Shown here: positions 1 to 64,000 of the stretch, piece after piece
How positions within the stretch are numbered: position 1 is the first letter of the stretch
How the letters are laid out: the number at the start of each line of letters is the position of its first letter
From: Roseovarius mucosus DSM 17069
GTDB lineage: Bacteria; Pseudomonadota; Alphaproteobacteria; Rhodobacterales; Rhodobacteraceae
DNA: 64,000 nt
Direction of reading: 5' to 3'
Assembly: GCF_000768555.3 (NCBI RefSeq)
Contig: NZ_KN293984.1
Coordinates: 42,751 to 106,750 of the forward strand
Made by a program: the position numbers and the translations under genes
Notes under the pieces: model-generated
What the model saw: the letters and a program-made list of their open reading frames with translations, nothing else
What the model was told of the DNA's origin: nothing
The model's database searches: none

Positions 1-454
1 CCGGAAGTGAATCATGTTCTCATAACCGCGTCGAGGGCCGACTTTTTCAGCAGCCTGTTAAAGGTATGCTCAAGGAACTTCTGGCCGAAAATTGGCTGAG
101 CTTCTGAGAACCTGAGGTGCAAATTTCGCTATGAGTCATTCTGCAATGTGCACTTGAGCCTTGGCAAGAAGGCCTGCCAACAAACACGACAAGTTAGGTC
201 GTTCCAAGGGAATCTGGGTTCGGTCAACTGGCATGAAGCACCAAGACACTGTTAGACCGAGTCTAATAGACTTTTTCTGCTTTATAACAGGTACTTAGAT
301 TTGCGTGACAGACGTCTAAACAAGTGAAGGACAGCAAAAGTCCTTTCTTGAGGATAGCAACCGTTTTTGAGAACGGTCACCTCACCCTACCCCAGCAAAG
401 GTCAAACACACCTTCGCCTAGGGAAAATCAAACAAAACGAAAGGAAAATCCTCA
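1..454. other. Non-coding stretch with operator-like repeats
   Basis: No convincing gene. The first 99 bases are open in frame 1 but show no recognisable protein. Bases 42-60 resemble the terminal sequence common to many insertion elements, so a transposon remnant is possible but unproven. Between 252 and 319 the hexamer TTAGAC or its complement GTCTAA occurs three times (252-257, 261-266, 314-319), the first two forming a tight inverted repeat. A 6-bp stem hairpin (ACCGTT/AACGGT) lies at 360-377. The small gene at 455 follows, so this may hold its promoter and operator. Confidence 0.4.
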
Positions 455-859
455 ATGAAGGACCATAAAAGCACGCAAAAAGAAGCCGCAGAAACTCGCA
501 TTGCCGAAGAGGCATTTCAGAAACGCGTTGAACAAGGCATCACCGGAATTAAAACCATTCGCAAAGCGGCAAAGCCTCCTCTCAGCGATTACCTGATAAT
601 CGGGGAATATCTTTACTTCCTGTCGCTCGCCGTGCCGAGCACAAAACTCAGAAAGCAGAGGATAAAAGCTGAAAATCCCGAGATGCTCTTGCTTGATTCC
701 GCCCTCAGATCAAACTGCAAACGCCTTTGGGAAGCACTTGAGGGAATGCGCGATACTGACCTCCTACAGGCTCTAAAGATCGCAGATATAAATGACTACT
801 ACACGACGCATCCAGTCGTGATCATCAGAGACTATCGCGAGGCCAAGAAATCGGCCTGA
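455..859 (+). CDS. Hypothetical protein (134 aa)
   Basis: I do not recognise this protein. It is soluble and basic, with a Lys/Glu-rich N-terminus (residues 1-40) and a mostly helical body; no signal peptide, membrane segment or metal motif is visible. The ATG is preceded by an AAGGAAAA ribosome-binding site about six bases upstream, which supports the start. It is the first gene of a rightward run on the island (with 997-1524 and the DUF4062 gene), and a hairpin follows it. Composition matches the island rather than the host chromosome. It is probably an island accessory or regulatory gene. Confidence 0.6.
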   Translation: MKDHKSTQKEAAETRIAEEAFQKRVEQGITGIKTIRKAAKPPLSDYLIIGEYLYFLSLAVPSTKLRKQRIKAENPEMLLLDSALRSNCKRLWEALEGMRDTDLLQALKIADINDYYTTHPVVIIRDYREAKKSA

Positions 860-876
860 CGGTCCTCAACAGCTTG

Positions 877-903
877 CCCCAAGGTTGCATCGTGGCCTTG
901 GGG
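877..903 (+). terminator. Candidate terminator hairpin
   Basis: CCCCAAGG (877-884) pairs perfectly with CCTTGGGG (896-903) around an 11-base loop, 17 bases after the stop of the 134-aa gene. The following bases (TAATCTTT) are only weakly T-rich, so termination is plausible rather than certain. Confidence 0.45.
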
Positions 904-996
904 TAATCTTTACGCTCTGAGCCCCTGACGTGCCCGTGAGGACGCTGGGGGCCTCATTGAGCCCTAACCCTAACTAAACCAGAAAAGAGGCCTCTT

Positions 997-1524
997 ATGC
1001 CCTTCGATGCCATTGGCTCGGAGACCGGGTTCGTGTGTCCGGTCTGCTCCGAAAGTTTCATCAAGAAACGCTCCGACCAGAAATACTGCACCCCACACTG
1101 TAGAAAGCAGAATTATCAAACTCAGGACCGCAAGCAGAATCCAAAGAACGCCCAGTGCAGCCCTGCTGTTAAATGGATAAACCGGAGACAGCGCCAAAGG
1201 GCTCGCGAGCTTGCAGCAACGCTGTTCGGTATGCCTCCCAATGAGAGGCTTGGGTTCATGAAAAAGCTTATCGATGCCGCACGATCATACGATGCCAATC
1301 TTAGGAGCATCTTCACTGACCCAAGGCTGTTAAGAGCGTCATACCATGAACCATGGCTGTTTCACCGTAACTGCCCCGCTAGTTATGCAACGATCAGTCA
1401 AGCTGCTAACGCGTATTGTAAGCGCTTCTGGAACTCTAGCGTAGATCCCGTGATCCGAGGAGAAGTGCCAGAGCCACCAACGGGTGAGGTTTTTGTTTTT
1501 CCTAAAGCGTCGTCATCATACTAG
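997..1524 (+). CDS. Small zinc-finger protein of unknown function (175 aa)
   Basis: The N-terminal third holds a CPVC...YCTPHC pattern (C-x2-C then C-x3-C, roughly residues 14-36) followed by a basic stretch. This is typical of small treble-clef or zinc-ribbon nucleic-acid-binding domains in phage and island proteins. The rest (residues 50-175) is helical and unrecognised. An AGAGG motif precedes the ATG. It lies between the 134-aa hypothetical and the DUF4062 gene on the same strand, separated from the latter by about 250 bases, so co-transcription is uncertain. Family-level function cannot be named; DNA or RNA binding is inferred from the zinc pattern only. Confidence 0.6.
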   Translation: MPFDAIGSETGFVCPVCSESFIKKRSDQKYCTPHCRKQNYQTQDRKQNPKNAQCSPAVKWINRRQRQRARELAATLFGMPPNERLGFMKKLIDAARSYDANLRSIFTDPRLLRASYHEPWLFHRNCPASYATISQAANAYCKRFWNSSVDPVIRGEVPEPPTGEVFVFPKASSSY

Positions 1525-1775
1525 TATATGTCGAGGGGCATTGGTTTACGTCCATAGTTGCGGCCGTCAACAGCAAGGGCGGTGAGCCGTCGTTCTCTGC
1601 ATACGCTTGGACAATAAACGACCATCTTCAAAGCGGATCTTGCGAGACGTTTGCGCCTTCGCATTCATTGATCTTTGCTCGTATTTCTAGCTGTGCGGCA
1701 ACCACTATCATATCCCTAGCACGTACCGATCGCCGGACCTATACTGCGTAGTAGGGTTGCTAGCGAGGTATCGGT
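1525..1775. other. Non-coding gap before the DUF4062 gene
   Basis: About 250 bases with no supported gene or clear hairpin. It presumably carries the promoter of the large downstream gene; I see no confident -35/-10 pair. Confidence 0.4.
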
Positions 1776-4235
1776 TTGTCGGACAGTCTAAAGATAGTTC
1801 GTGTATTCATAGGCTCTCCCGGCGGCTTGGATGAAGAACGTCGCGCTGCTCATGAAGTCGTCGAAAGCGTAAACAGGAGCCATTCCGAAAGATGGGGCTG
1901 CCATTTCAAACTATTGGGGTGGGAAAATGCTGTTCCTGGATATGTTCGACCTCAGAGCAAAATAAACGAAGACCTTGATAGATGTGATTACTTCATTGGC
2001 GTTCTTTGGAACAAATGGGGTTCACGACCAAGCAATGATCCTTCCGGCTACACGTCAGGGTTTGAGGAAGAGTATGAAAGATCCAAGGCACGCATTGAAA
2101 GTGGATACATGAGAGACATGGCGATCTACTTCAAGGAAGTCGAGGTTCCGAGTGGTATGGAGCCAGGAGAAGAGATAAGAAAGGTACTCGATTTTCGGCA
2201 AAAGTGCATCGACGAGAAGAAAGTCTTCTTTAAGCCGTTTTGTGATGTTTCGGATTTCAAGGATGCCATCCGAGATAAGCTCGAAGAAATTGGCTGGAAG
2301 GAAACTGACATCCTCTCACCACAAATCCACCAAAGTAAAAAATCCAAGAAGGAATCCGATCACAATGATCTCATATTAGACTCGGCGAGCCAAGATGAGT
2401 GGCTAATTGAAGAGGAAGCCAGAAACTTCTTGTCAGAGCTAATTCAACGATCCCACGCATGGGAAGGAACGTCTCCACAAGAGGTGGCTCGCCTTCGGCT
2501 CATTGGCAATGCTATTTCAAGGTCGGGAAATGACGACAGCTATCTAGGGAACCATGATGCTAACCTAGTCTTCCAGCACATGCGGAATGAGCCGCTTTCA
2601 GATCAAGAGATCCAAGCACTGCTTGACTGTGGGGTTGTTGGATTTGAGCACCAAAATGTACCACTTTGGCGTTGGGTTGCACAGTCCCAACTCGGCGACG
2701 ACACCTATTACCGTATCAGAATCCTCGCAACCATTGGAACCGATGTCGAAAAAAGGAATGCAATCCGCATCCTAGAGCTGCTTGATCAGGCTATCCCAAC
2801 TCATGATGGCTATTTTAACAAGCATGGCGTCCTCACTACTTGGTTCGAAGAGGACACGGACAGTCGGGTATTTGACACTGCTTTGAGATTCCTTTCGGCC
2901 AACGGTCAAAGTGACGACATTCCGTTCATTGAGGCGGCCTCATCAAGCTGCTCACCACATCGTAAGAATAAGGTTGAGGGTGCCATTGTTGGCATTATGT
3001 CAAAATACAGCGCCAACGATGCTCTAAAGCAGCTATGTGACCGAAATGTTGACAAGCTTGACGACCGAATAGCCGATGGCCTTTTTGAGAGCCCACAGTC
3101 GCTTTCCTCAGAAGTTCTCAAGAAATGCCTAGCGGCTAAACCTGATCCGGTGCGGCTCCGGGCAGCCAAGATACTATCAATGCGGAACGAGCTAACACTT
3201 GATGACGCTCAGGAATTGTTGACAGATTCGAGCCTCGAAGTCCGGCTTACCGCATCTGAAGTTCTGGCACGTTTGGGGCATCCACTAGAAGAGGAAACAC
3301 TGAAGTCTGTTCTGACGGTTGAGAAAAGTGGTTTCGGGTTTGGGCTGGTCAGAAGCATGGAAACCGACAGGAGGTTTTTTGAAACCTACCGCTCCAACAG
3401 GCTTTCAGAACTTACTATGAGTGAGTTGCGTGATAAGGTAGAGGGTCCAAGCCTGTTCGTGGATCGAGAGTTATCAGTTCTTTACAACAAGTTTGGCGCA
3501 TCCATGCAGGATGAAATGCGGGCCAACCTTTCCGATGGTTTCAAAGGACACTTCGAGAGAAAACTTGAAGAAGCTAGACTAGCATATGGAGCTAGCAACA
3601 AAGTAGTCTTAGAAAGTGAGAAGCTTGGACCATTCCATCGGAAAGCGCTTTGTAGCGCCACAGTCGCGGCTCTCTGCAAGTTAATGAAACGTGACGATTT
3701 GGCACTGATCCGCACGACAATTGACCAATTCGAAGTGGACGCCAGTGAAAGCATTCTCAAGTATTTGTCTAAGTTTGGAGATTGGCAAGATATTCAGCGC
3801 GTCAAAAGTCTCGGCGACCACCCATCTGATCGCACAGGTCTCTTGAGTATTAGTCAGACAGAACTACCAAAGCAAAAGGCAGACGCGATCTATGCTTTAG
3901 GCAAGTTGTGTCTTGCAGATATGCTTGAGTTAGATCTGGATAACCAGATTAGAAAATATCTGCTGGCCGCTTTGCCGCAAAAGGCATTCAAGGATCTAAG
4001 CGATAATATTCTTTTGCGAGAGTTAAAACGCAGTCATGACGAGAGCCGGATAGTTTTTGCCCTACGGTGCGTGCAGTCATTGACTAAGTCGAGAACAACT
4101 TCCCTACTTGATCAATACGTGGACCGCGAGGGGCATCGCTTCTACAATAGTATTCACTGGCTCGACCTCGGCGCGGCCTTGCCAAGCACGATGGCGAAGT
4201 CAGTGGCTGAACGTGAATTGTCTAGGCGCTTCTAA
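1776..4235 (+). CDS. TIR-like DUF4062 / helical-repeat protein (candidate defence effector)
   Basis: This 819-aa protein begins at TTG, with GAGG about eight bases upstream. Residues 8-110 match the DUF4062 pattern: a first strand ending in SPGG (14-17), an acidic ER helix, a GWE strand, CDYFIGVLWNKWG (70-82) and SGFEEEYERSK (94-104). The glutamates at 97-99 sit where TIR-superfamily NAD-cleaving enzymes carry their catalytic Glu. From about residue 210 to the end the protein is all helical, with HEAT-like stretches (for example 455-510). No P-loop is visible, so this is not an ordinary STAND ATPase such as those often carrying DUF4062. No membrane segments. It is island cargo with integrase and resolvase nearby. 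An abortive-infection role is inference; it could also be a signalling scaffold. Confidence 0.65.
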   Translation: MSDSLKIVRVFIGSPGGLDEERRAAHEVVESVNRSHSERWGCHFKLLGWENAVPGYVRPQSKINEDLDRCDYFIGVLWNKWGSRPSNDPSGYTSGFEEEYERSKARIESGYMRDMAIYFKEVEVPSGMEPGEEIRKVLDFRQKCIDEKKVFFKPFCDVSDFKDAIRDKLEEIGWKETDILSPQIHQSKKSKKESDHNDLILDSASQDEWLIEEEARNFLSELIQRSHAWEGTSPQEVARLRLIGNAISRSGNDDSYLGNHDANLVFQHMRNEPLSDQEIQALLDCGVVGFEHQNVPLWRWVAQSQLGDDTYYRIRILATIGTDVEKRNAIRILELLDQAIPTHDGYFNKHGVLTTWFEEDTDSRVFDTALRFLSANGQSDDIPFIEAASSSCSPHRKNKVEGAIVGIMSKYSANDALKQLCDRNVDKLDDRIADGLFESPQSLSSEVLKKCLAAKPDPVRLRAAKILSMRNELTLDDAQELLTDSSLEVRLTASEVLARLGHPLEEETLKSVLTVEKSGFGFGLVRSMETDRRFFETYRSNRLSELTMSELRDKVEGPSLFVDRELSVLYNKFGASMQDEMRANLSDGFKGHFERKLEEARLAYGASNKVVLESEKLGPFHRKALCSATVAALCKLMKRDDLALIRTTIDQFEVDASESILKYLSKFGDWQDIQRVKSLGDHPSDRTGLLSISQTELPKQKADAIYALGKLCLADMLELDLDNQIRKYLLAALPQKAFKDLSDNILLRELKRSHDESRIVFALRCVQSLTKSRTTSLLDQYVDREGHRFYNSIHWLDLGAALPSTMAKSVAERELSRRF

Positions 4236-4726
4236 GCTCAGCAATCAAACTTTGGTGGCTGGTGGTGCTTTCCTCACCGTGACAGCGAAAGTTTAAAAGG
4301 CAGTTTTCTCGGGCCGCATTGCAGCAAAGCGATCCTTAGTCCAATGTCGGCTTTGGGCCGTAAGGGTCTGTCTATAGGCATGATGAGGACACGCGCGGCA
4401 CCGGTATATATTGAAACATTGGGCAGTTTTCTCCCGGAGCCCACCAATCTACCATCTGGGTTTTCGGAATGCCGTCGACAACAAATCTCGATAATAAGCC
4501 CAATAATAACCGCTCTTTTTTGAAGTCGATTTCTCTACCCCCCACCCCTTCTAGTACTCATGAAAAACCCAAGAGCCCAGCGCATCAATGCCCTGCCAAT
4601 AGACCTTGCCCATGTGTCAGCCTCAGATGGTGGCGCGATAGCCTGTCAGTGGAGTCGGTTTCGGCTTCTGGCAGACACCCTGCCTCAACATCTTAAACAT
4701 CAATGGCAGACAAGGAGGGCAATCAA
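4236..4726. other. Non-coding region between DUF4062 gene and resolvase
   Basis: About 490 bases without a credible gene; short open frames have no ribosome-binding site or plausible composition. It contains a 12-bp direct repeat (see 4299-4433). Lying immediately upstream of a serine recombinase gene, it is the natural place for a res/att-type recombination site, but no canonical resolvase site can be shown by eye. Confidence 0.4.
4299..4433. repeat. 12-bp direct repeat GGCAGTTTTCTC
   Basis: GGCAGTTTTCTC occurs at 4299-4310 and 4422-4433, 123 bp apart, upstream of the resolvase gene. It could mark an excision scar, recombinase subsites or chance. Confidence 0.35.
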
Positions 4727-5275
4727 ATGCTCATCGGATACGCACGGACATCGACCCTAGAACAGAAAGCAGGCTTAGAGGCTCAGAGAGAGTCACTGAG
4801 GGCCATTGGCTGTGAAAGGGTCTGGGAGGAGCAGACCAGTTCAGTCGGCCTCAGGGAGTCGCTCAGAGACGCTGTGGGCTTCTGTCGGGATGGTGATACT
4901 TTGGTGGTGACGAAACTGGACCGATTGGCACGATCTGTTCGGCATCTCGGGGAAATTATCGAAGAGCTTGATGGCAAGAATGTCGGCCTTCGTATTCTGG
5001 ACCTTGGGTTGGACACGACCAACGCCACGGGCAAGCTGATGCTCAATGTCCTAGGGTCTGTGGCCCAGTTTGAACGGGAAATGATGCTGGAACGTCAGCG
5101 TGAAGGTATCGCCAAGGCAAAGGCTAACGGCAAGTACAAGGGAAGGCATCCGAAAGCCCGAGAGAAAGCCCAAGAAATCACTGATCTAATCGCTCAGGGC
5201 GTATCAAAGCGAGAAATTGCCATGAGGTTGAATGTCTCAGAACGGTCAGTCTATCGCGTGGCATCAAGTGGATGA
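4727..5275 (+). CDS. Serine recombinase, resolvase/invertase family
   Basis: This 182-aa protein has the N-terminal resolvase catalytic domain: YARTST with nucleophile Ser9, the KLDRLARS segment with the conserved arginines, and a QFEREMMLERQREG linker helix. It ends in a short helix-turn-helix (REIAMRLNVSERSVYR). Size and layout fit small resolvases/invertases (TnpR/Pin type) rather than large serine integrases. The ATG at 4727 has GGAGG nine bases upstream; an in-frame upstream ATG at 4703 lacks one. It may resolve or invert a segment of the island or act as a plasmid-multimer resolvase from an ancestral element. The target site is not identified. Confidence 0.9.
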   Translation: MLIGYARTSTLEQKAGLEAQRESLRAIGCERVWEEQTSSVGLRESLRDAVGFCRDGDTLVVTKLDRLARSVRHLGEIIEELDGKNVGLRILDLGLDTTNATGKLMLNVLGSVAQFEREMMLERQREGIAKAKANGKYKGRHPKAREKAQEITDLIAQGVSKREIAMRLNVSERSVYRVASSG

Positions 5276-5363
5276 CACATATGGTGCCCAAGAACCCAAA
5301 GACATCTACACTTAGTGGATAAGCGATGCTGACAAATGGGGGCTCAGTGCAATATCCTCGTGT

Positions 5364-5549
5364 TTGAAACGGGCACGTAGCCATTCATCTATAAACCCGA
5401 ACTCTAAAATCGGAGGTCCCAATACATGCCATGACTGTAAATATTCAGATGGTCACGGTCTCAAAACGCCATCACCATCGAATAACAACTCAGAACAGTG
5501 CGACCACCAAGCAAAGCTAAAGGCTCGATACACTGGTCATAACCCTTAG
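5364..5549 (+). CDS. Possible small Cys-motif protein (61 aa)
   Basis: This 61-codon frame starts at TTG and encodes a CHDC...EQCDH arrangement (C-x2-C then C-x-H) that could bind one zinc ion. There is no good ribosome-binding site before the TTG, and the frame lies between the resolvase and the XRE gene on the same strand. It could be a genuine micro-protein or a chance frame. Treat as tentative. Confidence 0.25.
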   Translation: MKRARSHSSINPNSKIGGPNTCHDCKYSDGHGLKTPSPSNNNSEQCDHQAKLKARYTGHNP

Positions 5550-5565
5550 GAGACAATTGAACGCC

Positions 5566-5916
5566 ATGATGTCAGAAAAGCGCAAACAACGTAACAAAGA
5601 GAACCTTGGGAGCATTTTGAAGAATGCTCGCGTGAAAGAAGGCTACACCCAGAAGGCTTTGGCTGATGCTCTGGGTCTGGAGTACTACACCATGATCAGC
5701 CAAATGGAACTTGGGTATATCTCTATACCTGCAAGTCTCTGGACACCCATCGCTGACACGCTTCGAATGGACAAGTCTGAATGGGTCCTCAAGTGCGTTC
5801 TTGAGTACAGCCCCGAAATCTATCTTGCCCTTTTCGATCATCGTGGTCGCGCGGAAATAACTCAGGTTCTGAACGCACTCCGCAAAGGCGAACTGGACGA
5901 CCTTCTGAAGCGATGA
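5566..5916 (+). CDS. XRE-family helix-turn-helix regulator
   Basis: This 116-aa protein carries a Cro/C1-type HTH in its first 65 residues (ILKNARVKEGYTQKALADALGL followed by an ISQMELG recognition region). The C-terminal half is helical and unrecognised. AGGAG at 5548-5552 is 13 bases before the chosen ATG and only four before an alternative in-frame TTG at 5557; either start changes just three residues. It ends 63 bases before the integrase on the same strand, a typical position for an island regulator controlling recombinase expression or excision. Confidence 0.8.
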   Translation: MMSEKRKQRNKENLGSILKNARVKEGYTQKALADALGLEYYTMISQMELGYISIPASLWTPIADTLRMDKSEWVLKCVLEYSPEIYLALFDHRGRAEITQVLNALRKGELDDLLKR

Positions 5917-5979
5917 ATGGTCCAAACTCAGAAGTATGTACTCACTAAATACAACTTACCTTACTAGGAGGTAATATCC

Positions 5980-6993
5980 ATGAATCTCTTCAGACGCACT
6001 GATAGCCCTTACTGGTGGTATGTCTTCACCATTGATGGACAACGCTTCAGAGACTCGACCAAACGCCCCTTGAACGACAAGAAAGGGGCCATGGCTGTAA
6101 TGAACGCCGAATACACCAAAGCCCTGAACATGGGCCAGCTTGGGCACAAGCCTGAAATCACCCTAAAGGATGCTTTCGATCTGACCTTGGATGAGGTCGA
6201 GGGGCAGACCCTACGTGTCTACAAGACACAGGCGACCAAGCTTCTCAAGGTGCTCCCAAAGACCAAGCTGGCGTCAAGCCTTACCCAAGGTGATCTGGAT
6301 GCCCTACTGGCAAGACGTAAGAAGGCCGGAGAGCAGGGGAATACGATCAGGTGTGAGTTCAAGTTCCTTCGGAGAGCCTTGAGCCGGGTCAAGAGGACTC
6401 ACAAGGTCAACGCCGATCTGGAGTGGCCGAACATCAAAGGCTTCACCAAAACCCGGTATCTGTCCAAGGCCGAAGAGAGAGCCGTTCTGGCGCGTCTACA
6501 GGCAGGGTCTACGATCACAGATGCAAAGGCATATGAACTGTGCATCATCCTGCTGGACACTGGTCTGAGGCTCATGGAAGCGGTCGAGGTTGATTGGGTG
6601 GACATAGACATGACCAACCGGACCATTGAGGTCTATCGGACCAAGACCGGGATCGTATCAACGGTGCCTATCTCGAACAGGGTCTATGAAATCCTGTCCA
6701 GAAAGACGAACCAGCCCAAACCCTTTGAAAAGATGGAATGGGCTGTCAAAAATCTTCGCAAGGTTATCGGTGCAGAATGTAACCAAAGCAAAAGGTTGAT
6801 CGAACAACGAGGGAAGGCGACTATCCATACCCTCAGAGACACCTTCGCCTCACGGCTTCTGCAACAGGGCATGTCGCTGCACAAACTGTCGAAGCTGTTG
6901 GGCCATACCACGATCACTCAGACTGCCAAGTATGCGCAGCTTGAGAACTTGGACGTGGTGAGTGAAGCCCGTGAAATGATGGACGCAAGTTAA
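5980..6993 (+). CDS. int: Tyrosine recombinase/site-specific integrase
   Basis: This 337-aa protein has a complete tyrosine recombinase catalytic set: Arg197 (LDTGLRLME), Lys222, His283-x2-Arg286 (HTLRD), His309 (LLGHT) and nucleophile Tyr318 (TAKYAQ). Residues 1-60 form a small arm-binding-like domain and 60-150 the core-binding SAM-like domain. AGGAGGT lies eight bases before the ATG. Its 3' end is 300 bases from the 3' end of tRNA-Val, so the tRNA gene is the likely attachment site. Integrity of all catalytic residues suggests an active enzyme. Confidence 0.95.
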   Translation: MNLFRRTDSPYWWYVFTIDGQRFRDSTKRPLNDKKGAMAVMNAEYTKALNMGQLGHKPEITLKDAFDLTLDEVEGQTLRVYKTQATKLLKVLPKTKLASSLTQGDLDALLARRKKAGEQGNTIRCEFKFLRRALSRVKRTHKVNADLEWPNIKGFTKTRYLSKAEERAVLARLQAGSTITDAKAYELCIILLDTGLRLMEAVEVDWVDIDMTNRTIEVYRTKTGIVSTVPISNRVYEILSRKTNQPKPFEKMEWAVKNLRKVIGAECNQSKRLIEQRGKATIHTLRDTFASRLLQQGMSLHKLSKLLGHTTITQTAKYAQLENLDVVSEAREMMDAS

Positions 6994-7005
6994 AGGAGAG
7001 AGGAA

Positions 7006-7272
7006 ATGACAATTCTGGTGAACATATGGCTGACGATCTTTGGACCTCTGCTGATCGTCGTAGGTGTTGCAACCAACGGATGGATTGTTTCGGAGGTGGC
7101 ACCGGACCTGACGCCCAACTACATCTTGTGGACCTTCGTGGTAAACTTTTTGGCCCTCATTACCGCTTGGGGATTGTTCAAACGTATCTGGCAGAAAAGT
7201 TTTGACACGAAATTGACACGGAACAGTAAGTCCATACCTGAAGACCGGATCAGGATGGAACCAACTATCTGA
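7006..7272 (+). CDS. Small two-helix membrane protein (88 aa)
   Basis: The ATG follows an excellent purine-rich site (GGAGAGAGGAA) and starts 12 bases after the integrase stop, so the two are probably co-transcribed. Two hydrophobic segments (about residues 5-28 and 38-60) predict an inner-membrane hairpin, followed by a hydrophilic tail. I recognise no family. It is the last gene before the tRNA-Val 3' end, and its stop is only 20 bases from it, so the attachment site probably lies just beyond. Confidence 0.6.
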   Translation: MTILVNIWLTIFGPLLIVVGVATNGWIVSEVAPDLTPNYILWTFVVNFLALITAWGLFKRIWQKSFDTKLTRNSKSIPEDRIRMEPTI

Positions 7273-7292
7273 AAACATTGAGGAAATGGGCT

Positions 7293-7368
<76 letters not shown>

Positions 7369-7465
7369 GTGCGCTGCGTGATAGCCAAGCGGCAGGGCCA
7401 ACGCAAGGGGTTTGAATGCGGCGGGCGCAGGCTTTTGTGCCGGCCCGCCACTTGGGGCGTGGGAC

Positions 7466-8908
7466 CTAGACCCGCGCGGGGCTTTTGGCAAGCAGGGTGT
7501 AGAGGCCGCCGCCCAGGACCGCGCCGATCACCCAGTTGTAGCCCGAGAGGAACCCGAACCACGGCACCCAGACCGTTGCCACGGAAAACACCGCCGCAAG
7601 GCCAAAAGCCGTGACCGCCGTCCGGTTCCAGCCGTTCTGGTAATGATAACGCCCACCCTGCATGTCATAGAGATCGTCAAGGTCGAGTTGGCCTTTGCGA
7701 TGGACATAGTAATCCACGATCATGATGCCAAAGATCGGGGCCAGCGTGGCACCAAGCGTGTTGACGAAACCGCCGATGCCGAATTCGCTGATGAAGCTGG
7801 TCCAGAGGCCGCCGATGATGAGCGCGAAGACCGAGGTGATGAGCCCCGCCTGACGAAAGCTGATCTTGCCGGGGGCGAGATTGGCGATGCCGTTCACCGC
7901 CGGGATGAAATTGGCGACCAGGTTGATGCCGACGGTCGCGGCAAAGAAGGTGATCGCGGCAATCACGCCCAAGAGCACCGAGTCGGTGCGCTCGACAATT
8001 TCGCTCGGGTTGGTGATTTCTTCGCCAAAGACCACCGCGGCCCCCGCCGTGGTCAGAAGCGCCAGTGCCGAGAAGAGGATCATGTTGAAAGGCAATCCGG
8101 TGAGGTTGCCCAAGAGCATCGTGGGCTTGTCCTTGGCATAGCGGGAAAAGTCGCTGAAGTTGATCATCACGGCGGCGAAATAGGCCACCATGGTGCCGAC
8201 GATGGCGACAAAGCCGTTGAATTCACTGGCAAAGGTTGCATCCGGATTGGCAAAGATCGTGCCCGCGGCCGACAGAAGCTGCCCATCCGAGCGCTGCCAG
8301 AGCACGATAACAAGGCCGATCATCACCAGATAGACAAACGGGCCGGCGATGTTGAGGAAGGTCTCGACCCAGTTCATGCCGCGCCAGAAGATCACGATAT
8401 GAAAGGCCCAGACGATGAAGAACGACAGCCAGTCGATGCCGGTAAGGCCAAGGATCTCCGCGCCGCCGCTCGCGCCGGTGACCGAGCGGATCAGGAGCGC
8501 CACCGCCGTCGAGGCGAAATAGACCTGAACGCCATACCAGAACACCGCCACCGTGGCGCGCAGGATTGCGGGCAGTTTCGCGCCGCTGGTGCCCAGGCTT
8601 GCGCGCGCCAGCACCGGGTAGGGGATGCCGTATTTTTCGCCCGCAGCCCCCGAGAGATTGACCATCCACATGGTAAAGAGCCCTGCCGCGATGAGGGCGG
8701 CAAAGGCGGTCCAGCCGCTGACCCCGTAGGAGATGAAAAGCGAGGCCACGAGCGAATAGCCAAAGAGCGACTGCACGTCATTGGCCCAGACGTTGAAGAT
8801 GGCGAACCATCCCCATGTCTTTTCATCCGCCCCGACCGGGTTGAGGGTATTGCCCTCGGGGTCCATCGTGTTGCCTGTGGGCACATGCCCATGGTCGATT
8901 GCAGTCAT
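7466..8908 (-). CDS. NCS1-family nucleobase/ureide permease
   Basis: This 480-aa inner-membrane transporter of the nucleobase:cation symporter-1 family has about 12 hydrophobic segments and the family hallmark in the first helix (WANDVQSLFG), followed by GEKYGIPYPVLARASLG. The ATG at 8908 is chosen because AGGGAGGAAAAA precedes it; the longer in-frame start at 8956 has none. It is the last gene of the leftward allantoin-catabolism run, so allantoin, a hydantoin or a related purine-derived substrate is likely. A second NCS1 member in the same locus (11542-12918) suggests two related substrates. Substrate is inferred from context. Confidence 0.85.
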   Translation of the reverse strand: MTAIDHGHVPTGNTMDPEGNTLNPVGADEKTWGWFAIFNVWANDVQSLFGYSLVASLFISYGVSGWTAFAALIAAGLFTMWMVNLSGAAGEKYGIPYPVLARASLGTSGAKLPAILRATVAVFWYGVQVYFASTAVALLIRSVTGASGGAEILGLTGIDWLSFFIVWAFHIVIFWRGMNWVETFLNIAGPFVYLVMIGLVIVLWQRSDGQLLSAAGTIFANPDATFASEFNGFVAIVGTMVAYFAAVMINFSDFSRYAKDKPTMLLGNLTGLPFNMILFSALALLTTAGAAVVFGEEITNPSEIVERTDSVLLGVIAAITFFAATVGINLVANFIPAVNGIANLAPGKISFRQAGLITSVFALIIGGLWTSFISEFGIGGFVNTLGATLAPIFGIMIVDYYVHRKGQLDLDDLYDMQGGRYHYQNGWNRTAVTAFGLAAVFSVATVWVPWFGFLSGYNWVIGAVLGGGLYTLLAKSPARV

Positions 8909-8980
8909 TTTTTCCTCCCTGACCGATCGAATTCTGGATTTTTCTTGTTGTTTCATCTGGCCCTAAATACCTCGGGGGTC

Positions 8981-8997
8981 CGGGGGCAGCGCCCCCG
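8981..8997 (-). terminator. GC-rich hairpin between allE and the NCS1 permease
   Basis: CGGGGGC (8981-8987) pairs with GCCCCCG (8991-8997) around a 3-base loop, 3 bases beyond the allE stop. No T-run follows, so it may act as an mRNA-stabilising or attenuating hairpin within the operon rather than a full terminator. Confidence 0.5.
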
Positions 8998-8999
8998 CC

Positions 9000-9818
9000 T
9001 CAGAGTGCCATGTGCCGGTTCACGTCCTTGTAGAGCAGATAGCGGAACGGGCCCGGACCGCCGGCGTAACAGGCCTGTGGGCAGAACGCGCGCAGCCACA
9101 TGAAATCGCCGGCCTCGACCTCGACCCAGTCCTGATTGAGGCGGTAGACCGCCTTGCCCTCGAGCACGTAAAGCCCGTGTTCCATCACATGGGTTTCGGC
9201 AAAGGGGATCACCGCGCCGGGCTGAAAGGTGACGACGGTGACATGCATGTCGTGGCGCATGTCCGCTGGGTCCATGAAGCGGGTCGTGGCCCAGCCGCCG
9301 TCGGTATCCGGCATGGGGATGGGCGCGATGTCGTTTTCATTGACGACCATGACGGGCGGATGCTCGAGTCCGGCGACGGCCTGATAGGCCTTGCGTATCC
9401 AGTGGAACTTGACAGGGGCATCGCTGGTATTGCGCAGCGTCCAGGCGGTGCCGGGTGGGATATAGGCAAAGCCGCCCTCGGTCATGTCATGCGCCTGCCC
9501 GTCCAAGGTGAGGCGCAGCGCGCCCTCGACGACAAAGAGCGCCGCCTCGACGCCCTCTTCGGTTTCGGGGCGGTCAGAGCCACCGCCCGGCTGCACCTCG
9601 GCGATATATTGCGAGAAGGTTTCGGCAAAGCCAGAGAGCGGTCGCGCCAGAACCCAGAACCGCGCCTTGTCCCAGAAGGGCAGATAGCTCGTTACGATGT
9701 CGCTCATGGTGCCGCGCGGGATGACGGCATAGGCCTCGGTAAAGGCGGCGCGGCCGGTCAGAAGCTGGGTCTGCGGCGGCAGGCCGCCTTCGGGGGTGTA
9801 ATAGCTGCGCTTGGTCAC
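9000..9818 (-). CDS. allE: (S)-ureidoglycine aminohydrolase
   Basis: This 272-aa bicupin has two cupin domains (about residues 65-140 and 185-262), length typical of AllE/YlbA. The C-terminal cupin carries the expected metal-ligand pattern (HVMEHGLYVLEGKAVYRLN). AllE deaminates (S)-ureidoglycine, the allantoate-derived intermediate, to (S)-ureidoglycolate. Its start overlaps the allA stop by four bases (ATGA), so the two are translationally coupled. AllE and AllA catalyse adjacent steps, which supports both assignments. Confidence 0.9.
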   Translation of the reverse strand: MTKRSYYTPEGGLPPQTQLLTGRAAFTEAYAVIPRGTMSDIVTSYLPFWDKARFWVLARPLSGFAETFSQYIAEVQPGGGSDRPETEEGVEAALFVVEGALRLTLDGQAHDMTEGGFAYIPPGTAWTLRNTSDAPVKFHWIRKAYQAVAGLEHPPVMVVNENDIAPIPMPDTDGGWATTRFMDPADMRHDMHVTVVTFQPGAVIPFAETHVMEHGLYVLEGKAVYRLNQDWVEVEAGDFMWLRAFCPQACYAGGPGPFRYLLYKDVNRHMAL

Positions 9819-10309
9819 GGCTGCGGTCCTTCCACGGTCAGAGGCTGGTCAAAGTAAAACTCTTCGAGATTGTCGCCGGGGCCGATCCGGTCGATCACGG
9901 CATAGCGCCCGGCGCGCCCGATGGGGGCCAGAACGCCGTGCCAGACATTGCGCAGCAGATTGACCCCCTGCCCCGGCTGGCTGAGATAGGCGCGCGGGGT
10001 GGCGGGGCGGCCATTGTCATCCTCGGCGACGCAGAGCAACATCGGCACCCCATCGAGCGGGATGAACGCCTGAGAGCCCAAGGGATGCCGCTCCATCAGG
10101 TCGAGCATGTAGGGCAGGTGCCGCGCCTCGGCATCAAAAAGGCTGATCCCGGCGCGGCCATCCAGAAATTCGAGCCGGGCGCGATCATGGAAGCGCCCGC
10201 AGAGGCCTGCGTTGATCATCCGGTCGGGGGCGCCCGCCACCTCGAGCACATCGCCATAGGGGGCAAAGGCGGCAGCGGTCAGGGGCTGGGCGATAAGGGG
10301 CGCGGTCAT
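9815..10309 (-). CDS. allA: Ureidoglycolate lyase
   Basis: This 164-aa protein matches the ureidoglycolate lyase (AllA) family in length and in its motifs: an N-terminal FAPYGDVLE, GISLFDAEAR, LMERHPLGSQAFIPL and a C-terminal WHGVLAPIG. It splits ureidoglycolate to glyoxylate and urea, ending the allantoin pathway. It overlaps both the upstream allantoinase gene and downstream allE by four bases, which indicates tight operon coupling. Confidence 0.92.
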   Translation of the reverse strand: MTAPLIAQPLTAAAFAPYGDVLEVAGAPDRMINAGLCGRFHDRARLEFLDGRAGISLFDAEARHLPYMLDLMERHPLGSQAFIPLDGVPMLLCVAEDDNGRPATPRAYLSQPGQGVNLLRNVWHGVLAPIGRAGRYAVIDRIGPGDNLEEFYFDQPLTVEGPQP

Positions 10310-11460
10310 GGCAAGAGCGCCTGCAAGCGCGGCAGGGTTTCGGCCTCAAGCTGCGCAGGCGTCAGCGGGCCGCGCTCTGCCGGGCTGGCCTGTCGCAGCA
10401 CGCGGGAAAAGACATTGAGCAACCCCAATGCGCTGTCATGGGCCGGGCCAAGCTCCATCTGCCATGCGCGGTCCGCGATCCACGGGGCGGGGAGCAGCGG
10501 GCCGAACACCTGGGCAAACCGCGCGTGGTCCATCTGGCTGGGCCGCTCGCGGCGGCCGTGCGGATGGGTTTTCGCCCAGTGTTCTGCAATGTCGATCCGG
10601 CGCGGGCACCACACGTTTGCATGGCTCTGAACATGCTCCAGGAAACGGCGCAGGCCCGCGATCTTGCCGGGGCGGCCAATGAGGCGGCAATGCAGGCCCA
10701 CGGTCATCATCTTGGGCGCGCCCTCCTGCCCCTCGGCATAAAGCGTGTCAAAGGTGTCGGTCAGATAGGTTTCGAAATCCCTGCCCGTCACCCAACCGGG
10801 CGAGGCGGCAAAGCGCATGTCGTTGCATTCGAGCGTATAGGGGATCATCAGCTGGTCGCGCGTGCCGAACTCCTGCCAGTGCGGCAGGTCATCGTCGTAG
10901 CAATCCGAGATGTAATCAAACCCACCCTCTTCGGCGACGAGGCGGACGGTATTGACGCTGCAGCGGCCGGTATACCAGCCGCGCGGACGGGTGCCCGTGA
11001 CCTCGGTGTGCAGGCGCACCGCCTCGGCGATGGCGGCGCGTTCTTCGGCCTCGGGCATGTCCTTGTGCTCGATCCATTTGAGGCCATGGCTGGCGATTTC
11101 CCAGTCTGCGGCCTGCATGGCGGCCACCTGTTCAGGGCTGCGGGCAAGGGCGGACGCCACGCCATAGATGGTAAGCGGGATGTCCATGCCGGTAAAGAGG
11201 CGATGCAGACGCCAGAACCCGGCGCGCGCGCCGTAGTCATAGATCGATTCCATGTTCCAGTGGCGCTGACCGGGCCATGGCGTAGCCCCCGGAATATCCG
11301 ACAGGAATGCCTCGGACGCGGCATCGCCATGCAGCAGGCAGTTTTCGCCGCCCTCCTCATAGTTGAGCACGAATTGCACCGCAATCCTTGCGCTGCCGGG
11401 CCATTGTGGGTCTGGCATCTGGGGGCCGTAGCCGCGCAAATCTCGGGGATAGCGGATCAT
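10306..11460 (-). CDS. puuE: PuuE-type allantoinase with truncated OHCU decarboxylase-like tail
   Basis: Residues 1-300 form a polysaccharide-deacetylase-like (NodB fold) domain typical of PuuE allantoinase, which opens allantoin to allantoate: NYEEGGENCLLHGD, EIASHGLKW and the YISDCYDDDLP region are visible. The last 75 residues (from MDHARFAQVFG) resemble only the beginning of an OHCU decarboxylase (UraD) domain; the usual HPDL catalytic region and the remainder are missing. Fusions of the two domains are known, so this looks like a shortened fusion. The ATG at 11460 has GGAGG seven bases upstream. The stop overlaps allA by four bases. Confidence 0.85.
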   Translation of the reverse strand: MIRYPRDLRGYGPQMPDPQWPGSARIAVQFVLNYEEGGENCLLHGDAASEAFLSDIPGATPWPGQRHWNMESIYDYGARAGFWRLHRLFTGMDIPLTIYGVASALARSPEQVAAMQAADWEIASHGLKWIEHKDMPEAEERAAIAEAVRLHTEVTGTRPRGWYTGRCSVNTVRLVAEEGGFDYISDCYDDDLPHWQEFGTRDQLMIPYTLECNDMRFAASPGWVTGRDFETYLTDTFDTLYAEGQEGAPKMMTVGLHCRLIGRPGKIAGLRRFLEHVQSHANVWCPRRIDIAEHWAKTHPHGRRERPSQMDHARFAQVFGPLLPAPWIADRAWQMELGPAHDSALGLLNVFSRVLRQASPAERGPLTPAQLEAETLPRLQALLP

Positions 11461-11502
11461 GTCATCACCTCCGGGGTCGTGTCTTGGGAAGAAACGCAAG
11501 GA

Positions 11503-11523
11503 CAGGGGGCGATTGGCCCCCTG
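11503..11523 (-). terminator. Intra-operon hairpin between NCS1 permease and puuE
   Basis: CAGGGGGC (11503-11510) pairs perfectly with GCCCCCTG (11516-11523) around GATTG. It follows the permease stop at 11542 and has no T-run, so attenuation or 3'-end protection is as likely as termination. Confidence 0.5.
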
Positions 11524-11541
11524 CCCCGGTCTGACTGCGGG

Positions 11542-12918
11542 TCAGCGGTCAAGAAACCGCTTTGCGGCGGGCAGGTGCCGCATCAGCACGTAATAGGTGA
11601 CACCCGCCGGGATCAAGCTGGCATACCACGACACCGCCGAAAAGGTCAGCGCCGCAACCACACCCACCGCCATGGCGATGATGGCCGCCGGATTGTAGCC
11701 CGCGTAATCGCCGCTCTCGTCATAGAGTTTCTCGAGGTCGAGCGTTTGGCGGCGCAGCAGGTAGTAATCCACCACTAGGATCGCAAAGATCGGACCCAAG
11801 AAGGCGCTATAGGTCTGGATGAAGAGATTGAGACCGGCGGCGGACTCGTTCTTGACCAATTCCCAGGGGAAGGTGGCAAAGGCCAAGAGGCCGACCAGAA
11901 CGGCAGAGGTCTTGTAGCTGAGCTTGAACACATCCATCAGCGCATAGGCCGGCGGCACGACATTATTGAGAATATTGGTCGTGACCTGCGCGAAGGCGAT
12001 GAAAAGCAGGGTGACGACGAGCAGGAGCTTGTTATCCACCGCATTCGAGAAGACGCGGATCGGGTCCACTTCGCCGGTCGCGCTCGACACCATGAGGCCG
12101 ATCAGGCCCATGAAAAGCGTCGCAGGCAGGATCGAGTTGGCATAGATCACCACCTGACGCACCCGCCCGACATCCTGCCGCAATTCGCGGCTATAGTCCG
12201 AGACATTGAGCATCATCGTGGCATAGATGCCGAGAAAGAGCATGGTCGCCCCCCAGAACGGCGCACCCCAGGTGCCCTCGACATTGATCAGATTGGTGCT
12301 GATTTCGTCGCCGTATTTGCCGATGACAGAGGTGAACATGTAGATCAGCGCGCCGATGATGAACACCGAGCCGATATTCTCAAGCCACTTGATGCCGTGA
12401 AAGCCCAGCACCGAGAGCAGGATCTGCAGAGCCTGGAAGCCCACGAAAAAGACCACGATGTTGGAATAGCCAAAGAGTGTCTCGCTCACCAGGTTGAGCG
12501 CGCCGGCACCGATCCAGCTCTGGAAACCGAACCAGACGAGGGCGGGGACAGAGCGCACCAGCGCCGGGATACGCGCGCCGGAAAAGCCGAAGGCCGAGCG
12601 CAATTGCACCATCATCGGGATGCCGTATTTATGCCCCGCCGCCCCGTTGATCATCAGCGCAACGCCGATGACGGTGCAGCCGATAGCGATGGCCAGAAAC
12701 ACCTGCAGCAGGTTCAGCGTGCCCACGAGGCCCGAGCCGATGGTAAAGGTCCCGATGGATACGCAGCCGCCAAGCCAGGCAAAAAGATAGGACCACGGGT
12801 CCATGATCCGCGTTTTCTGGGGGGCCAGCGATTCCTCGCCCAGACCCTTGTGTTCGATCACCTCGGGCATATGCCCGTCATGCGGCAAAACACCCCGGTT
12901 TGTATCTGAAATTGTCAT
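11542..12918 (-). CDS. NCS1-family permease (allantoin/hydantoin-type)
   Basis: This 458-aa protein has about 12 membrane segments and the NCS1 pattern (GAAGHKYGIPMMVQLRSAFGFSGARIPALVR). It is only distantly similar to the permease at 7466-8908, so this is not a recent duplication. GGGAGGAG precedes the ATG. It lies 21 bases after the racemase gene and upstream of the allantoinase gene in one leftward run, so import of allantoin or a hydantoin is the most economical role. The substrate cannot be read from sequence. Confidence 0.85.
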   Translation of the reverse strand: MTISDTNRGVLPHDGHMPEVIEHKGLGEESLAPQKTRIMDPWSYLFAWLGGCVSIGTFTIGSGLVGTLNLLQVFLAIAIGCTVIGVALMINGAAGHKYGIPMMVQLRSAFGFSGARIPALVRSVPALVWFGFQSWIGAGALNLVSETLFGYSNIVVFFVGFQALQILLSVLGFHGIKWLENIGSVFIIGALIYMFTSVIGKYGDEISTNLINVEGTWGAPFWGATMLFLGIYATMMLNVSDYSRELRQDVGRVRQVVIYANSILPATLFMGLIGLMVSSATGEVDPIRVFSNAVDNKLLLVVTLLFIAFAQVTTNILNNVVPPAYALMDVFKLSYKTSAVLVGLLAFATFPWELVKNESAAGLNLFIQTYSAFLGPIFAILVVDYYLLRRQTLDLEKLYDESGDYAGYNPAAIIAMAVGVVAALTFSAVSWYASLIPAGVTYYVLMRHLPAAKRFLDR

Positions 12919-12939
12919 GACTCTCCTCCCTGAGATGCA

Positions 12940-13638
12940 TTATTTCGGGTTTGGTGGCGCGTAGGCACCGATCTTGCTGGTCTTGATGCCCGCACCCACG
13001 AGGGCTTCGGCGAATTTCGTGGCGACGGTCACGCCGTCGATGACGGGGATTCCGGTTTCTTCTGTCAGCCATGCGGCGAGGTCGGCCATGCCGGCACAGC
13101 CCAGAACAACGGCCTCGCAACGATCCTCCTCGATCGCCTTGAGGATTTCGGCGCGCACCAGCTGGCGGGCGTTCGATCCGGGTTCTTCCAGTGCCAGCAC
13201 CGGGATCGCCGCAGACCGGACGCGGCGGCACTGGTGATCAAGCCCGTAGCGGCGGACCAATTCCTCGATGATCGGAACCGAGCGCGGCAGGGTCGTGACC
13301 ACGCTGAAAGAGGTGGCGACCATGCTGGCCGCCTTGACCGCCGCCTCGCAGATACCGATCACCGGCCCGGTGGCGATTTCACGGCAGGCGCCGATGGCGG
13401 GGTCGTCGAAACAGGCCACGACGATGGCGTCGGCCCTTTGCGCCTCGGCCTCGCGGACCTGATCGAGCAGGCGCGGGGCCGCCATGACCTCGTCGTAATG
13501 GCCCTCGATGCTGGCGGGGGCCCCCACGCCCGACCGCGCCTCGATAACGACACCCGGCGCCGTGACGGCCCGCGCGGAGGCCGCGATCTTGTCGGTCATG
13601 CTCGTGGTCGAGTTTGGGTTGATGACAAAGATTTTCAT
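12940..13638 (-). CDS. Asp/Glu/hydantoin racemase family (probable allantoin racemase)
   Basis: This 232-aa protein has the N-terminal INPNSTTSMT phosphate-loop-like segment and the two catalytic cysteines of the cofactor-independent racemase fold (VVACFDDPAIGA about residue 78 and VVLGCAGMADLA about residue 185). GGAGGAG lies upstream of the ATG at 13638; an in-frame upstream extension runs into the divergent regulator and is rejected. As first gene of the allantoin operon it probably interconverts allantoin enantiomers so that both feed the allantoinase. Specific substrate is inferred from neighbours. Confidence 0.85.
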   Translation of the reverse strand: MKIFVINPNSTTSMTDKIAASARAVTAPGVVIEARSGVGAPASIEGHYDEVMAAPRLLDQVREAEAQRADAIVVACFDDPAIGACREIATGPVIGICEAAVKAASMVATSFSVVTTLPRSVPIIEELVRRYGLDHQCRRVRSAAIPVLALEEPGSNARQLVRAEILKAIEEDRCEAVVLGCAGMADLAAWLTEETGIPVIDGVTVATKFAEALVGAGIKTSKIGAYAPPNPK

Positions 13639-13672
13639 GGGCTCCTCCACTTGAACTGCAACTTGAGTAACA

Positions 13673-13690
13673 TAAATTGTTAACAATTTA
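13673..13690. promoter_or_regulatory. 18-bp perfect palindrome, likely operator of the GntR regulator
   Basis: TAAATTGTTAACAATTTA is a perfect palindrome centred in the 126-bp gap between the racemase start and the divergent GntR gene. The flanks are AT-rich, as expected of overlapping promoters. GntR/FCD regulators bind such near-perfect dyads. Autoregulation and control of the allantoin operon are inferred. Confidence 0.7.
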
Positions 13691-13764
13691 AACAGACAAT
13701 TTTTCCGGTCGATTTTGTAGCCTGAAAATGTAAGTTTTCCCGCAGCAAAGGAATGGAGCGCCCT

Positions 13765-14451
13765 ATGTCTGACACCCCGGAAACCGTGCTGGTCGAGCAT
13801 GTGCTGGATGCCATCTCGGATCAGCGTTTGCGGGCGGGGACCAAGCTGGGCGAGCAGGCGCTGAGCGATCTTTTTTCCTGCAATCGCGCGCATGTACGCC
13901 GCGCGCTTGCGACGCTGGCAGCCTATCAGGTGGTCGATCTGATCCCCAACCGGGGGGCGTTTGTATCCACCCCCTCCGAGGACGAGGCGCGCGATGTGTT
14001 CCAGGCCCGTCGCGCCATCGAGGCCACGATCATCCGCAACGTGGTGCGCCGCGCCGATGAGGCCGATATTGCCAGTCTGCGCGCGCATCTGGCGACCGAG
14101 GATTCGATCCGAAGCCAGAATGACCGCCCCAAGGCGATTCGCGCCTCACGCGCCTTTCACATGCTGCTGGCGAAGATCGGGCGCAATTCGGTGCTGGAGC
14201 ATTATCTGGCGGAACTGACCATGCGCACCTCGCTGATCATCGGCCTCTACGGGTCGAATGCGGCAAGCCTCTGCTCGGATGACGAGCACGCGCGGATTGT
14301 GCAGAGCATCGCAGACCGGGATGAGGCGCGCGCGCAAGAGATGGTGGATCACCACCTGCGCCATATCGAGGGTGAGATCGCATTCGGGGAAGAGGCGCCG
14401 CGCGTCGGGCCGCTCTCGATGATCCTGTCCCCGGATCGCGCAACCGGGTGA
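13765..14451 (+). CDS. GntR-family (FCD) transcriptional regulator
   Basis: This 228-aa protein has an N-terminal winged HTH (LGEQALSDLFSCNRAHVRRALATLAAYQVVDLIPNRGAFVSTPS split across about residues 28-75) and an all-helical FCD effector domain with the metal-ligand pattern (RAFHMLLAKIGRN, DEHARIV, MVDHHLRHIE). GGAG six bases before the ATG at 13765 favours it over the ATG at 13753. It is divergent from the allantoin operon with an 18-bp palindrome in between, so it most likely represses or activates that operon in response to a pathway intermediate. Confidence 0.9.
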   Translation: MSDTPETVLVEHVLDAISDQRLRAGTKLGEQALSDLFSCNRAHVRRALATLAAYQVVDLIPNRGAFVSTPSEDEARDVFQARRAIEATIIRNVVRRADEADIASLRAHLATEDSIRSQNDRPKAIRASRAFHMLLAKIGRNSVLEHYLAELTMRTSLIIGLYGSNAASLCSDDEHARIVQSIADRDEARAQEMVDHHLRHIEGEIAFGEEAPRVGPLSMILSPDRATG

Positions 14452-14457
14452 CGGCAG

Positions 14458-15543
14458 TCAGGCCGCGCCGATGTCGGTTGTGGCGACGGCGACGGCCTTG
14501 ACCACGGCATGCACCTCTTGGCCCACGGCAAGACCCAAGGCCGCAGCCGAGCGGCGCGTGACACGGGACAGCACCCGGCCAGCGGCGGTATCAATTGCCA
14601 CGATGGCACCGGGGCCACCACCAGGGCGTATTTCGTGGATGGTGCCGGGCAGGATATTGAGCGCCGAGAGACCTTCGGGACGGGTGCGCGCCAAGATCAC
14701 GTCATGGGCGGCGATGCGGATGCGCAGGCTGGCGCCGGGATGGGCCGCGACGCGCGGCAACAAGAGGGGGATGCCACCCGCCGACAGCTCTGACAGCCCA
14801 TCGGCGTGATGGGCGACGACCCGCGCAAGGAGCACGGCCCCCGCCTCGCGCGCGCCGGTGGGCAGAACGGCGGGATTGCCCAGCACCTCGGCGGCTGGCC
14901 CCTGTGCAATGACACGGCCAGCCTCGAGCGCCACGACCGTGGTCGCCAGACGCGCCACCTCGGAGGCGGAATGGCTGACATAGAGGATCGGCACGCTGAC
15001 CGAATCGCGCAGACGCTCGAAATAGGGCAGGATCTCGGCCTTGCGCGCCTCGTCGAGTGCAGCCAGCGGTTCATCGGCAAGGATCAGTTGCGGCGCGGCA
15101 AGGAGCGCGCGGCCGATGGCAACGCGCTGTTTTTCACCGCCAGAGAGGGCAGCGGGCCGCCGCTCCAGCAACGCGCCAAGGCCCAAGAGATCGACGACCT
15201 GCGCCAGATCGGCGCGCGCGGCCCCCTTGGGGGCGAACCACGCGCCATAGCCGAGATTCTGGCGCACGGTGAGATGCGGGAAAAGCCGACCCTCCTGAAA
15301 GATATAGCCCAAACGCCTGCGATGCGGTTTGAGGCGGACCCCTGCGGCGGTATCGAGCAACACCCGCTCGCCCGTAACGATCCGCCCCTCGTCGGGCATC
15401 AAAAGCCCCGCCACGGCGTTGACGATGCTGGTCTTGCCCGAGCCGGAGCGGCCAAAGAGCACGGTGACACCGGGTGGCGCGCGAAACTGCACATCGAGCG
15501 TGAAGGCCCCGAGCCTGTGCCGCAAGGAGACATCCAGCATCAT
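14458..15543 (-). CDS. modC: Molybdate ABC transporter ATP-binding protein
   Basis: This 361-aa ATPase has Walker A GRSGSGKTS (about residues 32-40), signature LSGGEKQRVAIGRALL, Walker B LILADEPLAALD and the H-loop (YVSHSASE). A C-terminal TOBE/MOP-like molybdate-binding domain covers about residues 285-355. The start at 15543 overlaps the modB stop; tandem ATG codons make the exact residue uncertain by one. It energises molybdate import with ModAB. Confidence 0.93.
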   Translation of the reverse strand: MMLDVSLRHRLGAFTLDVQFRAPPGVTVLFGRSGSGKTSIVNAVAGLLMPDEGRIVTGERVLLDTAAGVRLKPHRRRLGYIFQEGRLFPHLTVRQNLGYGAWFAPKGAARADLAQVVDLLGLGALLERRPAALSGGEKQRVAIGRALLAAPQLILADEPLAALDEARKAEILPYFERLRDSVSVPILYVSHSASEVARLATTVVALEAGRVIAQGPAAEVLGNPAVLPTGAREAGAVLLARVVAHHADGLSELSAGGIPLLLPRVAAHPGASLRIRIAAHDVILARTRPEGLSALNILPGTIHEIRPGGGPGAIVAIDTAAGRVLSRVTRRSAAALGLAVGQEVHAVVKAVAVATTDIGAA

Positions 15544-16238
15544 TGCCCCCCGACACGGGCCGCAACCCGCCGCGAGAGCCATTCGGACAGGGCCAGCGCC
15601 AATGCCGCCAGCGCAATCGACAGCGCCGCCAGCCGGGCCGCGCGCCCTTCGCCCCCCGGCGTTTCAAGGAGCAGGTCGATCGCCAGCGGGATCGTCTGGG
15701 TCTGGCCCGGAATGTTGGAAACAAAGGTGATGGTCGCGCCGAATTCGCCCATGCCCTTGGCAAAGGTCAGCACGGTACCCGCGAGAATGCCCGGAATGAT
15801 CAAGGGAAATGTCACGGTCAGGAACACCCAGAGGCGTGAGGCGCCCAGCGTGGCCGCCGCCTGTTCCAGCTTTGGATCGACCGCCTCGATCGACAGGCGC
15901 ACGGCGCGCACCATGAATGGCAGCGCCATGACCCCGGCGGCCAAGGCCGCGCCGGTCCATCGGAAGGCAAAGCTGAGACCAAGGCTGCTCTCGAAAAAAC
16001 CGCCGATGGGACCGCGCGCGCCAAAGCCCAGCAAGAGCAGGTATCCCGTGACCACCGGCGGCATGATGAGCGGCAGATGCACCGCCACGTTCAAGAGCCC
16101 CCGGCCCGGAAAGCGCCCGCGTGCAAGCGCATAGGCCAGAGCGATGCCAATCGGCAGATTGATGAGCGTCGCCCAGAGGGCCACCCGCAAGGACAGCCGC
16201 ACCGCATCCCATTCCGCAGGGCTGAGCCAATCGGTCAT
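15540..16238 (-). CDS. modB: Molybdate ABC transporter permease
   Basis: This 232-aa inner-membrane protein has five hydrophobic segments and the conserved EAA loop (EQAAATLGASRLWVFLTVTFP). It forms the membrane channel of the molybdate importer. It starts three bases after the modA stop and overlaps modC, so modABC is one operon. Confidence 0.93.
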   Translation of the reverse strand: MTDWLSPAEWDAVRLSLRVALWATLINLPIGIALAYALARGRFPGRGLLNVAVHLPLIMPPVVTGYLLLLGFGARGPIGGFFESSLGLSFAFRWTGAALAAGVMALPFMVRAVRLSIEAVDPKLEQAAATLGASRLWVFLTVTFPLIIPGILAGTVLTFAKGMGEFGATITFVSNIPGQTQTIPLAIDLLLETPGGEGRAARLAALSIALAALALALSEWLSRRVAARVGGQ

Positions 16239-16241
16239 GCG

Positions 16242-17018
16242 TTAGTGCGCCAACACGGTAAAGCCCTGCCGTTCGAAGGCTACGCGCGCCTGTGGTCCGC
16301 GCAGATAGGCGAGAAACTCTGCCTCGGCGGGCGTGTCACGGTTGGCAAGGTCGGCGACGGGATAAACGATGGGGGGGTGGCTGTTCTCGGGAAAGGTGCC
16401 GACGATGGTCACGCGCGCGTCGGCGGTTGCATCGGTGGCGTAGACGATGCCAAGCGGTGCCTCGCCGGTGGCGACAAAGGCGAGGGCCGCGCGCACATTG
16501 TCGGCCTGCGCGACCTGGGGCGCGACCGCCTCCCATAGCCCGAGGGATTGCAGCGCGGCCTTGCCATAAACGCCCGCCGGCACGCTCTCGACCAGCGCCA
16601 TGGCCAGCCGCCCGTCGCCAAGACGTGCCATCAGATCGAAATCGGGGCCAATTTCCACGGCCGGGGCATCGCCATGGGCCACCAGAACAAGGCGATTGCC
16701 CAAGAGGTCAAAGCGCGCGTCCAGCTCGATCAGCCCGTCCGCTTCGAGAACGTCCATCCAGTCGGGGCTGGCAGAGAGGAAGATGTCAGCAGGCGCGCCC
16801 TGCTGAATCTGGCGGGCGAGTGCGGAGGAGCCTGCGAGGGCGATAACCAGATCATGGCCGCTGGCCGCCTCAAAGCCTGTCTCGATCTCTGCCAAGGCGG
16901 TGGTGAGGCTGGAGGCGGCAAAAACGGTGATGGTTTCAGCGCGGGCCGTGCCGGGACACAGAAGGCCAAGACCAAGGGCGCAAGCGGCGGCGATATGCAG
17001 AGGATGCGAATGGGTCAC
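16242..17018 (-). CDS. modA: Molybdate ABC transporter substrate-binding protein
   Basis: This is a periplasmic binding protein. Starting from GTG at 17018 gives 258 aa, with a signal peptide ending in GTARA|ETITVFAASSL; the mature protein carries the ModA features FAASSLTTAL, LAGSSALARQIQQGAPADIFLSA and a PAGVYGKAAL segment. An upstream in-frame ATG at 17054 is possible but lies inside the candidate ModE box and lacks a ribosome-binding site, so GTG is preferred. Binds molybdate (or tungstate) for ModBC. Confidence 0.9.
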   Translation of the reverse strand: MTHSHPLHIAAACALGLGLLCPGTARAETITVFAASSLTTALAEIETGFEAASGHDLVIALAGSSALARQIQQGAPADIFLSASPDWMDVLEADGLIELDARFDLLGNRLVLVAHGDAPAVEIGPDFDLMARLGDGRLAMALVESVPAGVYGKAALQSLGLWEAVAPQVAQADNVRAALAFVATGEAPLGIVYATDATADARVTIVGTFPENSHPPIVYPVADLANRDTPAEAEFLAYLRGPQARVAFERQGFTVLAH

Positions 17019-17035
17019 GCCAGTTTCCAGGTCCT

Positions 17036-17057
17036 GATATAGTTCTGAAAACATATC
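17036..17057. promoter_or_regulatory. Candidate ModE-binding box upstream of modA
   Basis: GATATAGTT...AAC-ATATC forms an imperfect inverted repeat (17036-17044 against 17050-17057, one base bulged) between modE and modA. The alternating AT half-sites resemble the known mod-box half-site TATAT. It would let ModE repress modABC when molybdate is plentiful. The match was made by eye. Confidence 0.5.
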
Positions 17058-17083
17058 GCAAGAGGCAGGATCAGAGGCAAGCG

Positions 17084-17452
17084 TTATTTTCCGTCGGGAA
17101 TATCCCTAAGCATGGACTGGATTGCGTTGATCCGCGCCGCCCCGGCCTCGGCCATGATGTCTTCGAGTTTACGGTAATTGGCCAGCACCTCGGCACCGGT
17201 ATCGGTCAGGTAGGCACCGCCCCCCTTGGCCCCGCCACGACTCGATTCAACCAAAGGTTCGCGAAAGGCGGTGTTCATCGATTCCACCAGCATCCACGCG
17301 CGTTTATAGCTCATGGACATGCTGCGCCCGGCGGCGGCGATGGAGCCGGTATCACGGATACGTTCCAGGAGATCGGCCTTGCCGGGGCCCAGCATCGCGT
17401 CTTCGCCAAAGACGATGCGAATCCGGAGGCTGGGGGTGGCGGGCTGGGTCAT
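17084..17452 (-). CDS. modE: ModE-type molybdate regulator lacking the MOP domain
   Basis: This 122-aa protein is the N-terminal winged-HTH half of ModE only: KADLLERIRDTGSIAAAGRSMSMSYKRAWMLVESMN then the VESSRGGAKGGGAYLTDTG wing. There is no C-terminal molybdate-binding domain, as in many alphaproteobacterial short ModE proteins; ligand sensing may be indirect. It is encoded just upstream of modABC on the same strand, with the candidate box between. Confidence 0.85.
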   Translation of the reverse strand: MTQPATPSLRIRIVFGEDAMLGPGKADLLERIRDTGSIAAAGRSMSMSYKRAWMLVESMNTAFREPLVESSRGGAKGGGAYLTDTGAEVLANYRKLEDIMAEAGAARINAIQSMLRDIPDGK

Positions 17453-17508
17453 GGCCGGGTTATGCCAAGGCGCGTTCGGTCACGCAAGATATATCGGATA
17501 CTCTCAAG

Positions 17509-18720
17509 TCAGCCGACAGAGGCCTGAAGATCGAAGATCGGCAACAGGATCGCCAGCACGATCACCAGTACGAGCGCGCCCACGATCATCATCAATAGCG
17601 GGTCGATCAGGGCCGAGACACGCTTGCGCTCGTTGGTGAGCCAGGTTTCGACCAGCACCGCCGCGCGTTCGGTCATGCGGCCAAGGCGGGCGGATTTCTC
17701 GCCTGCGTCAATGAGTTGGCGGCAGACGGGTGGAATAAGGCTCATGCGGGTGAGACCCTGACTGAGGCTCTCGCCCGAGCGCACCGCCTCGGCCAGATCG
17801 AGCGCTTCGGCGCGAAAGCGGCGGATCACCAGCACATCGCTGGCAGAGGTCACGGCATCGACCACGGTCTGGCGGCTGGAAATCACCAGCGCCAGCGTGC
17901 GCAGATATTGCGCCGCCGCCGAGAGACGCAGAAGCCGGCCAATGACCGGCAGCGAGAGGGCAATGCCATGCCAGCGGTCACGCACAGACGGCACGCGCAG
18001 GGCAAAGACAAGGCCGGTGATGCTGGCGGCAATGCCGATGGCGAGGGCAATCCAATGCGCCTGAATCCAGTCGCTGATCGCCATGACCACCTGTGTCAGT
18101 GGCGGCAATTCGCGACCAGAGACCGCGAACATCGCGGCAATCTCGGGGGCGACGTTGACCATCAGGATGCCGCAGACCAAGAGCGACACGGCAGCCACGA
18201 AGGCCGGGTAGATCAGGGCGGTGGCCAGTTGCGCGCGGTCGGCACCGACGGTTTCGAGATATTCGGCCAGCCCCTCGAACACCGCGGCCACATCGCCCGA
18301 TGTTTCGCCCGCGCGCACCGCCGCGATGTAGAAACGGGGAAAGCCCGCGTTGGCCTTGTCGAGCGAGACCGAAAGCGGCTGGCCATCCATGAGCGCCGCC
18401 TTGGCCTCGGCTGCGGCGGCCTCGATCACCGGCGAGGTGCCGGAGGAGCGTATGGTTTCGAGCGCCATTTCGGCAGACAGGTCCGAGGACAGGAGCACCG
18501 CCATCTGGCGGGTGAAAACCGCGCGCATATCGGCGTTGAGCCGGGTGCGGCGGCTGCGCGCGAGCGTGAGACCGCCCCCCTGACGCTTGGCGATAATGTC
18601 CTCGGCAAAGAGGCCCTGACCGCGCAGGATGTCGGCGGCCTGTGCCTCGCTCTCGGCCACGAGGGTGCCGCGTTTGCGCTGACCTTCGGCATTGAAGGCG
18701 GTGTAGGCAAAGGCCCTCAC
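17509..18720 (-). CDS. gspF: Type II secretion inner-membrane platform protein GspF
   Basis: This 403-aa protein has the two repeated T2SSF domains (about residues 70-190 and 270-395) and three membrane helices near 165-190, 215-240 and 370-398. The N-terminus (MRAFAYTAFNAEGQRKRGTL) is typical of GspF. It anchors the GspE ATPase and pseudopilus assembly. Its start overlaps the gspE stop by four bases. Confidence 0.95.
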   Translation of the reverse strand: MRAFAYTAFNAEGQRKRGTLVAESEAQAADILRGQGLFAEDIIAKRQGGGLTLARSRRTRLNADMRAVFTRQMAVLLSSDLSAEMALETIRSSGTSPVIEAAAAEAKAALMDGQPLSVSLDKANAGFPRFYIAAVRAGETSGDVAAVFEGLAEYLETVGADRAQLATALIYPAFVAAVSLLVCGILMVNVAPEIAAMFAVSGRELPPLTQVVMAISDWIQAHWIALAIGIAASITGLVFALRVPSVRDRWHGIALSLPVIGRLLRLSAAAQYLRTLALVISSRQTVVDAVTSASDVLVIRRFRAEALDLAEAVRSGESLSQGLTRMSLIPPVCRQLIDAGEKSARLGRMTERAAVLVETWLTNERKRVSALIDPLLMMIVGALVLVIVLAILLPIFDLQASVG

Positions 18721-20171
18721 AGCGCGTCGCCCACCACGCGCAGCGCCTCGGCAAGGCTGGTTTTGCCCGCCGCCACCTGATGCAGCGATTGGCCAAAGAG
18801 GGTCTGATCGGGGGCGAGCGCCACGCGCTTCATCTCCATTTCCGACTGGCCCTTGTCGATGGCGGCGCGCAGGGCTTCGGACACTTCGAGGATTTCGAAC
18901 ACGCCAACGCGCCCCGCATAGCCGGTGCCATTGCAGGAGGAGCAGCCGACAGGGTGGTGGATCGTATCGGGGATCACCATGCCTGCGGCTGCAAAATGCG
19001 CGGCCTCATCGGCGGTGGGGGGGGCTGCGCGACGGCAGGTGGTACAGAGCTGACGCAAGAGGCGTTGGGCGATGACGCCCCGCAGGGTGGCGGCGATGAG
19101 AAAGTCATCCAGCCCCAGATCGCGCAGACGCACCACCGCGCCGACAGAGCCATTGGCGTGCAGCGAGGAAAACACCAAGTGCCCGGTAAGCGACGCCTGA
19201 GCGGCGACGCTGGCGGTTTCCTGATCGCGGATTTCGCCCACGAGGATGATGTCGGGGTCCTGACGCAGCGCCGCGCGCAGTCCAGCGGCAAAGGTCATGC
19301 CGATTTCGGCGTTGATCTGGCTCTGACTGATGCCGGGCAGATCGTATTCGATCGGGTCCTCGGCGGTGAGGATGTTGCGGATCTCGTCATTGGCGAGTTG
19401 CAGGAGCGAATAGAGCGTCGTCGTCTTGCCTGAGCCGGTGGGGCCGGTGGCAAGGATGATGCCATTGGGCCGCGCCGCCATACGCTCCAGCACCTCGATC
19501 TGATCGGCGCGCAGGCCAAGTTGATCCAGCGGCATGAGACCGGCAGAGCGGTCGAGCACCCGCATCACCACCCGTTCGCCATAGTTTCCGGGCAGGGTCG
19601 AGACACGCACGTCGATGGCGCGCCCGCCCAAGCGCAGCGAGATATGCCCATCCTGCGGCAGCCGGGTTTCGGAAATATCGAGGCCCGCCATCACCTTGAG
19701 CCGCGACACCACGCGGCGCACCGGCAGATCCTGACGGTCGAGGACCGATTGCAACATGCCGTCCACGCGCATCCGCGCGCGCAGGCCATTCTCATGCGGC
19801 TCGACATGCAGGTCAGAGGCCCCGGCGCGCACGGCGCGGCGCAAGAGCTGATTGACGAGCTGGATCACGGGCGCTTCTTCGCCGTCTTCAAGCAAGTCGC
19901 GCGGGCCACGGCCGCCGCCTGCCCCTTCTTCGAGATCAAAGGCCAGATCGTCTGTGCCGGTCTCGGCGCTGGTGCCGTCCTGATAGAGCACGGCGAGTCG
20001 CGCCTGAAACGCCTCGGAGGAAAGCTGTTCTGTTTCGAGCGGCTGGCCAGCCCGCCTGCGCGCCTCGCGCAGGCCGAGGGCCGTGGCACCGGGACCGATC
20101 AAAAGCCGCGCCCCTTCGATCAGAACCTGTTGATCGCGCGCGAGCGTAAAGGGCAAGAGCTGCGCGGTCAT
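18717..20171 (-). CDS. gspE: Type II secretion ATPase GspE
   Basis: This 484-aa secretion ATPase has the Walker A ATGPTGSGKTT, the Asp and His boxes (DPDIILVGEIRDQETA, GHLVFSSLHAN) and the zinc-binding tetracysteine (CTTC near 400 and CSSC near 435) characteristic of GspE. It powers pseudopilus growth at the inner membrane with GspF and GspL. It starts three bases after gspD and is coupled to gspF. Confidence 0.96.
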   Translation of the reverse strand: MTAQLLPFTLARDQQVLIEGARLLIGPGATALGLREARRRAGQPLETEQLSSEAFQARLAVLYQDGTSAETGTDDLAFDLEEGAGGGRGPRDLLEDGEEAPVIQLVNQLLRRAVRAGASDLHVEPHENGLRARMRVDGMLQSVLDRQDLPVRRVVSRLKVMAGLDISETRLPQDGHISLRLGGRAIDVRVSTLPGNYGERVVMRVLDRSAGLMPLDQLGLRADQIEVLERMAARPNGIILATGPTGSGKTTTLYSLLQLANDEIRNILTAEDPIEYDLPGISQSQINAEIGMTFAAGLRAALRQDPDIILVGEIRDQETASVAAQASLTGHLVFSSLHANGSVGAVVRLRDLGLDDFLIAATLRGVIAQRLLRQLCTTCRRAAPPTADEAAHFAAAGMVIPDTIHHPVGCSSCNGTGYAGRVGVFEILEVSEALRAAIDKGQSEMEMKRVALAPDQTLFGQSLHQVAAGKTSLAEALRVVGDAL

Positions 20172-20174
20172 GTT

Positions 20175-22124
20175 CTATCTGTCCGCGAATTTGAGCGCCG
20201 AGGGCAACGGGGGAAAGCGGCGGCTGCGCGCCGCCCCGTCGATGAACTTGGCATCGAACGGCTGGTTGAGGTCGGCCCCATCAAACGGAAAGCTGGAGTC
20301 CGGGACACGCGGGTAGGTGCCATCGTCCACGGGGGCGATATATTCGGCGGCGCGCTTGGCCTCGCGGGCCAGACGCTTGGTCAGTTCGCGCGCCTCTTCA
20401 TCACTGGACAGGATACGCGGGCGCAGCATCACCAAGAGGATGCGCTGGTTCTGATTGGTCGAGCGTCCCTTGAAGAGCCGCCCGAGAAGCGGCAGTTCGC
20501 TGAGACCCGGCACGCGTTGGTTGACCGAGCCAGAGCCATTTTCCAAGAGCCCGCCCAGCATGATGACATGCCCGTCGCGCACCAGCACGTTGGTCGAGAG
20601 TTCACGTTTGGAGGTGATCTCGCCCCCTGCCGCCGAGGCGGCATTGGTGAGGTTCGACACCTCTTGGTTGATCTCAAGGCGCACAGTGTTGTCGCGGGTG
20701 ATCTGCGGCGTGACGGTCAGGGTCAGACCCACGTCCTGCCGCTGGATGGTCTGAAAGGGCTGTTGCGGCACGGCGCTATCGCCCACGGTGGAGAAACTGC
20801 CGGTCACGAAAGGCACATTCTGCGCGACGATGATTTCCGCCTCACGATTGTTGAGCGTGAGAATGGAGGGGGTCGAGAGCAGTTTGGTCGAGCTTTTGGA
20901 GGCAAGCGCCGCGAGAAAACCGCCGATGCCGCTCTTGTCAAAGGCCGCGATGCTGCCGCCGGTGCCGCCGCCTTGCGGGGGATTGCCCGCAAGCACCGTG
21001 CTGACAAGGCTGGTCAGGGTGGGACGGCCCTGAATGGCAAATTCGACACCGCCCACGGTGGCCCCGTCGATGACGCCGCCGAACTGGAAGGAGAGGTCGG
21101 AAAAGCTCTCGACCGAAAGCTCGAAAATCACGGCCTCGATCAAAACCTGATCGGGGCGTTGATCCAAGCCCAGAACCGCATTGGTGATCGAAGCAATCCG
21201 GTCCGTAGGTGCGGTGATGATGAGCGCGTTCTGCTGTTCCTCGGCAACGATGGTGATGCCGCCGGGGGCTGACGCCGCGGGCGCGCTTCCGTCCGCCGGG
21301 GCCTCTGGCGCGCCGAAACTCTGGCGGATCACATTGGCCAGATCGGCGGCATTGGCATAGTTGAGATGCACCACCTCAGTTGCGATGCTGCGCTGCGGCT
21401 TGTCGAGTTCGGACACCACATCGCGCACACGGTCGCGGAATTCCGGCGTGCCCGACACGATGAGCGCGTTGGAACGCGGATCGGCCGACAGGCTGGAGCC
21501 CTGAGGGGTAATCGACAACGCGTTGATGACGCCGAGCATTTCGGCGGCCTTGCCATTGCGCAGGGGGATGGTTTCAATCGCGTTGCGGCTGGGCGTGTCG
21601 AGCCGGTCGACAAGCTGCACGATGCGTTGGAAATTCTCGCGACGGTCCGAGAGGATCATCAGCCCCGAATCCGGCACGGTCGACAGCACCGCTTCGGCGG
21701 GCAAGAGGGGGCGGATCACCTCTGCGACCTCATCGACGGCGCTGTTGCGCACGGGGATCACCCGTGTCTCGAAATCGCCGCCCAGCCGCGCGCGCGCATC
21801 CCCCGGCGCCAATTCGCGGGCAAGGTCGATGGGCACGATCCGGTCGGTTTCAGCACCTTCGACAATCGTCAGACGGTTGAGTTCGAGGACGTTGAGGAAA
21901 ATCTCGTAGATGGCGGAGGGTGTCACCTGATTGGGCGCAACCACGGTCACGGTGCCCTGCACCCGTTCGTCAAGAATGAAATTGCGCCCTGTGGATTGCG
22001 CAACGATCTGGACGAAATCGCGCAGGCTGGCATCGCGCAGATCAAGCGAGACCTGCGCCACCGACAGGCCGGGCCAAGCGCAGCAGAGCATCGCCACAAG
22101 GGCCAGACGTTTAAAAAATTGCAT
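20175..22124 (-). CDS. gspD: Type II secretion outer-membrane secretin GspD
   Basis: This 649-aa secretin carries a signal peptide (to about residue 23), an N0 domain (VSLDLRDASLRDFVQIVAQSTGRNFILD), N1-N3 repeats, and the C-terminal secretin barrel with the VPFVTGSF segment and the TIQRQDVGLTLTVTPQI signature. It forms the outer-membrane gate for folded periplasmic proteins. First gene of gspDEF; the divergent lipoprotein gene at 22379 may encode its pilotin. Confidence 0.96.
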   Translation of the reverse strand: MQFFKRLALVAMLCCAWPGLSVAQVSLDLRDASLRDFVQIVAQSTGRNFILDERVQGTVTVVAPNQVTPSAIYEIFLNVLELNRLTIVEGAETDRIVPIDLARELAPGDARARLGGDFETRVIPVRNSAVDEVAEVIRPLLPAEAVLSTVPDSGLMILSDRRENFQRIVQLVDRLDTPSRNAIETIPLRNGKAAEMLGVINALSITPQGSSLSADPRSNALIVSGTPEFRDRVRDVVSELDKPQRSIATEVVHLNYANAADLANVIRQSFGAPEAPADGSAPAASAPGGITIVAEEQQNALIITAPTDRIASITNAVLGLDQRPDQVLIEAVIFELSVESFSDLSFQFGGVIDGATVGGVEFAIQGRPTLTSLVSTVLAGNPPQGGGTGGSIAAFDKSGIGGFLAALASKSSTKLLSTPSILTLNNREAEIIVAQNVPFVTGSFSTVGDSAVPQQPFQTIQRQDVGLTLTVTPQITRDNTVRLEINQEVSNLTNAASAAGGEITSKRELSTNVLVRDGHVIMLGGLLENGSGSVNQRVPGLSELPLLGRLFKGRSTNQNQRILLVMLRPRILSSDEEARELTKRLAREAKRAAEYIAPVDDGTYPRVPDSSFPFDGADLNQPFDAKFIDGAARSRRFPPLPSALKFADR

Positions 22125-22378
22125 ATGTATAATTCAGGAACATCATTGGGTGATATCTCCTGCCTTTTCATGACTGCCTCAGGCCACCACTGCTCTGACC
22201 GGCGGTTTGGACCTCTGTGGTCAGACTACCCGATTTGATGTGTCGTTTCCATTGGAAAGACGGGCTGACGCAGGAATGTCCCAAAGCGTGTTTTTTTAGG
22301 CAATTCACGGATTTTTCATGGCTCGCACCGCATGGGGCATGGTAGGTTCCTGACCAAAAGGGCAGGAGCAGTTCACCA
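22125..22378. promoter_or_regulatory. Divergent promoter region of gspDEF and a lipoprotein gene
   Basis: These 254 bases separate two divergent genes and must contain both promoters. A 7-bp inverted repeat (TCTGACC at 22194-22200, GGTCAGA at 22219-22225) could be an operator. No confident -10/-35 elements by eye. Confidence 0.4.
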
Positions 22379-22903
22379 ATGCCGATTTCAAACAAGCCTT
22401 TGCTATGTCTGGCAGTTCTCATGGCGCTCGCAGGCTGTGAACCGGGTACGATCAGCGAAGGCGCGGATTTTCAGCGCAAATACAGCTCTGCACGCAAGGC
22501 GCTGGAGCAGGGCAATTATGACAGTGCCATTCGCAGTTATGCGGCGTTGATCCAGACAGCGGGGCCGCTTGAGCCGCGTCTCAGGCTGGAATACGCCCAC
22601 GCCCTCTTGCGGGCGAGCCGCTATGACGAGGCGGCACAAGTGGCCGGCGCGCTGGCGGCAGGCAGCAAAGGCAGCGACCGCGCGGCGGCGCTGGCGGTGA
22701 GCGGCACGGCGCAGCACGAAAGCGCCTTGGCGGACCTCGGCGCGGGGCGCACGGGGGCCGCGACCGTGGCCAAGCTGCGCGCAGCCGATGCCGCGCTCAA
22801 GGAGATGCTGGCGATTGACGACAGCCTTGATCCGCTGGGGGCCATGGCCAGCCGCCGGGCGGATATTGCCCGGGACCTCAAGCGTTTGGGGGCAGGCGGT
22901 TAG
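22379..22903 (+). CDS. TPR-like outer-membrane lipoprotein (possible secretin pilotin)
   Basis: This 174-aa protein has a lipoprotein signal peptide ending at a lipobox LAGC (Cys20) followed by Glu, which favours outer-membrane sorting. The mature part holds TPR-like helix pairs (ARKALEQGNYDSAIRSYAAL, LEYAHALLRASRYDEAAQVA). It is divergent from gspD and lies inside the T2SS locus. Secretin pilotins of the PilF/PilW type are TPR lipoproteins, so a role in GspD targeting or assembly is a reasonable inference; it could equally be an unrelated envelope lipoprotein. Confidence 0.65.
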   Translation: MPISNKPLLCLAVLMALAGCEPGTISEGADFQRKYSSARKALEQGNYDSAIRSYAALIQTAGPLEPRLRLEYAHALLRASRYDEAAQVAGALAAGSKGSDRAAALAVSGTAQHESALADLGAGRTGAATVAKLRAADAALKEMLAIDDSLDPLGAMASRRADIARDLKRLGAGG

Positions 22904-22933
22904 GGCGTGTTGCGCTCACTCGAAACCGCACCC

Positions 22934-22995
22934 GTCCCGGGCTTGACCCGGGACCCCGCCAAGGCAGCGTGGAGGCCCCGGGTCAGGCCCGGGGC
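22934..22995. repeat. Tandem palindromic (REP-like) element between convergent genes
   Basis: Two perfect 8-bp-stem hairpins lie in tandem: GTCCCGGG/CCCGGGAC at 22934-22954 and GCCCCGGG/CCCGGGGC at 22975-22995, both with 5-base loops. They sit between the convergent lipoprotein gene and gspN. The CCCGGGCTTGACCCGGGA type of palindrome is a repeated intergenic element in many alphaproteobacteria; here it may terminate transcription in both directions. Confidence 0.7.
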
Positions 22996-23018
22996 GATGT
23001 GACGAAGATAAAGACCTA

Positions 23019-23783
23019 TCAGAAGAGCGGCCAACCTGCGCCAAGGTCGATATCGCGGGTGATCTGCCAACCGTTGTCCACTGCCTCGCCGGACTGATCC
23101 AAGGCGCGCAGCCAGCCCACCGGCAGCTCGCCCACGGGGTCAATGCGCAGGTCAAGCTGTGCCATGGGATCGCCAAACCGCCCAGAGAGCGTGCCGCGCG
23201 CGTGGATCACGTCGCCGGTGAGAGAAAAGGGCGCGCGCCATGTGCCGGCATCCGACGTCAGAACCGCCTCGGCCGTGCCAATCTCTACGCCATTGATCCG
23301 CGCGCCGGACCAATCGATGACGGCGCCGAGCCGTGTCAAGCGCCGGTCCGGCAGGGTCAGATCCGCGCTTAGCCCCTCTGCCAGAACCCGTCCGCCAAGG
23401 GGCCAGCCGTCGATGAGCGCGGGCCAATCGCCGAGCAGGATGTCCAATCGCCCGCCGCGAAGCTCTGCCTGATCGAGCGCAAGGGGGAGCGTAAGCGCCC
23501 CCTGCCCCGACAGCCCCGGTCCGGACAGCGCGACGAACCAGCGCCCGCCCAGACCCTCGACCTGGTCAAAACGCCAGGTCACATCGCCCGCGACCGGCCA
23601 AGGCAGCATTTGCAGGCCCCGCCGCTGACCACGCCAGAGCGAAGAGTGATCCTCGGCCCCAGCGAGCCAGTCGGGCACCAGCCCCGGTGCCGCGCTGCGC
23701 AGGTGGGTCAAGCGCCCTTCGCTGAGTGCAGCCAGCGCAAGGCCAAGAACGAGGCCCAGAAGGATCAAAAGCAGACGTTTCAT
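23019..23783 (-). CDS. gspN: Type II secretion protein GspN
   Basis: This 254-aa protein has a single N-terminal membrane anchor (MKRLLLILLGLVLGLALAAL) and a periplasmic beta-rich domain with repeated WRG/GWPLGG motifs seen in GspN. Role in the T2SS is poorly defined. It overlaps the gspM stop by four bases and ends the gspG-N operon. Confidence 0.85.
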   Translation of the reverse strand: MKRLLLILLGLVLGLALAALSEGRLTHLRSAAPGLVPDWLAGAEDHSSLWRGQRRGLQMLPWPVAGDVTWRFDQVEGLGGRWFVALSGPGLSGQGALTLPLALDQAELRGGRLDILLGDWPALIDGWPLGGRVLAEGLSADLTLPDRRLTRLGAVIDWSGARINGVEIGTAEAVLTSDAGTWRAPFSLTGDVIHARGTLSGRFGDPMAQLDLRIDPVGELPVGWLRALDQSGEAVDNGWQITRDIDLGAGWPLF

Positions 23784-24295
23784 TGCAGCGGCACCAGACG
23801 CAGATCGGCGGCCACCACATCGGTGCGCGCGCCGCGTTCAAAGGTAAAACCCGCCAGATCATAGCCCCATGTATCGTTCTGCGCGGTCAGCCATTCGGCC
23901 AACTGCGTAAAGCGCACCGCGTCGAACCGCAGGGTGATGCCGCCGTCTGCCGCGTTGGCCAGTTCGGTGGCCGCTTCGCGCAGGCGCGCATCGCGCAGGC
24001 TGGCCTCGATCCCGCTGATGCCGATGGGGCTGGTGGCGCGCGTCACTTGGGGCCGCTGGCCGGCGTCCCGCGCCAGCGTGGCAAACTGCACCGCCTGATC
24101 GGCCACCCAGAGTTCGGTCGCGCGCGCCTCGGCCACGGCGGCGCGGGCCGCCTCGCGCGATTGGGCCAGAGGCAGGGCGATGCCATAGACCGCGCCAACC
24201 GGCAGCGCGATGAGTGCCAATACCGCGACGAGCCAGCGTTCGCGGCGGCTGAGCCCCAGCAGAAAGCCGGTCAATCTGTCCATCAGGGCGCTCAT
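23780..24295 (-). CDS. gspM: Type II secretion protein GspM
   Basis: This 171-aa inner-membrane protein has a short cytoplasmic N-terminus, one membrane helix (about residues 20-40) and a periplasmic ferredoxin-like domain. It pairs with GspL in the assembly platform. Four-base overlaps with gspL and gspN indicate translational coupling. Confidence 0.88.
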   Translation of the reverse strand: MSALMDRLTGFLLGLSRRERWLVAVLALIALPVGAVYGIALPLAQSREAARAAVAEARATELWVADQAVQFATLARDAGQRPQVTRATSPIGISGIEASLRDARLREAATELANAADGGITLRFDAVRFTQLAEWLTAQNDTWGYDLAGFTFERGARTDVVAADLRLVPLQ

Positions 24296-25495
24296 CGCTT
24301 GGGTCCGCCTTCGGTTACGGCCATGGCGAGCACCGCCTCGACGCCGGTATTCTCGCGGGTGACGGATTGGGCGACACGCGCCTCCGCGCCAGCATTGCGC
24401 AGGTCACTGACGAGCGCATCGAGCGCCGCGAAGTCGCTGATCTGCAGGTCGATCACCAGCCCCGCGCCGGGTTGATAGCTGACTCGCGTGATGGTGGTTT
24501 CGTGATTGGCCATCACCGCCCCGGCGCGGCGCAGCACATCGAGCGGGCGCGCCTCGGACTCGACTTCAGAGCTGGCGTTGCGGGCGCGGTCCATGACCTG
24601 TGCGACCTGACTGCGGATGTCGAGAATGGGGCCAGTGGGGATCATCACCTGCCGCAGGATGCGTTCGGCGTTCTGGCGATAGGCCAATCCTTGTGCATCG
24701 AGGGCGCGGGTTTCGATCATCGTGGCGGCGATCCAGCCGACAAGACCAAGCATCGCCAGTGCCAGAGGCAGGCGCAGGCGGCTGAGGGTGCGGCGCATTT
24801 CGGCGCGCTCGGCGCCCGGGTCGCGGGCGAGATCGAGCGCGAGTTCGTTATGGGCAAAGCGGGTGGGCGCGGCCACGCCATGCGCCGCGAGATCGCCGGG
24901 ATCGGCGCAGATCGGCAGGTTCAGCCCCGCGAGAAGCGCATCAATCGCGGGTTGTTCGGGGCCTTGGCGCAGGATGGCGCGGGGGGCCGCCCGCGCGCGC
25001 GGCCTCTTGCAGCAGGGCAAGGGCCAGATCCGGTTCGGCGCCAAAGCCGTCCTCGGGGCCAAGGCGGGCGATGACGGCGGTCTCGGTTGTCTCGATCACC
25101 CAGAGATCGGGGGCCGCCGGCAGGCAGAGGTAATCCGGCAGCACCGCGCGGCACAGCGGGGCAAAGAGCCCGAGCGCATGCAGCCAGTCGCGCCGGTCGC
25201 CCGCATCGGTCAGCAAGAGGCGCGTCCATTGGTCGGGGGTGGCCCCAAGCCGTGCGGGGCGAATATCGAGCCCCGTCTCGGTGCCGCCATAGGCATCGCG
25301 CAACTGGCGGCGGGCCACGCGGTCACGGGCCTGCCCCTTGAGCGCGGTCGGCAGATCGAGCGGCACCAGCGGCGCGGCCATCCCCGGCACCGAGGCCACG
25401 AAAGGCCCGCGCGGCGGCGGCACATCGCCGGTCAGGTCATGGACCGGCAAGGGCGCTGTCGTGCCGCGCGATTTTCGGGTGAGGGTCAGGGTCAT
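24292..25495 (-). pseudogene. gspL: gspL interrupted by a frameshift
   Basis: Two overlapping frames together make one GspL. The 5' part (25495 down to about 24985) encodes the cytoplasmic actin-like domain up to LALALLQEAARAGG. The 3' part encodes RAILRQGPEQPAIDALL, a membrane helix and the periplasmic domain. The frames join if one base is removed from the run of six G at 24981-24986 (plus strand), giving about 400 aa, normal for GspL. Four-base overlaps with gspK and gspM at both ends argue that the gene was recently intact. Sequencing error, slippage variation or true inactivation are all possible. GspL links the GspE ATPase to the membrane platform, so a true lesion would disable secretion. 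Confidence 0.85.
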
Positions 25496-26427
25496 TGGGT
25501 GACGGTCCGGCGGTGTCTGAGGGTGACGGCCCCGGTCAGCGTGGAGCGTTCGACTGTCAGGATGCGGCTTTGGATGCGCCCGTCAAGCCTTACATCGAAG
25601 CGCGCCTCGAACCAATCGGAGGCCGTGACAAAGCCGCCATCGGGCGCCAGGGATTGCGTGATCACGCGCGGGTGCAGCAGGGTCTCGGCGCGGGTCGTGA
25701 AATCCTCGCGGTCAGCAAAGGGCACGCGGCCGCGTTCCGCGATCAGCAGGGCTATTCCGGCGGGATTGGTGCCGGGCAGCATCGCGCCCAGAACCTCGGG
25801 CGAGGTGGTGTTGACATTGAGACCGCCACCGGGGGGCAGAGCCGCCACATAGGGCAAGAGCCGGGCATAGGCCTCGGCGGTCATGCCGTTGACGAGGCGC
25901 AACTCTTCGATCCGGTCGAGCGGCGCGCCCGCAGGCAGGATGGGCAAGGGGCGGCTGGCATATTCGGCCGTTTGGGCCGGGCCGCGTGCCTGAATGAACC
26001 CGGCGATTTCGCGGCCAAGCGTCAGCGGAAGGCCAAGGCTGGCCAAGAGCCGGTCAAAGGATTGCACCGCGTTGATATCCGACGGGTCGCTCAGGCTGTT
26101 GATATTGTAGCGCCCTTGCAGATCGGTAATGGTGCCGGTCATCTGGGCGCGGTCGATATCGGCCTCGAACCCGGCCAGCGACCAGCCTTCGAGCAGATGG
26201 TCAAGGTTCTGGTCGCGTTCCCAATCACCGCGCAGCACCGGGTCGATCAGCCATTCGGCGGCGTCGAGATGCAGTGCCGCCTGCTGGCTGACTTGCAGGT
26301 GTTCGACGCGGGTGCGGCTGGTTTCGGCACGCAGCATGAGACCGGCGGCCACGGCTGAAATGGCAGCGACCAGAAGCAGCGCATTGAGCAGTGCGACACC
26401 GCGATCCTGTGCGCCGGGCCGGGTCAT
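25492..26427 (-). CDS. gspK: Type II secretion minor pseudopilin GspK
   Basis: This 311-aa protein has a short leader ending in Gly before VALLNALLLVAAISAVAAG; position 5 of the mature protein is Asn rather than Glu, as expected for the tip pseudopilin GspK. The large periplasmic domain includes LQGRYNINSL and GLNVNTTSPEVL, both typical. The ATG at 26427 overlaps the gspJ stop by four bases; a longer upstream frame is rejected. Confidence 0.92.
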   Translation of the reverse strand: MTRPGAQDRGVALLNALLLVAAISAVAAGLMLRAETSRTRVEHLQVSQQAALHLDAAEWLIDPVLRGDWERDQNLDHLLEGWSLAGFEADIDRAQMTGTITDLQGRYNINSLSDPSDINAVQSFDRLLASLGLPLTLGREIAGFIQARGPAQTAEYASRPLPILPAGAPLDRIEELRLVNGMTAEAYARLLPYVAALPPGGGLNVNTTSPEVLGAMLPGTNPAGIALLIAERGRVPFADREDFTTRAETLLHPRVITQSLAPDGGFVTASDWFEARFDVRLDGRIQSRILTVERSTLTGAVTLRHRRTVTQ

Positions 26428-27044
26428 GGATAGGCCACCACGATGCGCAGCGGGCCATAGGCCAGCGACTCGATTTCCACTTCGATGGCTTTGGGCAGGG
26501 CGGGGCGTGGGACGAGATCGGGCACGCCCCAATCCGTGACCCAGCCCTCTTCGGGTCCGGCATAGGCACGCAGGCGCAGGCCCGCGACCCGTTCAAACAC
26601 GGTGGTTTCCGGGCCGCGTGCCAGATCAGACGCGGGGCGCAGCACCGGCCAGATCTGGCGTGTGAGGCGGTCGGCGTCGCGGTCATGGCGCCAGATCACG
26701 CGCGCCTGACCTGCCGCCTGCACCTCGGGCAGAACGGCGCGCCCGGCGGTCGAGAGGGTGAACCACCCGGCAGGCCCGGTGAGGTCGAGAAAGGCCGGTT
26801 CCGGATCGAGCGCCCCCGGCGACAAAAAGGGCAGTGCGGCAGCGGATTTGAGATCTTCACGCAGAAGCGTAAGGCCACGCGCAAGGGCCGCCGCCTGTTC
26901 ATCGGCATCGGTCAGACGGTCGCGGGCGCGCATCATGCCGCTGAGCGCCTGAAGCCCCATGACCGCGACAAGGGCAAAGATCGCCAGCACCGCCACCAGT
27001 TCAAGCAGTGTCAGACCCCGGTCTGCCCTGACGGAGCGGGTCAT
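26424..27044 (-). CDS. gspJ: Type II secretion minor pseudopilin GspJ
   Basis: This 206-aa prepilin has leader RADRG before LTLLELVAVLAIFALVAVMG with Glu5 intact, then a beta-rich domain with a GWFTLSTAG region. The start at 27044 overlaps gspI by four bases. It forms the pseudopilus tip with GspI and GspK. Confidence 0.92.
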   Translation of the reverse strand: MTRSVRADRGLTLLELVAVLAIFALVAVMGLQALSGMMRARDRLTDADEQAAALARGLTLLREDLKSAAALPFLSPGALDPEPAFLDLTGPAGWFTLSTAGRAVLPEVQAAGQARVIWRHDRDADRLTRQIWPVLRPASDLARGPETTVFERVAGLRLRAYAGPEEGWVTDWGVPDLVPRPALPKAIEVEIESLAYGPLRIVVAYP

Positions 27045-27397
27045 CGCACCACCTCGGTTTGAGCGATGACGACCAACCGCGCGCCGGGCTGATCGGGGGC
27101 GCGTGCGATGATCGTGGCCTCGGTGAAACCGGCGCGGGTCGTGGCCTCGGTGATCTCGAGCTGCCATTGATGGGGGCCGAAAGTGACGCTGCGCGGCAGG
27201 GTCGCGGCCTGTCGCGCGCCGAGGAGGCGGTATTCCTCGGCCCGGTTCAGCGCCACCTCAAGCGCCATGACGCGCGCCGCCTCGCCGCCCAAGGCGCGGC
27301 CTGCCTGATCGGCGCTGCGCAGCGCGGCGATGGTGCCAAGAGAGAGCACGAAAACCGCGATCACCAGTTCCAGAAGGGTCACACCGCGATCCGTCAT
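27041..27397 (-). CDS. gspI: Type II secretion minor pseudopilin GspI
   Basis: This 118-aa prepilin has leader MTDRG before VTLLELVIAVFVLSLGTIAALR and Glu5 present. Length is typical of GspI. The chosen ATG overlaps the gspH stop by four bases, which decides it over one 12 bases upstream. Confidence 0.92.
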   Translation of the reverse strand: MTDRGVTLLELVIAVFVLSLGTIAALRSADQAGRALGGEAARVMALEVALNRAEEYRLLGARQAATLPRSVTFGPHQWQLEITEATTRAGFTEATIIARAPDQPGARLVVIAQTEVVR

Positions 27398-27882
27398 GTC
27401 GCCTCGCACTCAAGACCGAGAAGCCCGGCAGAACGGCAGCGATTGAGGGTGTCGTTGCCGATGAAGGTGACTTCGAAGCGGCTGACCTGACCGTCGGGCA
27501 GAAAGGTGATGTCAGGGCGCGGGGCACGCGGCAATTCGCGCGGCAGGAGCGCGCCCTCGGGCCCCTCAAACCGCGCTTCGCCACGGAATTTCTGTTCCCG
27601 ACCAAGCAGTTGCCATCCGTCCTCTGTCGCGCCGGGTGCGGGTGGCACAAGCACCTGCCAGCCACCGGGAACAAGGATGATCCCCTGCGGGGTGGCGCTC
27701 AGGATAGCCGCATCGCGCAGGCGGTCGTAGGCGGCGGCAAAGCGGATCACGTCGCCTTCGCCCCGGCTGCGGTCTGTGATGGAAAAGGTCGCCGTGACCG
27801 AGAGCACGGCAATCACGGCCACGACCACGACCATTTCCAGAAGGGTAAAGCCAGCCTCGGGATCGGTGGTTATTCGCCCCAT
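27394..27882 (-). CDS. gspH: Type II secretion minor pseudopilin GspH
   Basis: This 162-aa prepilin has leader ending EAG before FTLLEMVVVVAVIAVLSV and the conserved Glu5. The C-terminal region contains LPDGQVSRFEVTF, typical of GspH. It overlaps gspG by 13 bases and gspI by four. Confidence 0.92.
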   Translation of the reverse strand: MGRITTDPEAGFTLLEMVVVVAVIAVLSVTATFSITDRSRGEGDVIRFAAAYDRLRDAAILSATPQGIILVPGGWQVLVPPAPGATEDGWQLLGREQKFRGEARFEGPEGALLPRELPRAPRPDITFLPDGQVSRFEVTFIGNDTLNRCRSAGLLGLECEAT

Positions 27883-28325
27883 GACCCTATATCCGCGTCG
27901 GGGCCGGTGCCCCCTGCGACCCCATCCGCCCCGAGCGTGAAGATGTCAAATTCGTCATGCACGCCCGGTTGCAGGTATTGGTATTCATTGCCCCAAGGGT
28001 CCTGTGGCAGGCGGTCGATATAGCCGTTGGCGGCATAGTTGGAGGGAACGGGCGCTGCGGTCGGGGCCTCGACCAGCGCGCGCAGCCCCTGTTCTGTGGT
28101 CGGATAGCGGAAATTGTCGAGCTTGTAGAGCTTGACCGCCCCCGCCAGAACCGCAAGGTCCGATTGCACCCGCGCAGCGCGGGCCTGATCGGGTCGGTCG
28201 ATAATGCGCGGCATCACGACAAGCGCCAGAATGGACATGATGACCACCACGACCATCAGTTCGAGCAGTGAAAAGCCAGCATCGGCAGACGCGCGGGGCG
28301 AGCGGCGTGACACATTGATTTGCAT
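27870..28325 (-). CDS. gspG: Type II secretion major pseudopilin GspG
   Basis: This 151-aa protein has a prepilin leader ending DAG before FSLLELMVVVVIMSILALVVMP, the YPTTEQGLRALVE segment and the C-terminal calcium-binding loop (DPWGNEYQYLQPG, DIFTLGADG, DIGSW) that define GspG. ATG 28325 is chosen because the leader has normal length; a longer upstream frame is non-coding. First gene of the gspG-H-I-J-K-L-M-N operon, divergent from gspO. Confidence 0.95.
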   Translation of the reverse strand: MQINVSRRSPRASADAGFSLLELMVVVVIMSILALVVMPRIIDRPDQARAARVQSDLAVLAGAVKLYKLDNFRYPTTEQGLRALVEAPTAAPVPSNYAANGYIDRLPQDPWGNEYQYLQPGVHDEFDIFTLGADGVAGGTGPDADIGSWGE

Positions 28326-28439
28326 GGTAAAATCTGTCCGTAAATGCGTATAGACTACGTGATGAATCATAGAGTAAGCGCAACGCCCTGACAATCGCCG
28401 CTGTGGCCCCTGCCCCGTTTTTCCCGCATTGGAGGTCCT

Positions 28440-29192
28440 ATGCCTGCAACCGCCCCTCTCGCCTTTTTCCTGATCTTGACTGGGGCGGCGATGGGATCGT
28501 TTCTGGCAGCCTGGGCAGACCGGTTGCCACGGGACGAGAGCATTGTCGGACCGCGCTCGCGGTGCCGGTCTTGTGGCGTGCGGATCGGGGCAGGCGATAT
28601 GGTGCCGGTTCTGTCCTGGCTGTGGCTGGGAGGGAAGTGCCGGTCCTGTGGCGTGCACATCCCCAAGCGGGTGTTTTACACCGAAGTGGCCGGCATGGCG
28701 CTGGCGGTGCTGGCGGTCTGGGTCGCGCAATCGCCGCTGCACATGGTTTTGGGGGCGCTCTGGCTCTGGCTGTTGATGGGGTTGGTTCTGTGCGATCTGG
28801 CTGCGTTTCGATTGCCGGACGGGTTGACCGGACCGCTCTTTCTGACCGGATTGCTGATGGCGTGGGAAGATCCGGGCCGCGATCTTTGGGGCGCGCTTGT
28901 GGGAGCAGCGACCGGAGCGGGGGCGTTTCTGGCGCTGCGGATCGGCTATAGGATGCTGCGCGGCCGCGAGGGGCTGGGGCTGGGCGATGTCAAGCTGATG
29001 GCGGGGATCGGGGCCGGTCTGGGGGCGATGGCGCTTCCGATTGTGACGTTAGTGGCCGCCGTTCTGGCGATGGGGATGGCCGGGGTCATGGCGCTCTGGC
29101 GTGGCGCGCGGCCTGAGGGCGATCTGGCGATTGCCTTTGGGGCCTATCTCGCGGCAGCAGCCGGATTGGTCTGGCTCTGGCCACTGATCTGA
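28440..29192 (+). CDS. gspO: Prepilin peptidase / N-methyltransferase GspO
   Basis: This 250-aa polytopic membrane protease has the two CRSC zinc motifs (residues 42-45 and 67-70), the catalytic aspartates in CDLAAFRLPD and GLGLGDVKLM, and about seven membrane helices. It cleaves and N-methylates the GspG-K prepilins. GGAGGT precedes the ATG. Divergent from gspG with a 114-bp promoter gap. Confidence 0.94.
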   Translation: MPATAPLAFFLILTGAAMGSFLAAWADRLPRDESIVGPRSRCRSCGVRIGAGDMVPVLSWLWLGGKCRSCGVHIPKRVFYTEVAGMALAVLAVWVAQSPLHMVLGALWLWLLMGLVLCDLAAFRLPDGLTGPLFLTGLLMAWEDPGRDLWGALVGAATGAGAFLALRIGYRMLRGREGLGLGDVKLMAGIGAGLGAMALPIVTLVAAVLAMGMAGVMALWRGARPEGDLAIAFGAYLAAAAGLVWLWPLI

Positions 29193-29271
29193 GAAAGCAC
29201 GGCCCCGAAAAAGCGTGAGCGGCAGGTTTCCCCACCGCCCACTACGCACCCTTAGGCCCATTACTCAAAAC

Positions 29272-30960
29272 CTAGGGTACGATCCAATCACTGACAACAC
29301 GATACCCCACGCGCTCTTCTGGAACGAGTTGCGCAATGTATGCCCCTTTGGACGCAAAGCGCTGTCCCGGCCCCAGGCCGAGTTCCGGATGCGTGCCGGG
29401 GTTCAGTTCATTTTCGGCCTCATGCTCAATGATTTCAAGCACATAATCGCGGTAGAAATCATCAATTGCGTGCATGAGACCGAATTGGATCATGGTCAGC
29501 GCATAGTATGTTTGCAGCTGAATACGGGGATGTGTGACCGCAAGCCGTCGTGTGTGCATCCAACCGCGAATGCGGTATTTGCGCGGGTGGTAATGTTCTG
29601 GCTTGTCATAGGGCCAAACCAGCCGGACCTGTTCCACAAGAGCCGGTGAAAAGGCCGCCAGCGCCGGTTCCTTTGCCGCAGATGGCAGGAAAATCCGTGC
29701 ATTGGGGGGCGGGTTTTCGGCCAGAACCGCGACCGCCTCTGCCACATTCTGAGGCCATATCACCAAGGTCGACTCTGGGTCTTGCGCGGCAATCGCTGCG
29801 CGCAGTCCCTCGGCCCCTTCGTAGCTGAGACTGTCGAGCGCGGTCCCGGGAAGGACCATTTCCATCGTCTTGGCAAAGCCCTCGGCCGGGCGGGTCCCTT
29901 GGGGGCCGGTGCCATGCAACTGCACGACGCGGGCCGGGGCCTTGTCCTGATCCCCAAGATAAAGCGCAAGGGCCTCGGCCTCGAGTGTCAGGCCACGATT
30001 GAAGAAGACGGAATAACCATAGCGCCCTTCGCCCGGGGTGGGCAGTTCAGCATTGGGAAAGATGCAGGGCAGGCGTTTTGCGTCGCAGAACGCACCGATT
30101 TCATCCCAGGGCCCCTCAACCAACCCGCTGACGGTCGCGAACACCGGCTGTTCGGCATATTTCGCCTCAAGCTGGGCGCGCCATGTCTCGGGCGGCCCTT
30201 CGAGTCGCCAGACATGCAGGTTCCAGTAGCGATAGGCGGAAATGAAATTCGAACGATAGTTGGGCGAGAAGGTCGGATTGCGGGTATCACCTTCGGTGTC
30301 CTTGTTCATCCACTCGAAAAACAGCTCGAGCGTGCGGATCATGGCATCCGCCGCCGCCGGATCGGCACCGGGGTCGATGATGGTGGCAAAATGGATGTCG
30401 TGGTCGGTCACGCCGGGGTCAATCTCGACTGACAGCGTCTTGAGGAAGGCAGAGAGGTTGGCCACATCCTGTGGGGTGAGGTCATAGCGCGGCATGATCG
30501 GATCGAACACATGCCCGCCCGCATCCACCCCGTCCTTGAGCGCACGGGCGAGCAGCTCGTCATCATAGGCCGGGCGCATACGCGGCGCGCGCACCCGCGC
30601 CCAGAAACCGGGGGGTTGCACCTCCTGATAGAGGTCCTTGAAAATGCGGTTGCGGTTCGGCGTCTTTTTCTCGAACAGAACAGAGCCAATGATGGGCGGC
30701 ACGTAATTGCCGCCTTCGGAGGTGCCAAAACCGCTGGGACGGTGGCAGTTGACACAGGAAAATTGCGAGCCCGAAACCTTGACGTCGCCCTGTGTCACAC
30801 CGTTGATCGGTTGGCCGTCGGCACCGATCCCCTCCCAATACAGTTTGCGGCCAAGTTCGGCATCGCCCGCCTGCCCTGCCCCGGCCCAAAGCGGGACGGC
30901 GGCGAAGGCGAGAGCCAATCCAAGACGCCGAACCGTGGCGCGAAAAGCTGGGAAGCGCAT
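29272..30960 (-). CDS. Cytochrome c / periplasmic-binding-protein fusion (iox-cluster cytochrome)
   Basis: This 562-aa exported protein has a signal peptide to about residue 32, then a c-type cytochrome domain with one haem motif CVNCH (69-73). From about residue 190 to the end follows a type-1 periplasmic-binding fold like branched-chain amino acid receptors. The ATG at 30960 overlaps the upstream SCO stop (TGATG). As last gene of the oxidase cluster it may carry electrons from the multicopper oxidase towards the respiratory chain, and the binding domain may position a ligand. The role is inference; iox clusters are reported to contain a cytochrome. Confidence 0.75.
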   Translation of the reverse strand: MRFPAFRATVRRLGLALAFAAVPLWAGAGQAGDAELGRKLYWEGIGADGQPINGVTQGDVKVSGSQFSCVNCHRPSGFGTSEGGNYVPPIIGSVLFEKKTPNRNRIFKDLYQEVQPPGFWARVRAPRMRPAYDDELLARALKDGVDAGGHVFDPIMPRYDLTPQDVANLSAFLKTLSVEIDPGVTDHDIHFATIIDPGADPAAADAMIRTLELFFEWMNKDTEGDTRNPTFSPNYRSNFISAYRYWNLHVWRLEGPPETWRAQLEAKYAEQPVFATVSGLVEGPWDEIGAFCDAKRLPCIFPNAELPTPGEGRYGYSVFFNRGLTLEAEALALYLGDQDKAPARVVQLHGTGPQGTRPAEGFAKTMEMVLPGTALDSLSYEGAEGLRAAIAAQDPESTLVIWPQNVAEAVAVLAENPPPNARIFLPSAAKEPALAAFSPALVEQVRLVWPYDKPEHYHPRKYRIRGWMHTRRLAVTHPRIQLQTYYALTMIQFGLMHAIDDFYRDYVLEIIEHEAENELNPGTHPELGLGPGQRFASKGAYIAQLVPEERVGYRVVSDWIVP

Positions 30961-31835
30961 CAATTCACCTCAGGATGCAGCAATTTGCTGTATTCCTCTG
31001 CAAGTTCTTCGGACCCAAGCAGACCTTCGAGCCGGAGCCACGGGGCGTCCTTGTTCGCGCGCAGGAAGGTGAGCGGGCGGTGATACATCTTGTTGTCACC
31101 CTTATAAACCGCATCGAAGGCGCGCACGACGGTGAAGATGTCGTCGAACTGGCCTGTCAGCATGACCCAGTTCTCGCGGGCGGCGTGCAGGTCTGCATAC
31201 TCGCGCAGGCGCGTGGGCGTGTCGTATTCCGGGTCGATCGAGATCGAGACCATGAGGTAGTTGTCGTCGATGGCGACGAGGTCCTCTTGGGTCTGGCCAA
31301 AGGTCGCGCTCATCACCGGGCAGATGGTGGCGCAACTGGTGAAGATGAAATTGAGCAGAACCGGACCGTCAAAATCCAGCAAGTCCACAAAGCTTACCTT
31401 CTTGGCGAATTGATTGCGAAGCGTGACATCGGGCATCTGATAGTCTTGCAGACTGCGCTTGTATTGAAAGCCATCGGGGCTCATCGCGATGCCAAGGGTG
31501 TTTTGATCGTCCATCCCGAGATGGTCGGGCATACGGTGTCCAGCGGCGGCGTGGGCGTCGTGGCCCTCGGCCTGCATGGCCTGATGCGCCGAATGATTGC
31601 TATGATCGTCGGTCATGGCACCGCTGTGATCATGGCCCTCGGTCTGGGCACCATGATCCATTGAATGGCCGGTGTGATCGGCACTCGTGGTCGCGCTGTG
31701 ATCGTGACCTTGGCTATGGTCTTCGGTTTTGGTGTGGCCGGAATGATCGGCCGAGGCAGGGGCCGCGAATGCCAAAAGCGCCAGGCTGAGGGCACAGGCG
31801 GGCGCGATCCATGGGGCAGCTTTGGTCTCGTTCAT
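30960..31835 (-). CDS. His-rich SCO1/SenC-family copper chaperone
   Basis: This 291-aa protein has a signal peptide (to about residue 29) and a long His/Asp-rich segment of repeated DHSGH/GHDHS units (about 30-100), well suited to metal loading. The thioredoxin-like SCO domain follows, with intact CxxxC (SCATICP, near 170), SISIDPEYDTP and a later His (MYHRP) ligand. It delivers copper to cuproenzymes, here most likely the multicopper oxidase of the same cluster. GGAGACTT precedes the ATG. It corresponds to one of two SCO genes in iox clusters (probably ioxD). Confidence 0.85.
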   Translation of the reverse strand: MNETKAAPWIAPACALSLALLAFAAPASADHSGHTKTEDHSQGHDHSATTSADHTGHSMDHGAQTEGHDHSGAMTDDHSNHSAHQAMQAEGHDAHAAAGHRMPDHLGMDDQNTLGIAMSPDGFQYKRSLQDYQMPDVTLRNQFAKKVSFVDLLDFDGPVLLNFIFTSCATICPVMSATFGQTQEDLVAIDDNYLMVSISIDPEYDTPTRLREYADLHAARENWVMLTGQFDDIFTVVRAFDAVYKGDNKMYHRPLTFLRANKDAPWLRLEGLLGSEELAEEYSKLLHPEVN

Positions 31836-31923
31836 TTCAAGTCTCCGTCGAGAAAGTAATGTCTCAAAATGAGAGAGGCACCGGCGGCTGGGATGCCGCC
31901 GGAACCTTTTTCAGATCAGTCGC

Positions 31924-33849
31924 TTAGTGGATCGACCACACGGCGACATCATGGTGCAGCGCGTCGAACTGGTACATCCGCAGACGTGCAGAGGGCTCGT
32001 AGCTGAAGGTCACTTCGAGGTGGTGTTCCCCGATGCCATCGACATTCACATACTCGTTCATTTCCTGCTGCATGCCGCCCCAAGCGAACTCGGAATTGCC
32101 GCGGCCTATGCCATTGCCATTGGAAACCTGCCAGACCGTATCGTTGACAGGGGTCTTGGGCGCATCAGCCGGAGGTGTTGCCGGCGGGACGGGGATCGGT
32201 CCGCCCCCTGCGACATGGATCCAGAAGTAGTTCCGGCCAAAGGTGAAGAGAGGTCCGGCACCGCCGCTGGGCAGGGTGTTGTGGAAGGTATTTTCCCAGC
32301 CACGCAGACCGCCGAAGTCCACCAGAACATAGGCGTGAACAAAGTAGTCGCCATTCAGAAGCTGAATATTGACCTTGTCGCCGCGCTTTTTCCAAGGGCC
32401 GTTGAACATCCGCACCTGAGATGTGCCGTCGTGATCCTTAATCTGACCGTAGATGGTGTTGTTGAGGAACAGAACGGTGACATCCGCATCCTCGGCCATT
32501 TCATAGCCGGTGGGCAGGTGGTTGCGGTTCCGCCAGTCATAGAAGGCCTGACGGATCAGGTGCATCTGCGCCTGAACGATCGAGCCATTGAGACCACCAC
32601 CAAAGTGCTTGTTGCGGCGGTTGATGGTCATGCCGGCCATTTCACGGAACATCTGCCACATGCGCTTGGCCGGGGCGGTGTCGCCGATCATGGCGATTGC
32701 ATCCAGCTTCGCCTGTTCGCTGGCGCGCGGGTTTTCACCGAATACGCCAATCTCTGCGGTGTTGCGCAATGCGCCGTTGCGCAGCGGAACGCGCATGTTC
32801 TCGACCACCTGAACCCGCGGCGGGTGCTGACGCCAGCCCCAGTGATAGCTGAGGTTCCAGAAGCGTGCCGGGGGCATCTTCATGTTGAGCGTATACTCAA
32901 GACCCTCTTGCATCGGGAAGAAGGTCTGGTCCATGCCGATGTTGGGAACGCGCGGGAATGCGGTGCCACCAGCGGTCATGTCCGGTCCACCTTCGGGGGT
33001 GAAGTCGAACTCTGTCCAGTCATCGAAGAACATCGCATAGGGGGCAAAGTCTTCGTGGCCGCGGTTGAGGATCTTGACGACGTAGTGGATCGTCCATTCC
33101 TCATCCGTCACAGCGATCGGGTCGATATAGTTTGCGTCGGCTTCGATATGGCTGTCATACCAGATCTGGTTGATAGTGACCGACTTGGTCTCAGGATCGA
33201 CCGCTTTGGTCTTGATGCCACCGAGATAGTGCAGCAAGGGGAAACCTTCGTATTCCCGTTCGCTGAAACGACCCTTGAGCTCGTTGCCCTCGATGATGTC
33301 GACAGCGCGGCTCGCAAGGGTGCGCAGGGTCGCGGGATTGACCCGGCGCGGATAGTTGTAGCAGTGCCGATTGCCGCGGAAAGTCCGGCAAATCTCGTGC
33401 GGCTCCGACATCGCCTCGATCCGGTCCATGATCCAATCAAGGTCATCGGTGGGCGAGGTCTTGTCGATCTGCCGTGTCACCGGATCGTCGTGCAGGTTGT
33501 AGGGGTTGTCCGGTGTCGAAGGCAGGGTGTTGGGGATTTCATTGCCCCGACAGGTTTTGGCGTTCTCGTAGATGGTCGGCAGCAGGTTGGTCGGATTGGG
33601 ACCAAAGCTGTCACCCTCGGGGAAAACCGAGTAGCCGTCCGCCGTCAAGAGCGTTGTCGTATTGCCAACAGTCGTGCGCGTCTCGAATGGCACGCGCGGC
33701 TGCTGACCACCGTTGGCATGTCCCGACACGTTGCAGAACATGTTCAGGTCGAAGGGTGTCTGGGCCCAAGCGGGCGCCCCCCCAACCATGGCCGAAGCGG
33801 GCAATGCCATCACCGCGGCCAGTCTTATGGATTTACGAAACATTTTCAT
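31924..33849 (-). CDS. ioxC: IoxC-like secreted partner of the multicopper oxidase (641 aa)
   Basis: The signal peptide (AWAQ at about residue 30) leads into a large mature protein with no metal or catalytic motif I can name. It contains several Trp/Tyr/His-rich segments (YHWGWRQHPP, YDWRNRNH, DALHHDVAVW). Its position between two SCO genes downstream of a multicopper oxidase matches IoxC, reported as the co-purifying component of extracellular iodide oxidase. Exact length correspondence is not checked. No cytoplasmic features; probably exported and then secreted by the surrounding T2SS. Confidence 0.65.
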   Translation of the reverse strand: MKMFRKSIRLAAVMALPASAMVGGAPAWAQTPFDLNMFCNVSGHANGGQQPRVPFETRTTVGNTTTLLTADGYSVFPEGDSFGPNPTNLLPTIYENAKTCRGNEIPNTLPSTPDNPYNLHDDPVTRQIDKTSPTDDLDWIMDRIEAMSEPHEICRTFRGNRHCYNYPRRVNPATLRTLASRAVDIIEGNELKGRFSEREYEGFPLLHYLGGIKTKAVDPETKSVTINQIWYDSHIEADANYIDPIAVTDEEWTIHYVVKILNRGHEDFAPYAMFFDDWTEFDFTPEGGPDMTAGGTAFPRVPNIGMDQTFFPMQEGLEYTLNMKMPPARFWNLSYHWGWRQHPPRVQVVENMRVPLRNGALRNTAEIGVFGENPRASEQAKLDAIAMIGDTAPAKRMWQMFREMAGMTINRRNKHFGGGLNGSIVQAQMHLIRQAFYDWRNRNHLPTGYEMAEDADVTVLFLNNTIYGQIKDHDGTSQVRMFNGPWKKRGDKVNIQLLNGDYFVHAYVLVDFGGLRGWENTFHNTLPSGGAGPLFTFGRNYFWIHVAGGGPIPVPPATPPADAPKTPVNDTVWQVSNGNGIGRGNSEFAWGGMQQEMNEYVNVDGIGEHHLEVTFSYEPSARLRMYQFDALHHDVAVWSIH

Positions 33850-33901
33850 TGTCTCCGATTCAAAATACTGTTCTGGCGCCCCGGTTTCCCGGGGCCCGGG
33901 A

Positions 33902-34690
33902 TCAGACTTCGCGGTTGTGGTTGCGCGTATCTTTCAGATCGAACACGCGCGGACCGGCCCGGCGCAGCTTTTCACCGACTTTCGGCGCAGGCTGCGGCAT
34001 GACCCAGGTGACACGGTTGGCGGCATCGTCGGCCCGGATATCCCAGGGGAACGATCCCCAGAGACCGGCGCTGCCGTTGCCGTAGAACACCACGTCCACC
34101 TTGCGCTTGCCGGGCAGAGTCGAATGACTCATGCGATACATCCGGAAGGCAAGGTCGGCGCAATGCTGCGGCGTCCCGGTCAGGAAATGCCAGCCCTTGG
34201 GCGCACCGAGTTCCGAGGCATAGGCCTGCATGCGTGCAGGGGTGTCATGCTCGGGATCGCGGCTGATCGAGTACACGAAAACATCGCGCCCGACCTTGTC
34301 GCCCAATTCTGCAACCACGTCAGCCATACGGCGGGTGATCGGGAAATGGCCTTCGTCCTTGAGGCTCATGAAGTGCATCATCACGACCTTGTTCTCGATG
34401 AAGCCCTCATAGAAGGACATCCCGAGACCGTCCTGATTGACCATCATCACATTGGGGAACGAATCGTTCACCGCCGAGTTGATGACCCCACCGCTGTTCA
34501 CCGGATTGCAGAGCACCGGCATGTCGTTGGGGTGCAGGTTCGTCTTGGTATCGCGCAGTTTCGCGAGTGCGGCTTTGCGGGCCTCATCGGCGCGCTCTTT
34601 GGAGTTACCCGGCGTGGTGTAAAACCCGGCGGTCATCCCAGCAGCCGCCGCGACCGGAAGACCGGCCAAGAATTGACGTCTGTTTGTCAT
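33902..34690 (-). CDS. Tat-exported SCO-like protein lacking the copper-binding CxxxC
   Basis: This 262-aa protein starts with a twin-arginine signal (TNRRQFLAGLPVAAAAG). The body aligns with SCO proteins: SISRDPEHDTPARMQAYA corresponds to the SCO motif of its neighbour at 30960. But where SCO has SCATICP it has FMSLKDEGHFP, with no cysteine. It therefore cannot bind copper or do redox chemistry in the usual way, and may be a structural chaperone or oxidase subunit. GAGAGGAAAAG precedes the ATG at 34690. Corresponds by position to ioxB. Confidence 0.75.
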   Translation of the reverse strand: MTNRRQFLAGLPVAAAAGMTAGFYTTPGNSKERADEARKAALAKLRDTKTNLHPNDMPVLCNPVNSGGVINSAVNDSFPNVMMVNQDGLGMSFYEGFIENKVVMMHFMSLKDEGHFPITRRMADVVAELGDKVGRDVFVYSISRDPEHDTPARMQAYASELGAPKGWHFLTGTPQHCADLAFRMYRMSHSTLPGKRKVDVVFYGNGSAGLWGSFPWDIRADDAANRVTWVMPQPAPKVGEKLRRAGPRVFDLKDTRNHNREV

Positions 34691-34734
34691 GTCTTTTCCT
34701 CTCATTTTCAGAGAATTCCTAGAAGGATTTCCGC

Positions 34735-36630
34735 TCAGTCACCCTGACCCGGCTCCACGATATCCCAGCGCATCATCATTGCGTGGTCTTCGTGCACGAC
34801 GTTGTGGCAGTGCATCACGTGCTTGCCAAAGAAGTCGCGCCAGCGGCTGAAGAATGTCACCTCGTCACCCGGCCCGAGCGAGACCACGTCCTTGCGGGCA
34901 CGCTCTACCGCACTTGGCGGACGACCGTTGACCTCGAGGATCTGGAACTCTTCGAAGTGGGTATGAACCGGGTGCGCCCAGGCTGTGCCCTCGTTGCGGA
35001 AGGTCCAGATTTCGGCAGAACCCTGCTCGATCTTGGCATCCACACGGTTGGGATCCATCAGGCGACCGTTCACCGTCCAAAGGCCGTTGTCGTAGTCGAA
35101 TACGAACAGGCGCTTGCGGCGGACTTCGGACATGCGGATTTCCGGAAGCTTGCGCATGGTGGCAGGAACGCGCGACGGATCGGGCTTCTTGCGGCCTTTG
35201 CAACGGAATTCCATGACGGGCATCATGTTCTCGCCTTCCAGCGTAAAGCCGGTCGGACCTGCACCATCGCCGCGGATTTCCAGATCGTTCCAGACCTGGA
35301 CCTTGTCGCCATTCTTGTACTTCGAGAAGTCGATGATGACGTCAAAGCGGTTGGCGATCCAGAGGTCGATCTTGGGTTCGACCAGCGGGGCCTCGAGCAG
35401 GTTGCCGTCATTCGACAGCACGATGAAGTCGTCAAAATAGGGCTCGCCACGACCGGGCTTCGGCACGACCTTAAGCACCAGACGATAGAGACGCGACGGG
35501 CCGCCGTTGAGGAAACGGAAGCGATACTTGCGACGGTCCACATCGAGATAGGGCTGGATGATCCGGTTGACCGTGATCTTGTCGCCCGTCATGCCCTGCG
35601 TGGTGTATTGCAGGCGGTTGGAGTCGAACGTATCGGGCGTGCCCTGAGAGTTGCCGACCTCGACAGGTGCCGGGCGCGCTTCGGGATGCGGCGACGCACC
35701 ATCGGGCGAGAAGAAGTCCCAGATCACCTGACCGTTGGGCTGGAACATGACATCGTGCAGGATCAGCGGAATGTCATATTTGCCCGAGGGCAGACGGAAG
35801 GCGCGCGGATTGCGATCCCGCTCGTTGTTGGAATCGCGCTCGTCGAAGATCAGGTAGAAGCCCGAAAAGCCCGCATACACGTTGGTGGCGGTAAAATCGA
35901 GCCGGTGATCGTGATACCACAGGGTATTCATGATCTCGGGGTTGTCGTAATCCCAATTGAACGGCGTACCAGCCGGGATGTTGGCGTAATGGTGATCCCA
36001 GAATTCGCCGGGATTGAAGAAGTCCTGCGGAATACCGTCCGACTCGGACGCGGTATGGCCGTTGTGCAGGTGGATGGTCGGCGAGGGCAACGCAAAGGTC
36101 ACATTGCCGGCACCCACAGTGGGCAGCAGGTTGTTGCGCCGCAGGAAAACCGGCTCGCCGTAATAGGCGTGATAGGTTTCACCCGGCGTGATGCCGTTAA
36201 AGCCCCAGTGCCAGGACCCGACGTCTGGATCGCCAGCACGCCCGACAACGCCCTCGGTGCCGTCGCCATACGGGGGCTGCCAGTGATACTTCCACCGGAA
36301 TTCGGTCATCACTTCTTCGTAATGCTTTTGCGGCGGGAAATCGTCAAAGCGCTGGTGGCGCTCGGGCTCGATCGGCGGGTCGTAGGTGTTGGGATTGACC
36401 GGCTGCGCGATCGGCATGATGTTCAGCGGGGCCGTGAATGGCTCGACCGCCGGGCTTGATTGCACGACAATGCTCGGCTCAAAAGTGTCGGGGAATACCA
36501 GGCCGGTTTGCGGCAACCCTTCCGCGGCACTGTCCGGCCACTGCTCGATCTCGACCGCTCCGGCCTGCGATGCCGCCACAGTGGCACCCGCAGCCCCAAG
36601 GCCGAGCTTTAATGCGTCTCTTCGTTTCAT
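34735..36630 (-). CDS. ioxA: Secreted multicopper oxidase, probable iodide oxidase
   Basis: This 631-aa protein has a twin-arginine signal (KRRDALKLGLGAAG) and all four copper motifs of three-domain multicopper oxidases: HLHNGH (187-192), WYHDH (238-242), HPVHTH (553-558) and HCHNVVHEDHAMM (from 607), which gives T1 and trinuclear sites with a Met axial ligand. Cluster context (two SCO proteins, an IoxC-like partner and a cytochrome) matches the iodide oxidase of iodide-oxidising alphaproteobacteria. A laccase or Mn(II) oxidase remains possible. GGAGG lies seven bases before the ATG. It is flanked by T2SS genes, fitting an extracellular enzyme. Confidence 0.8.
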   Translation of the reverse strand: MKRRDALKLGLGAAGATVAASQAGAVEIEQWPDSAAEGLPQTGLVFPDTFEPSIVVQSSPAVEPFTAPLNIMPIAQPVNPNTYDPPIEPERHQRFDDFPPQKHYEEVMTEFRWKYHWQPPYGDGTEGVVGRAGDPDVGSWHWGFNGITPGETYHAYYGEPVFLRRNNLLPTVGAGNVTFALPSPTIHLHNGHTASESDGIPQDFFNPGEFWDHHYANIPAGTPFNWDYDNPEIMNTLWYHDHRLDFTATNVYAGFSGFYLIFDERDSNNERDRNPRAFRLPSGKYDIPLILHDVMFQPNGQVIWDFFSPDGASPHPEARPAPVEVGNSQGTPDTFDSNRLQYTTQGMTGDKITVNRIIQPYLDVDRRKYRFRFLNGGPSRLYRLVLKVVPKPGRGEPYFDDFIVLSNDGNLLEAPLVEPKIDLWIANRFDVIIDFSKYKNGDKVQVWNDLEIRGDGAGPTGFTLEGENMMPVMEFRCKGRKKPDPSRVPATMRKLPEIRMSEVRRKRLFVFDYDNGLWTVNGRLMDPNRVDAKIEQGSAEIWTFRNEGTAWAHPVHTHFEEFQILEVNGRPPSAVERARKDVVSLGPGDEVTFFSRWRDFFGKHVMHCHNVVHEDHAMMMRWDIVEPGQGD

Positions 36631-37189
36631 GCTTTGTCCTCCAGCAGAAAAAGCTTGCGAAAATTACCAGCGCCACGCTCCAGACATGACGCCATCAACC
36701 CCGCGCCAGACATGCCGCGAGAAAGGAGGGCCGGAGCCCCTGTAAGTCAGCGACCGTTCAGGCCGCCCTATGTCAGTTTCGAGCGAACTCGATATGCGAG
36801 AGATTACAGGCCGGTAGAGGTGAGTAATGTTTGGCCCGCGCGGATCAGTGATCCGCAGATTTTGGGTTAATAGATTTGAGCAATTGCTCCCCGTTCAGCG
36901 CACAAAACCGCGCCCTATTGACATTGGCAGTAACGTCAAGAGCGCCAAAATGACGCGCCTGACACTGCTAGCTCAACACAAAATCTTGCGTGGAACAACG
37001 ATAACATTTTCGTGAGCGGGCCGTAATGTTACTTCATTTGCCGGATTTGCAAGAAGCAAGGTTTCAAACTGCTGATAATAAATGATTTTTTATTTCGCCG
37101 GGATGACCGGAAACTGAAACAAATACAGCCGTGGATAGTAAATAGTTTATGAATTTTCGATTTAAAGGGGGGGACGCAAAAAATCGTAC
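36631..37189. promoter_or_regulatory. AT-rich regulatory gap upstream of the oxidase cluster
   Basis: About 560 bases without a gene between ioxA and the 3' end of gspC, markedly more AT-rich than its surroundings from about 36860 on. It must contain the oxidase-cluster promoter. A near-perfect dyad is described separately at 36840-36856. No riboswitch or RNA gene recognised. Confidence 0.5.
36840..36856. promoter_or_regulatory. Operator-like inverted repeat upstream of ioxA
   Basis: GCGGATCA (36840-36847) and TGATCCGC (36849-36856) form a perfect 8-bp inverted repeat around a single base, about 210 bp upstream of ioxA. It could be a regulator site or a hairpin; no regulator gene is adjacent. 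Confidence 0.4.
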
Positions 37190-38029
37190 CTAGCTGCGCC
37201 CGGTGATCCGCACGGAAATGGTGCGCCGTTGACCACCGCGCATGATTTCAACAGCGAATTCATCGGCTTCTGCCAAAAGCTGTCTGGCGTTCACCAGCGT
37301 TTCCGGATCGGAAACAGAATAACCGTTGACGCGCAGCACAAGATCGCCACGACGCAGGCCGATCAGGTCGTAAACCTGCCCTTCGCGCACCCATAAAATT
37401 TCGGGAAAGACCTCGTTTGCGTTGCTGCCAACCGTGACCATCCGCACGCTGCCCGCGCGCCCCAGAACACGGCGCAAATCGCTGCCGGAAAAGGCGCTGG
37501 CCGGAATTTCGGCCTCATCTTCCTGCACGGAGCCATTGACCATCATCCGGGCCATCATTTCGTCGGGCGTTTCCTCAAAGGCGATCAGAACCCGCTCTGT
37601 GGCACGCTCGATCCAAACCCCATCAGGAGCGATTTCAAGCACGGTTTCACCGCCGATCAGCCGGTCGCCTGCGCGCACCAGCCGGTCGCCATCCGACGCG
37701 GTGAGAATGGCCCAGCCACTCTCGCCCCCCGCGACCAACCCGACGAGGCGGTATTTCTCGACCTTCTTGGCAATGGTCGGGGCCTTGGGCGGATCTGGCA
37801 CATAAGGGTCAAAGACAGGGGGCCAGCTCTCTGGCAAGGGCGCTTCTGCGGCATTCTCGACAGCGGCCAAGGCGGCGGTGATCTGCACGGGCTGGGGCGG
37901 CACGGCCCCACGCCCCAGCAGGGTCAACCCAATCTGGCCTGCGCCAAAGCCGCAAAAGATCGAGGCGGCAAGTGTGAGAAACCCCAGTCCGCGCACAACC
38001 TCAGCTCCTGCGCGATGGGTTGCGCGCAT
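37190..38029 (-). CDS. gspC: Type II secretion inner-membrane protein GspC (detached)
   Basis: This 279-aa protein has one N-terminal membrane helix, a proline-rich linker, the GspC homology region (YRLVGLVAGGESGWAILTASDGDRLVRAGDRLIGGETVLEI) and a C-terminal PDZ domain (YDLIGLRRGDLVLRVNGYSV). GspC connects the platform to the GspD secretin and helps select substrates. It lies about 9 kb from the other gsp genes with the oxidase cluster in between, all read leftward. The Shine-Dalgarno before ATG 38029 is weak. Confidence 0.85.
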   Translation of the reverse strand: MRATHRAGAEVVRGLGFLTLAASIFCGFGAGQIGLTLLGRGAVPPQPVQITAALAAVENAAEAPLPESWPPVFDPYVPDPPKAPTIAKKVEKYRLVGLVAGGESGWAILTASDGDRLVRAGDRLIGGETVLEIAPDGVWIERATERVLIAFEETPDEMMARMMVNGSVQEDEAEIPASAFSGSDLRRVLGRAGSVRMVTVGSNANEVFPEILWVREGQVYDLIGLRRGDLVLRVNGYSVSDPETLVNARQLLAEADEFAVEIMRGGQRRTISVRITGRS

Positions 38030-38154
38030 GGGGTCTGACAGGGGTGGGACAAGGGGGCATTCTGGGTCAATCCTGCAATAGGTCCGGGCAGATCAAGAAA
38101 AGGGCTGTGCGCAACAGCGCGATGATAGCCGCAGGCGCATGGCCCGACAACGGT

Positions 38155-39054
38155 TTATGCAGGATCGCTGTCCGCCATGGGCTGTGCGCCAAGGGGCAGC
38201 GGCCAGTCGGCGGGGTTGGTGCATTCCACCTCGGGACGGGCCAGGAGAATTTGCGCATGGAAATGACCGGTGGTTTCCACACCCTCGGTGTCATGCCCTG
38301 CGGCCTGCGCATTGGCGATAGCACGGGCCTGTTCCTCGGGGCTTTCGAACCGGCGGTGGATGAAGGGGGAGATCGGCAGACGCTCGACCACAAGGCCATG
38401 GGCGCGCAGCACCTCGGCCGCTTCGGGGCGTTCATTTCCCCGGATAGGCGAGGTCATCACCCAAGGCTTGATCGGGCCGCAGGCCGCCAACATCCGGTCG
38501 AGCGCGCGCGGCATGAGTTGGGCCACAGAGCCACATTCGACGATCATGTCACAGCGGGCGAGGTCGGAGGCAAGCGCCGGGGATGGAGACGCCTGCTCGA
38601 GGTTTTCGACATAGCCGGCCTGAAAGAGACCAACCGCGCGCCCGTAAGCCACCGCATTGGGCATCACGTCAAGGCCGGTTACATGCAGCACGGGCGCGGG
38701 GCGGCGCAGCCACGCCAGCCAGTCACGATCCCAGCCGATCACCTCGTCCGCGCTGGCGCTGTCGAATTCGGGTTGCCGGTAGCGGGCAAAAACCTGTGCC
38801 AGGCTCAGATCATGCGCCAAGAGCGCCGAAACGATGCCATAGCTGCTGGCGAAATCCACGATCCGCGCCTGATCAAGACCGCGCAGGCGCATCATCTCGG
38901 CCAGCCCTGCCCGAAAGGCCGCGACCGCGTGATGCTGATTGCGATAGCCCAGCCTGTCCATCATGCGGAAATAGGCCCGACAGTCGGGTTGATCATAGGT
39001 GTCATCAAAGATGGTGACAAAGCCGGAGCGGGGTGTTTCAGAGAGGGCGGTCAT
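38155..39054 (-). CDS. SAM-dependent methyltransferase-like protein
   Basis: This 299-aa soluble protein has a Rossmann-like segment (RIVDFASSYGIVSALLAHD) where class I methyltransferases bind SAM, then acidic and aromatic motifs without a diagnostic catalytic signature. A C-terminal segment (IKPWVMTSPIRGNE) is unusual for simple methyltransferases. I do not recognise its substrate. It is divergent from the EamA gene, with 254 bases between them. Confidence 0.6.
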   Translation of the reverse strand: MTALSETPRSGFVTIFDDTYDQPDCRAYFRMMDRLGYRNQHHAVAAFRAGLAEMMRLRGLDQARIVDFASSYGIVSALLAHDLSLAQVFARYRQPEFDSASADEVIGWDRDWLAWLRRPAPVLHVTGLDVMPNAVAYGRAVGLFQAGYVENLEQASPSPALASDLARCDMIVECGSVAQLMPRALDRMLAACGPIKPWVMTSPIRGNERPEAAEVLRAHGLVVERLPISPFIHRRFESPEEQARAIANAQAAGHDTEGVETTGHFHAQILLARPEVECTNPADWPLPLGAQPMADSDPA

Positions 39055-39308
39055 CTAAAGGTCCCTTGGGGATCAGGAGGCACGGGGCCCGGTGTTGGGC
39101 AAACTTGCCCCCCACGCCGCGATTTACAACCGAAATCACGTGGAATTTCACAGTTTCGCACGCAAGCGTGACGCGCGCGGCGCCTTTGAAACAATATTTC
39201 GCGGCCTTCAGTGGAACGTGACCGGCTGTGCGTGGGCGTTCATTGCCCTTTTCTCAGTTGCGGCGCAATGTAAAGGCAAGGTTCAGCATCGCGGTTCAGG
39301 AGCACGCC
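39055..39308. other. Divergent intergenic region
   Basis: 254 bases with no supported gene; presumably holds promoters for the methyltransferase-like and EamA genes. No clear palindrome was noted. Confidence 0.4.
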
Positions 39309-40355
39309 ATGAGTCACGCCAGCACGCAGATCGTTCCAGATGCCTCAAAGGTCATGATGGGGGCCACGCTCGCTTGGGTGGCGGTGCTGATATATGCCTC
39401 GTCGAACTCGCTCGTCTCGCTGCTTGCCGATATCGGTTCGCAAAACCGCGTGATGGGGCGCAATGTCATCACCTATTGCAACCTGCTGTTTGTCGGCTCG
39501 CTCATGTCGATGGTGCCGATGATCATCATGTTCTGGCGGGATTGGACATGGGAGAACCTGCGCGCGCTGACCAAGAAACACTGGGTCATCCTCACGCTCT
39601 CGGCGTTCTTTTCCTCGGCGCTGACGCCGGGGCTGTTCTTTTACGCGCTGGAACATACGACCGTGACCAATGTCGTGCTGATGGGGCGGATCGAGCCGCC
39701 ACTCTTTGTGCTGGCGGCTTGGTTGCTCTTGCGCGAAGAATTCGAGCCGTGGGCCTTTGTCGCCGGTCTGGTGGCGCTCTGCGGGGCGGCGGTGATGATC
39801 CTGATGAACAATGAGGGCACCACGCTCGACCTCGGCAAGGGCGAGATTGGCGCGCTCTTGGCCACGCTGTCTTATATCGCCTCGACGCTGATCGCGCGCA
39901 TGGGCCTGCGCGGTATTCCGATGGGCATTTTCGCCATCTATCGCACCGCCGTGGGCACGACATTCTATTTCTTTGTTGCGCTCTATCTCTTTGGCCCGAA
40001 CCATTTCCAAGATGTGCTTCACCCGGTCGTCTGGCAATGGGTCTGGATCTATGCGGTGATCGTGGTGATCGGCGGGCAGTTCGCCTGGGCGCTCGGGTTG
40101 AAATACGCGCGCTCGGGCGATGTATCGCTGGCCACGTCGTTTTCGCCACTTGCGGCGATCCTGATTGCGATGGTGATGCTGGGCGAAGACCCGGGGCCGG
40201 GCCTGATCCCCGGCGGGGCGATCATCCTCTTGGCGGTGGCCATCGGACAGTATGGCCGGCTGCGCCGCCGCCATCGCGAGAACTCCGCCCTGCGCAAGCA
40301 GGCGCAGGAGCGCGCGCTGGAACATGAAGGCGAAGTGAACTTCAAGGGCGCGTGA
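39309..40355 (+). CDS. EamA/DMT-family transporter
   Basis: This 348-aa protein has ten hydrophobic segments arranged as two EamA repeats (second from about residue 185), ending in a charged cytoplasmic tail (RLRRRHRENSALRKQ). The family exports amino acids, metabolites or drugs; substrate unknown. AGGAG seven bases before the ATG at 39309 fixes the start. Confidence 0.88.
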   Translation: MSHASTQIVPDASKVMMGATLAWVAVLIYASSNSLVSLLADIGSQNRVMGRNVITYCNLLFVGSLMSMVPMIIMFWRDWTWENLRALTKKHWVILTLSAFFSSALTPGLFFYALEHTTVTNVVLMGRIEPPLFVLAAWLLLREEFEPWAFVAGLVALCGAAVMILMNNEGTTLDLGKGEIGALLATLSYIASTLIARMGLRGIPMGIFAIYRTAVGTTFYFFVALYLFGPNHFQDVLHPVVWQWVWIYAVIVVIGGQFAWALGLKYARSGDVSLATSFSPLAAILIAMVMLGEDPGPGLIPGGAIILLAVAIGQYGRLRRRHRENSALRKQAQERALEHEGEVNFKGA

Positions 40356-40424
40356 GAACGACGAAAACACCCCGCTGATGACGATGTGTCAGGGGTGTCG
40401 GGGCGCGATGCGCAATCGCCTGTT

Positions 40425-41654
40425 CTAGAAGTTGCCGACGGAGGGCTGTCGCTGGCTGGCGACCGGCCCATAGCCCGGACGCAGAGCATCGGGCAAAGAC
40501 GCATAGCTCTGAAAGAGCTCCCGGCCAAGACCGGCAGGTGGCGGGACGGCAGCCCCCAACGCCTCGAATGCCGCTTGTTTGAGGGCCAGCCCATCCGCCA
40601 CCTCGGGCAGCAAGTCGGGTGCGAAACCAGTGATCTCACGTCCGCTGTCATGCACCGGCATGAGCCAGAGCGCGCCCGGCAGATGGTGATGATTGGCCTC
40701 AAAGAGCGCAACCGCCTCAGACAGCGCCGCGCCCCCGCCCGCCCGTGGATAAGGGGCCAGCACGCAAAGACCGGTAGCATTGACATGGCTAGAAAAGGCC
40801 GAAGCGTCGTCGAGTGGTAGCACCCGGGCGGTGGGATAGGCAGCCAGCACATCGCACAGCTCGGGCGATCCAAGGCCTGTCATATCCTCAAGATAGACTG
40901 TCACGCGGACCCCTGCCGCAAGTCGATGACCGATCGCCCCCAGCGCATGATGGATCACCTGTGCGCCGTCCTGGGCCAGCACGGCCATTTCTCGGGTCAG
41001 CATCCGGGGTTGACGGCTGAGGAAGAACGCAAAGATCTGTTCAGCCATGCCATTATAATGCGTGACATCGCGGGTGTCGTGGACAATGCGGCCAATATCC
41101 ACTTCGGCCACGGAATGCCCCGCCGCGTGCACGCGCAGCATGATATCAAGATCGACCGCGTAATCGGTCGCCAGACCGTTATAGGCGATGAGGGACCGGT
41201 CAAAGACATAAAGCCCCGAGTTGGGCGCGCGCAGGTGCGAAAGGCCCGGAAACATCTGACGCAGCGCAGGGCGCACCAAAAGGCGGGTCATCGGCATGTT
41301 GTCGGCGGGGTCGTGCCACGCCCCCTTGATCAGCCCCACACCGGCGGCGCGGGCGGCGGGCATACGGGCAAAGAGATCTGTATCGAACCGGTCGAGGTCG
41401 GCGTCGACCTTCATCACCCAATCATGGCGCGCGGCGGCGATGCCCGCGCGCACTGCATGGCCCATGCCGGTCTGAGCCTCTGAGATGACCACAGCACCTG
41501 CCCCGCGCGCCAAGTCCGCTGTCGCATCGGTCGAGCCGTTGTCGATCACCACAACCTCGCCCACATCCGGCATATCCGCCAGAACCGACACCACGCGGGC
41601 GATGGTCTGCGCCTCGTTTCGGGCCGGGACAATGACGCTGACCGGGGGGGTCAT
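40425..41654 (-). CDS. Family 2 glycosyltransferase with extra C-terminal domain
   Basis: This 409-aa protein begins with a GT-A fold (VSVIVPARNEAQTIARVVSVLADM, VVVIDNGSTDATADLARGAG) and a DxD motif (KVDADLDRF) that binds the nucleotide-sugar and metal. About 180 C-terminal residues (from VRVTVYLEDMTGLG) are not part of the usual GT2 domain and I do not recognise them. GAGGAG precedes ATG 41654. No membrane segments, so probably cytoplasmic; the acceptor is unknown. Confidence 0.8.
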   Translation of the reverse strand: MTPPVSVIVPARNEAQTIARVVSVLADMPDVGEVVVIDNGSTDATADLARGAGAVVISEAQTGMGHAVRAGIAAARHDWVMKVDADLDRFDTDLFARMPAARAAGVGLIKGAWHDPADNMPMTRLLVRPALRQMFPGLSHLRAPNSGLYVFDRSLIAYNGLATDYAVDLDIMLRVHAAGHSVAEVDIGRIVHDTRDVTHYNGMAEQIFAFFLSRQPRMLTREMAVLAQDGAQVIHHALGAIGHRLAAGVRVTVYLEDMTGLGSPELCDVLAAYPTARVLPLDDASAFSSHVNATGLCVLAPYPRAGGGAALSEAVALFEANHHHLPGALWLMPVHDSGREITGFAPDLLPEVADGLALKQAAFEALGAAVPPPAGLGRELFQSYASLPDALRPGYGPVASQRQPSVGNF

Positions 41655-41736
41655 GGGAACTCCTCGAGGGATAGAGAAATACATTACTTTGTATACAACC
41701 TAATCTTTGACGGCCTTGATCACAACATAAGACGTG

Positions 41737-41760
41737 TCACGAGAGTAAAATCTCTCGTGA
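41737..41760 (-). terminator. Hairpin at the end of the glycerol operon
   Basis: TCACGAGAG (41737-41745) pairs perfectly with CTCTCGTGA (41752-41760) around TAAAAT, 33 bases beyond the glpK stop. No long T-run follows on the minus strand, so it may be a weak terminator or an operator for the next gene. Confidence 0.45.
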
Positions 41761-41792
41761 GCCAATGTAACCCTCGCCCTGCGTGCAAACAG

Positions 41793-43280
<1,488 letters not shown>

Positions 43281-43356
43281 GGCTGTGATCCTGAACGCGG
43301 CAAAGATAGAAAAAGCGGCCGCCACCGTTGGGCGGCGACCGCAGTATGGGTTCGCG

Positions 43357-43381
43357 CCGGGCCGCACGCAAGGCGGCCCGG
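43357..43381 (-). repeat. GC-rich hairpin between glpV and glpK
   Basis: CCGGGCCGC (43357-43365) pairs perfectly with GCGGCCCGG (43373-43381) around a 7-base loop, starting 10 bases after the glpV stop. Hairpins at this position commonly protect binding-protein mRNA and lower expression of distal genes. Confidence 0.6.
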
Positions 43382-43391
43382 ATCGGTTGGC

Positions 43392-45110
43392 TTATTGCCA
43401 GGACTTGATCAGCTCGTCATAAGCGATGGTGACCGGCTCTTCGTCCTCGTTCTCAAGCTTGGCCTTGGGCGCGCCGGGCTGGCTCAGCCAATGCGCGGGG
43501 TCCATTTCCTCATTGAGTTTGGGGCCGATGTCGCCCTGGATACCAGCGCGCTCAAGCCGCTCGAGCACACGCTCCTGATCGGAGCAGAGCGCATCAAGCG
43601 CCTCTTGCGGGGTTTTGGCGCCCGACATGGCGTCGCCGATGTTCTGCCACCAGAGCTGTGCCAGTTTCGGATAGTCAGGCACGTTGGTGCCGGTGGGCGA
43701 CCACTGCACGCGCGCGGGCGAGCGGTAGAATTCCACAAGACCGCCCAGTTTCGGCGCACGCTCGGTAAAGCTCTCGTGCTGAATGGTCGACTCGCGGATG
43801 AAGGTGAGGCCGGTATGCGCCTTCTTCACATCCACGGTTTTCGAGGTCACGAACTGCGCATAGAGCCAGGCGGCCTTGGCGCGGTCCACGGGGGTGGATT
43901 TCATCAGGGTCCAGGACCCGGCATCCTGGTAACCCACTTTCATGCCGTCTTCCCAATAGACGCCGTGCGGCGAGGGGGCCATGCGCCACTTGGGCGTGCC
44001 GTCCTCGTTCATCACCGGCAGGTCGGGTTTGACGGAAGCGGCGGTAAAGGCGGTGTACCAGAACATCTGCTGCGCGACATTGCCCTGCGCCGGGATCGGG
44101 CCTGCCTCGGAGAAGGTCATGCCAGCGGCAGCGGGGGGCGAATATTTCTGAAGCCACTCGATCGCCTTGGTCACGGCATAGACGGCGGCGGGGCTGTTGG
44201 TGGCCCCGCCACGCGCGACGCAGGAACCGACGGGCTGCGAATTCTCGTTCACCCGGATGCCCCATTCGTCGACCGGCAGGCCGTTCGGCTCGCCCTTGTC
44301 GCCCATCCCGGCCATGGACATCCAGGCATCGGTGTAGCGCCAGCCAAGGCTGGGGTCTTTCTTGCCGTAATCCATGTTGCCAAAGACTTCGCCCTCGACG
44401 CCCAGGTGGCTCAGATCGCGCCCGGTGAAGAATTCGGCGATGTCCTCATAGGCCGACCAGTTCACCGGAACGCCCAGATCATAGCCGTATTTCTCTTTGA
44501 AATCGGCCTTGTTCTTGTCGTCGTTGAACCAATCGTAGCGGAACCAGTAAAGGTTGGCGAATTGTTGGGTCGGGAGCTGATAGACCTTGCCATCAGGGCC
44601 GGTGGTGAACGAGAGGCCCACGAAATCGTCGATGTCGAGCGTCGGGCTGGTCACATCCGCGCCCTCGCCTGCCATCCAGTCGGTCAGGTTGCGCACCTGC
44701 TGATAGCGCCAATGGGTGCCGATGAGGTCACTGTCGTTGACATAGCCGTCATAGATGTTCTCGCCCGACTGCATCTGGGTTTGCAGTTTCTCGACCACAT
44801 CGCCTTCGCCGATCAGGTCATGCGTGACCTTGATGCCGGTGATGGCGGTAAAGGCGGGTGCCAGCACCTTGGATTCGTAGCTGTGGGTGTCGATGGTTTC
44901 CGACACGACCTTGATTTCCATGCCGGCAAAAGGCTGGGCCGCGTCGATGAACCACTGCATTTCCGCCTCTTGCTCGGCGCGGCTGAGCGTGGACAGATCG
45001 CCGATTTCCGCATCGAGAAACGCCTTTGCCGCCTCCATATCGGCGAAGGCGGGCGTGGCCATCAGGCCCAGCGACACCAGCGCGGTGGTTGTTCTCATTC
45101 GCAAGTTCAT
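43392..45110 (-). CDS. glpV: Glycerol ABC transporter substrate-binding protein
   Basis: This 572-aa periplasmic protein has a signal peptide ending TPAFA (about residue 23) and a large family-1 binding-protein fold (ITGIKVTHDLIGEGDVVEKLQTQMQSG, YQLPTQQFANLYWFRYDWF). It is encoded within a full set matching the GlpSTPQUV glycerol importer described in Rhizobium. GGGAGGGAAA precedes the ATG. It is longer than typical sugar-binding proteins, as expected for GlpV. Confidence 0.9.
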   Translation of the reverse strand: MNLRMRTTTALVSLGLMATPAFADMEAAKAFLDAEIGDLSTLSRAEQEAEMQWFIDAAQPFAGMEIKVVSETIDTHSYESKVLAPAFTAITGIKVTHDLIGEGDVVEKLQTQMQSGENIYDGYVNDSDLIGTHWRYQQVRNLTDWMAGEGADVTSPTLDIDDFVGLSFTTGPDGKVYQLPTQQFANLYWFRYDWFNDDKNKADFKEKYGYDLGVPVNWSAYEDIAEFFTGRDLSHLGVEGEVFGNMDYGKKDPSLGWRYTDAWMSMAGMGDKGEPNGLPVDEWGIRVNENSQPVGSCVARGGATNSPAAVYAVTKAIEWLQKYSPPAAAGMTFSEAGPIPAQGNVAQQMFWYTAFTAASVKPDLPVMNEDGTPKWRMAPSPHGVYWEDGMKVGYQDAGSWTLMKSTPVDRAKAAWLYAQFVTSKTVDVKKAHTGLTFIRESTIQHESFTERAPKLGGLVEFYRSPARVQWSPTGTNVPDYPKLAQLWWQNIGDAMSGAKTPQEALDALCSDQERVLERLERAGIQGDIGPKLNEEMDPAHWLSQPGAPKAKLENEDEEPVTIAYDELIKSWQ

Positions 45111-45153
45111 GGTTTCCCTCCCTAGGTGAACTTTGTTGGTGATTGATCCCGGT

Positions 45154-45432
45154 CTAAACCCAGCGAAACACCGCCGCGGCATAGATCAGGCAGAGGATCA
45201 GCGCGTAAGGCTGGTTCGCGCCGACAATTCCGAGCCAGGCCAGATTGAGAAAGGCCGAGCCGAGAAGCGTGATGAAGAGACGATCGCCGCGCGTCGTCTC
45301 GATTCTGAGGATACCGACGCGCGGGGTTTCGGGGAATTTGATCGCCAGCACCGTGAAGGTGATGAGCAGCGTCGCAATGACCCCGAAAAAGATCGCGGTC
45401 GGAAGTGTCCAAGCCATCCAAGACAGATCCAT
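45154..45432 (-). CDS. glpU: DUF2160 membrane protein, GlpU-type
   Basis: This 92-aa protein has two or three membrane helices (WTLPTAIFFGVIATLLITFTVLAIKF; LGSAFLNLAWLGIVGANQPYALILCLIYAAAVF in pieces) and matches DUF2160, the small membrane partner conserved in glycerol ABC operons. The ATG at 45432 lies two bases after the stop of the 56-codon gene upstream. Function in transport is unknown; it may stabilise the permease. Confidence 0.85.
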   Translation of the reverse strand: MDLSWMAWTLPTAIFFGVIATLLITFTVLAIKFPETPRVGILRIETTRGDRLFITLLGSAFLNLAWLGIVGANQPYALILCLIYAAAVFRWV

Positions 45433-45434
45433 CG

Positions 45435-45605
45435 TCAGTATTCCCCCATTCCTTCGATCCGCTCGATCGCCAGCAGCAGCGTCAGGGCGATCGCGAAAAC
45501 CACGACCACCACGTAAAGCGTCTTTCCCACCATTCCTGCCGCCCATAGCGACCCGCGCGCGAAAACGAGGATGCCAAGCAAAACCAGTCCGAGCAGAACA
45601 GCCAT
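45435..45605 (-). CDS. Small membrane protein in the glycerol transport operon (56 aa)
   Basis: This tiny gene lies between glpQ and glpU. Its ATG overlaps the glpQ stop in TGATG, it has a strong GGGGAGGG site, and its stop is two bases from the glpU ATG; such tight coupling argues it is real. The product is almost entirely two hydrophobic segments (MAVLLGLVLLGILVFARG, then YVVVVVFAIALTLLLAIERI). I do not recognise a family; it may be an accessory transporter subunit. Confidence 0.75.
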   Translation of the reverse strand: MAVLLGLVLLGILVFARGSLWAAGMVGKTLYVVVVVFAIALTLLLAIERIEGMGEY

Positions 45606-46446
45606 CACACCCTCCCCAGGGCAAAGCCCTTGGCGATGTAATTGCGCACGAAATAGATCACCAAGGCCCCCGGCACGATGGTCAGCACCCCCGCCGCCGC
45701 GAGCACGCCCCAGTCCAGACCGCTTGCTGACACGGTGCGGGTCATGGTGGCCGCAATCGGTTTGGCATCCACACTTGTCAGCGTGCGCGACAAGAGCAGT
45801 TCCACCCATGAGAACATGAAGCAGAAGAACGCAGCCACGCCCACGCCCGATGCAATCAGCGGCATGAAGATCTTGACGAAAAACCGCCCGAAGGAATAGC
45901 CGTCGATATAGGCGGTCTCGTCAATCTCCTTGGGCACGCCGCGCATGAACCCTTCCAGAATCCACACAGCCAAGGGCACGTTGAAGAGGCAATGCGCCAG
46001 CGCCACGGCGATATGCGTGTCAAACAGGCCCACGCTTGAATAAAGCTGAAAGAACGGCAGGGCAAAGACCGCAGGCGGGGCCATGCGGTTGGTCAAGAGC
46101 CAGAAGAACAGATGCTTGTCACCAAGAAAGCTGTAGCGCGAGAACGCATAGGCGGCGGGCAGGGCCACGGCAATCGACAGGACCGTGTTCATCACCACAT
46201 AGATCAGCGAATTGACATAGCCCATATACCAACTGGCATCGGTGAGGATGGTGGCATAATTCGCCAGCGTCGGGCTCTGCGGCCAGAGCGAGAATGCGCC
46301 AAGTATCTCGTCATTGGTCTTGAAGCTCATGTTTACCAGCCAATAGATCGGCAAGAGCAGGAACACGAGGTAAAGCACCATCACCACGTTGATACGCGGC
46401 AAGGCAAAGCTGCGGGTGGTGCCGCGTGCGGCGGTCAAATCGGCCA

Positions 46447-46447
<1 letters not shown>
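45605..46447 (-). CDS. glpQ: Glycerol ABC transporter permease GlpQ
   Basis: This 280-aa inner-membrane protein has six predicted helices and the EAA loop (EGFMRGVPKEIDETAYIDGYSFGRFFVKIFMP split over residues about 180-210) of carbohydrate-type ABC permeases (MalG-like). Its ATG overlaps the glpP stop (TGATG). Forms the channel with GlpP. Confidence 0.92.
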
Positions 46448-47318
<871 letters not shown>

Positions 47319-47319
<1 letters not shown>

Positions 47320-48413
47320 CACGCGGCCTCCTGCGCCTGAGATTTCGGTGTCACGCGCCAGTCATCGGCATAGACATTGATCGCGGCCGGATCGAAGGTG
47401 ACGCGCGTCATGTCGGGCGAAATCAGCGCGCCCTCAGCGGCGATGGCGTTGATCTGAACCCCGGCCAATTCGCAGCGGATGATCTTGTGACGGCCCACAT
47501 CCTCGATCCGCCGCACGGTCACGGGCAGCCCCTCTGCCCCTGCCGTCAGGCGCACAAATTCGGGCCGCACACCGATCTGCACCCGGCCCGTGGGGCGGGC
47601 ATAGTCGGCCCCAAGCGGGATTTCGACGCCTTGCACTACGGCCTTGGTGCCGGAAACCTCTGCATCGAGCAGGTTCATCCCCGGCGAGCCGATGAAATAG
47701 CCCACGAATGTGTGCTCTGGCCGCTCGAACAGCTCCTGCGGCGTGCCCATCTGTACGACGCGGCCATCGTGCATGACGACGACCTTGTCGGCAAAGGTCA
47801 GCGCCTCGGTCTGGTCATGGGTGACATAGATCATCGTATGGCCAAACTCGTGATGCAGCGCCTTGAGCTGCGTCCGCAACTCCCATTTCATATGGGGGTC
47901 GATCACTGTCAGCGGCTCATCGAAGAGCAGCGCGTTGACATCCTCACGCACCATGCCGCGGCCAAGGCTGATCTTCTGCTTGGCATCCGCCGTAAGGCCG
48001 CGCGCCTTGCGTCCCAGTTCCGCCTCCATCCCGATCATGCGGGCGATGGTCTGGACCCGCTCGGCGATATAGGCGGGCTGCGCGCCGCGATTGCGCAGCG
48101 GAAAGGCCAGATTGTCGCGCACCGTCATGGTGTCATAGACCACCGGAAACTGGAACACCTGCGCAATGTTGCGCGCGGCGGTGGCCTGATCGGTGACATC
48201 CTGATCGTTGAACAGGATACGGCCCTGACTTGGGCGCAAGAGGCCCGAAATGATGTTGAGCAGCGTGGACTTGCCACAGCCCGACGCGCCCAAGAGGGCA
48301 TAAGCCTCGCCATCGCCCCAGACGTGGTTCAGCTCTTTGAGCGCGAAATCCGCCTCGGACGCGGGGCGGGCGAGGTAACTATGCGCGAGATTATCCAGCG
48401 TGATCTTGGCCAT
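47319..48413 (-). CDS. glpT: Glycerol ABC transporter ATP-binding protein GlpT (degenerate signature)
   Basis: This 364-aa ATPase has Walker A LGASGCGKST, Walker B ALLFDEPLTVID and switch His (YVTHDQTEA), then a TOBE-type regulatory domain. The ABC signature LSGGQ is replaced by LTADAKQKISLGR, so this subunit probably contributes one degenerate composite site in a heterodimer with GlpS, which has a canonical LSGGQ. The gene symbol follows the rhizobial glpSTPQUV naming and is unrelated to the GlpT antiporter of E. coli. Confidence 0.9.
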
Positions 48414-48422
48414 GATTCCCCC

Positions 48423-49511
48423 TCACGCCGCCTCTGCATAGGGTGCTGGTGCGACCAGCACGCCATCCGACCCGAACACATAGACATGCGCCGGATCGAG
48501 ATAGACCCGGAGTGCGGCCCCCAGTTTCAGGTCGCGCACCCCATGGATAAGACCCACCCACCGCTCGCCATGGTGATCCAGATGCACAAAGGTTTCGGAC
48601 CCGGTGATCTCGGTCACGTTGAGGCGTGTGTCAAAACTCAGCGCATCAGGCGTATGCCGGTCCAGTTCCAGGTGGTTGGGCCGGAAGCCCGCCGTATAGG
48701 TGCCATCGGCAAGTCCCGCCATGCTGCCCAGCGCCGCCGCCGATTGCCCATCACCAAAGAGGATGCGCGTGCCGGATTTCTGCACGGTCAGAAAATTCAT
48801 CGGCGGATCGCTGAAGACGCGCGCGGTCGTGGCGTCGCGCGGCTGGCGGTAGACCTGCGGCGTTGGGCCGAATTGCGTGACACGCCCCTCCCAGAGGGTC
48901 GCGGTATTGCCGCCAAGAAGCAGCGCCTCCTCGGGTTCGGTCGTGGCATAGACAAAGATGCTGCCCGCCGCCTCGAAAATCCGCGGGATTTCCGCGCGCA
49001 GTTCCTCGCGCAGCTTGTAATCGAGGTTGGCCAGCGGCTCATCGAGCAGAACCAGACCGGCCTCCTTGACCAGCGCGCGGGCCAGCGCGCAGCGCTGTTG
49101 CTGACCACCCGAAAGCTCCAGCGGCTTGCGCGACAGCATCGGCGAGAGCTGCATCAGATCGGCGGTTTTACGCACCGCCGCGTCAATCTCGGCGCTGGAT
49201 TTGCCCATCAGCCGCAGGGGCGAGGCGATGTTGTCATAGACGGTCATCGAAGGGTAGTTGATGAATTGCTGATAGACCATCGCCACGCGGCGATCCTGCA
49301 CGCGCATTCCGGTGACATCCGCGCCGTTCCACAGGATACGGCCCGTCGCGGGCACATCGAGCCCCGCCATCAGCCGCATGAGCGAGGTTTTCCCCGAGAG
49401 GGTTGGCCCCAGAAGCACGTTCATCGTGCCGGCCTCGAGCGTGAGGTCGGTCGGGTGAATATGCACCTGCCCGTTCACACGTTTCGATACCCCCTTGAGT
49501 GTCAGCGCCAT
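48423..49511 (-). CDS. glpS: Glycerol ABC transporter ATP-binding protein GlpS
   Basis: This 362-aa ATPase has Walker A LGPTLSGKTS (Leu for the usual central residue), canonical signature LSGGQQQRCALARAL, Walker B LVLLDEPLANLD and a C-terminal TOBE domain. GGGAGG precedes the ATG at 49511; a longer frame overlapping glpD is rejected. It works with GlpT as the engine of glycerol import. Confidence 0.92.
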   Translation of the reverse strand: MALTLKGVSKRVNGQVHIHPTDLTLEAGTMNVLLGPTLSGKTSLMRLMAGLDVPATGRILWNGADVTGMRVQDRRVAMVYQQFINYPSMTVYDNIASPLRLMGKSSAEIDAAVRKTADLMQLSPMLSRKPLELSGGQQQRCALARALVKEAGLVLLDEPLANLDYKLREELRAEIPRIFEAAGSIFVYATTEPEEALLLGGNTATLWEGRVTQFGPTPQVYRQPRDATTARVFSDPPMNFLTVQKSGTRILFGDGQSAAALGSMAGLADGTYTAGFRPNHLELDRHTPDALSFDTRLNVTEITGSETFVHLDHHGERWVGLIHGVRDLKLGAALRVYLDPAHVYVFGSDGVLVAPAPYAEAA

Positions 49512-49527
49512 GCGGTCGTATCCTCCC

Positions 49528-51138
49528 TTATCCCTTGGCAGCCACGGGGGCGGCCCGATCAAGCCCGCGCTCCTGCTGCATCCAGTCGTCGAGCGCCGCA
49601 ATCTGCGCCTCGGTCATCTTGAGGCCCAGACGGGTACGCCGCCAGACCACATCCGCCGCAGCGCGGGCGTATTCGTGGTCCATCTGCCAGCGCACCTCGG
49701 CCCCCGTCAGGGTTGCCCCGAAATCGGGGCCAAGATCGGCGGCCTCGCGCGCCTCGCCCAGAATATCCACCGCCTCGGTGCCGTATGCGCGCACCAGGCG
49801 CCGCGCCCATGGCTCCGTGAGAAACGGATAGGCCCTATGCAGACTCTCGGTCAGCCGGTCGAACCCGTCAACGGGGAAATCACCCCCCGGCAGGGCGACG
49901 CCCGCGGTCCAATCTGCACCAGCATCCGGAAAGAACGGGCGCAACTTGGCCAGCGCCGCCTCGGCCAGTTTGCGATAGGTGGTGATCTTGCCGCCAAAGA
50001 TGTTCAAGAGCGGCGCGCCCGACCCCTCGGCCAATGTAAGCACATAGTCACGGGTGGCAGCGGTGGCGGATTTCGCGCCATCGTCATAGAGCGGGCGCAC
50101 GCCCGAATAGGTCCAGACGATATCGGCGCGTGTCACGGGCGTCTTGAAATATTCCGACGCAAAGCGGCAGAGATACTCGGCCTCTTCCGGCGTGCATTCG
50201 GGGCGCGTATCCGCCTGCCCATGTTCGGCATCGGTGGTGCCGATCAGGGTGAATTCGCCCTCATAGGGGATGGCAAAGATGATCCGCCCATCGGTACCTT
50301 GGAAGAAATAGCATTTGTCGTGATCGAACAGGCGCCGCGTCACGATATGGCTACCGCGCACCAGCCGCACCCCTTCGGCAGAGTCGAGGCGCAGCGTGCC
50401 CGAGATCACATCCTTGACCCAAGGTCCGGCGGCATTGACGAGGGCGCGCGCCTGCACCACCTCTGTCGCGCCGGTTTCCTGATCCTTGAGCGTCACCTGC
50501 CACAGATCGCCCACACGCTCGGCCGATTGCACGCGGGTGCGGGTGCGGATGCGCGCACCGCGCGCCTCGGCATCGCGGGCGTTGAGCACGACAAGGCGGC
50601 TGTCCTCGATCCAGCAGTCGGAATATTCATAGGCGCGGGTGAACTTGTCCTTGAGCGGCGCGCCTTCAGGCCCCGCACGCAGATCGAGCGTCGCAGTCGC
50701 AGGCAGGATTTTACGGCCCCCGAGATGGTCATACAGGAACAGTCCCAGACGGATCAGCCAGGCAGGCCGCCGCCCCTTCATCCAGGGCATCACCAGATTG
50801 AGGATGCGCGAGGTGGGCGTTTCGCCCTCGAACCGCATATCGCGGTGATAGGGTAGCACAAAGCGCATGGGCCAGCTGATATGCGGCATGGCGCGCAGCA
50901 GGGTTTCCCGCTCGATCAGCGCCTCGCGCACCAGCCGGATTTCGAAATATTCGAGATAGCGCAGACCACCGTGGAAAAGCTTGGTCGAAGCGCTCGATGT
51001 AGCCCAGGCGAGATCGTTCATCTCGGCCAGTTCAACCCGCAGTCCCCGGCCCGCCGCATCGCGCGCGATGCCACAGCCGTTGATGCCGCCGCCGATGACG
51101 AACAGGTCGATCACTGTGCCCTCGCGGTCCTGCGACAC
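49528..51138 (-). CDS. glpD: Glycerol-3-phosphate dehydrogenase
   Basis: This 536-aa FAD enzyme begins with a dinucleotide-binding loop VIGGGINGCGIARDAAGRG and has the GlpD motifs SASTKLFHGGLRYLE and FGGKITTYRKLAEAAL. It oxidises glycerol-3-phosphate to dihydroxyacetone phosphate at the membrane. GTG 51138 is chosen because GGGAGG lies upstream and the fold starts within ten residues. First gene of the glp operon, divergent from glpR. Confidence 0.94.
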   Translation of the reverse strand: MSQDREGTVIDLFVIGGGINGCGIARDAAGRGLRVELAEMNDLAWATSSASTKLFHGGLRYLEYFEIRLVREALIERETLLRAMPHISWPMRFVLPYHRDMRFEGETPTSRILNLVMPWMKGRRPAWLIRLGLFLYDHLGGRKILPATATLDLRAGPEGAPLKDKFTRAYEYSDCWIEDSRLVVLNARDAEARGARIRTRTRVQSAERVGDLWQVTLKDQETGATEVVQARALVNAAGPWVKDVISGTLRLDSAEGVRLVRGSHIVTRRLFDHDKCYFFQGTDGRIIFAIPYEGEFTLIGTTDAEHGQADTRPECTPEEAEYLCRFASEYFKTPVTRADIVWTYSGVRPLYDDGAKSATAATRDYVLTLAEGSGAPLLNIFGGKITTYRKLAEAALAKLRPFFPDAGADWTAGVALPGGDFPVDGFDRLTESLHRAYPFLTEPWARRLVRAYGTEAVDILGEAREAADLGPDFGATLTGAEVRWQMDHEYARAAADVVWRRTRLGLKMTEAQIAALDDWMQQERGLDRAAPVAAKG

Positions 51139-51202
51139 GCGCCCCTCCCACCGTAAGATGAGCGCAAACGAACCACTTTTTGACCGCATAGGTCAAGAAT
51201 GA

Positions 51203-51213
51203 ATGTTCGTTTT
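51203..51213 (-). promoter_or_regulatory. GlpR operator half-site near glpD
   Basis: ATGTTCGTTTT on the plus strand (AAAACGAACAT read with glpD) lies 65-75 bp upstream of the glpD start. CGAACAT/ATGTTCG is the half-site of the E. coli GlpR operator. The identical 11-mer recurs in opposite orientation at 51387-51397 by glpR. Confidence 0.6.
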
Positions 51214-51386
51214 GTTTCTTTTACTCATGCGCTCTTTGATTTCATTCATCATTTCTCAGGTCCAAGCGCGGGCGCGGGCGCGAACGAACGCATTTTTCAG
51301 CCTGACGTGACGTCACCCCACCCGTGACCGCCGCGATTCGCCCGCTTCGCCGCAGCGCAGCGGAGGCTTTGCTTGCAGCGCGCGGC

Positions 51387-51397
51387 AAAACGAACAT
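51387..51397 (+). promoter_or_regulatory. GlpR operator half-site near glpR
   Basis: AAAACGAACAT, identical to the inverted copy at 51203-51213, ends 30 bp before the glpR ATG. A related AACGAACGCAT sits at about 51283-51293. Together they suggest that GlpR represses both divergent promoters, perhaps with DNA looping. Confidence 0.6.
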
Positions 51398-51427
51398 AAT
51401 CGAACCCGCAACCAATCAAGGCCGCCC

Positions 51428-52213
51428 ATGTCCCAGAGCTTTCGCCAACCCGACATTCTCGAAATCGCCCGCGCCGAAGGCAAGGTCACGGTCGAGGATC
51501 TGGCCGAACGCTTTGACGTGACTGTCCAGACCATCCGCCGCGACCTCACCGAACTGGCCAACGCAGGCAAGCTGGAGCGCGTCCATGGCGGCGCGATCCT
51601 GCCGTCGGGTGTCTCGAACATTCTCTACGAGGAACGCCGCCGCCTGAACGAGCCTGCCAAGGCCGCGATTGGCCGCGCCTGTGCGGCGGCCATTCCGCAT
51701 GATGCCTCGGTCTTTCTCGACATTGGCACCACGACCGAGGCAGTGGCCCGCGAATTGATGGATCACCGCAACCTGATGGTCGTCACCAACAACATGAACG
51801 TGGCGCAAATCCTGCTCGCCAACAAGGATTGCGAGATTGTCGTGGCGGGCGGGGCGCTCCGGCGCTCTGACAATGGCCTTGTCGGCAATCTGACTGCGCG
51901 CACCATAGAGAATTTCAAATTCGATTATGCCATCCTGGGCTGTTCCGCGCTGGACGAGGATGGCGACATGCTGGATTTCGACATTCAGGAGGTGGTTGTG
52001 GGCCAGACCCTGCTCAACCGCTCGCGCGAGGTGTTTCTGGTGGCGGATCATTCCAAGTTCCAGCGCAGCGCGCCGGTGCGGCTTGGGTCTATCCGCGATG
52101 TCGATCAGGTCTTTACCGACCGCCCCCTGCCCGCCCCCTTGACCGAAAGCTGCGTGGGCTGGGGCACGCGGGTGCAGGTGGCGGGCATGCCGGGCAAGCG
52201 TCAATCGACCTGA
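51428..52213 (+). CDS. glpR: DeoR-family glycerol-3-phosphate repressor
   Basis: This 261-aa protein has an N-terminal DeoR HTH (ILEIARAEGKVTVEDLAERFDVTVQTIRRDL split over residues about 9-40) and a C-terminal sugar-phosphate-sensing domain with FLDIGTTTEAVARE, VTNNMNVA and DHSKF motifs. It should repress the glp operon until glycerol-3-phosphate accumulates. Divergent from glpD with matching half-sites between. It overlaps the convergent DUF167 gene by 13 bases. Confidence 0.93.
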   Translation: MSQSFRQPDILEIARAEGKVTVEDLAERFDVTVQTIRRDLTELANAGKLERVHGGAILPSGVSNILYEERRRLNEPAKAAIGRACAAAIPHDASVFLDIGTTTEAVARELMDHRNLMVVTNNMNVAQILLANKDCEIVVAGGALRRSDNGLVGNLTARTIENFKFDYAILGCSALDEDGDMLDFDIQEVVVGQTLLNRSREVFLVADHSKFQRSAPVRLGSIRDVDQVFTDRPLPAPLTESCVGWGTRVQVAGMPGKRQST

Positions 52214-52455
52214 AACACCTTGTCCCGGCTGGTGTGACCGCGCAGCAGGGTCAGGCGCGATTTCGGCACGCCGAGCGCCTTGGCCAGCAATTTGACAACG
52301 GCGGCATTGGCCTTGCCATCCTCGGGCACGGTGGTGACATAGACGCGCAGCCCGCCCTCTTCCGCGACGATCCGGTTGCGCGCGGCCTTTGGGGTGACGC
52401 GCAGGGCGATGGTGGTGCCGGGCTGGGCCAGCGCGCTGAGATCGGGGATGTCCAT
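52201..52455 (-). CDS. DUF167 (YggU) family protein
   Basis: This 84-aa protein fits YggU/DUF167: LRVTPKAARNRIV, LRVYVTTVPEDGKANAAVVKLLAKALGVPKSRLTLLRGHTSRDK in pieces. Function is unknown; related proteins are often encoded near YggT. The start at 52455 gives the usual family N-terminus; no strong ribosome site is visible. Confidence 0.88.
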   Translation of the reverse strand: MDIPDLSALAQPGTTIALRVTPKAARNRIVAEEGGLRVYVTTVPEDGKANAAVVKLLAKALGVPKSRLTLLRGHTSRDKVFQVD

Positions 52456-52568
52456 GCCATTGCAATACCTGCCGACGCGCGCCCATCCAACAGGAATCGC
52501 CGCTTCGGGGCTTGACCACGGGCGCAGGCTTGCCGACATGTGGGGGGCCTTGCAAGAGAAAGACACCG

Positions 52569-53147
52569 ATGCCAACGCCCAATCCCGCCGCTCTCGATTT
52601 CCTGCTCTCACGCCGTTCGCGCCCGGCCAAGACGCTTGCCTTGCCGGTCCCGGACCGTGACGCGCTGCGCCCGCTTCTGACCGCCGCCACCCGCGTGCCC
52701 GATCATGGCAAGCTGGAACCCTGGCGCCTGATCGTGCTGGAACGCGCGGCACTTGTGCGGTTGGCGGGGCTCGTGCCGCAGGCCGGCGCGCGGCTGGGCA
52801 AGTCGCCCGAGGACATCGCCAAGGCCGAAACGCAATTCGCAGACGCGCATCTGGCGGTCGCGGTGATTGAGAGCCCGAAACCCTCGGAAAAAATCCCGGC
52901 CATCGAACAAACCTATTCGGCGGCCTGTGTCTGTCTCGGCCTCCTGAACGCCGCGCTCGCTGCGGGATGGGGGGCCAACTGGCTGAGCGGCTGGCCCAGC
53001 CATGACCGGGGGTTCGCCGCCGCAGCCCTCGGGCTGGCGGATCACGAGCGTATCGCCGGATTCATCCACATCGGCACCGAAGGCGCCGCCCCGCCCGAGC
53101 GTCCGCGCCCCGAGATTGACAGCATCACGACTTGGGTTTCGGAATGA
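52569..53147 (+). CDS. Nitroreductase-family flavoprotein
   Basis: This 192-aa protein has the nitroreductase layout: RRSRPAKTL near the N-terminus for FMN phosphate binding, PDHGKLEPWRLIVLE, and a C-terminal GFIHIGTEG. Length and motifs resemble the minimal YdjA-type enzymes. Physiological substrate unknown. Its stop overlaps the next gene by four bases. Confidence 0.85.
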   Translation: MPTPNPAALDFLLSRRSRPAKTLALPVPDRDALRPLLTAATRVPDHGKLEPWRLIVLERAALVRLAGLVPQAGARLGKSPEDIAKAETQFADAHLAVAVIESPKPSEKIPAIEQTYSAACVCLGLLNAALAAGWGANWLSGWPSHDRGFAAAALGLADHERIAGFIHIGTEGAAPPERPRPEIDSITTWVSE

Positions 53148-53851
53148 TCTTCGCCAGTTTCTTCAAGGCCCTGGGCCAGATCGGCGATCCGCGATTCCGC
53201 AAGGTGCTGTTTCTCGGCGTCGGTTTGACGCTTGCGCTTTTGATTGCGGCCTATGCCGGTGTGCTCTGGCTCATTCAGGCGACGGTGGGCGACACCACCA
53301 CTCTGCCGCTCTTGGGCGAGGTGACATGGGTGGGCGATCTCTTGAGCGGGGCGTCGTTCCTTCTCATGATCGTGCTGTCCGTGTTTCTGATGGTGCCGGT
53401 CGCCTCTGCCATCACCTCGATGTTTCTCGACACGGTGGCCGATGCGGTGGAGGATCGCCACTATCCCGGATTACCCCCCGCGCAATCCGTTCCCTTTGGC
53501 GAGGCGCTGCGCGATACGGTCAACTTCTTGGGCGTGATCATCGGCGCCAATGTCGTGGCGCTCTTTCTCTATGCGCTTTTCACGCCCTTCGCGCTCTTCA
53601 TCTTCTGGGGATTGAACGGCTATCTTCTGGGGATGGAATATTTCCAACTGGTCGCCATGCGCCGGGTCGGGCGGGCGGGGGCCAGGAGCCTGCGCAAGAA
53701 ACACCGCCTGACCATATGGGCGGCAGGCGTGCTCATGGCGATGCCGCTCTCAGTGCCGCTGGTGAACCTCTTGATCCCGATCCTGGGGGCCGCCACCTTT
53801 ACCCATATTTTCCACGCTACTCAGACGCGGCGGGCGGGCCCATCCGGTTGA
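53144..53851 (+). CDS. EI24/CysZ-like membrane protein
   Basis: This 235-aa protein has four hydrophobic segments and the EI24-domain pattern (VASAITSMFLDTVADAVEDRHYPG, FFWGLNGYLLGMEYFQLVAMRR-like region). CysZ members of this fold transport sulfate; most homologues are uncharacterised. ATG 53144 overlaps the nitroreductase stop. Its 3' end overlaps the convergent DUF1467 gene by 35 bases. Confidence 0.8.
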   Translation: MIFASFFKALGQIGDPRFRKVLFLGVGLTLALLIAAYAGVLWLIQATVGDTTTLPLLGEVTWVGDLLSGASFLLMIVLSVFLMVPVASAITSMFLDTVADAVEDRHYPGLPPAQSVPFGEALRDTVNFLGVIIGANVVALFLYALFTPFALFIFWGLNGYLLGMEYFQLVAMRRVGRAGARSLRKKHRLTIWAAGVLMAMPLSVPLVNLLIPILGAATFTHIFHATQTRRAGPSG

Positions 53852-54101
53852 ACATGTCGAGATCGCGCACGGTGATGACGCCCGAAATGATCGTGCCGCC
53901 GATGATGATCCAGAGCACGATGGCAATCCCGGTGGTGATCCACGCCTTTTTCTTGAGATGGTGATGTTCGGGCGAACCGGCATGGGTGCCGGGCACGATA
54001 TTTCCCAGATCCCCTTGGGTCTGGATGCGGATCGGCAACACGATAAAGAACGTCATGAACCAGATCACCGCAAAGAGCACGATGGCCGAGGTAATGCCCA
54101 T
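53817..54101 (-). CDS. DUF1467 family membrane protein
   Basis: This 94-aa protein has two membrane helices (residues about 4-25 and 52-78) and the DUF1467 core WFMTFFIVLPIRIQTQGD with GTHAGSPEHHHLKKK. This alphaproteobacterial family is of unknown function and is often encoded beside methylmalonyl-CoA epimerase, as here; the start overlaps the upstream stop (TGATG). Confidence 0.88.
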   Translation of the reverse strand: MGITSAIVLFAVIWFMTFFIVLPIRIQTQGDLGNIVPGTHAGSPEHHHLKKKAWITTGIAIVLWIIIGGTIISGVITVRDLDMFNRMGPPAASE

Positions 54102-54505
54102 CAGACCTGCTCCAGTTCCACGAGGCAGCCGTTGAAATCCTTGGGGTGCAAGAAGAGCACCGGCTTGCCATGCGCGCCGATCTTGGGCTCTCCGTTGCCC
54201 AGCACCCGCGCACCGGTGGATTTCAGATGGTCACGCGCCGCGATGATGTCCTCGACCTCATAGCAGACATGGTGAATCCCGCCTGAGGGGTTTTTATCCA
54301 GAAAGCCCTGGATCGGGCTGTTCTCGCCCAAGGGATAGAGCAACTCGATCTTGGTATTGGGCAATTCGATGAAAACCACGGTCACGCCGTGATCCGGCTC
54401 GTCCTGCGGCGCGCCGACCTTGGCGCCGAGCGCATGGCGATATTGGTCAGCAGCGGCGGAGAGGTCCGGCACCGCGATGGCGACATGATTGAGGCGTCCG
54501 ATCAT
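54101..54505 (-). CDS. mce: Methylmalonyl-CoA epimerase
   Basis: This 134-aa glyoxalase-fold protein has GRLNHVAIAVPDL, the metal His/Glu ligands (NHVAI, VVFIELPNTKIELLYPLGENS, GGIHHVCYEVEDI, LVELEQV) and length typical of the epimerase of the propionyl-CoA pathway. AAGGA precedes the ATG at 54505. Glyoxalase-like relatives exist, but the match to epimerase motifs is strong. Confidence 0.92.
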   Translation of the reverse strand: MIGRLNHVAIAVPDLSAAADQYRHALGAKVGAPQDEPDHGVTVVFIELPNTKIELLYPLGENSPIQGFLDKNPSGGIHHVCYEVEDIIAARDHLKSTGARVLGNGEPKIGAHGKPVLFLHPKDFNGCLVELEQV

Positions 54506-54652
54506 GGGGCAATCCTTTCGCATGAATTTCCCCCGTTATGGGGATGAACGCAGCAACTGACAAGCGACAGGGGGACGCAACCCACGCATTAACCTTGCGT
54601 TCACCATAACCGGGCCATGCTGCGGGGATATCGTGACAGAAGGATGCGCCCG

Positions 54653-55355
54653 ATGACCGATCTTGACAGCCTTGCGCGCCCGCGCGTGCCAAACGCCCAA
54701 CGCCCCCTGATGGGCATGACCGTTCTGGCGGTCGAGGATAGCCGCTATGCGTCAGAGGCGCTGCGCCTGATGTGCCTGCGCAGCGGCGCGCGCATCCGGC
54801 GCGCGGATTGCCTGAGTTCGGCGCGCCGCCATTTGCAGGTCTATCGCCCGTCAGTGGTGATCGTCGATCTGGGTCTGCCCGACGGTCCGGGCGAGGATCT
54901 GATTGCCGACCTCGCCCGCGCCGTGCCGCGCGTGGGCGTGATCCTCGCCACAAGCGGGGATGCCGTGGCAGAGGCGCGCGCGCGTCGCGGCCGGGGCCGA
55001 TGGGTTCTTGCTCAAACCGGTGGCAAGCCTTGGCATCTTTCAGCAAGAGGTGTTGCGCCATGTACCCACCGACCGGCGGCCTCTTGGCCCCTACGCGGTG
55101 CAGGCCGAGATGATCCATCCCGATCCGCTGGCATATCGCGACGATCTCGACCATGTTCAAAGCCTGCTCAGCCATGATCACACCCCCGATATTCTGAGCT
55201 ACGCCGCGCAGTTTCTGGCCAGTGTGGCCCGCGCCGCCGAAGATGCGGTGTTGTCCGAGGCCGCGGCGGGGCTGACAGGGCACTGTTCCGAGGCGGGCGT
55301 TGCGCGGATCATGGGGTTGATCGACATGCGCCTGGCGGCCCGGACGGCGCTCTAG
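54653..55355 (+). pseudogene. CheY-like response regulator with C-terminal domain, frameshifted
   Basis: A receiver domain (MTVLAVEDSRYASEALRLMC, phosphoacceptor Asp in VVIVDLGLPDGPGEDL) runs in one frame to about 54985. It continues in another frame as AAGADGFLLKPVASLG, supplying the conserved Lys, plus a helical output domain to 55355. The frames join if two bases were lost from the alternating CG run near 54976-54988. AAGGA upstream supports ATG 54653. Either the gene is broken or the run was mis-sequenced. The helical tail could be a phosphotransfer-type partner domain. Confidence 0.8.
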
Positions 55356-55397
55356 CGGGCGCTTTGCTTTGCCACGACCCACCGCTAGATAGGGGGC

Positions 55398-57807
55398 ATG
55401 TGCGCCCTGCCCGCCCCTCTTGCCACGTGGTTTTCTGCCCGCAACTGGCAGCTTCACCCGCATCAGGCGGAGATGCTGGCGCGGGCGGCTGATCCTGCCA
55501 CGCTGCTCATTGCCCCCACTGGCGGGGGCAAGACGCTGGCGGGGTTTCTGCCGACGCTGGCGGATCTCGCCACGGGCGATCACGCCGGGCTGCACACGCT
55601 CTATATCTCACCGCTCAAGGCGCTCGCGGCTGACATCCGGCGCAACCTGACCACGCCGGTCACGGAAATGGGCCTGCCCATCCGGATCGAGGATCGCACC
55701 GGCGATACCTCCTCTCACACCAAGCGCCGCCAACGCGCCGATCCCCCCCATATCCTGTTGACCACGCCCGAGAGCTTGGCACTCCTGACATCTTACGAGG
55801 ATGCGCCGCGCATTTTCGCGGGGCTGAAACGGGTCGTGATCGACGAGGTGCATTCCTTGGCCGAGAGCAAGCGCGGCGATCAGCTCATGCTGGCGCTCAG
55901 CCGACTTCAGGTGCTCTGCCCCGGTATGCGGCGCGTGGGCCTGTCGGCCACGGTCGAGGATCCGCCCGCCCTTGCGCTCTATATGGCCCATGCAAACAGC
56001 CCTTGTGCGATCCTCTCGGCCGATCCGGGGCCGGAGCCAGACATCGCCATGCTCACAACCACAGAGCCACCCCCCTGGGCCGGAGGCGGGGCCGCCTATG
56101 CCATCCCTGCCGTGCTGGATCAGGTCCGCCGCCACAAGACGACGCTGATTTTCCACAACACCCGCGCGCAGGCCGAGATTTTCTTTCACAACCTCTGGCT
56201 TGCCAATGACGACGCGCTGCCCATCGGCATTCATCACGGCAGCCTTGACCGGGTGCAGCGCGAGCGAGTCGAGGCGGCGATGGTGCGCGGCGAATTGCGC
56301 GCCGTGGTCTGCACCGGCAGCCTCGATCTGGGGTTGGATTGGGGCGATGTCGATCTGGTCATTCAGGTGGGCGCACCCAAGAACGTCAAACGCCTTGTGC
56401 AGCGGATCGGACGGGCCAATCACCGCTACAACGCGCCCTCCAAGGCGCTGTTGGTGCCCGCCAACCGCTTCGAAGTGGTGGAATGTCGCGCCGCACTGGA
56501 CGCCGTGCGCGCCCGCGATCTGGATGGCGAGGCGCGCGGGCCGGGGCCCGCGCGACGTGCTCTGCCAGCATATCCTGATCCGCGCCTGTGCGGGGCCGTT
56601 CAACGCCGATACCCTCTTTGCCGAGGTGACGGGCGCCGGAGCCTATGCCGCCCTCAGCCGCGCCGAATTCGACGCCTGCCTCGATTTCTGCGCCACGGGT
56701 GGCTATGCGCTGCGGGCCTATGACCAGTGGCAGCGCCTGCAACAGCGCGCCGATGGGGACTGGCAATTGCGCGATCCGCGCTCTGCCCGCCTCATCCGCA
56801 TGAACATCGGCACCATTCAGGACACCGACACGCTCAAGGTCCGGATGCGGCGGGCACGCGGCGGCAAGCCCTTGGGCGAGATCGAAGAAGGCTTTGCCGC
56901 CACCCTCACCCCCGGCGATACCTTCCTTATCGGCGGGCAGATCGTGCGCTTTGAATCCCTGCGCGAGATGGTGGTGGAGGTCAGCCGCGATCCCGGGCGC
57001 AAGCCCAAGATTGCCACCTATATGGGCACCAAATTCGCGACCTCAACGCAACTCTCGGCGCGTATCCTGCAAATGCTGGCAGCCCCCGACTGGCCTGATC
57101 TGCCCGAGCCTGTGCGCGACTGGCTGCACCTGCAACGGCAAGTGTCACAGATGCCGGAACCCGACAGCCTGCTGATCGAGAGCTTTGGCCATGAGGCCCG
57201 CGAGCATCTGTGCATCTATGGCTTTGCGGGGCGCAACGCGATGCAGACGCTGGGCCTCTTGGTGACGAAACGGATGGAAGAAACGGGCCTCGCCCCGCTG
57301 GGGTTTGTCGCCACCGATTACGCCACGCTGATCTGGGGGCTGGAGCCGGTGACGGATGCGGCCCCCCTCTTTGCCCCCGATGCGCTGCGCGCGGGGCTGG
57401 ATAGTTGGCTCATGTCCAACGCGGTGATGAAACGCACCTTTCGCGCCTCGGCCACGATTGCCGGGCTGATTCAGCGCAACACCCCCGGCGCGCGCAAGAA
57501 CGGGCGACAAGCGACCATGTCGTCTGACATTCTCTATGACACGCTGGTAAAATATGACCCAGAGCACCTTCTCCTAGACATCACCCGACAAGAGGCAATG
57601 CGTGGGCTGGTGGATTTTGGCCGGATCGAGGAAATGCTGGCGCGCGTCGCGGGGCGCGTGACCCTGCGGCGGCTGGCGCGCGTCAGCCCCCTTGCCGCAC
57701 CCCTCTTCCTCGAGGCGGGGCGGATGCCGGTCGAAGGGGCAGCGCAAGAGCGGCTTTTGGCCGAAGAAAGCGCGCGGCTCTTGGCGGCGGCGGGTCTTGC
57801 CCCCTGA
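55398..57807 (+). pseudogene. Ligase-associated DEXH-box (Lhr-like) helicase, frameshifted
   Basis: The first frame encodes Walker A APTGGGKTLAGFLP, DEVH box (VVIDEVHSL), SAT motif (GLSATVED) and the RecA2 motifs (STGT-like region, QRIGRANHRY) to about 56545. The rest continues in the next frame (RDVLCQHILIRACAGPF ... AGLAP) to 57807. Removing one G from the run at 56543-56546 restores one 802-aa protein, the normal size for the ligase-associated DEXH helicase. It is followed by pdeM, its usual partner in a DNA repair operon; the ligase and exonuclease are not in the window. Confidence 0.85.
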
Positions 57808-57850
57808 GCGCGGCCTTGCCATTTCACCGGCAAAGCGCCACCAATGCCAC

Positions 57851-58528
57851 ATGGACGGATACCAATTCACCCTCGCTGGAACGCAGCTGACGGCACTTCC
57901 CTCGGGCGCGCTCTATTGGGAGGCGCGCAATCTCCTGTGCGTGTCTGACCTGCATCTTGGCAAGGCGCTGCGCCGTGCCCGGATGGGAGAGCCGCCCCTG
58001 CCCCCCTACGAGACGCGCGACACGCTCACCCGGTTGGAGAGCGACCTGCGCCGCACCGGGGCAGCGACGGTCATCTGCCTTGGCGACAGTTTCGACGACA
58101 GCGCCGCCGCAAGCCACCTGCCCGACGCGGAAAAGCTGTGGATCGCCAAATTGCAGGCCGGGCGTCGCTGGGTCTGGATCGAGGGCAATCACGATCCGGG
58201 TCCCGTCGACCTTGGCGGCGCGCATATGGCGGAACTACCGGTGCCGCCGCTCACGTTTCGCCATATCGCACGGGCCGGGCAGAGCGGCGAAATCTCGGGG
58301 CATTATCACCCCAAGGTGCGGCTGGCCGTCAAAGGGCGCAGCCTCAGCCGCCCCGCCTTTCTGATCGACAGTGATCGGGTGATCCTACCCGCCTTTGGCA
58401 CCTATACCGGCGGGCTCTGGTCCGAAGATGCGGTGCTCACAGGGCTGATGCGGCGCGATGCGCTGGCGGTTCTGACCGGGGCCATGACCCATGCGGTGCC
58501 GATGCCGCGCGGCGCTCAGCGCCCCTGA
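57851..58528 (+). CDS. pdeM: Ligase-associated metallophosphoesterase PdeM
   Basis: This 225-aa protein has metallophosphoesterase motifs: VSDLHLGKA, CLGDSFDD, EGNHDPG and SGHYHPK. The ligase-associated PdeM family acts with the DEXH helicase, an ATP-dependent ligase and an exonuclease in DNA repair. It follows the helicase by 43 bases. Its 3' end overlaps the convergent LytTR gene. Confidence 0.88.
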   Translation: MDGYQFTLAGTQLTALPSGALYWEARNLLCVSDLHLGKALRRARMGEPPLPPYETRDTLTRLESDLRRTGAATVICLGDSFDDSAAASHLPDAEKLWIAKLQAGRRWVWIEGNHDPGPVDLGGAHMAELPVPPLTFRHIARAGQSGEISGHYHPKVRLAVKGRSLSRPAFLIDSDRVILPAFGTYTGGLWSEDAVLTGLMRRDALAVLTGAMTHAVPMPRGAQRP

Positions 58529-59376
58529 AACACAGCGTCCAGACTGTCGATCAGGCCCGCATCTTCCAGATTGGGGCGATATTTCCGGCTCACCGGCACG
58601 CGATCGCCATTCTTGAGCATAACGAATAACTTGCCGCCACTCTCACGTTCGATACCGCTGATTGCCGCGAAAGACACCCAGTGCGAGCGATGCGTGCAGG
58701 TTCCCGCCACGGGTTCCATTTCTTCAATCGCATCCACAAGACGCAGACGCAGCGTTTCAATCCCTGCGCTGGTCGCCACCTCGACGTAATGATTATTGGC
58801 CGTCAGGCGATGAATCTCTGCGTCGGGGGGGCAAGACAGCCGCCGGTGCAGCCGCGTTTGCGCCGGGGTCTCCGGCTCGGGCTCTGCCCAATAGCTGGCG
58901 GGGGCCTCGGCACCGATTTGCCGCCGTACCACGAAAACACCGCAGGCAATGAGAAAGCTGTTGAGGGTGATCGAGATCACGCTCAAATCCTCGTGGCCCA
59001 GAACCGGATCCATCCCGCCGCGCAAGAGCCAGATCACCGGCCCAAGAGCGATCCCGACAAGAAAGCTGGCCCCCAGGTCAAAGAGGGCCGGATGCCGCCC
59101 TGCCAAAAGCGCCCGCATGGTCGCCCGCGCAGCAAAGCCGATCACAAACGCCGCCGTGATCACCGCCGCCCAATAGGCGGTGCGGACCGGCCAGCTCATT
59201 GTATCGTAGCTGCCGAACGGTCCGGCCACGACCGCGAAAACCAAAGCGGACGTCCAGACATAGAAGGTGACAGACGTGAAGAGCAATGAAAACGTGTCCA
59301 CGAAATGTAGGCGCAGGTTTGACCAGTTCAACGTACCACTCTTGTCCATTCCCATTTCATATGCGTTTATCAGCAT
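58516..59376 (-). CDS. Membrane-anchored LytTR-domain transcriptional regulator
   Basis: This 286-aa protein has four membrane helices in residues 25-155 and a C-terminal LytTR DNA-binding domain (IHRLTANNHYVEVATSAGIETLRLRLVDAIEEM, CTHRSHWVSFAAISGIER and DRVPVSRKYRPNL pieces). Membrane LytTR regulators are common in Rhodobacterales; the signal is unknown. Downstream ATGs at 59352 and 59346 are alternative starts. Confidence 0.85.
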   Translation of the reverse strand: MLINAYEMGMDKSGTLNWSNLRLHFVDTFSLLFTSVTFYVWTSALVFAVVAGPFGSYDTMSWPVRTAYWAAVITAAFVIGFAARATMRALLAGRHPALFDLGASFLVGIALGPVIWLLRGGMDPVLGHEDLSVISITLNSFLIACGVFVVRRQIGAEAPASYWAEPEPETPAQTRLHRRLSCPPDAEIHRLTANNHYVEVATSAGIETLRLRLVDAIEEMEPVAGTCTHRSHWVSFAAISGIERESGGKLFVMLKNGDRVPVSRKYRPNLEDAGLIDSLDAVFQGR

Positions 59377-59466
59377 GAATGCTCTAGTCCAACCTAACGT
59401 CGCCAGAGCGGTTCACTTTACTGTCAACGTGACGTGACATCACAAACAGTGGGAAAGCCTCGGAAA

Positions 59467-59880
59467 ATGTCCCCTGACATTGAACAGAAAATACGCCGCA
59501 GTTTTGCTGCGCAGGCGATGATGACCACCTTGGGCGCCCGTCTTGTGGCGCTGTCTAAAGGTACAACGGTGATCGAGGCCCCCATTTTACCCGGCAGCCG
59601 TCAACAACATGGATTTGGCCATGCGGGTCTGACCTTTGCCATTGGCGACAGTGCCGCTGGCTACGCCGCGCTAAGCCTGATGCCCGAGGAGGCCGAGGTG
59701 CTGACCACCGAGATGAAAATCAATCTCTTGGCCCCGGCGCAGGGCGAGCGTCTGATTGCCCGTGGCAGAGTCATCAAGCCTGGCCGCCGACTGGTAATCG
59801 TGCAGGCGGATGTGCATGCGCTGAAAGACGGGGTCGAGACGCATATCGCGTTGCTCACCGGCACGATGATCCCCGTCTGA
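59467..59880 (+). CDS. PaaI-type hotdog-fold thioesterase
   Basis: This 137-aa protein matches the PaaI thioesterase family: hotdog core with GSRQQHGFGHAGLTFAIGDSAAGYAALS and TTEMKINLLAPAQGERLIARGRV. It hydrolyses an acyl-CoA thioester, substrate unknown. ATG 59467 was chosen for a GGAAA-type site; GTG 59434 would extend it by 11 residues. Confidence 0.85.
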   Translation: MSPDIEQKIRRSFAAQAMMTTLGARLVALSKGTTVIEAPILPGSRQQHGFGHAGLTFAIGDSAAGYAALSLMPEEAEVLTTEMKINLLAPAQGERLIARGRVIKPGRRLVIVQADVHALKDGVETHIALLTGTMIPV

Positions 59881-59907
59881 ACGCGGATCATAACCCGACG
59901 TACTCAC

Positions 59908-60594
59908 TCATGCTATGTGTTCCGGGGTGAGGGTGAAACTCGCGCGCATTCCGGGGCCTGCGACATAGTAATCCGCCAACCCCTGCCTCACCTCTGGATC
60001 CAACTGGGACCAATCGATCCAATCGAGGTCAAAGCCGGTGTCATAGGCCACCATCGCCACCGCCCCACGCCCCGGCACGAGCGCCGGGCGCGCGCGACCA
60101 GCCATTGCCTCGCGCGTGCGGTCGATCCACAAAATCGGCTCCTCAGTATCGACAAAGCGGCCATCCACCACCACGAGGCGCGGGTCCAGTTCCCGGACCA
60201 GACCAAACAGATCGTGCAGGTCGGCCACAATTTCGAGCAAATCAAAGAGGATGATCACATCATACTGCCGCCCGGCCCGCACCTCGGATCGGATTTCCTC
60301 GACCGGATCGGCGCAGCGCAGATCAATCCGCTCGCGCAACCCCACATCGGGCAATCGACCGAACCTCTCGACCAGAGCGGCATCCGATTCGATCCCCACG
60401 ACCTGCAAGGCGCCTGCCGCCGCCAGCGCATAGCACCATGTGCCATCCCCGGCCCCAACCAGCATCACCGTCGAATCAGCAATGGCATGACGGTAAGCAT
60501 CCACCAATAACGCATGCCGTGCCTGAGCCCGGTTAAGGCCGCCAGTTTTGTCATCGTCCGCCTGACGTTTGAACCCATACCCCATGATCGTCAT
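59908..60594 (-). CDS. Class I methyltransferase-like protein
   Basis: This 228-aa protein has a SAM-binding glycine loop (VMLVGAGDGTWCYALAAAG followed by VVGIESD) and a partial post-I motif, but no known substrate signature. It is divergent from aat. ATGs at 60594 and 60585 are both possible; no clear ribosome site. Function unassigned. Confidence 0.6.
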   Translation of the reverse strand: MTIMGYGFKRQADDDKTGGLNRAQARHALLVDAYRHAIADSTVMLVGAGDGTWCYALAAAGALQVVGIESDAALVERFGRLPDVGLRERIDLRCADPVEEIRSEVRAGRQYDVIILFDLLEIVADLHDLFGLVRELDPRLVVVDGRFVDTEEPILWIDRTREAMAGRARPALVPGRGAVAMVAYDTGFDLDWIDWSQLDPEVRQGLADYYVAGPGMRASFTLTPEHIA

Positions 60595-60684
60595 CACACA
60601 CCCATCAGCCTCTATCGCCTTTGGTCTTGTAACATGACAAAAGATAGCAAACCCTTAAGCGCTATTGGTTCAGCACGCAGACCC

Positions 60685-61326
60685 ATGACGACACCCCTGA
60701 CTCCCGCCCTTCTGCTACAGGCCTATGCCTCTGGCGTGTTTCCCATGTCGGAGCGCCGCGACGACCCCGAGGTGTTCTGGGTAGATCCGCACCGGAGAGG
60801 CATTCTGCCGCTCGATGGGTTCCATATCTCGCGCTCGCTGGCGCGCCGGATGCGGCAAGGCCGCTACACGGCGACGCTCGACGGCGATTTCGAGGCAGTG
60901 CTGCGCGGTTGCGCCGACCGCGATGATACCTGGATCAGCCCTCCGATTCATCGCGCCTATATGGCGCTGCACCGGCAGGGCCATGGGCATTCGCTGGAAA
61001 TCTGGCAAGAGGGGCAATTGGTGGGCGGCGTTTATGGCGTGGCGCTTGGAGCGGCCTTTTTTGGCGAGAGCATGTTTTCGCGGCGCACGGATGCATCGAA
61101 ACTGGCCCTCGCACATTTGACCGACCATCTCGCCCGCTGCGGATTTCGCCTGTTCGATACACAGTTCATCACGCCGCATCTGGGGCGGCTTGGCGCGCTG
61201 GAAATCCCGCGCAGGCAGTATCGCGCGCTGTTGGAGGATGCGATGGAGGATGAGGCGGACATCACCCGGATACCGTTTGATCCCGACCCGCGTCAGGTCT
61301 TGCAGCGCAGAACCCAGATGTCGTAG
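60685..61326 (+). CDS. aat: Leucyl/phenylalanyl-tRNA-protein transferase
   Basis: This 213-aa protein has the Aat core: LLLQAYASGVFPMSE, WVDPHRRGILPLDGFHISRSLAR, TWISPPIHRAYMALH and GESMFSRRTDASKLAL. It adds Leu or Phe to N-terminal Arg/Lys of proteins, marking them for ClpS/ClpAP degradation. ATG 60685 fits the family start. Its end overlaps the convergent DUF2155 gene by 34 bases. Confidence 0.95.
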   Translation: MTTPLTPALLLQAYASGVFPMSERRDDPEVFWVDPHRRGILPLDGFHISRSLARRMRQGRYTATLDGDFEAVLRGCADRDDTWISPPIHRAYMALHRQGHGHSLEIWQEGQLVGGVYGVALGAAFFGESMFSRRTDASKLALAHLTDHLARCGFRLFDTQFITPHLGRLGALEIPRRQYRALLEDAMEDEADITRIPFDPDPRQVLQRRTQMS

Positions 61327-61652
61327 CGCGGATGCTCCAACGCATTCAGCGCCGGGGACGAGGCGAGCATCCAGCCGGAAAAGATCACCGCGCCGCTGCC
61401 TTGTTCAGAAATCGTGAGATAGGCAAAGGCGTCTCCCGCCGGATCGCCCACCGGATAGCGGCATTCGCCCAAAACCACGTCGAGCGAGCCAAAGACGCCC
61501 GATTGCCCATTGGCTAGATCCAGATCCTGCGCGCTTCCATTGATCTTGTCGAGACCGCGCAAAAGCGCACCCTGCGCAACTGCCGCCACCTCTTGCGCCG
61601 CTCCCACGCCCGCGCCAAGGCAGAGCACAAGACCGAGCCAGAGCGCCTTCAT
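61293..61652 (-). CDS. DUF2155 periplasmic protein
   Basis: This 119-aa exported protein has a signal peptide (MKALWLGLVLCLGAGVGAA) and the DUF2155 core LDKINGSAQDLDLANGQSG, ECRYP, GWMLASSPALNALEHPRYDIWVLRC. Two cysteines may form a disulfide. The start overlaps the MlaD-like gene stop by four bases; the pair is widespread in Rhodobacterales. Confidence 0.88.
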   Translation of the reverse strand: MKALWLGLVLCLGAGVGAAQEVAAVAQGALLRGLDKINGSAQDLDLANGQSGVFGSLDVVLGECRYPVGDPAGDAFAYLTISEQGSGAVIFSGWMLASSPALNALEHPRYDIWVLRCKT

Positions 61653-62110
61653 TGCGCTGTCTCTCCGTCGCTGCCCGAAACGAATTTCATCAGCAGCGAC
61701 ACAAGGCTGACCGATCCTTGGGTGAATTCGATCTCCGAGCCCGGTTCGACCGGGAATGGCGATCCGCCCGGCAGGATCTCGACGTAATTGCCACCCAACA
61801 ACCCCTCGGAAGAGATCGCAACGGCGCTGTCATCGGGCACATTTATGCCTTCTTGAACGGTAAAGATCGTCTTGGCGCGATAGGTCTCGGGATCGAGCGC
61901 GATCTGCGTGACCCGGCCAACCTTGACCCCGGCCAGACGCACATCGGTGCCCACGCTGACGCCATCGGCGCTGCGGAAGCTGGCGCTGAGTTGGTATTCA
62001 CGCGCGCCGCCAGTGGTCATGCCGGTGGTCTTGCCCGCATAGACCAGAAAGCCGATCGCAACGGCCAAAACCACACCGCCGACCAGAACCTCGGTTTTAC
62101 TCTCAGACAT
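61649..62110 (-). CDS. mlaD: MlaD-type outer-membrane lipid asymmetry protein
   Basis: This 153-aa protein has one N-terminal membrane helix (residues about 7-25) and one MCE/MlaD domain (VGTDVRLAGVKVGRVTQIALDPETYRAKTIFTV and SEGLLGGNYVEILPGG). It would form a periplasmic hexameric ring moving phospholipids between membranes, normally with MlaEF elsewhere. Ends coupled to DUF2155. Confidence 0.9.
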   Translation of the reverse strand: MSESKTEVLVGGVVLAVAIGFLVYAGKTTGMTTGGAREYQLSASFRSADGVSVGTDVRLAGVKVGRVTQIALDPETYRAKTIFTVQEGINVPDDSAVAISSEGLLGGNYVEILPGGSPFPVEPGSEIEFTQGSVSLVSLLMKFVSGSDGETAQ

Positions 62111-62120
62111 ATTTCCGTCC

Positions 62121-62504
62121 CTATTCCGGCGACCACGCCTCGTAATCGCGCCGCTCTGCGGGGGCTGCGCGGCGGATGGACCCGGCTGGCGCATAGGCCA
62201 GTGGTGTGCCAGTCAGGTTTTCGCTATGCGGCTTTTCCCAAGGCTTATGCGCAAGCGGCTTGTCGGTCGGCGGCTCTTTGTAGGTGTGATGCAACCAGCC
62301 GTGCCAATCGGGATCAACTCGGCTTGCCTCGGCCTCGCCGTTAAAGATCACCCAACGGCGCTTGTCGTCGCGGGTGCGATAGAACGCATTGCCCTGCGCA
62401 TCCTCCCCTACCTTGACGCCATTGCGCCAAGTGTAGATCTGGGTGTTGAGCGTCTGACCGTTCCACCAGGTAACGGCGCGCAGCAAGGTGTTGAGAATGC
62501 CCAT
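62121..62504 (-). CDS. NADH:ubiquinone oxidoreductase NDUFA12-type accessory subunit
   Basis: This 127-aa protein matches the NDUFA12/B17.2 family: [53 protein letters not shown] in pieces. Alphaproteobacteria share this complex I accessory subunit with mitochondria. GGAGGGTCGA precedes ATG 62504. Confidence 0.93.
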
Positions 62505-62594
62505 TCGACCCTCCGACATCATTCGTTTCCGATATGGCGGATTTGACAGCGAAGGTCCAGTGCCCGCAACACCGCAGCGCAGGACGCGGTCCAA

Positions 62595-62634
62595 ATCAAA
62601 AAGCCCGCAACGCGAAGGTTGCGGGCTTTTTGAT
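62595..62634 (-). terminator. Strong intrinsic terminator downstream of clpX
   Basis: ATCAAAAAGCCCGCAAC (62595-62611) pairs perfectly over 17 bp with GTTGCGGGCTTTTTGAT (62618-62634) around GCGAAG. On the minus strand the GC stem is followed by a T-run, a classical rho-independent terminator for clpX transcription; the symmetry allows function in both directions. Confidence 0.9.
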
Positions 62635-62662
62635 GTATCTTTGGTCAGGGAACAGGCTGGGA

Positions 62663-63931
62663 TCAGCCTGCGCTGGCCCCTTCCTTTTTGCCCTTGCTCT
62701 CTGCATAGATGATCAGAGGCGCGGCATCGGAATTGACCGCCTCTTCGTTGACCACCACTTCCTCGACATGGGACATGCTGGGCAATTCGAACATCGTATC
62801 GAGCAGAATGTCCTCGAGAATCGAGCGCAGGCCGCGCGCACCGGTCTTGCGGGCGATGGCGCGCTTGGCCACGGCCTTGAGCGCATCCTCGGTAAAGCTC
62901 AGTTGCGCGCCTTCGAGTTCGAATAGGCGCTGGTACTGTTTGACCAGCGCGTTCTTGGGCTGGGTCAGGATCGTCACAAGCGCATCTTCATCGAGGTCCT
63001 CGAGTGTGGCGATGACCGGCAGACGACCCACGAATTCCGGGATCAGACCAAACTTGAGCAGGTCCTCCGGCTCCAGATCCGTAAAGATTTCGCCCACGCC
63101 ACGCGCATCATTGTCACGCACATCGGCACCAAAGCCCATGGCGCTGCCCTTGCCGCGCTGCGCGATGATCTTGTCGAGACCGGCAAAGGCCCCACCGCAG
63201 ATGAAGAGAATATTGGTCGTGTCCACTTGCAGGAATTCCTGCTGCGGATGTTTGCGCCCACCCTGCGGCGGCACGGCGGCGACCGTGCCTTCCATCAGCT
63301 TCAAGAGCGCCTGTTGCACGCCCTCGCCCGATACGTCACGGGTGATCGAGGGATTCTCGGACTTGCGGGTAATCTTGTCGACCTCGTCGATATAGACAAT
63401 GCCACGCTGCGCGCGCTCGACGTTGTATTCGCTCGACTGCAGCAATTTGAGGATGATGTTTTCCACATCCTCGCCGACATAGCCCGCCTCGGTCAGTGTT
63501 GTCGCATCCGCCATGGTAAAGGGCACATCGAGAATCCGCGCCAGCGTCTGCGCGAGCAGGGTCTTGCCGCAGCCCGTGGGCCCGATCAGCAGGATATTGG
63601 ATTTGCTGAGTTCGATATCGCTCTTGCCGGAATTGTTCAGCCGCTTGTAGTGGTTATGAACCGCCACCGAGAGAACTTTCTTGGCGCGGGCCTGGCCGAT
63701 CACGTAATCATCCAGCACCTTGCAGATATCGCGCGGTGCGGGAATCCCCTCGCTCGACTTGATACCAGCGCTTTTTGTCTCTTCGCGGATGATGTCCATG
63801 CAAAGTTCGACGCATTCATCGCAGATGAACACGGTCGGTCCGGCGATCAGTTTGCGCACCTCATGCTGGCTTTTGCCGCAAAAGCTGCAATAGAGCGTGT
63901 TCTTGCTGTCGCCGCCTGAGTTATTCGCCAT
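62663..63931 (-). CDS. clpX: ATP-dependent Clp protease ATPase ClpX
   Basis: This 422-aa AAA+ unfoldase has the N-terminal zinc-binding domain (CSFC...CDECVELC), Walker A GPTGCGKT, Walker [10 protein letters not shown], the pore loop GYVGEDVEN and the sensor region [12 protein letters not shown]. It delivers substrates, including SsrA-tagged proteins, to ClpP. The start is 70 bases from the right edge; clpP is probably just beyond the window. A strong terminator follows. Confidence 0.98.
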
Positions 63932-64000
63932 TCCGTACCTTTCGGGCCCTGCGCCGTCTGCCGTCCGCGCGCCCCGCGCGGGGCCTCGTCTGTGATCTGT

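What the first reader, a model, noticed from the sequence alone, without database searches (positions are those of the whole stretch)
17509..38029. T2SS locus wrapped around an iodide-oxidase (iox) cluster
gspC is separated from gspG-N and gspO by a multicopper oxidase, two SCO-like proteins, an IoxC-like protein and a cytochrome, all leftward. Iodide oxidase of Roseovarius-type bacteria is extracellular; this layout suggests the T2SS is its dedicated exporter. Established: iox clusters contain a multicopper oxidase and IoxC. Inference: secretion link.
Basis: partly seen in the sequence, partly recalled or inferred. Interest (0 to 1): 0.8.

Follow-up and report, generated by a model that had tools for sequence, protein, structure and literature searches.

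The report
Iodide oxidase with its own exporter
A marine Roseovarius bacterium carries the genes for an enzyme that turns iodide into iodine inside a gene block for one protein-export machine, and in the genomes compared the two are mostly kept together or lost together, so the machine is probably that enzyme's own exporter.

Summary
The layout is real: window 17509-38029 holds gspC, ioxA-B-C-D-E, gspO, gspG-N, a TPR lipoprotein gene and gspD-E-F. The iodide oxidiser Roseovarius sp. A-2 has the same order around iox (IoxA 83%, IoxC 68% identical). Of 84 Roseovarius genomes, 14 carry full ioxC; all 14 have gspG about 4 kb away, against 5 of 70 others. gspC stands before ioxA in 14 of 14; in 17 other T2SS loci it was found before gspD in 14 and nowhere else. 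Six relatives inside the main iox clade lack iox, and all six lack the T2SS; three keep scars. This supports a dedicated exporter, but linkage alone could explain joint loss, and secretion is untested. Divergent iox-like clusters occur without a linked T2SS. That gsp genes flank iox was published in 2022 for Iodidimonas, function open. New here: relocated gspC, joint loss, and a conserved, covarying RNA leader (about 235 nt) before ioxA, one copy in each of 14 iox genomes, no Rfam match. In this assembly gspL is split by a frameshift.

The parts
17509..18720 (-). gspF
   Evidence: Pfam T2SSF E 2.1e-45; NCBIfam GspF below its cut-off
18717..20171 (-). gspE ATPase
   Evidence: Pfam T2SSE E 5.5e-129, GSPE_N1E; NCBIfam GspE below its cut-off
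20175..22124 (-). gspD secretin; the only GspD over cut-off found in this genome
   Evidence: NCBIfam TIGR02517 429.6 bits, cut-off 351.35; own-genome search
22379..22903 (+). TPR lipoprotein conserved in gsp loci
   Evidence: TPR matches; found in many relatives
23019..23783 (-). gspN-position gene
   Evidence: no Pfam match; conserved in position in most iox loci and in 3 family loci; name inferred from position
23780..24295 (-). gspM
   Evidence: Pfam T2SSM E 6.1e-19
24292..25495 (-). gspL, split between two frames (N part 24941-25495, C part within 24292-25062)
   Evidence: GspL_C Pfam on the C part; one open frame of 394-404 aa in 13 of 13 relatives, pieces here
25492..26430 (-). gspK
   Evidence: Pfam T2SSK; start approximate
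26424..27050 (-). gspJ
   Evidence: Pfam T2SSJ and N_methyl; start approximate
27041..27409 (-). gspI pseudopilin
   Evidence: N_methyl and position
27394..27882 (-). gspH
   Evidence: Pfam GspH, N_methyl
27870..28325 (-). gspG major pseudopilin
   Evidence: Pfam T2SSG E 2.7e-37; TIGR01710 over cut-off; likely start
28440..29192 (+). gspO prepilin peptidase
   Evidence: Pfam A24_N_bact and Peptidase_A24
29272..30963 (-). ioxE: cytochrome c domain (CVNCH) plus a C-terminal domain resembling type-1 periplasmic binding proteins (weak model)
   Evidence: Pfam Cytochrom_C; Foldseek on a low-confidence model
30960..31835 (-). ioxD: SCO/SenC with CxxxC kept, His-rich N-terminus
   Evidence: Pfam SCO1-SenC E 1.6e-17; CxxxC in 22 of 22 tblastn rows, duplicate loci included
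31924..33849 (-). ioxC, partner protein of the oxidase
   Evidence: 68% identical to the A-2 locus; no Pfam or NCBIfam match, no credible PDB match
33902..34705 (-). ioxB: SCO-like protein with Tat-like start, no CxxxC
   Evidence: Pfam SCO1-SenC E 3.7e-7; no CxxxC in 23 of 23 tblastn rows, duplicate loci and partial rows included
34735..36630 (-). ioxA: multicopper oxidase, Tat-type signal
   Evidence: Pfam Cu-oxidase_2 E 5.4e-17, Cu-oxidase_3 just below cut-off; 83% identical to A-2; twin Arg and copper-ligand motifs invariant in 12 aligned sequences
36631..36865 (-). conserved structured leader upstream of ioxA
   Evidence: alignments of 13 loci; covariation; model found in 14 iox genomes; no Rfam match there
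37190..38029 (-). gspC with C-terminal PDZ domain
   Evidence: T2SSC and PDZ Pfam matches below gathering; NCBIfam GspC models below cut-off; before ioxA in 14 of 14 iox genomes

Best explanation
The block is one functional module: an extracellular iodide oxidase (IoxA with IoxC) together with a type II secretion system that serves mainly or only to release it. Proposed route: IoxA enters the periplasm by Tat, IoxC by Sec; IoxD (SCO with its CxxxC) delivers copper and IoxB (SCO-like without CxxxC) assists assembly; IoxE handles electrons or binds a ligand; the folded IoxA-IoxC complex is selected by the module's own GspC (with PDZ domain) and leaves through GspD. Outside, it oxidises iodide to iodine with oxygen. 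Shown here: gene content, similarity to A-2, co-occurrence, gspC position, joint absence. From the literature: extracellular enzyme in Iodidimonas, IoxA plus IoxC in the purified enzyme. Inferred: that this T2SS carries this cargo, the transport route, and the roles of IoxB, IoxD and IoxE.
For: 14 of 14 Roseovarius genomes with full ioxC have gspG about 4 kb away, against 5 of 70 without (Fisher p 3.7e-12, not corrected for relatedness). On an RpoB tree of 74 genomes independent contrasts go the same way: 6 of 6 in 193 of 200 pairings, 5 with one tie in 7; median p 0.031, range to 0.0625. Six iox-less genomes inside the 19-genome main clade all lack gspG and a GspD over cut-off. G040 keeps pieces of both gsp and iox, G083 a broken gspF, G023 a gspF 3'-end scar. 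The 14 iox-type T2SS form one clade (support 100); none of 17 loci without iox falls in it. gspC stands before ioxA in 14 of 14 but before gspD in 14 of the 17 other loci. iox and gsp distances agree (r 0.93, 0 of 2000 permutations). This is the genome's only GspD over cut-off. In A-2 the gspDEF part lies on another contig than iox and is still kept. The enzyme was purified from culture supernatant (PMC9415286, passage).
Against: The genes are adjacent, so a single deletion removes both, and joint loss does not prove functional need. Divergent iox-like clusters have no linked T2SS: G006 and G068 have no gspG match, G1170 has its GspD about 123 kb away, G941 has none over cut-off, and L016 shows no gsp in the 17.5 kb held. 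Five genomes without full ioxC have gspG. The window's own gspL is frameshifted. G052 has iox but no GspD over cut-off; its contig ends at gspM. The iox and gsp trees differ at some forks. G072 was scored iox-positive in the contrast test on an ioxE fragment alone. Other cargo of this T2SS was not searched for.
Confidence: 0.75

Rival explanations
1. General-purpose exporter: the T2SS releases several enzymes, IoxA among them, and lies beside iox because the two arrived together on one segment; joint loss is a side effect of linkage.
For: One deletion explains the G023 scar. 38 of 294 other sampled family genomes have gspG, and none of these 38 is among the IoxC matches, so T2SS in the family usually serve something else.
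Against: The iox-type T2SS is a separate clade into which none of 17 loci without iox falls; its gspC stands at ioxA; in A-2 the gspDEF part on another contig is kept.
Confidence: 0.18
2. The oxidase leaves the cell by another route (lysis, vesicles, another exporter) and the T2SS has an unrelated function in the same strains.
For: iox-like clusters occur without a linked T2SS, two of them in genomes with no gspG match. It is not known whether those products are extracellular.
Against: Co-occurrence in 14 of 14 and six genomes lacking both within the clade.
Confidence: 0.05
3. In this particular strain the exporter is decaying, because gspL is broken: an early stage of the loss seen in relatives (compatible with the best explanation for the locus in general).
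For: gspL is in pieces here and in one frame in 13 of 13 relatives; absences are frequent in this clade.
Against: The other genes are open and very similar to relatives; a single frameshift in a GC-rich draft may be a sequencing error.
Confidence: 0.15

Closest known systems
iox cluster of Roseovarius sp. A-2
   Same: Order gspC-ioxABCDE-gspO-gspG to gspN, IoxA 83% and IoxC 68% identical, leader present
   Different: TPR gene and gspDEF lie on another contig in A-2; gspL in one frame there
iox cluster of Iodidimonas (ioxA-F) flanked by gsp genes (PMC9415286)
   Same: Multicopper oxidase, SCO proteins, IoxC, gsp genes in the flanks
   Different: Six genes with a third SCO (ioxF), not found next to ioxE here; exact gsp order there not seen by me (figure not held)
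T2SS loci of other Rhodobacteraceae
   Same: gspO next to gspG to gspM, TPR lipoprotein, gspDEF in most of them
   Different: gspC before gspD where found; no iox; outside the iox-type clade
CotA / bilirubin oxidase multicopper oxidases
   Same: Multicopper oxidase with four copper-ligand motifs
   Different: Only distant similarity; best PDB match E 5.9e-47 over part of the protein; no tree built
iox-like clusters of G006 and G068
   Same: A-B-C-D-E gene order
   Different: Matching segments mostly about 28-41% identical, IoxA-like protein 946 aa in G006, no gspG and no leader match in either genome

Membership tests
iodide oxidase (iox) cluster | Multicopper oxidase IoxA with the copper-binding regions | tested here: met
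   Pfam Cu-oxidase_2; conserved ligand motifs; 83% to A-2
iodide oxidase (iox) cluster | IoxC encoded with IoxA | tested here: met
   68% identical, full length, to the A-2 locus
iodide oxidase (iox) cluster | SCO-family genes ioxB, ioxD (and ioxF in Iodidimonas) | tested here: inconclusive
   ioxB and ioxD present; no ioxF next to ioxE, where gspO follows; rest of the genome not searched for it
iodide oxidase (iox) cluster | Oxidises iodide to iodine outside the cell | not testable with these tools
   Needs an assay
type II secretion system | GspC, D, E, F, G-M and prepilin peptidase encoded | tested here: met
   several matches below curated cut-offs; gspL present but split
type II secretion system | Secretion of a folded substrate | not testable with these tools
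   Needs mutants
known Rfam RNA family (for the ioxA leader) | Match to a curated covariance model | tested here: not met
   window 36500-38200: only one hit up to E 1, outside the leader and far below its gathering score

The most novel reading that the evidence does not exclude
The block is a single-cargo secretion module under control of its own RNA switch: a structured leader in the ioxA transcript senses a halide, iodine, copper or redox signal and gates translation of an extracellular oxidase whose dedicated T2SS is encoded around it. The leader would be a new class of cis-regulatory RNA.
Probability: 0.25. Interest if true: 0.85.

Novelty: new variant of a known kind. Interest (0 to 1): 0.6.

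Why it matters
Iodide oxidation to iodine bears on the marine iodine cycle, corrosion in iodine-producing wells and competition between bacteria. Whether the gsp genes are needed to secrete its extracellular enzyme was stated as unclear in 2022 (PMC9415286). The comparative evidence here turns that into a direct test (gsp deletion in A-2) and offers a T2SS that may serve one cargo, useful for studying how T2SS choose substrates, with gspC placed at its cargo gene. The conserved leader upstream of ioxA is a separate lead towards how the enzyme is controlled.

Tried and rejected
Chance rearrangement: rejected; gsp around iox in 11 of 12 loci and a matching deletion boundary. Laccase or Mn oxidase: not supported by similarity, but no tree was built. 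Plasmid-borne iox: no IoxC match on 72,556 plasmid records at E 1e-5; for IoxA 82 records at E 1e-30, all under 60% identical.

IoxC structure: prediction with 13 sequences gave mean pLDDT 49, so no fold search was made. The IoxE model was also weak (mean pLDDT 51); its fold matches (TM-scores at most 0.35 in the 50 rows listed) are only suggestive. A first RpoB tree was discarded because a group of 11 rows sat on an absurdly long branch, taken to be wrong-strand reads; it was rebuilt with frame choice by similarity and only the second is used. Iodidimonas genomes were not reached, so their synteny rests on the review's text.

A short upstream reading frame in the leader was considered by eye and does not look conserved. 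DNA operator instead of RNA: possible for the first palindrome, less likely for several covarying helices. Against the RNA reading: folded alone, the window's leader is not clearly more stable than shuffles (z -1.55, 11 of 200 fold as well), and the 'further pair types' measure was reached by 37 of 500 shuffles.

Rows dropped: 10 of 84 genomes were left out of the RpoB tree, their rpoB missing or in pieces (G037, G038, G039, G048, G053, G056, G057, G061, G063, G075); G051, G034, G072, G071 and G074 went in with a partial rpoB. Of 20 family T2SS stretches fetched, 14 entered the tree with 3 Roseovarius loci; L075, L080, L084, L085, L086, L088 were left out as incomplete or of another T2SS type, L023 and L024 as fragments. 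In the contrast test G072 was counted as iox-positive because of an ioxE fragment.
Full report
What is there. To the left lie genes resembling molybdate transport (called modE, A, B, C here by their domains; the names are recalled); to the right a conserved gene without Pfam match (R1, 38155-39054) and an EamA transporter gene (R2, 39228-40355).

Is it iox? The locus of Roseovarius sp. A-2 (L018) has the same order around iox, with IoxA 83% and IoxC 68% identical. A review (PMC9415286; passages only) states that the iodide oxidase is extracellular, that it was purified from culture supernatant of Iodidimonas sp. Q-1, and that IoxA and IoxC were found in the enzymes of Q-1 and A-2. It also says that gsp genes flank iox in Iodidimonas and that their need for secretion is unclear. 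The Q-1 genome note (PMC4082002, whole text) reports a complete gsp set. So the linkage as such is published for Iodidimonas. The listings showed no paper that by title or abstract describes it in Roseovarius; most of those papers were not opened, and the A-2 enzyme paper of 2015 was not looked up.

Proteins. IoxA carries a twin-arginine start and copper-ligand motifs that are invariant in 12 aligned sequences; its closest solved relatives are bilirubin oxidase and CotA, at a distance. IoxC has no Pfam or NCBIfam match and no credible PDB match. IoxD keeps the SCO CxxxC motif in 22 of 22 tblastn rows and IoxB lacks it in 23 of 23; both lists include duplicate loci, and some rows are partial. 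IoxE joins a cytochrome c domain to a domain whose weak model resembles type-1 periplasmic binding proteins.

Distribution. Of 84 Roseovarius genomes, 14 hold full-length IoxC (over 1000 bits) and 2 a divergent relative. gspG was found in 19 of 84: all 14 iox genomes, each about 4 kb from ioxC, and 5 of the other 70. Of these five, G072 has a short contig with an ioxE fragment beside gspO and a second one with TPR-gspD and no gspC match between, so probably the same locus in a broken assembly; the rest are G003, G014, G062 and G075. IoxC is rare elsewhere: besides this genome 0 of 384 in a class sample, 1 of 393 in a family sample (G806, whose contig runs ioxA-E, gspO, gspG) and 2 of 397 in a phylum sample. 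gspG occurs in 38 of 294 sampled family genomes besides this one.

A separate T2SS lineage. A tree of GspG to GspM puts the 14 iox-type systems in one clade (support 100), apart from 17 other Rhodobacteraceae loci, including three Roseovarius T2SS without iox. In the 17 other loci gspC was found directly before gspD in 14: 13 by tblastn and L021 by a T2SSC domain match. L069 has an unconfirmed 167-aa reading frame there; L071 and L072 gave none. In iox loci gspC stands before ioxA in 14 of 14. So gspC appears to have moved to its cargo gene. Of the GspC proteins scanned, three of three iox-type and three of three from the sister group have PDZ matches, while L021 has only the T2SSC domain. In Vibrio cholerae the PDZ domain of EpsC is needed for only a subset of substrates (PMC12369372, abstract), so substrate choice by GspC is plausible, not shown here. 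iox and gsp distances across the 14 genomes agree (r 0.93, 0 of 2000 permutations), though the two trees differ at some forks.

Joint loss. On an RpoB tree of 74 of the 84 genomes, 12 iox genomes lie in one clade of 19; G020 and G052 form a separate pair elsewhere. Six members of the 19 lack iox (G008, G009, G023, G040, G047, G083), the nineteenth is G072. All six lack gspG and any GspD over cut-off. In G023, R1 is followed directly by modE with a remnant of the 3' end of gspF between them (score 21; 0 of 2000 shuffles and 0 of 282 other tiles reach it). G083 keeps a broken gspF beside R1. G040 (73% complete) keeps gspE, most of ioxE, and pieces of gspD, gspF, gspC and ioxA. G008, G009 and G047 show no remnant in the stretch around R1. 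Independent contrasts: 6 of 6 in 193 of 200 pairings, 5 and one tie in the other 7; median p 0.031, range to 0.0625. On this tree iox needs 6 changes and T2SS presence 10, the extra ones from T2SS without iox. The counts 14 of 14 against 5 of 70 give Fisher p 3.7e-12 without correction for relatedness. Linkage is a real confounder: one deletion removes both. Against pure linkage stand the separate T2SS lineage, the position of gspC, and A-2, where the TPR-gspDEF part is on another contig.

Counter-evidence. G006 and G068 hold divergent A-B-C-D-E clusters and have no gspG match. G1170 has such a cluster with GspD about 123 kb away, and G941 has A-B-C with no GspD over cut-off. L016 has iox and no gsp in the 17.5 kb held; its genome was not held. 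Whether those products are extracellular is unknown. 13 of 14 iox genomes have one GspD over cut-off; G052 has none, and its locus stops at gspM at the contig end. The window's own gspL is split between two frames, while 13 of 13 relatives have one open frame: assembly error or real decay.

A structured leader. Between gspC and ioxA about 235 nt next to the ioxA start are strongly conserved in 13 loci. Over four helices 98.5% of cells are standard pairs; 6 pairs have changes on both sides against 1.5 in shuffles (0 of 500 reach it), and slid versions pair in 28-49% of cells; one measure, further pair types, was reached by 37 of 500 shuffles. A further hairpin covaries by eye. Single-sequence folding of the window copy is not clearly more stable than shuffles (z -1.55). 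Rfam gives no match there. A covariance model of 78 positions from the 5' part, built from 13 of the 14 iox genomes, finds one strong copy in each of the 14 (G041 was not in the training set) among 84 genomes, plus one weak match in G025 (28.6 bits, E 2.7e-4) taken as chance. In 33 sources searched more closely it also gave two weak matches away from any ioxA start (L018, E 0.0054; L093, E 0.084) and none upstream of ioxA in the divergent or scarred loci. It thus goes with the T2SS-linked iox locus and is most simply a cis-regulatory RNA; what it senses, if anything, is unknown. One paper search for such a switch listed one paper, not on this subject by its title.

Verdict. The locus is a variant of the iox-gsp arrangement already noted in Iodidimonas, with new comparative evidence for a single module and a new candidate regulatory RNA.

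Noticed in passing
window 36631-36865 (-): Conserved, covarying leader directly upstream of ioxA; one strong copy in each of 14 iox genomes; no Rfam match there.
   Followed up: yes
window 36994-37009 (-): A second conserved block in the gspC-ioxA gap, further upstream, perhaps a promoter or regulator site.
   Followed up: no
window 24292-25495 (-): gspL is split between two frames; 13 of 13 relatives have one open frame. Real decay or assembly error.
   Followed up: partly
window 1-7000: Low-GC stretch (about 0.48-0.55 against about 0.63) with a resolvase, a phage-type integrase and a DUF4062/HEAT protein: a likely mobile island.
   Followed up: no
L025 7160-15517; L026 5885-13805: Divergent iox-like A-B-C-D-E clusters, with an enlarged IoxA-like protein (946 aa in L025), in two Roseovarius genomes without a gspG match; substrate unknown.
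   Followed up: partly
L094 2249-9732: Decaying gsp-iox locus: pieces of both halves side by side, with part of the order inverted.
   Followed up: partly
window 38155-39054 (-): Neighbour gene R1 without Pfam match, found in 46 of 84 Roseovarius genomes and near iox in all 14 iox genomes.
   Followed up: partly
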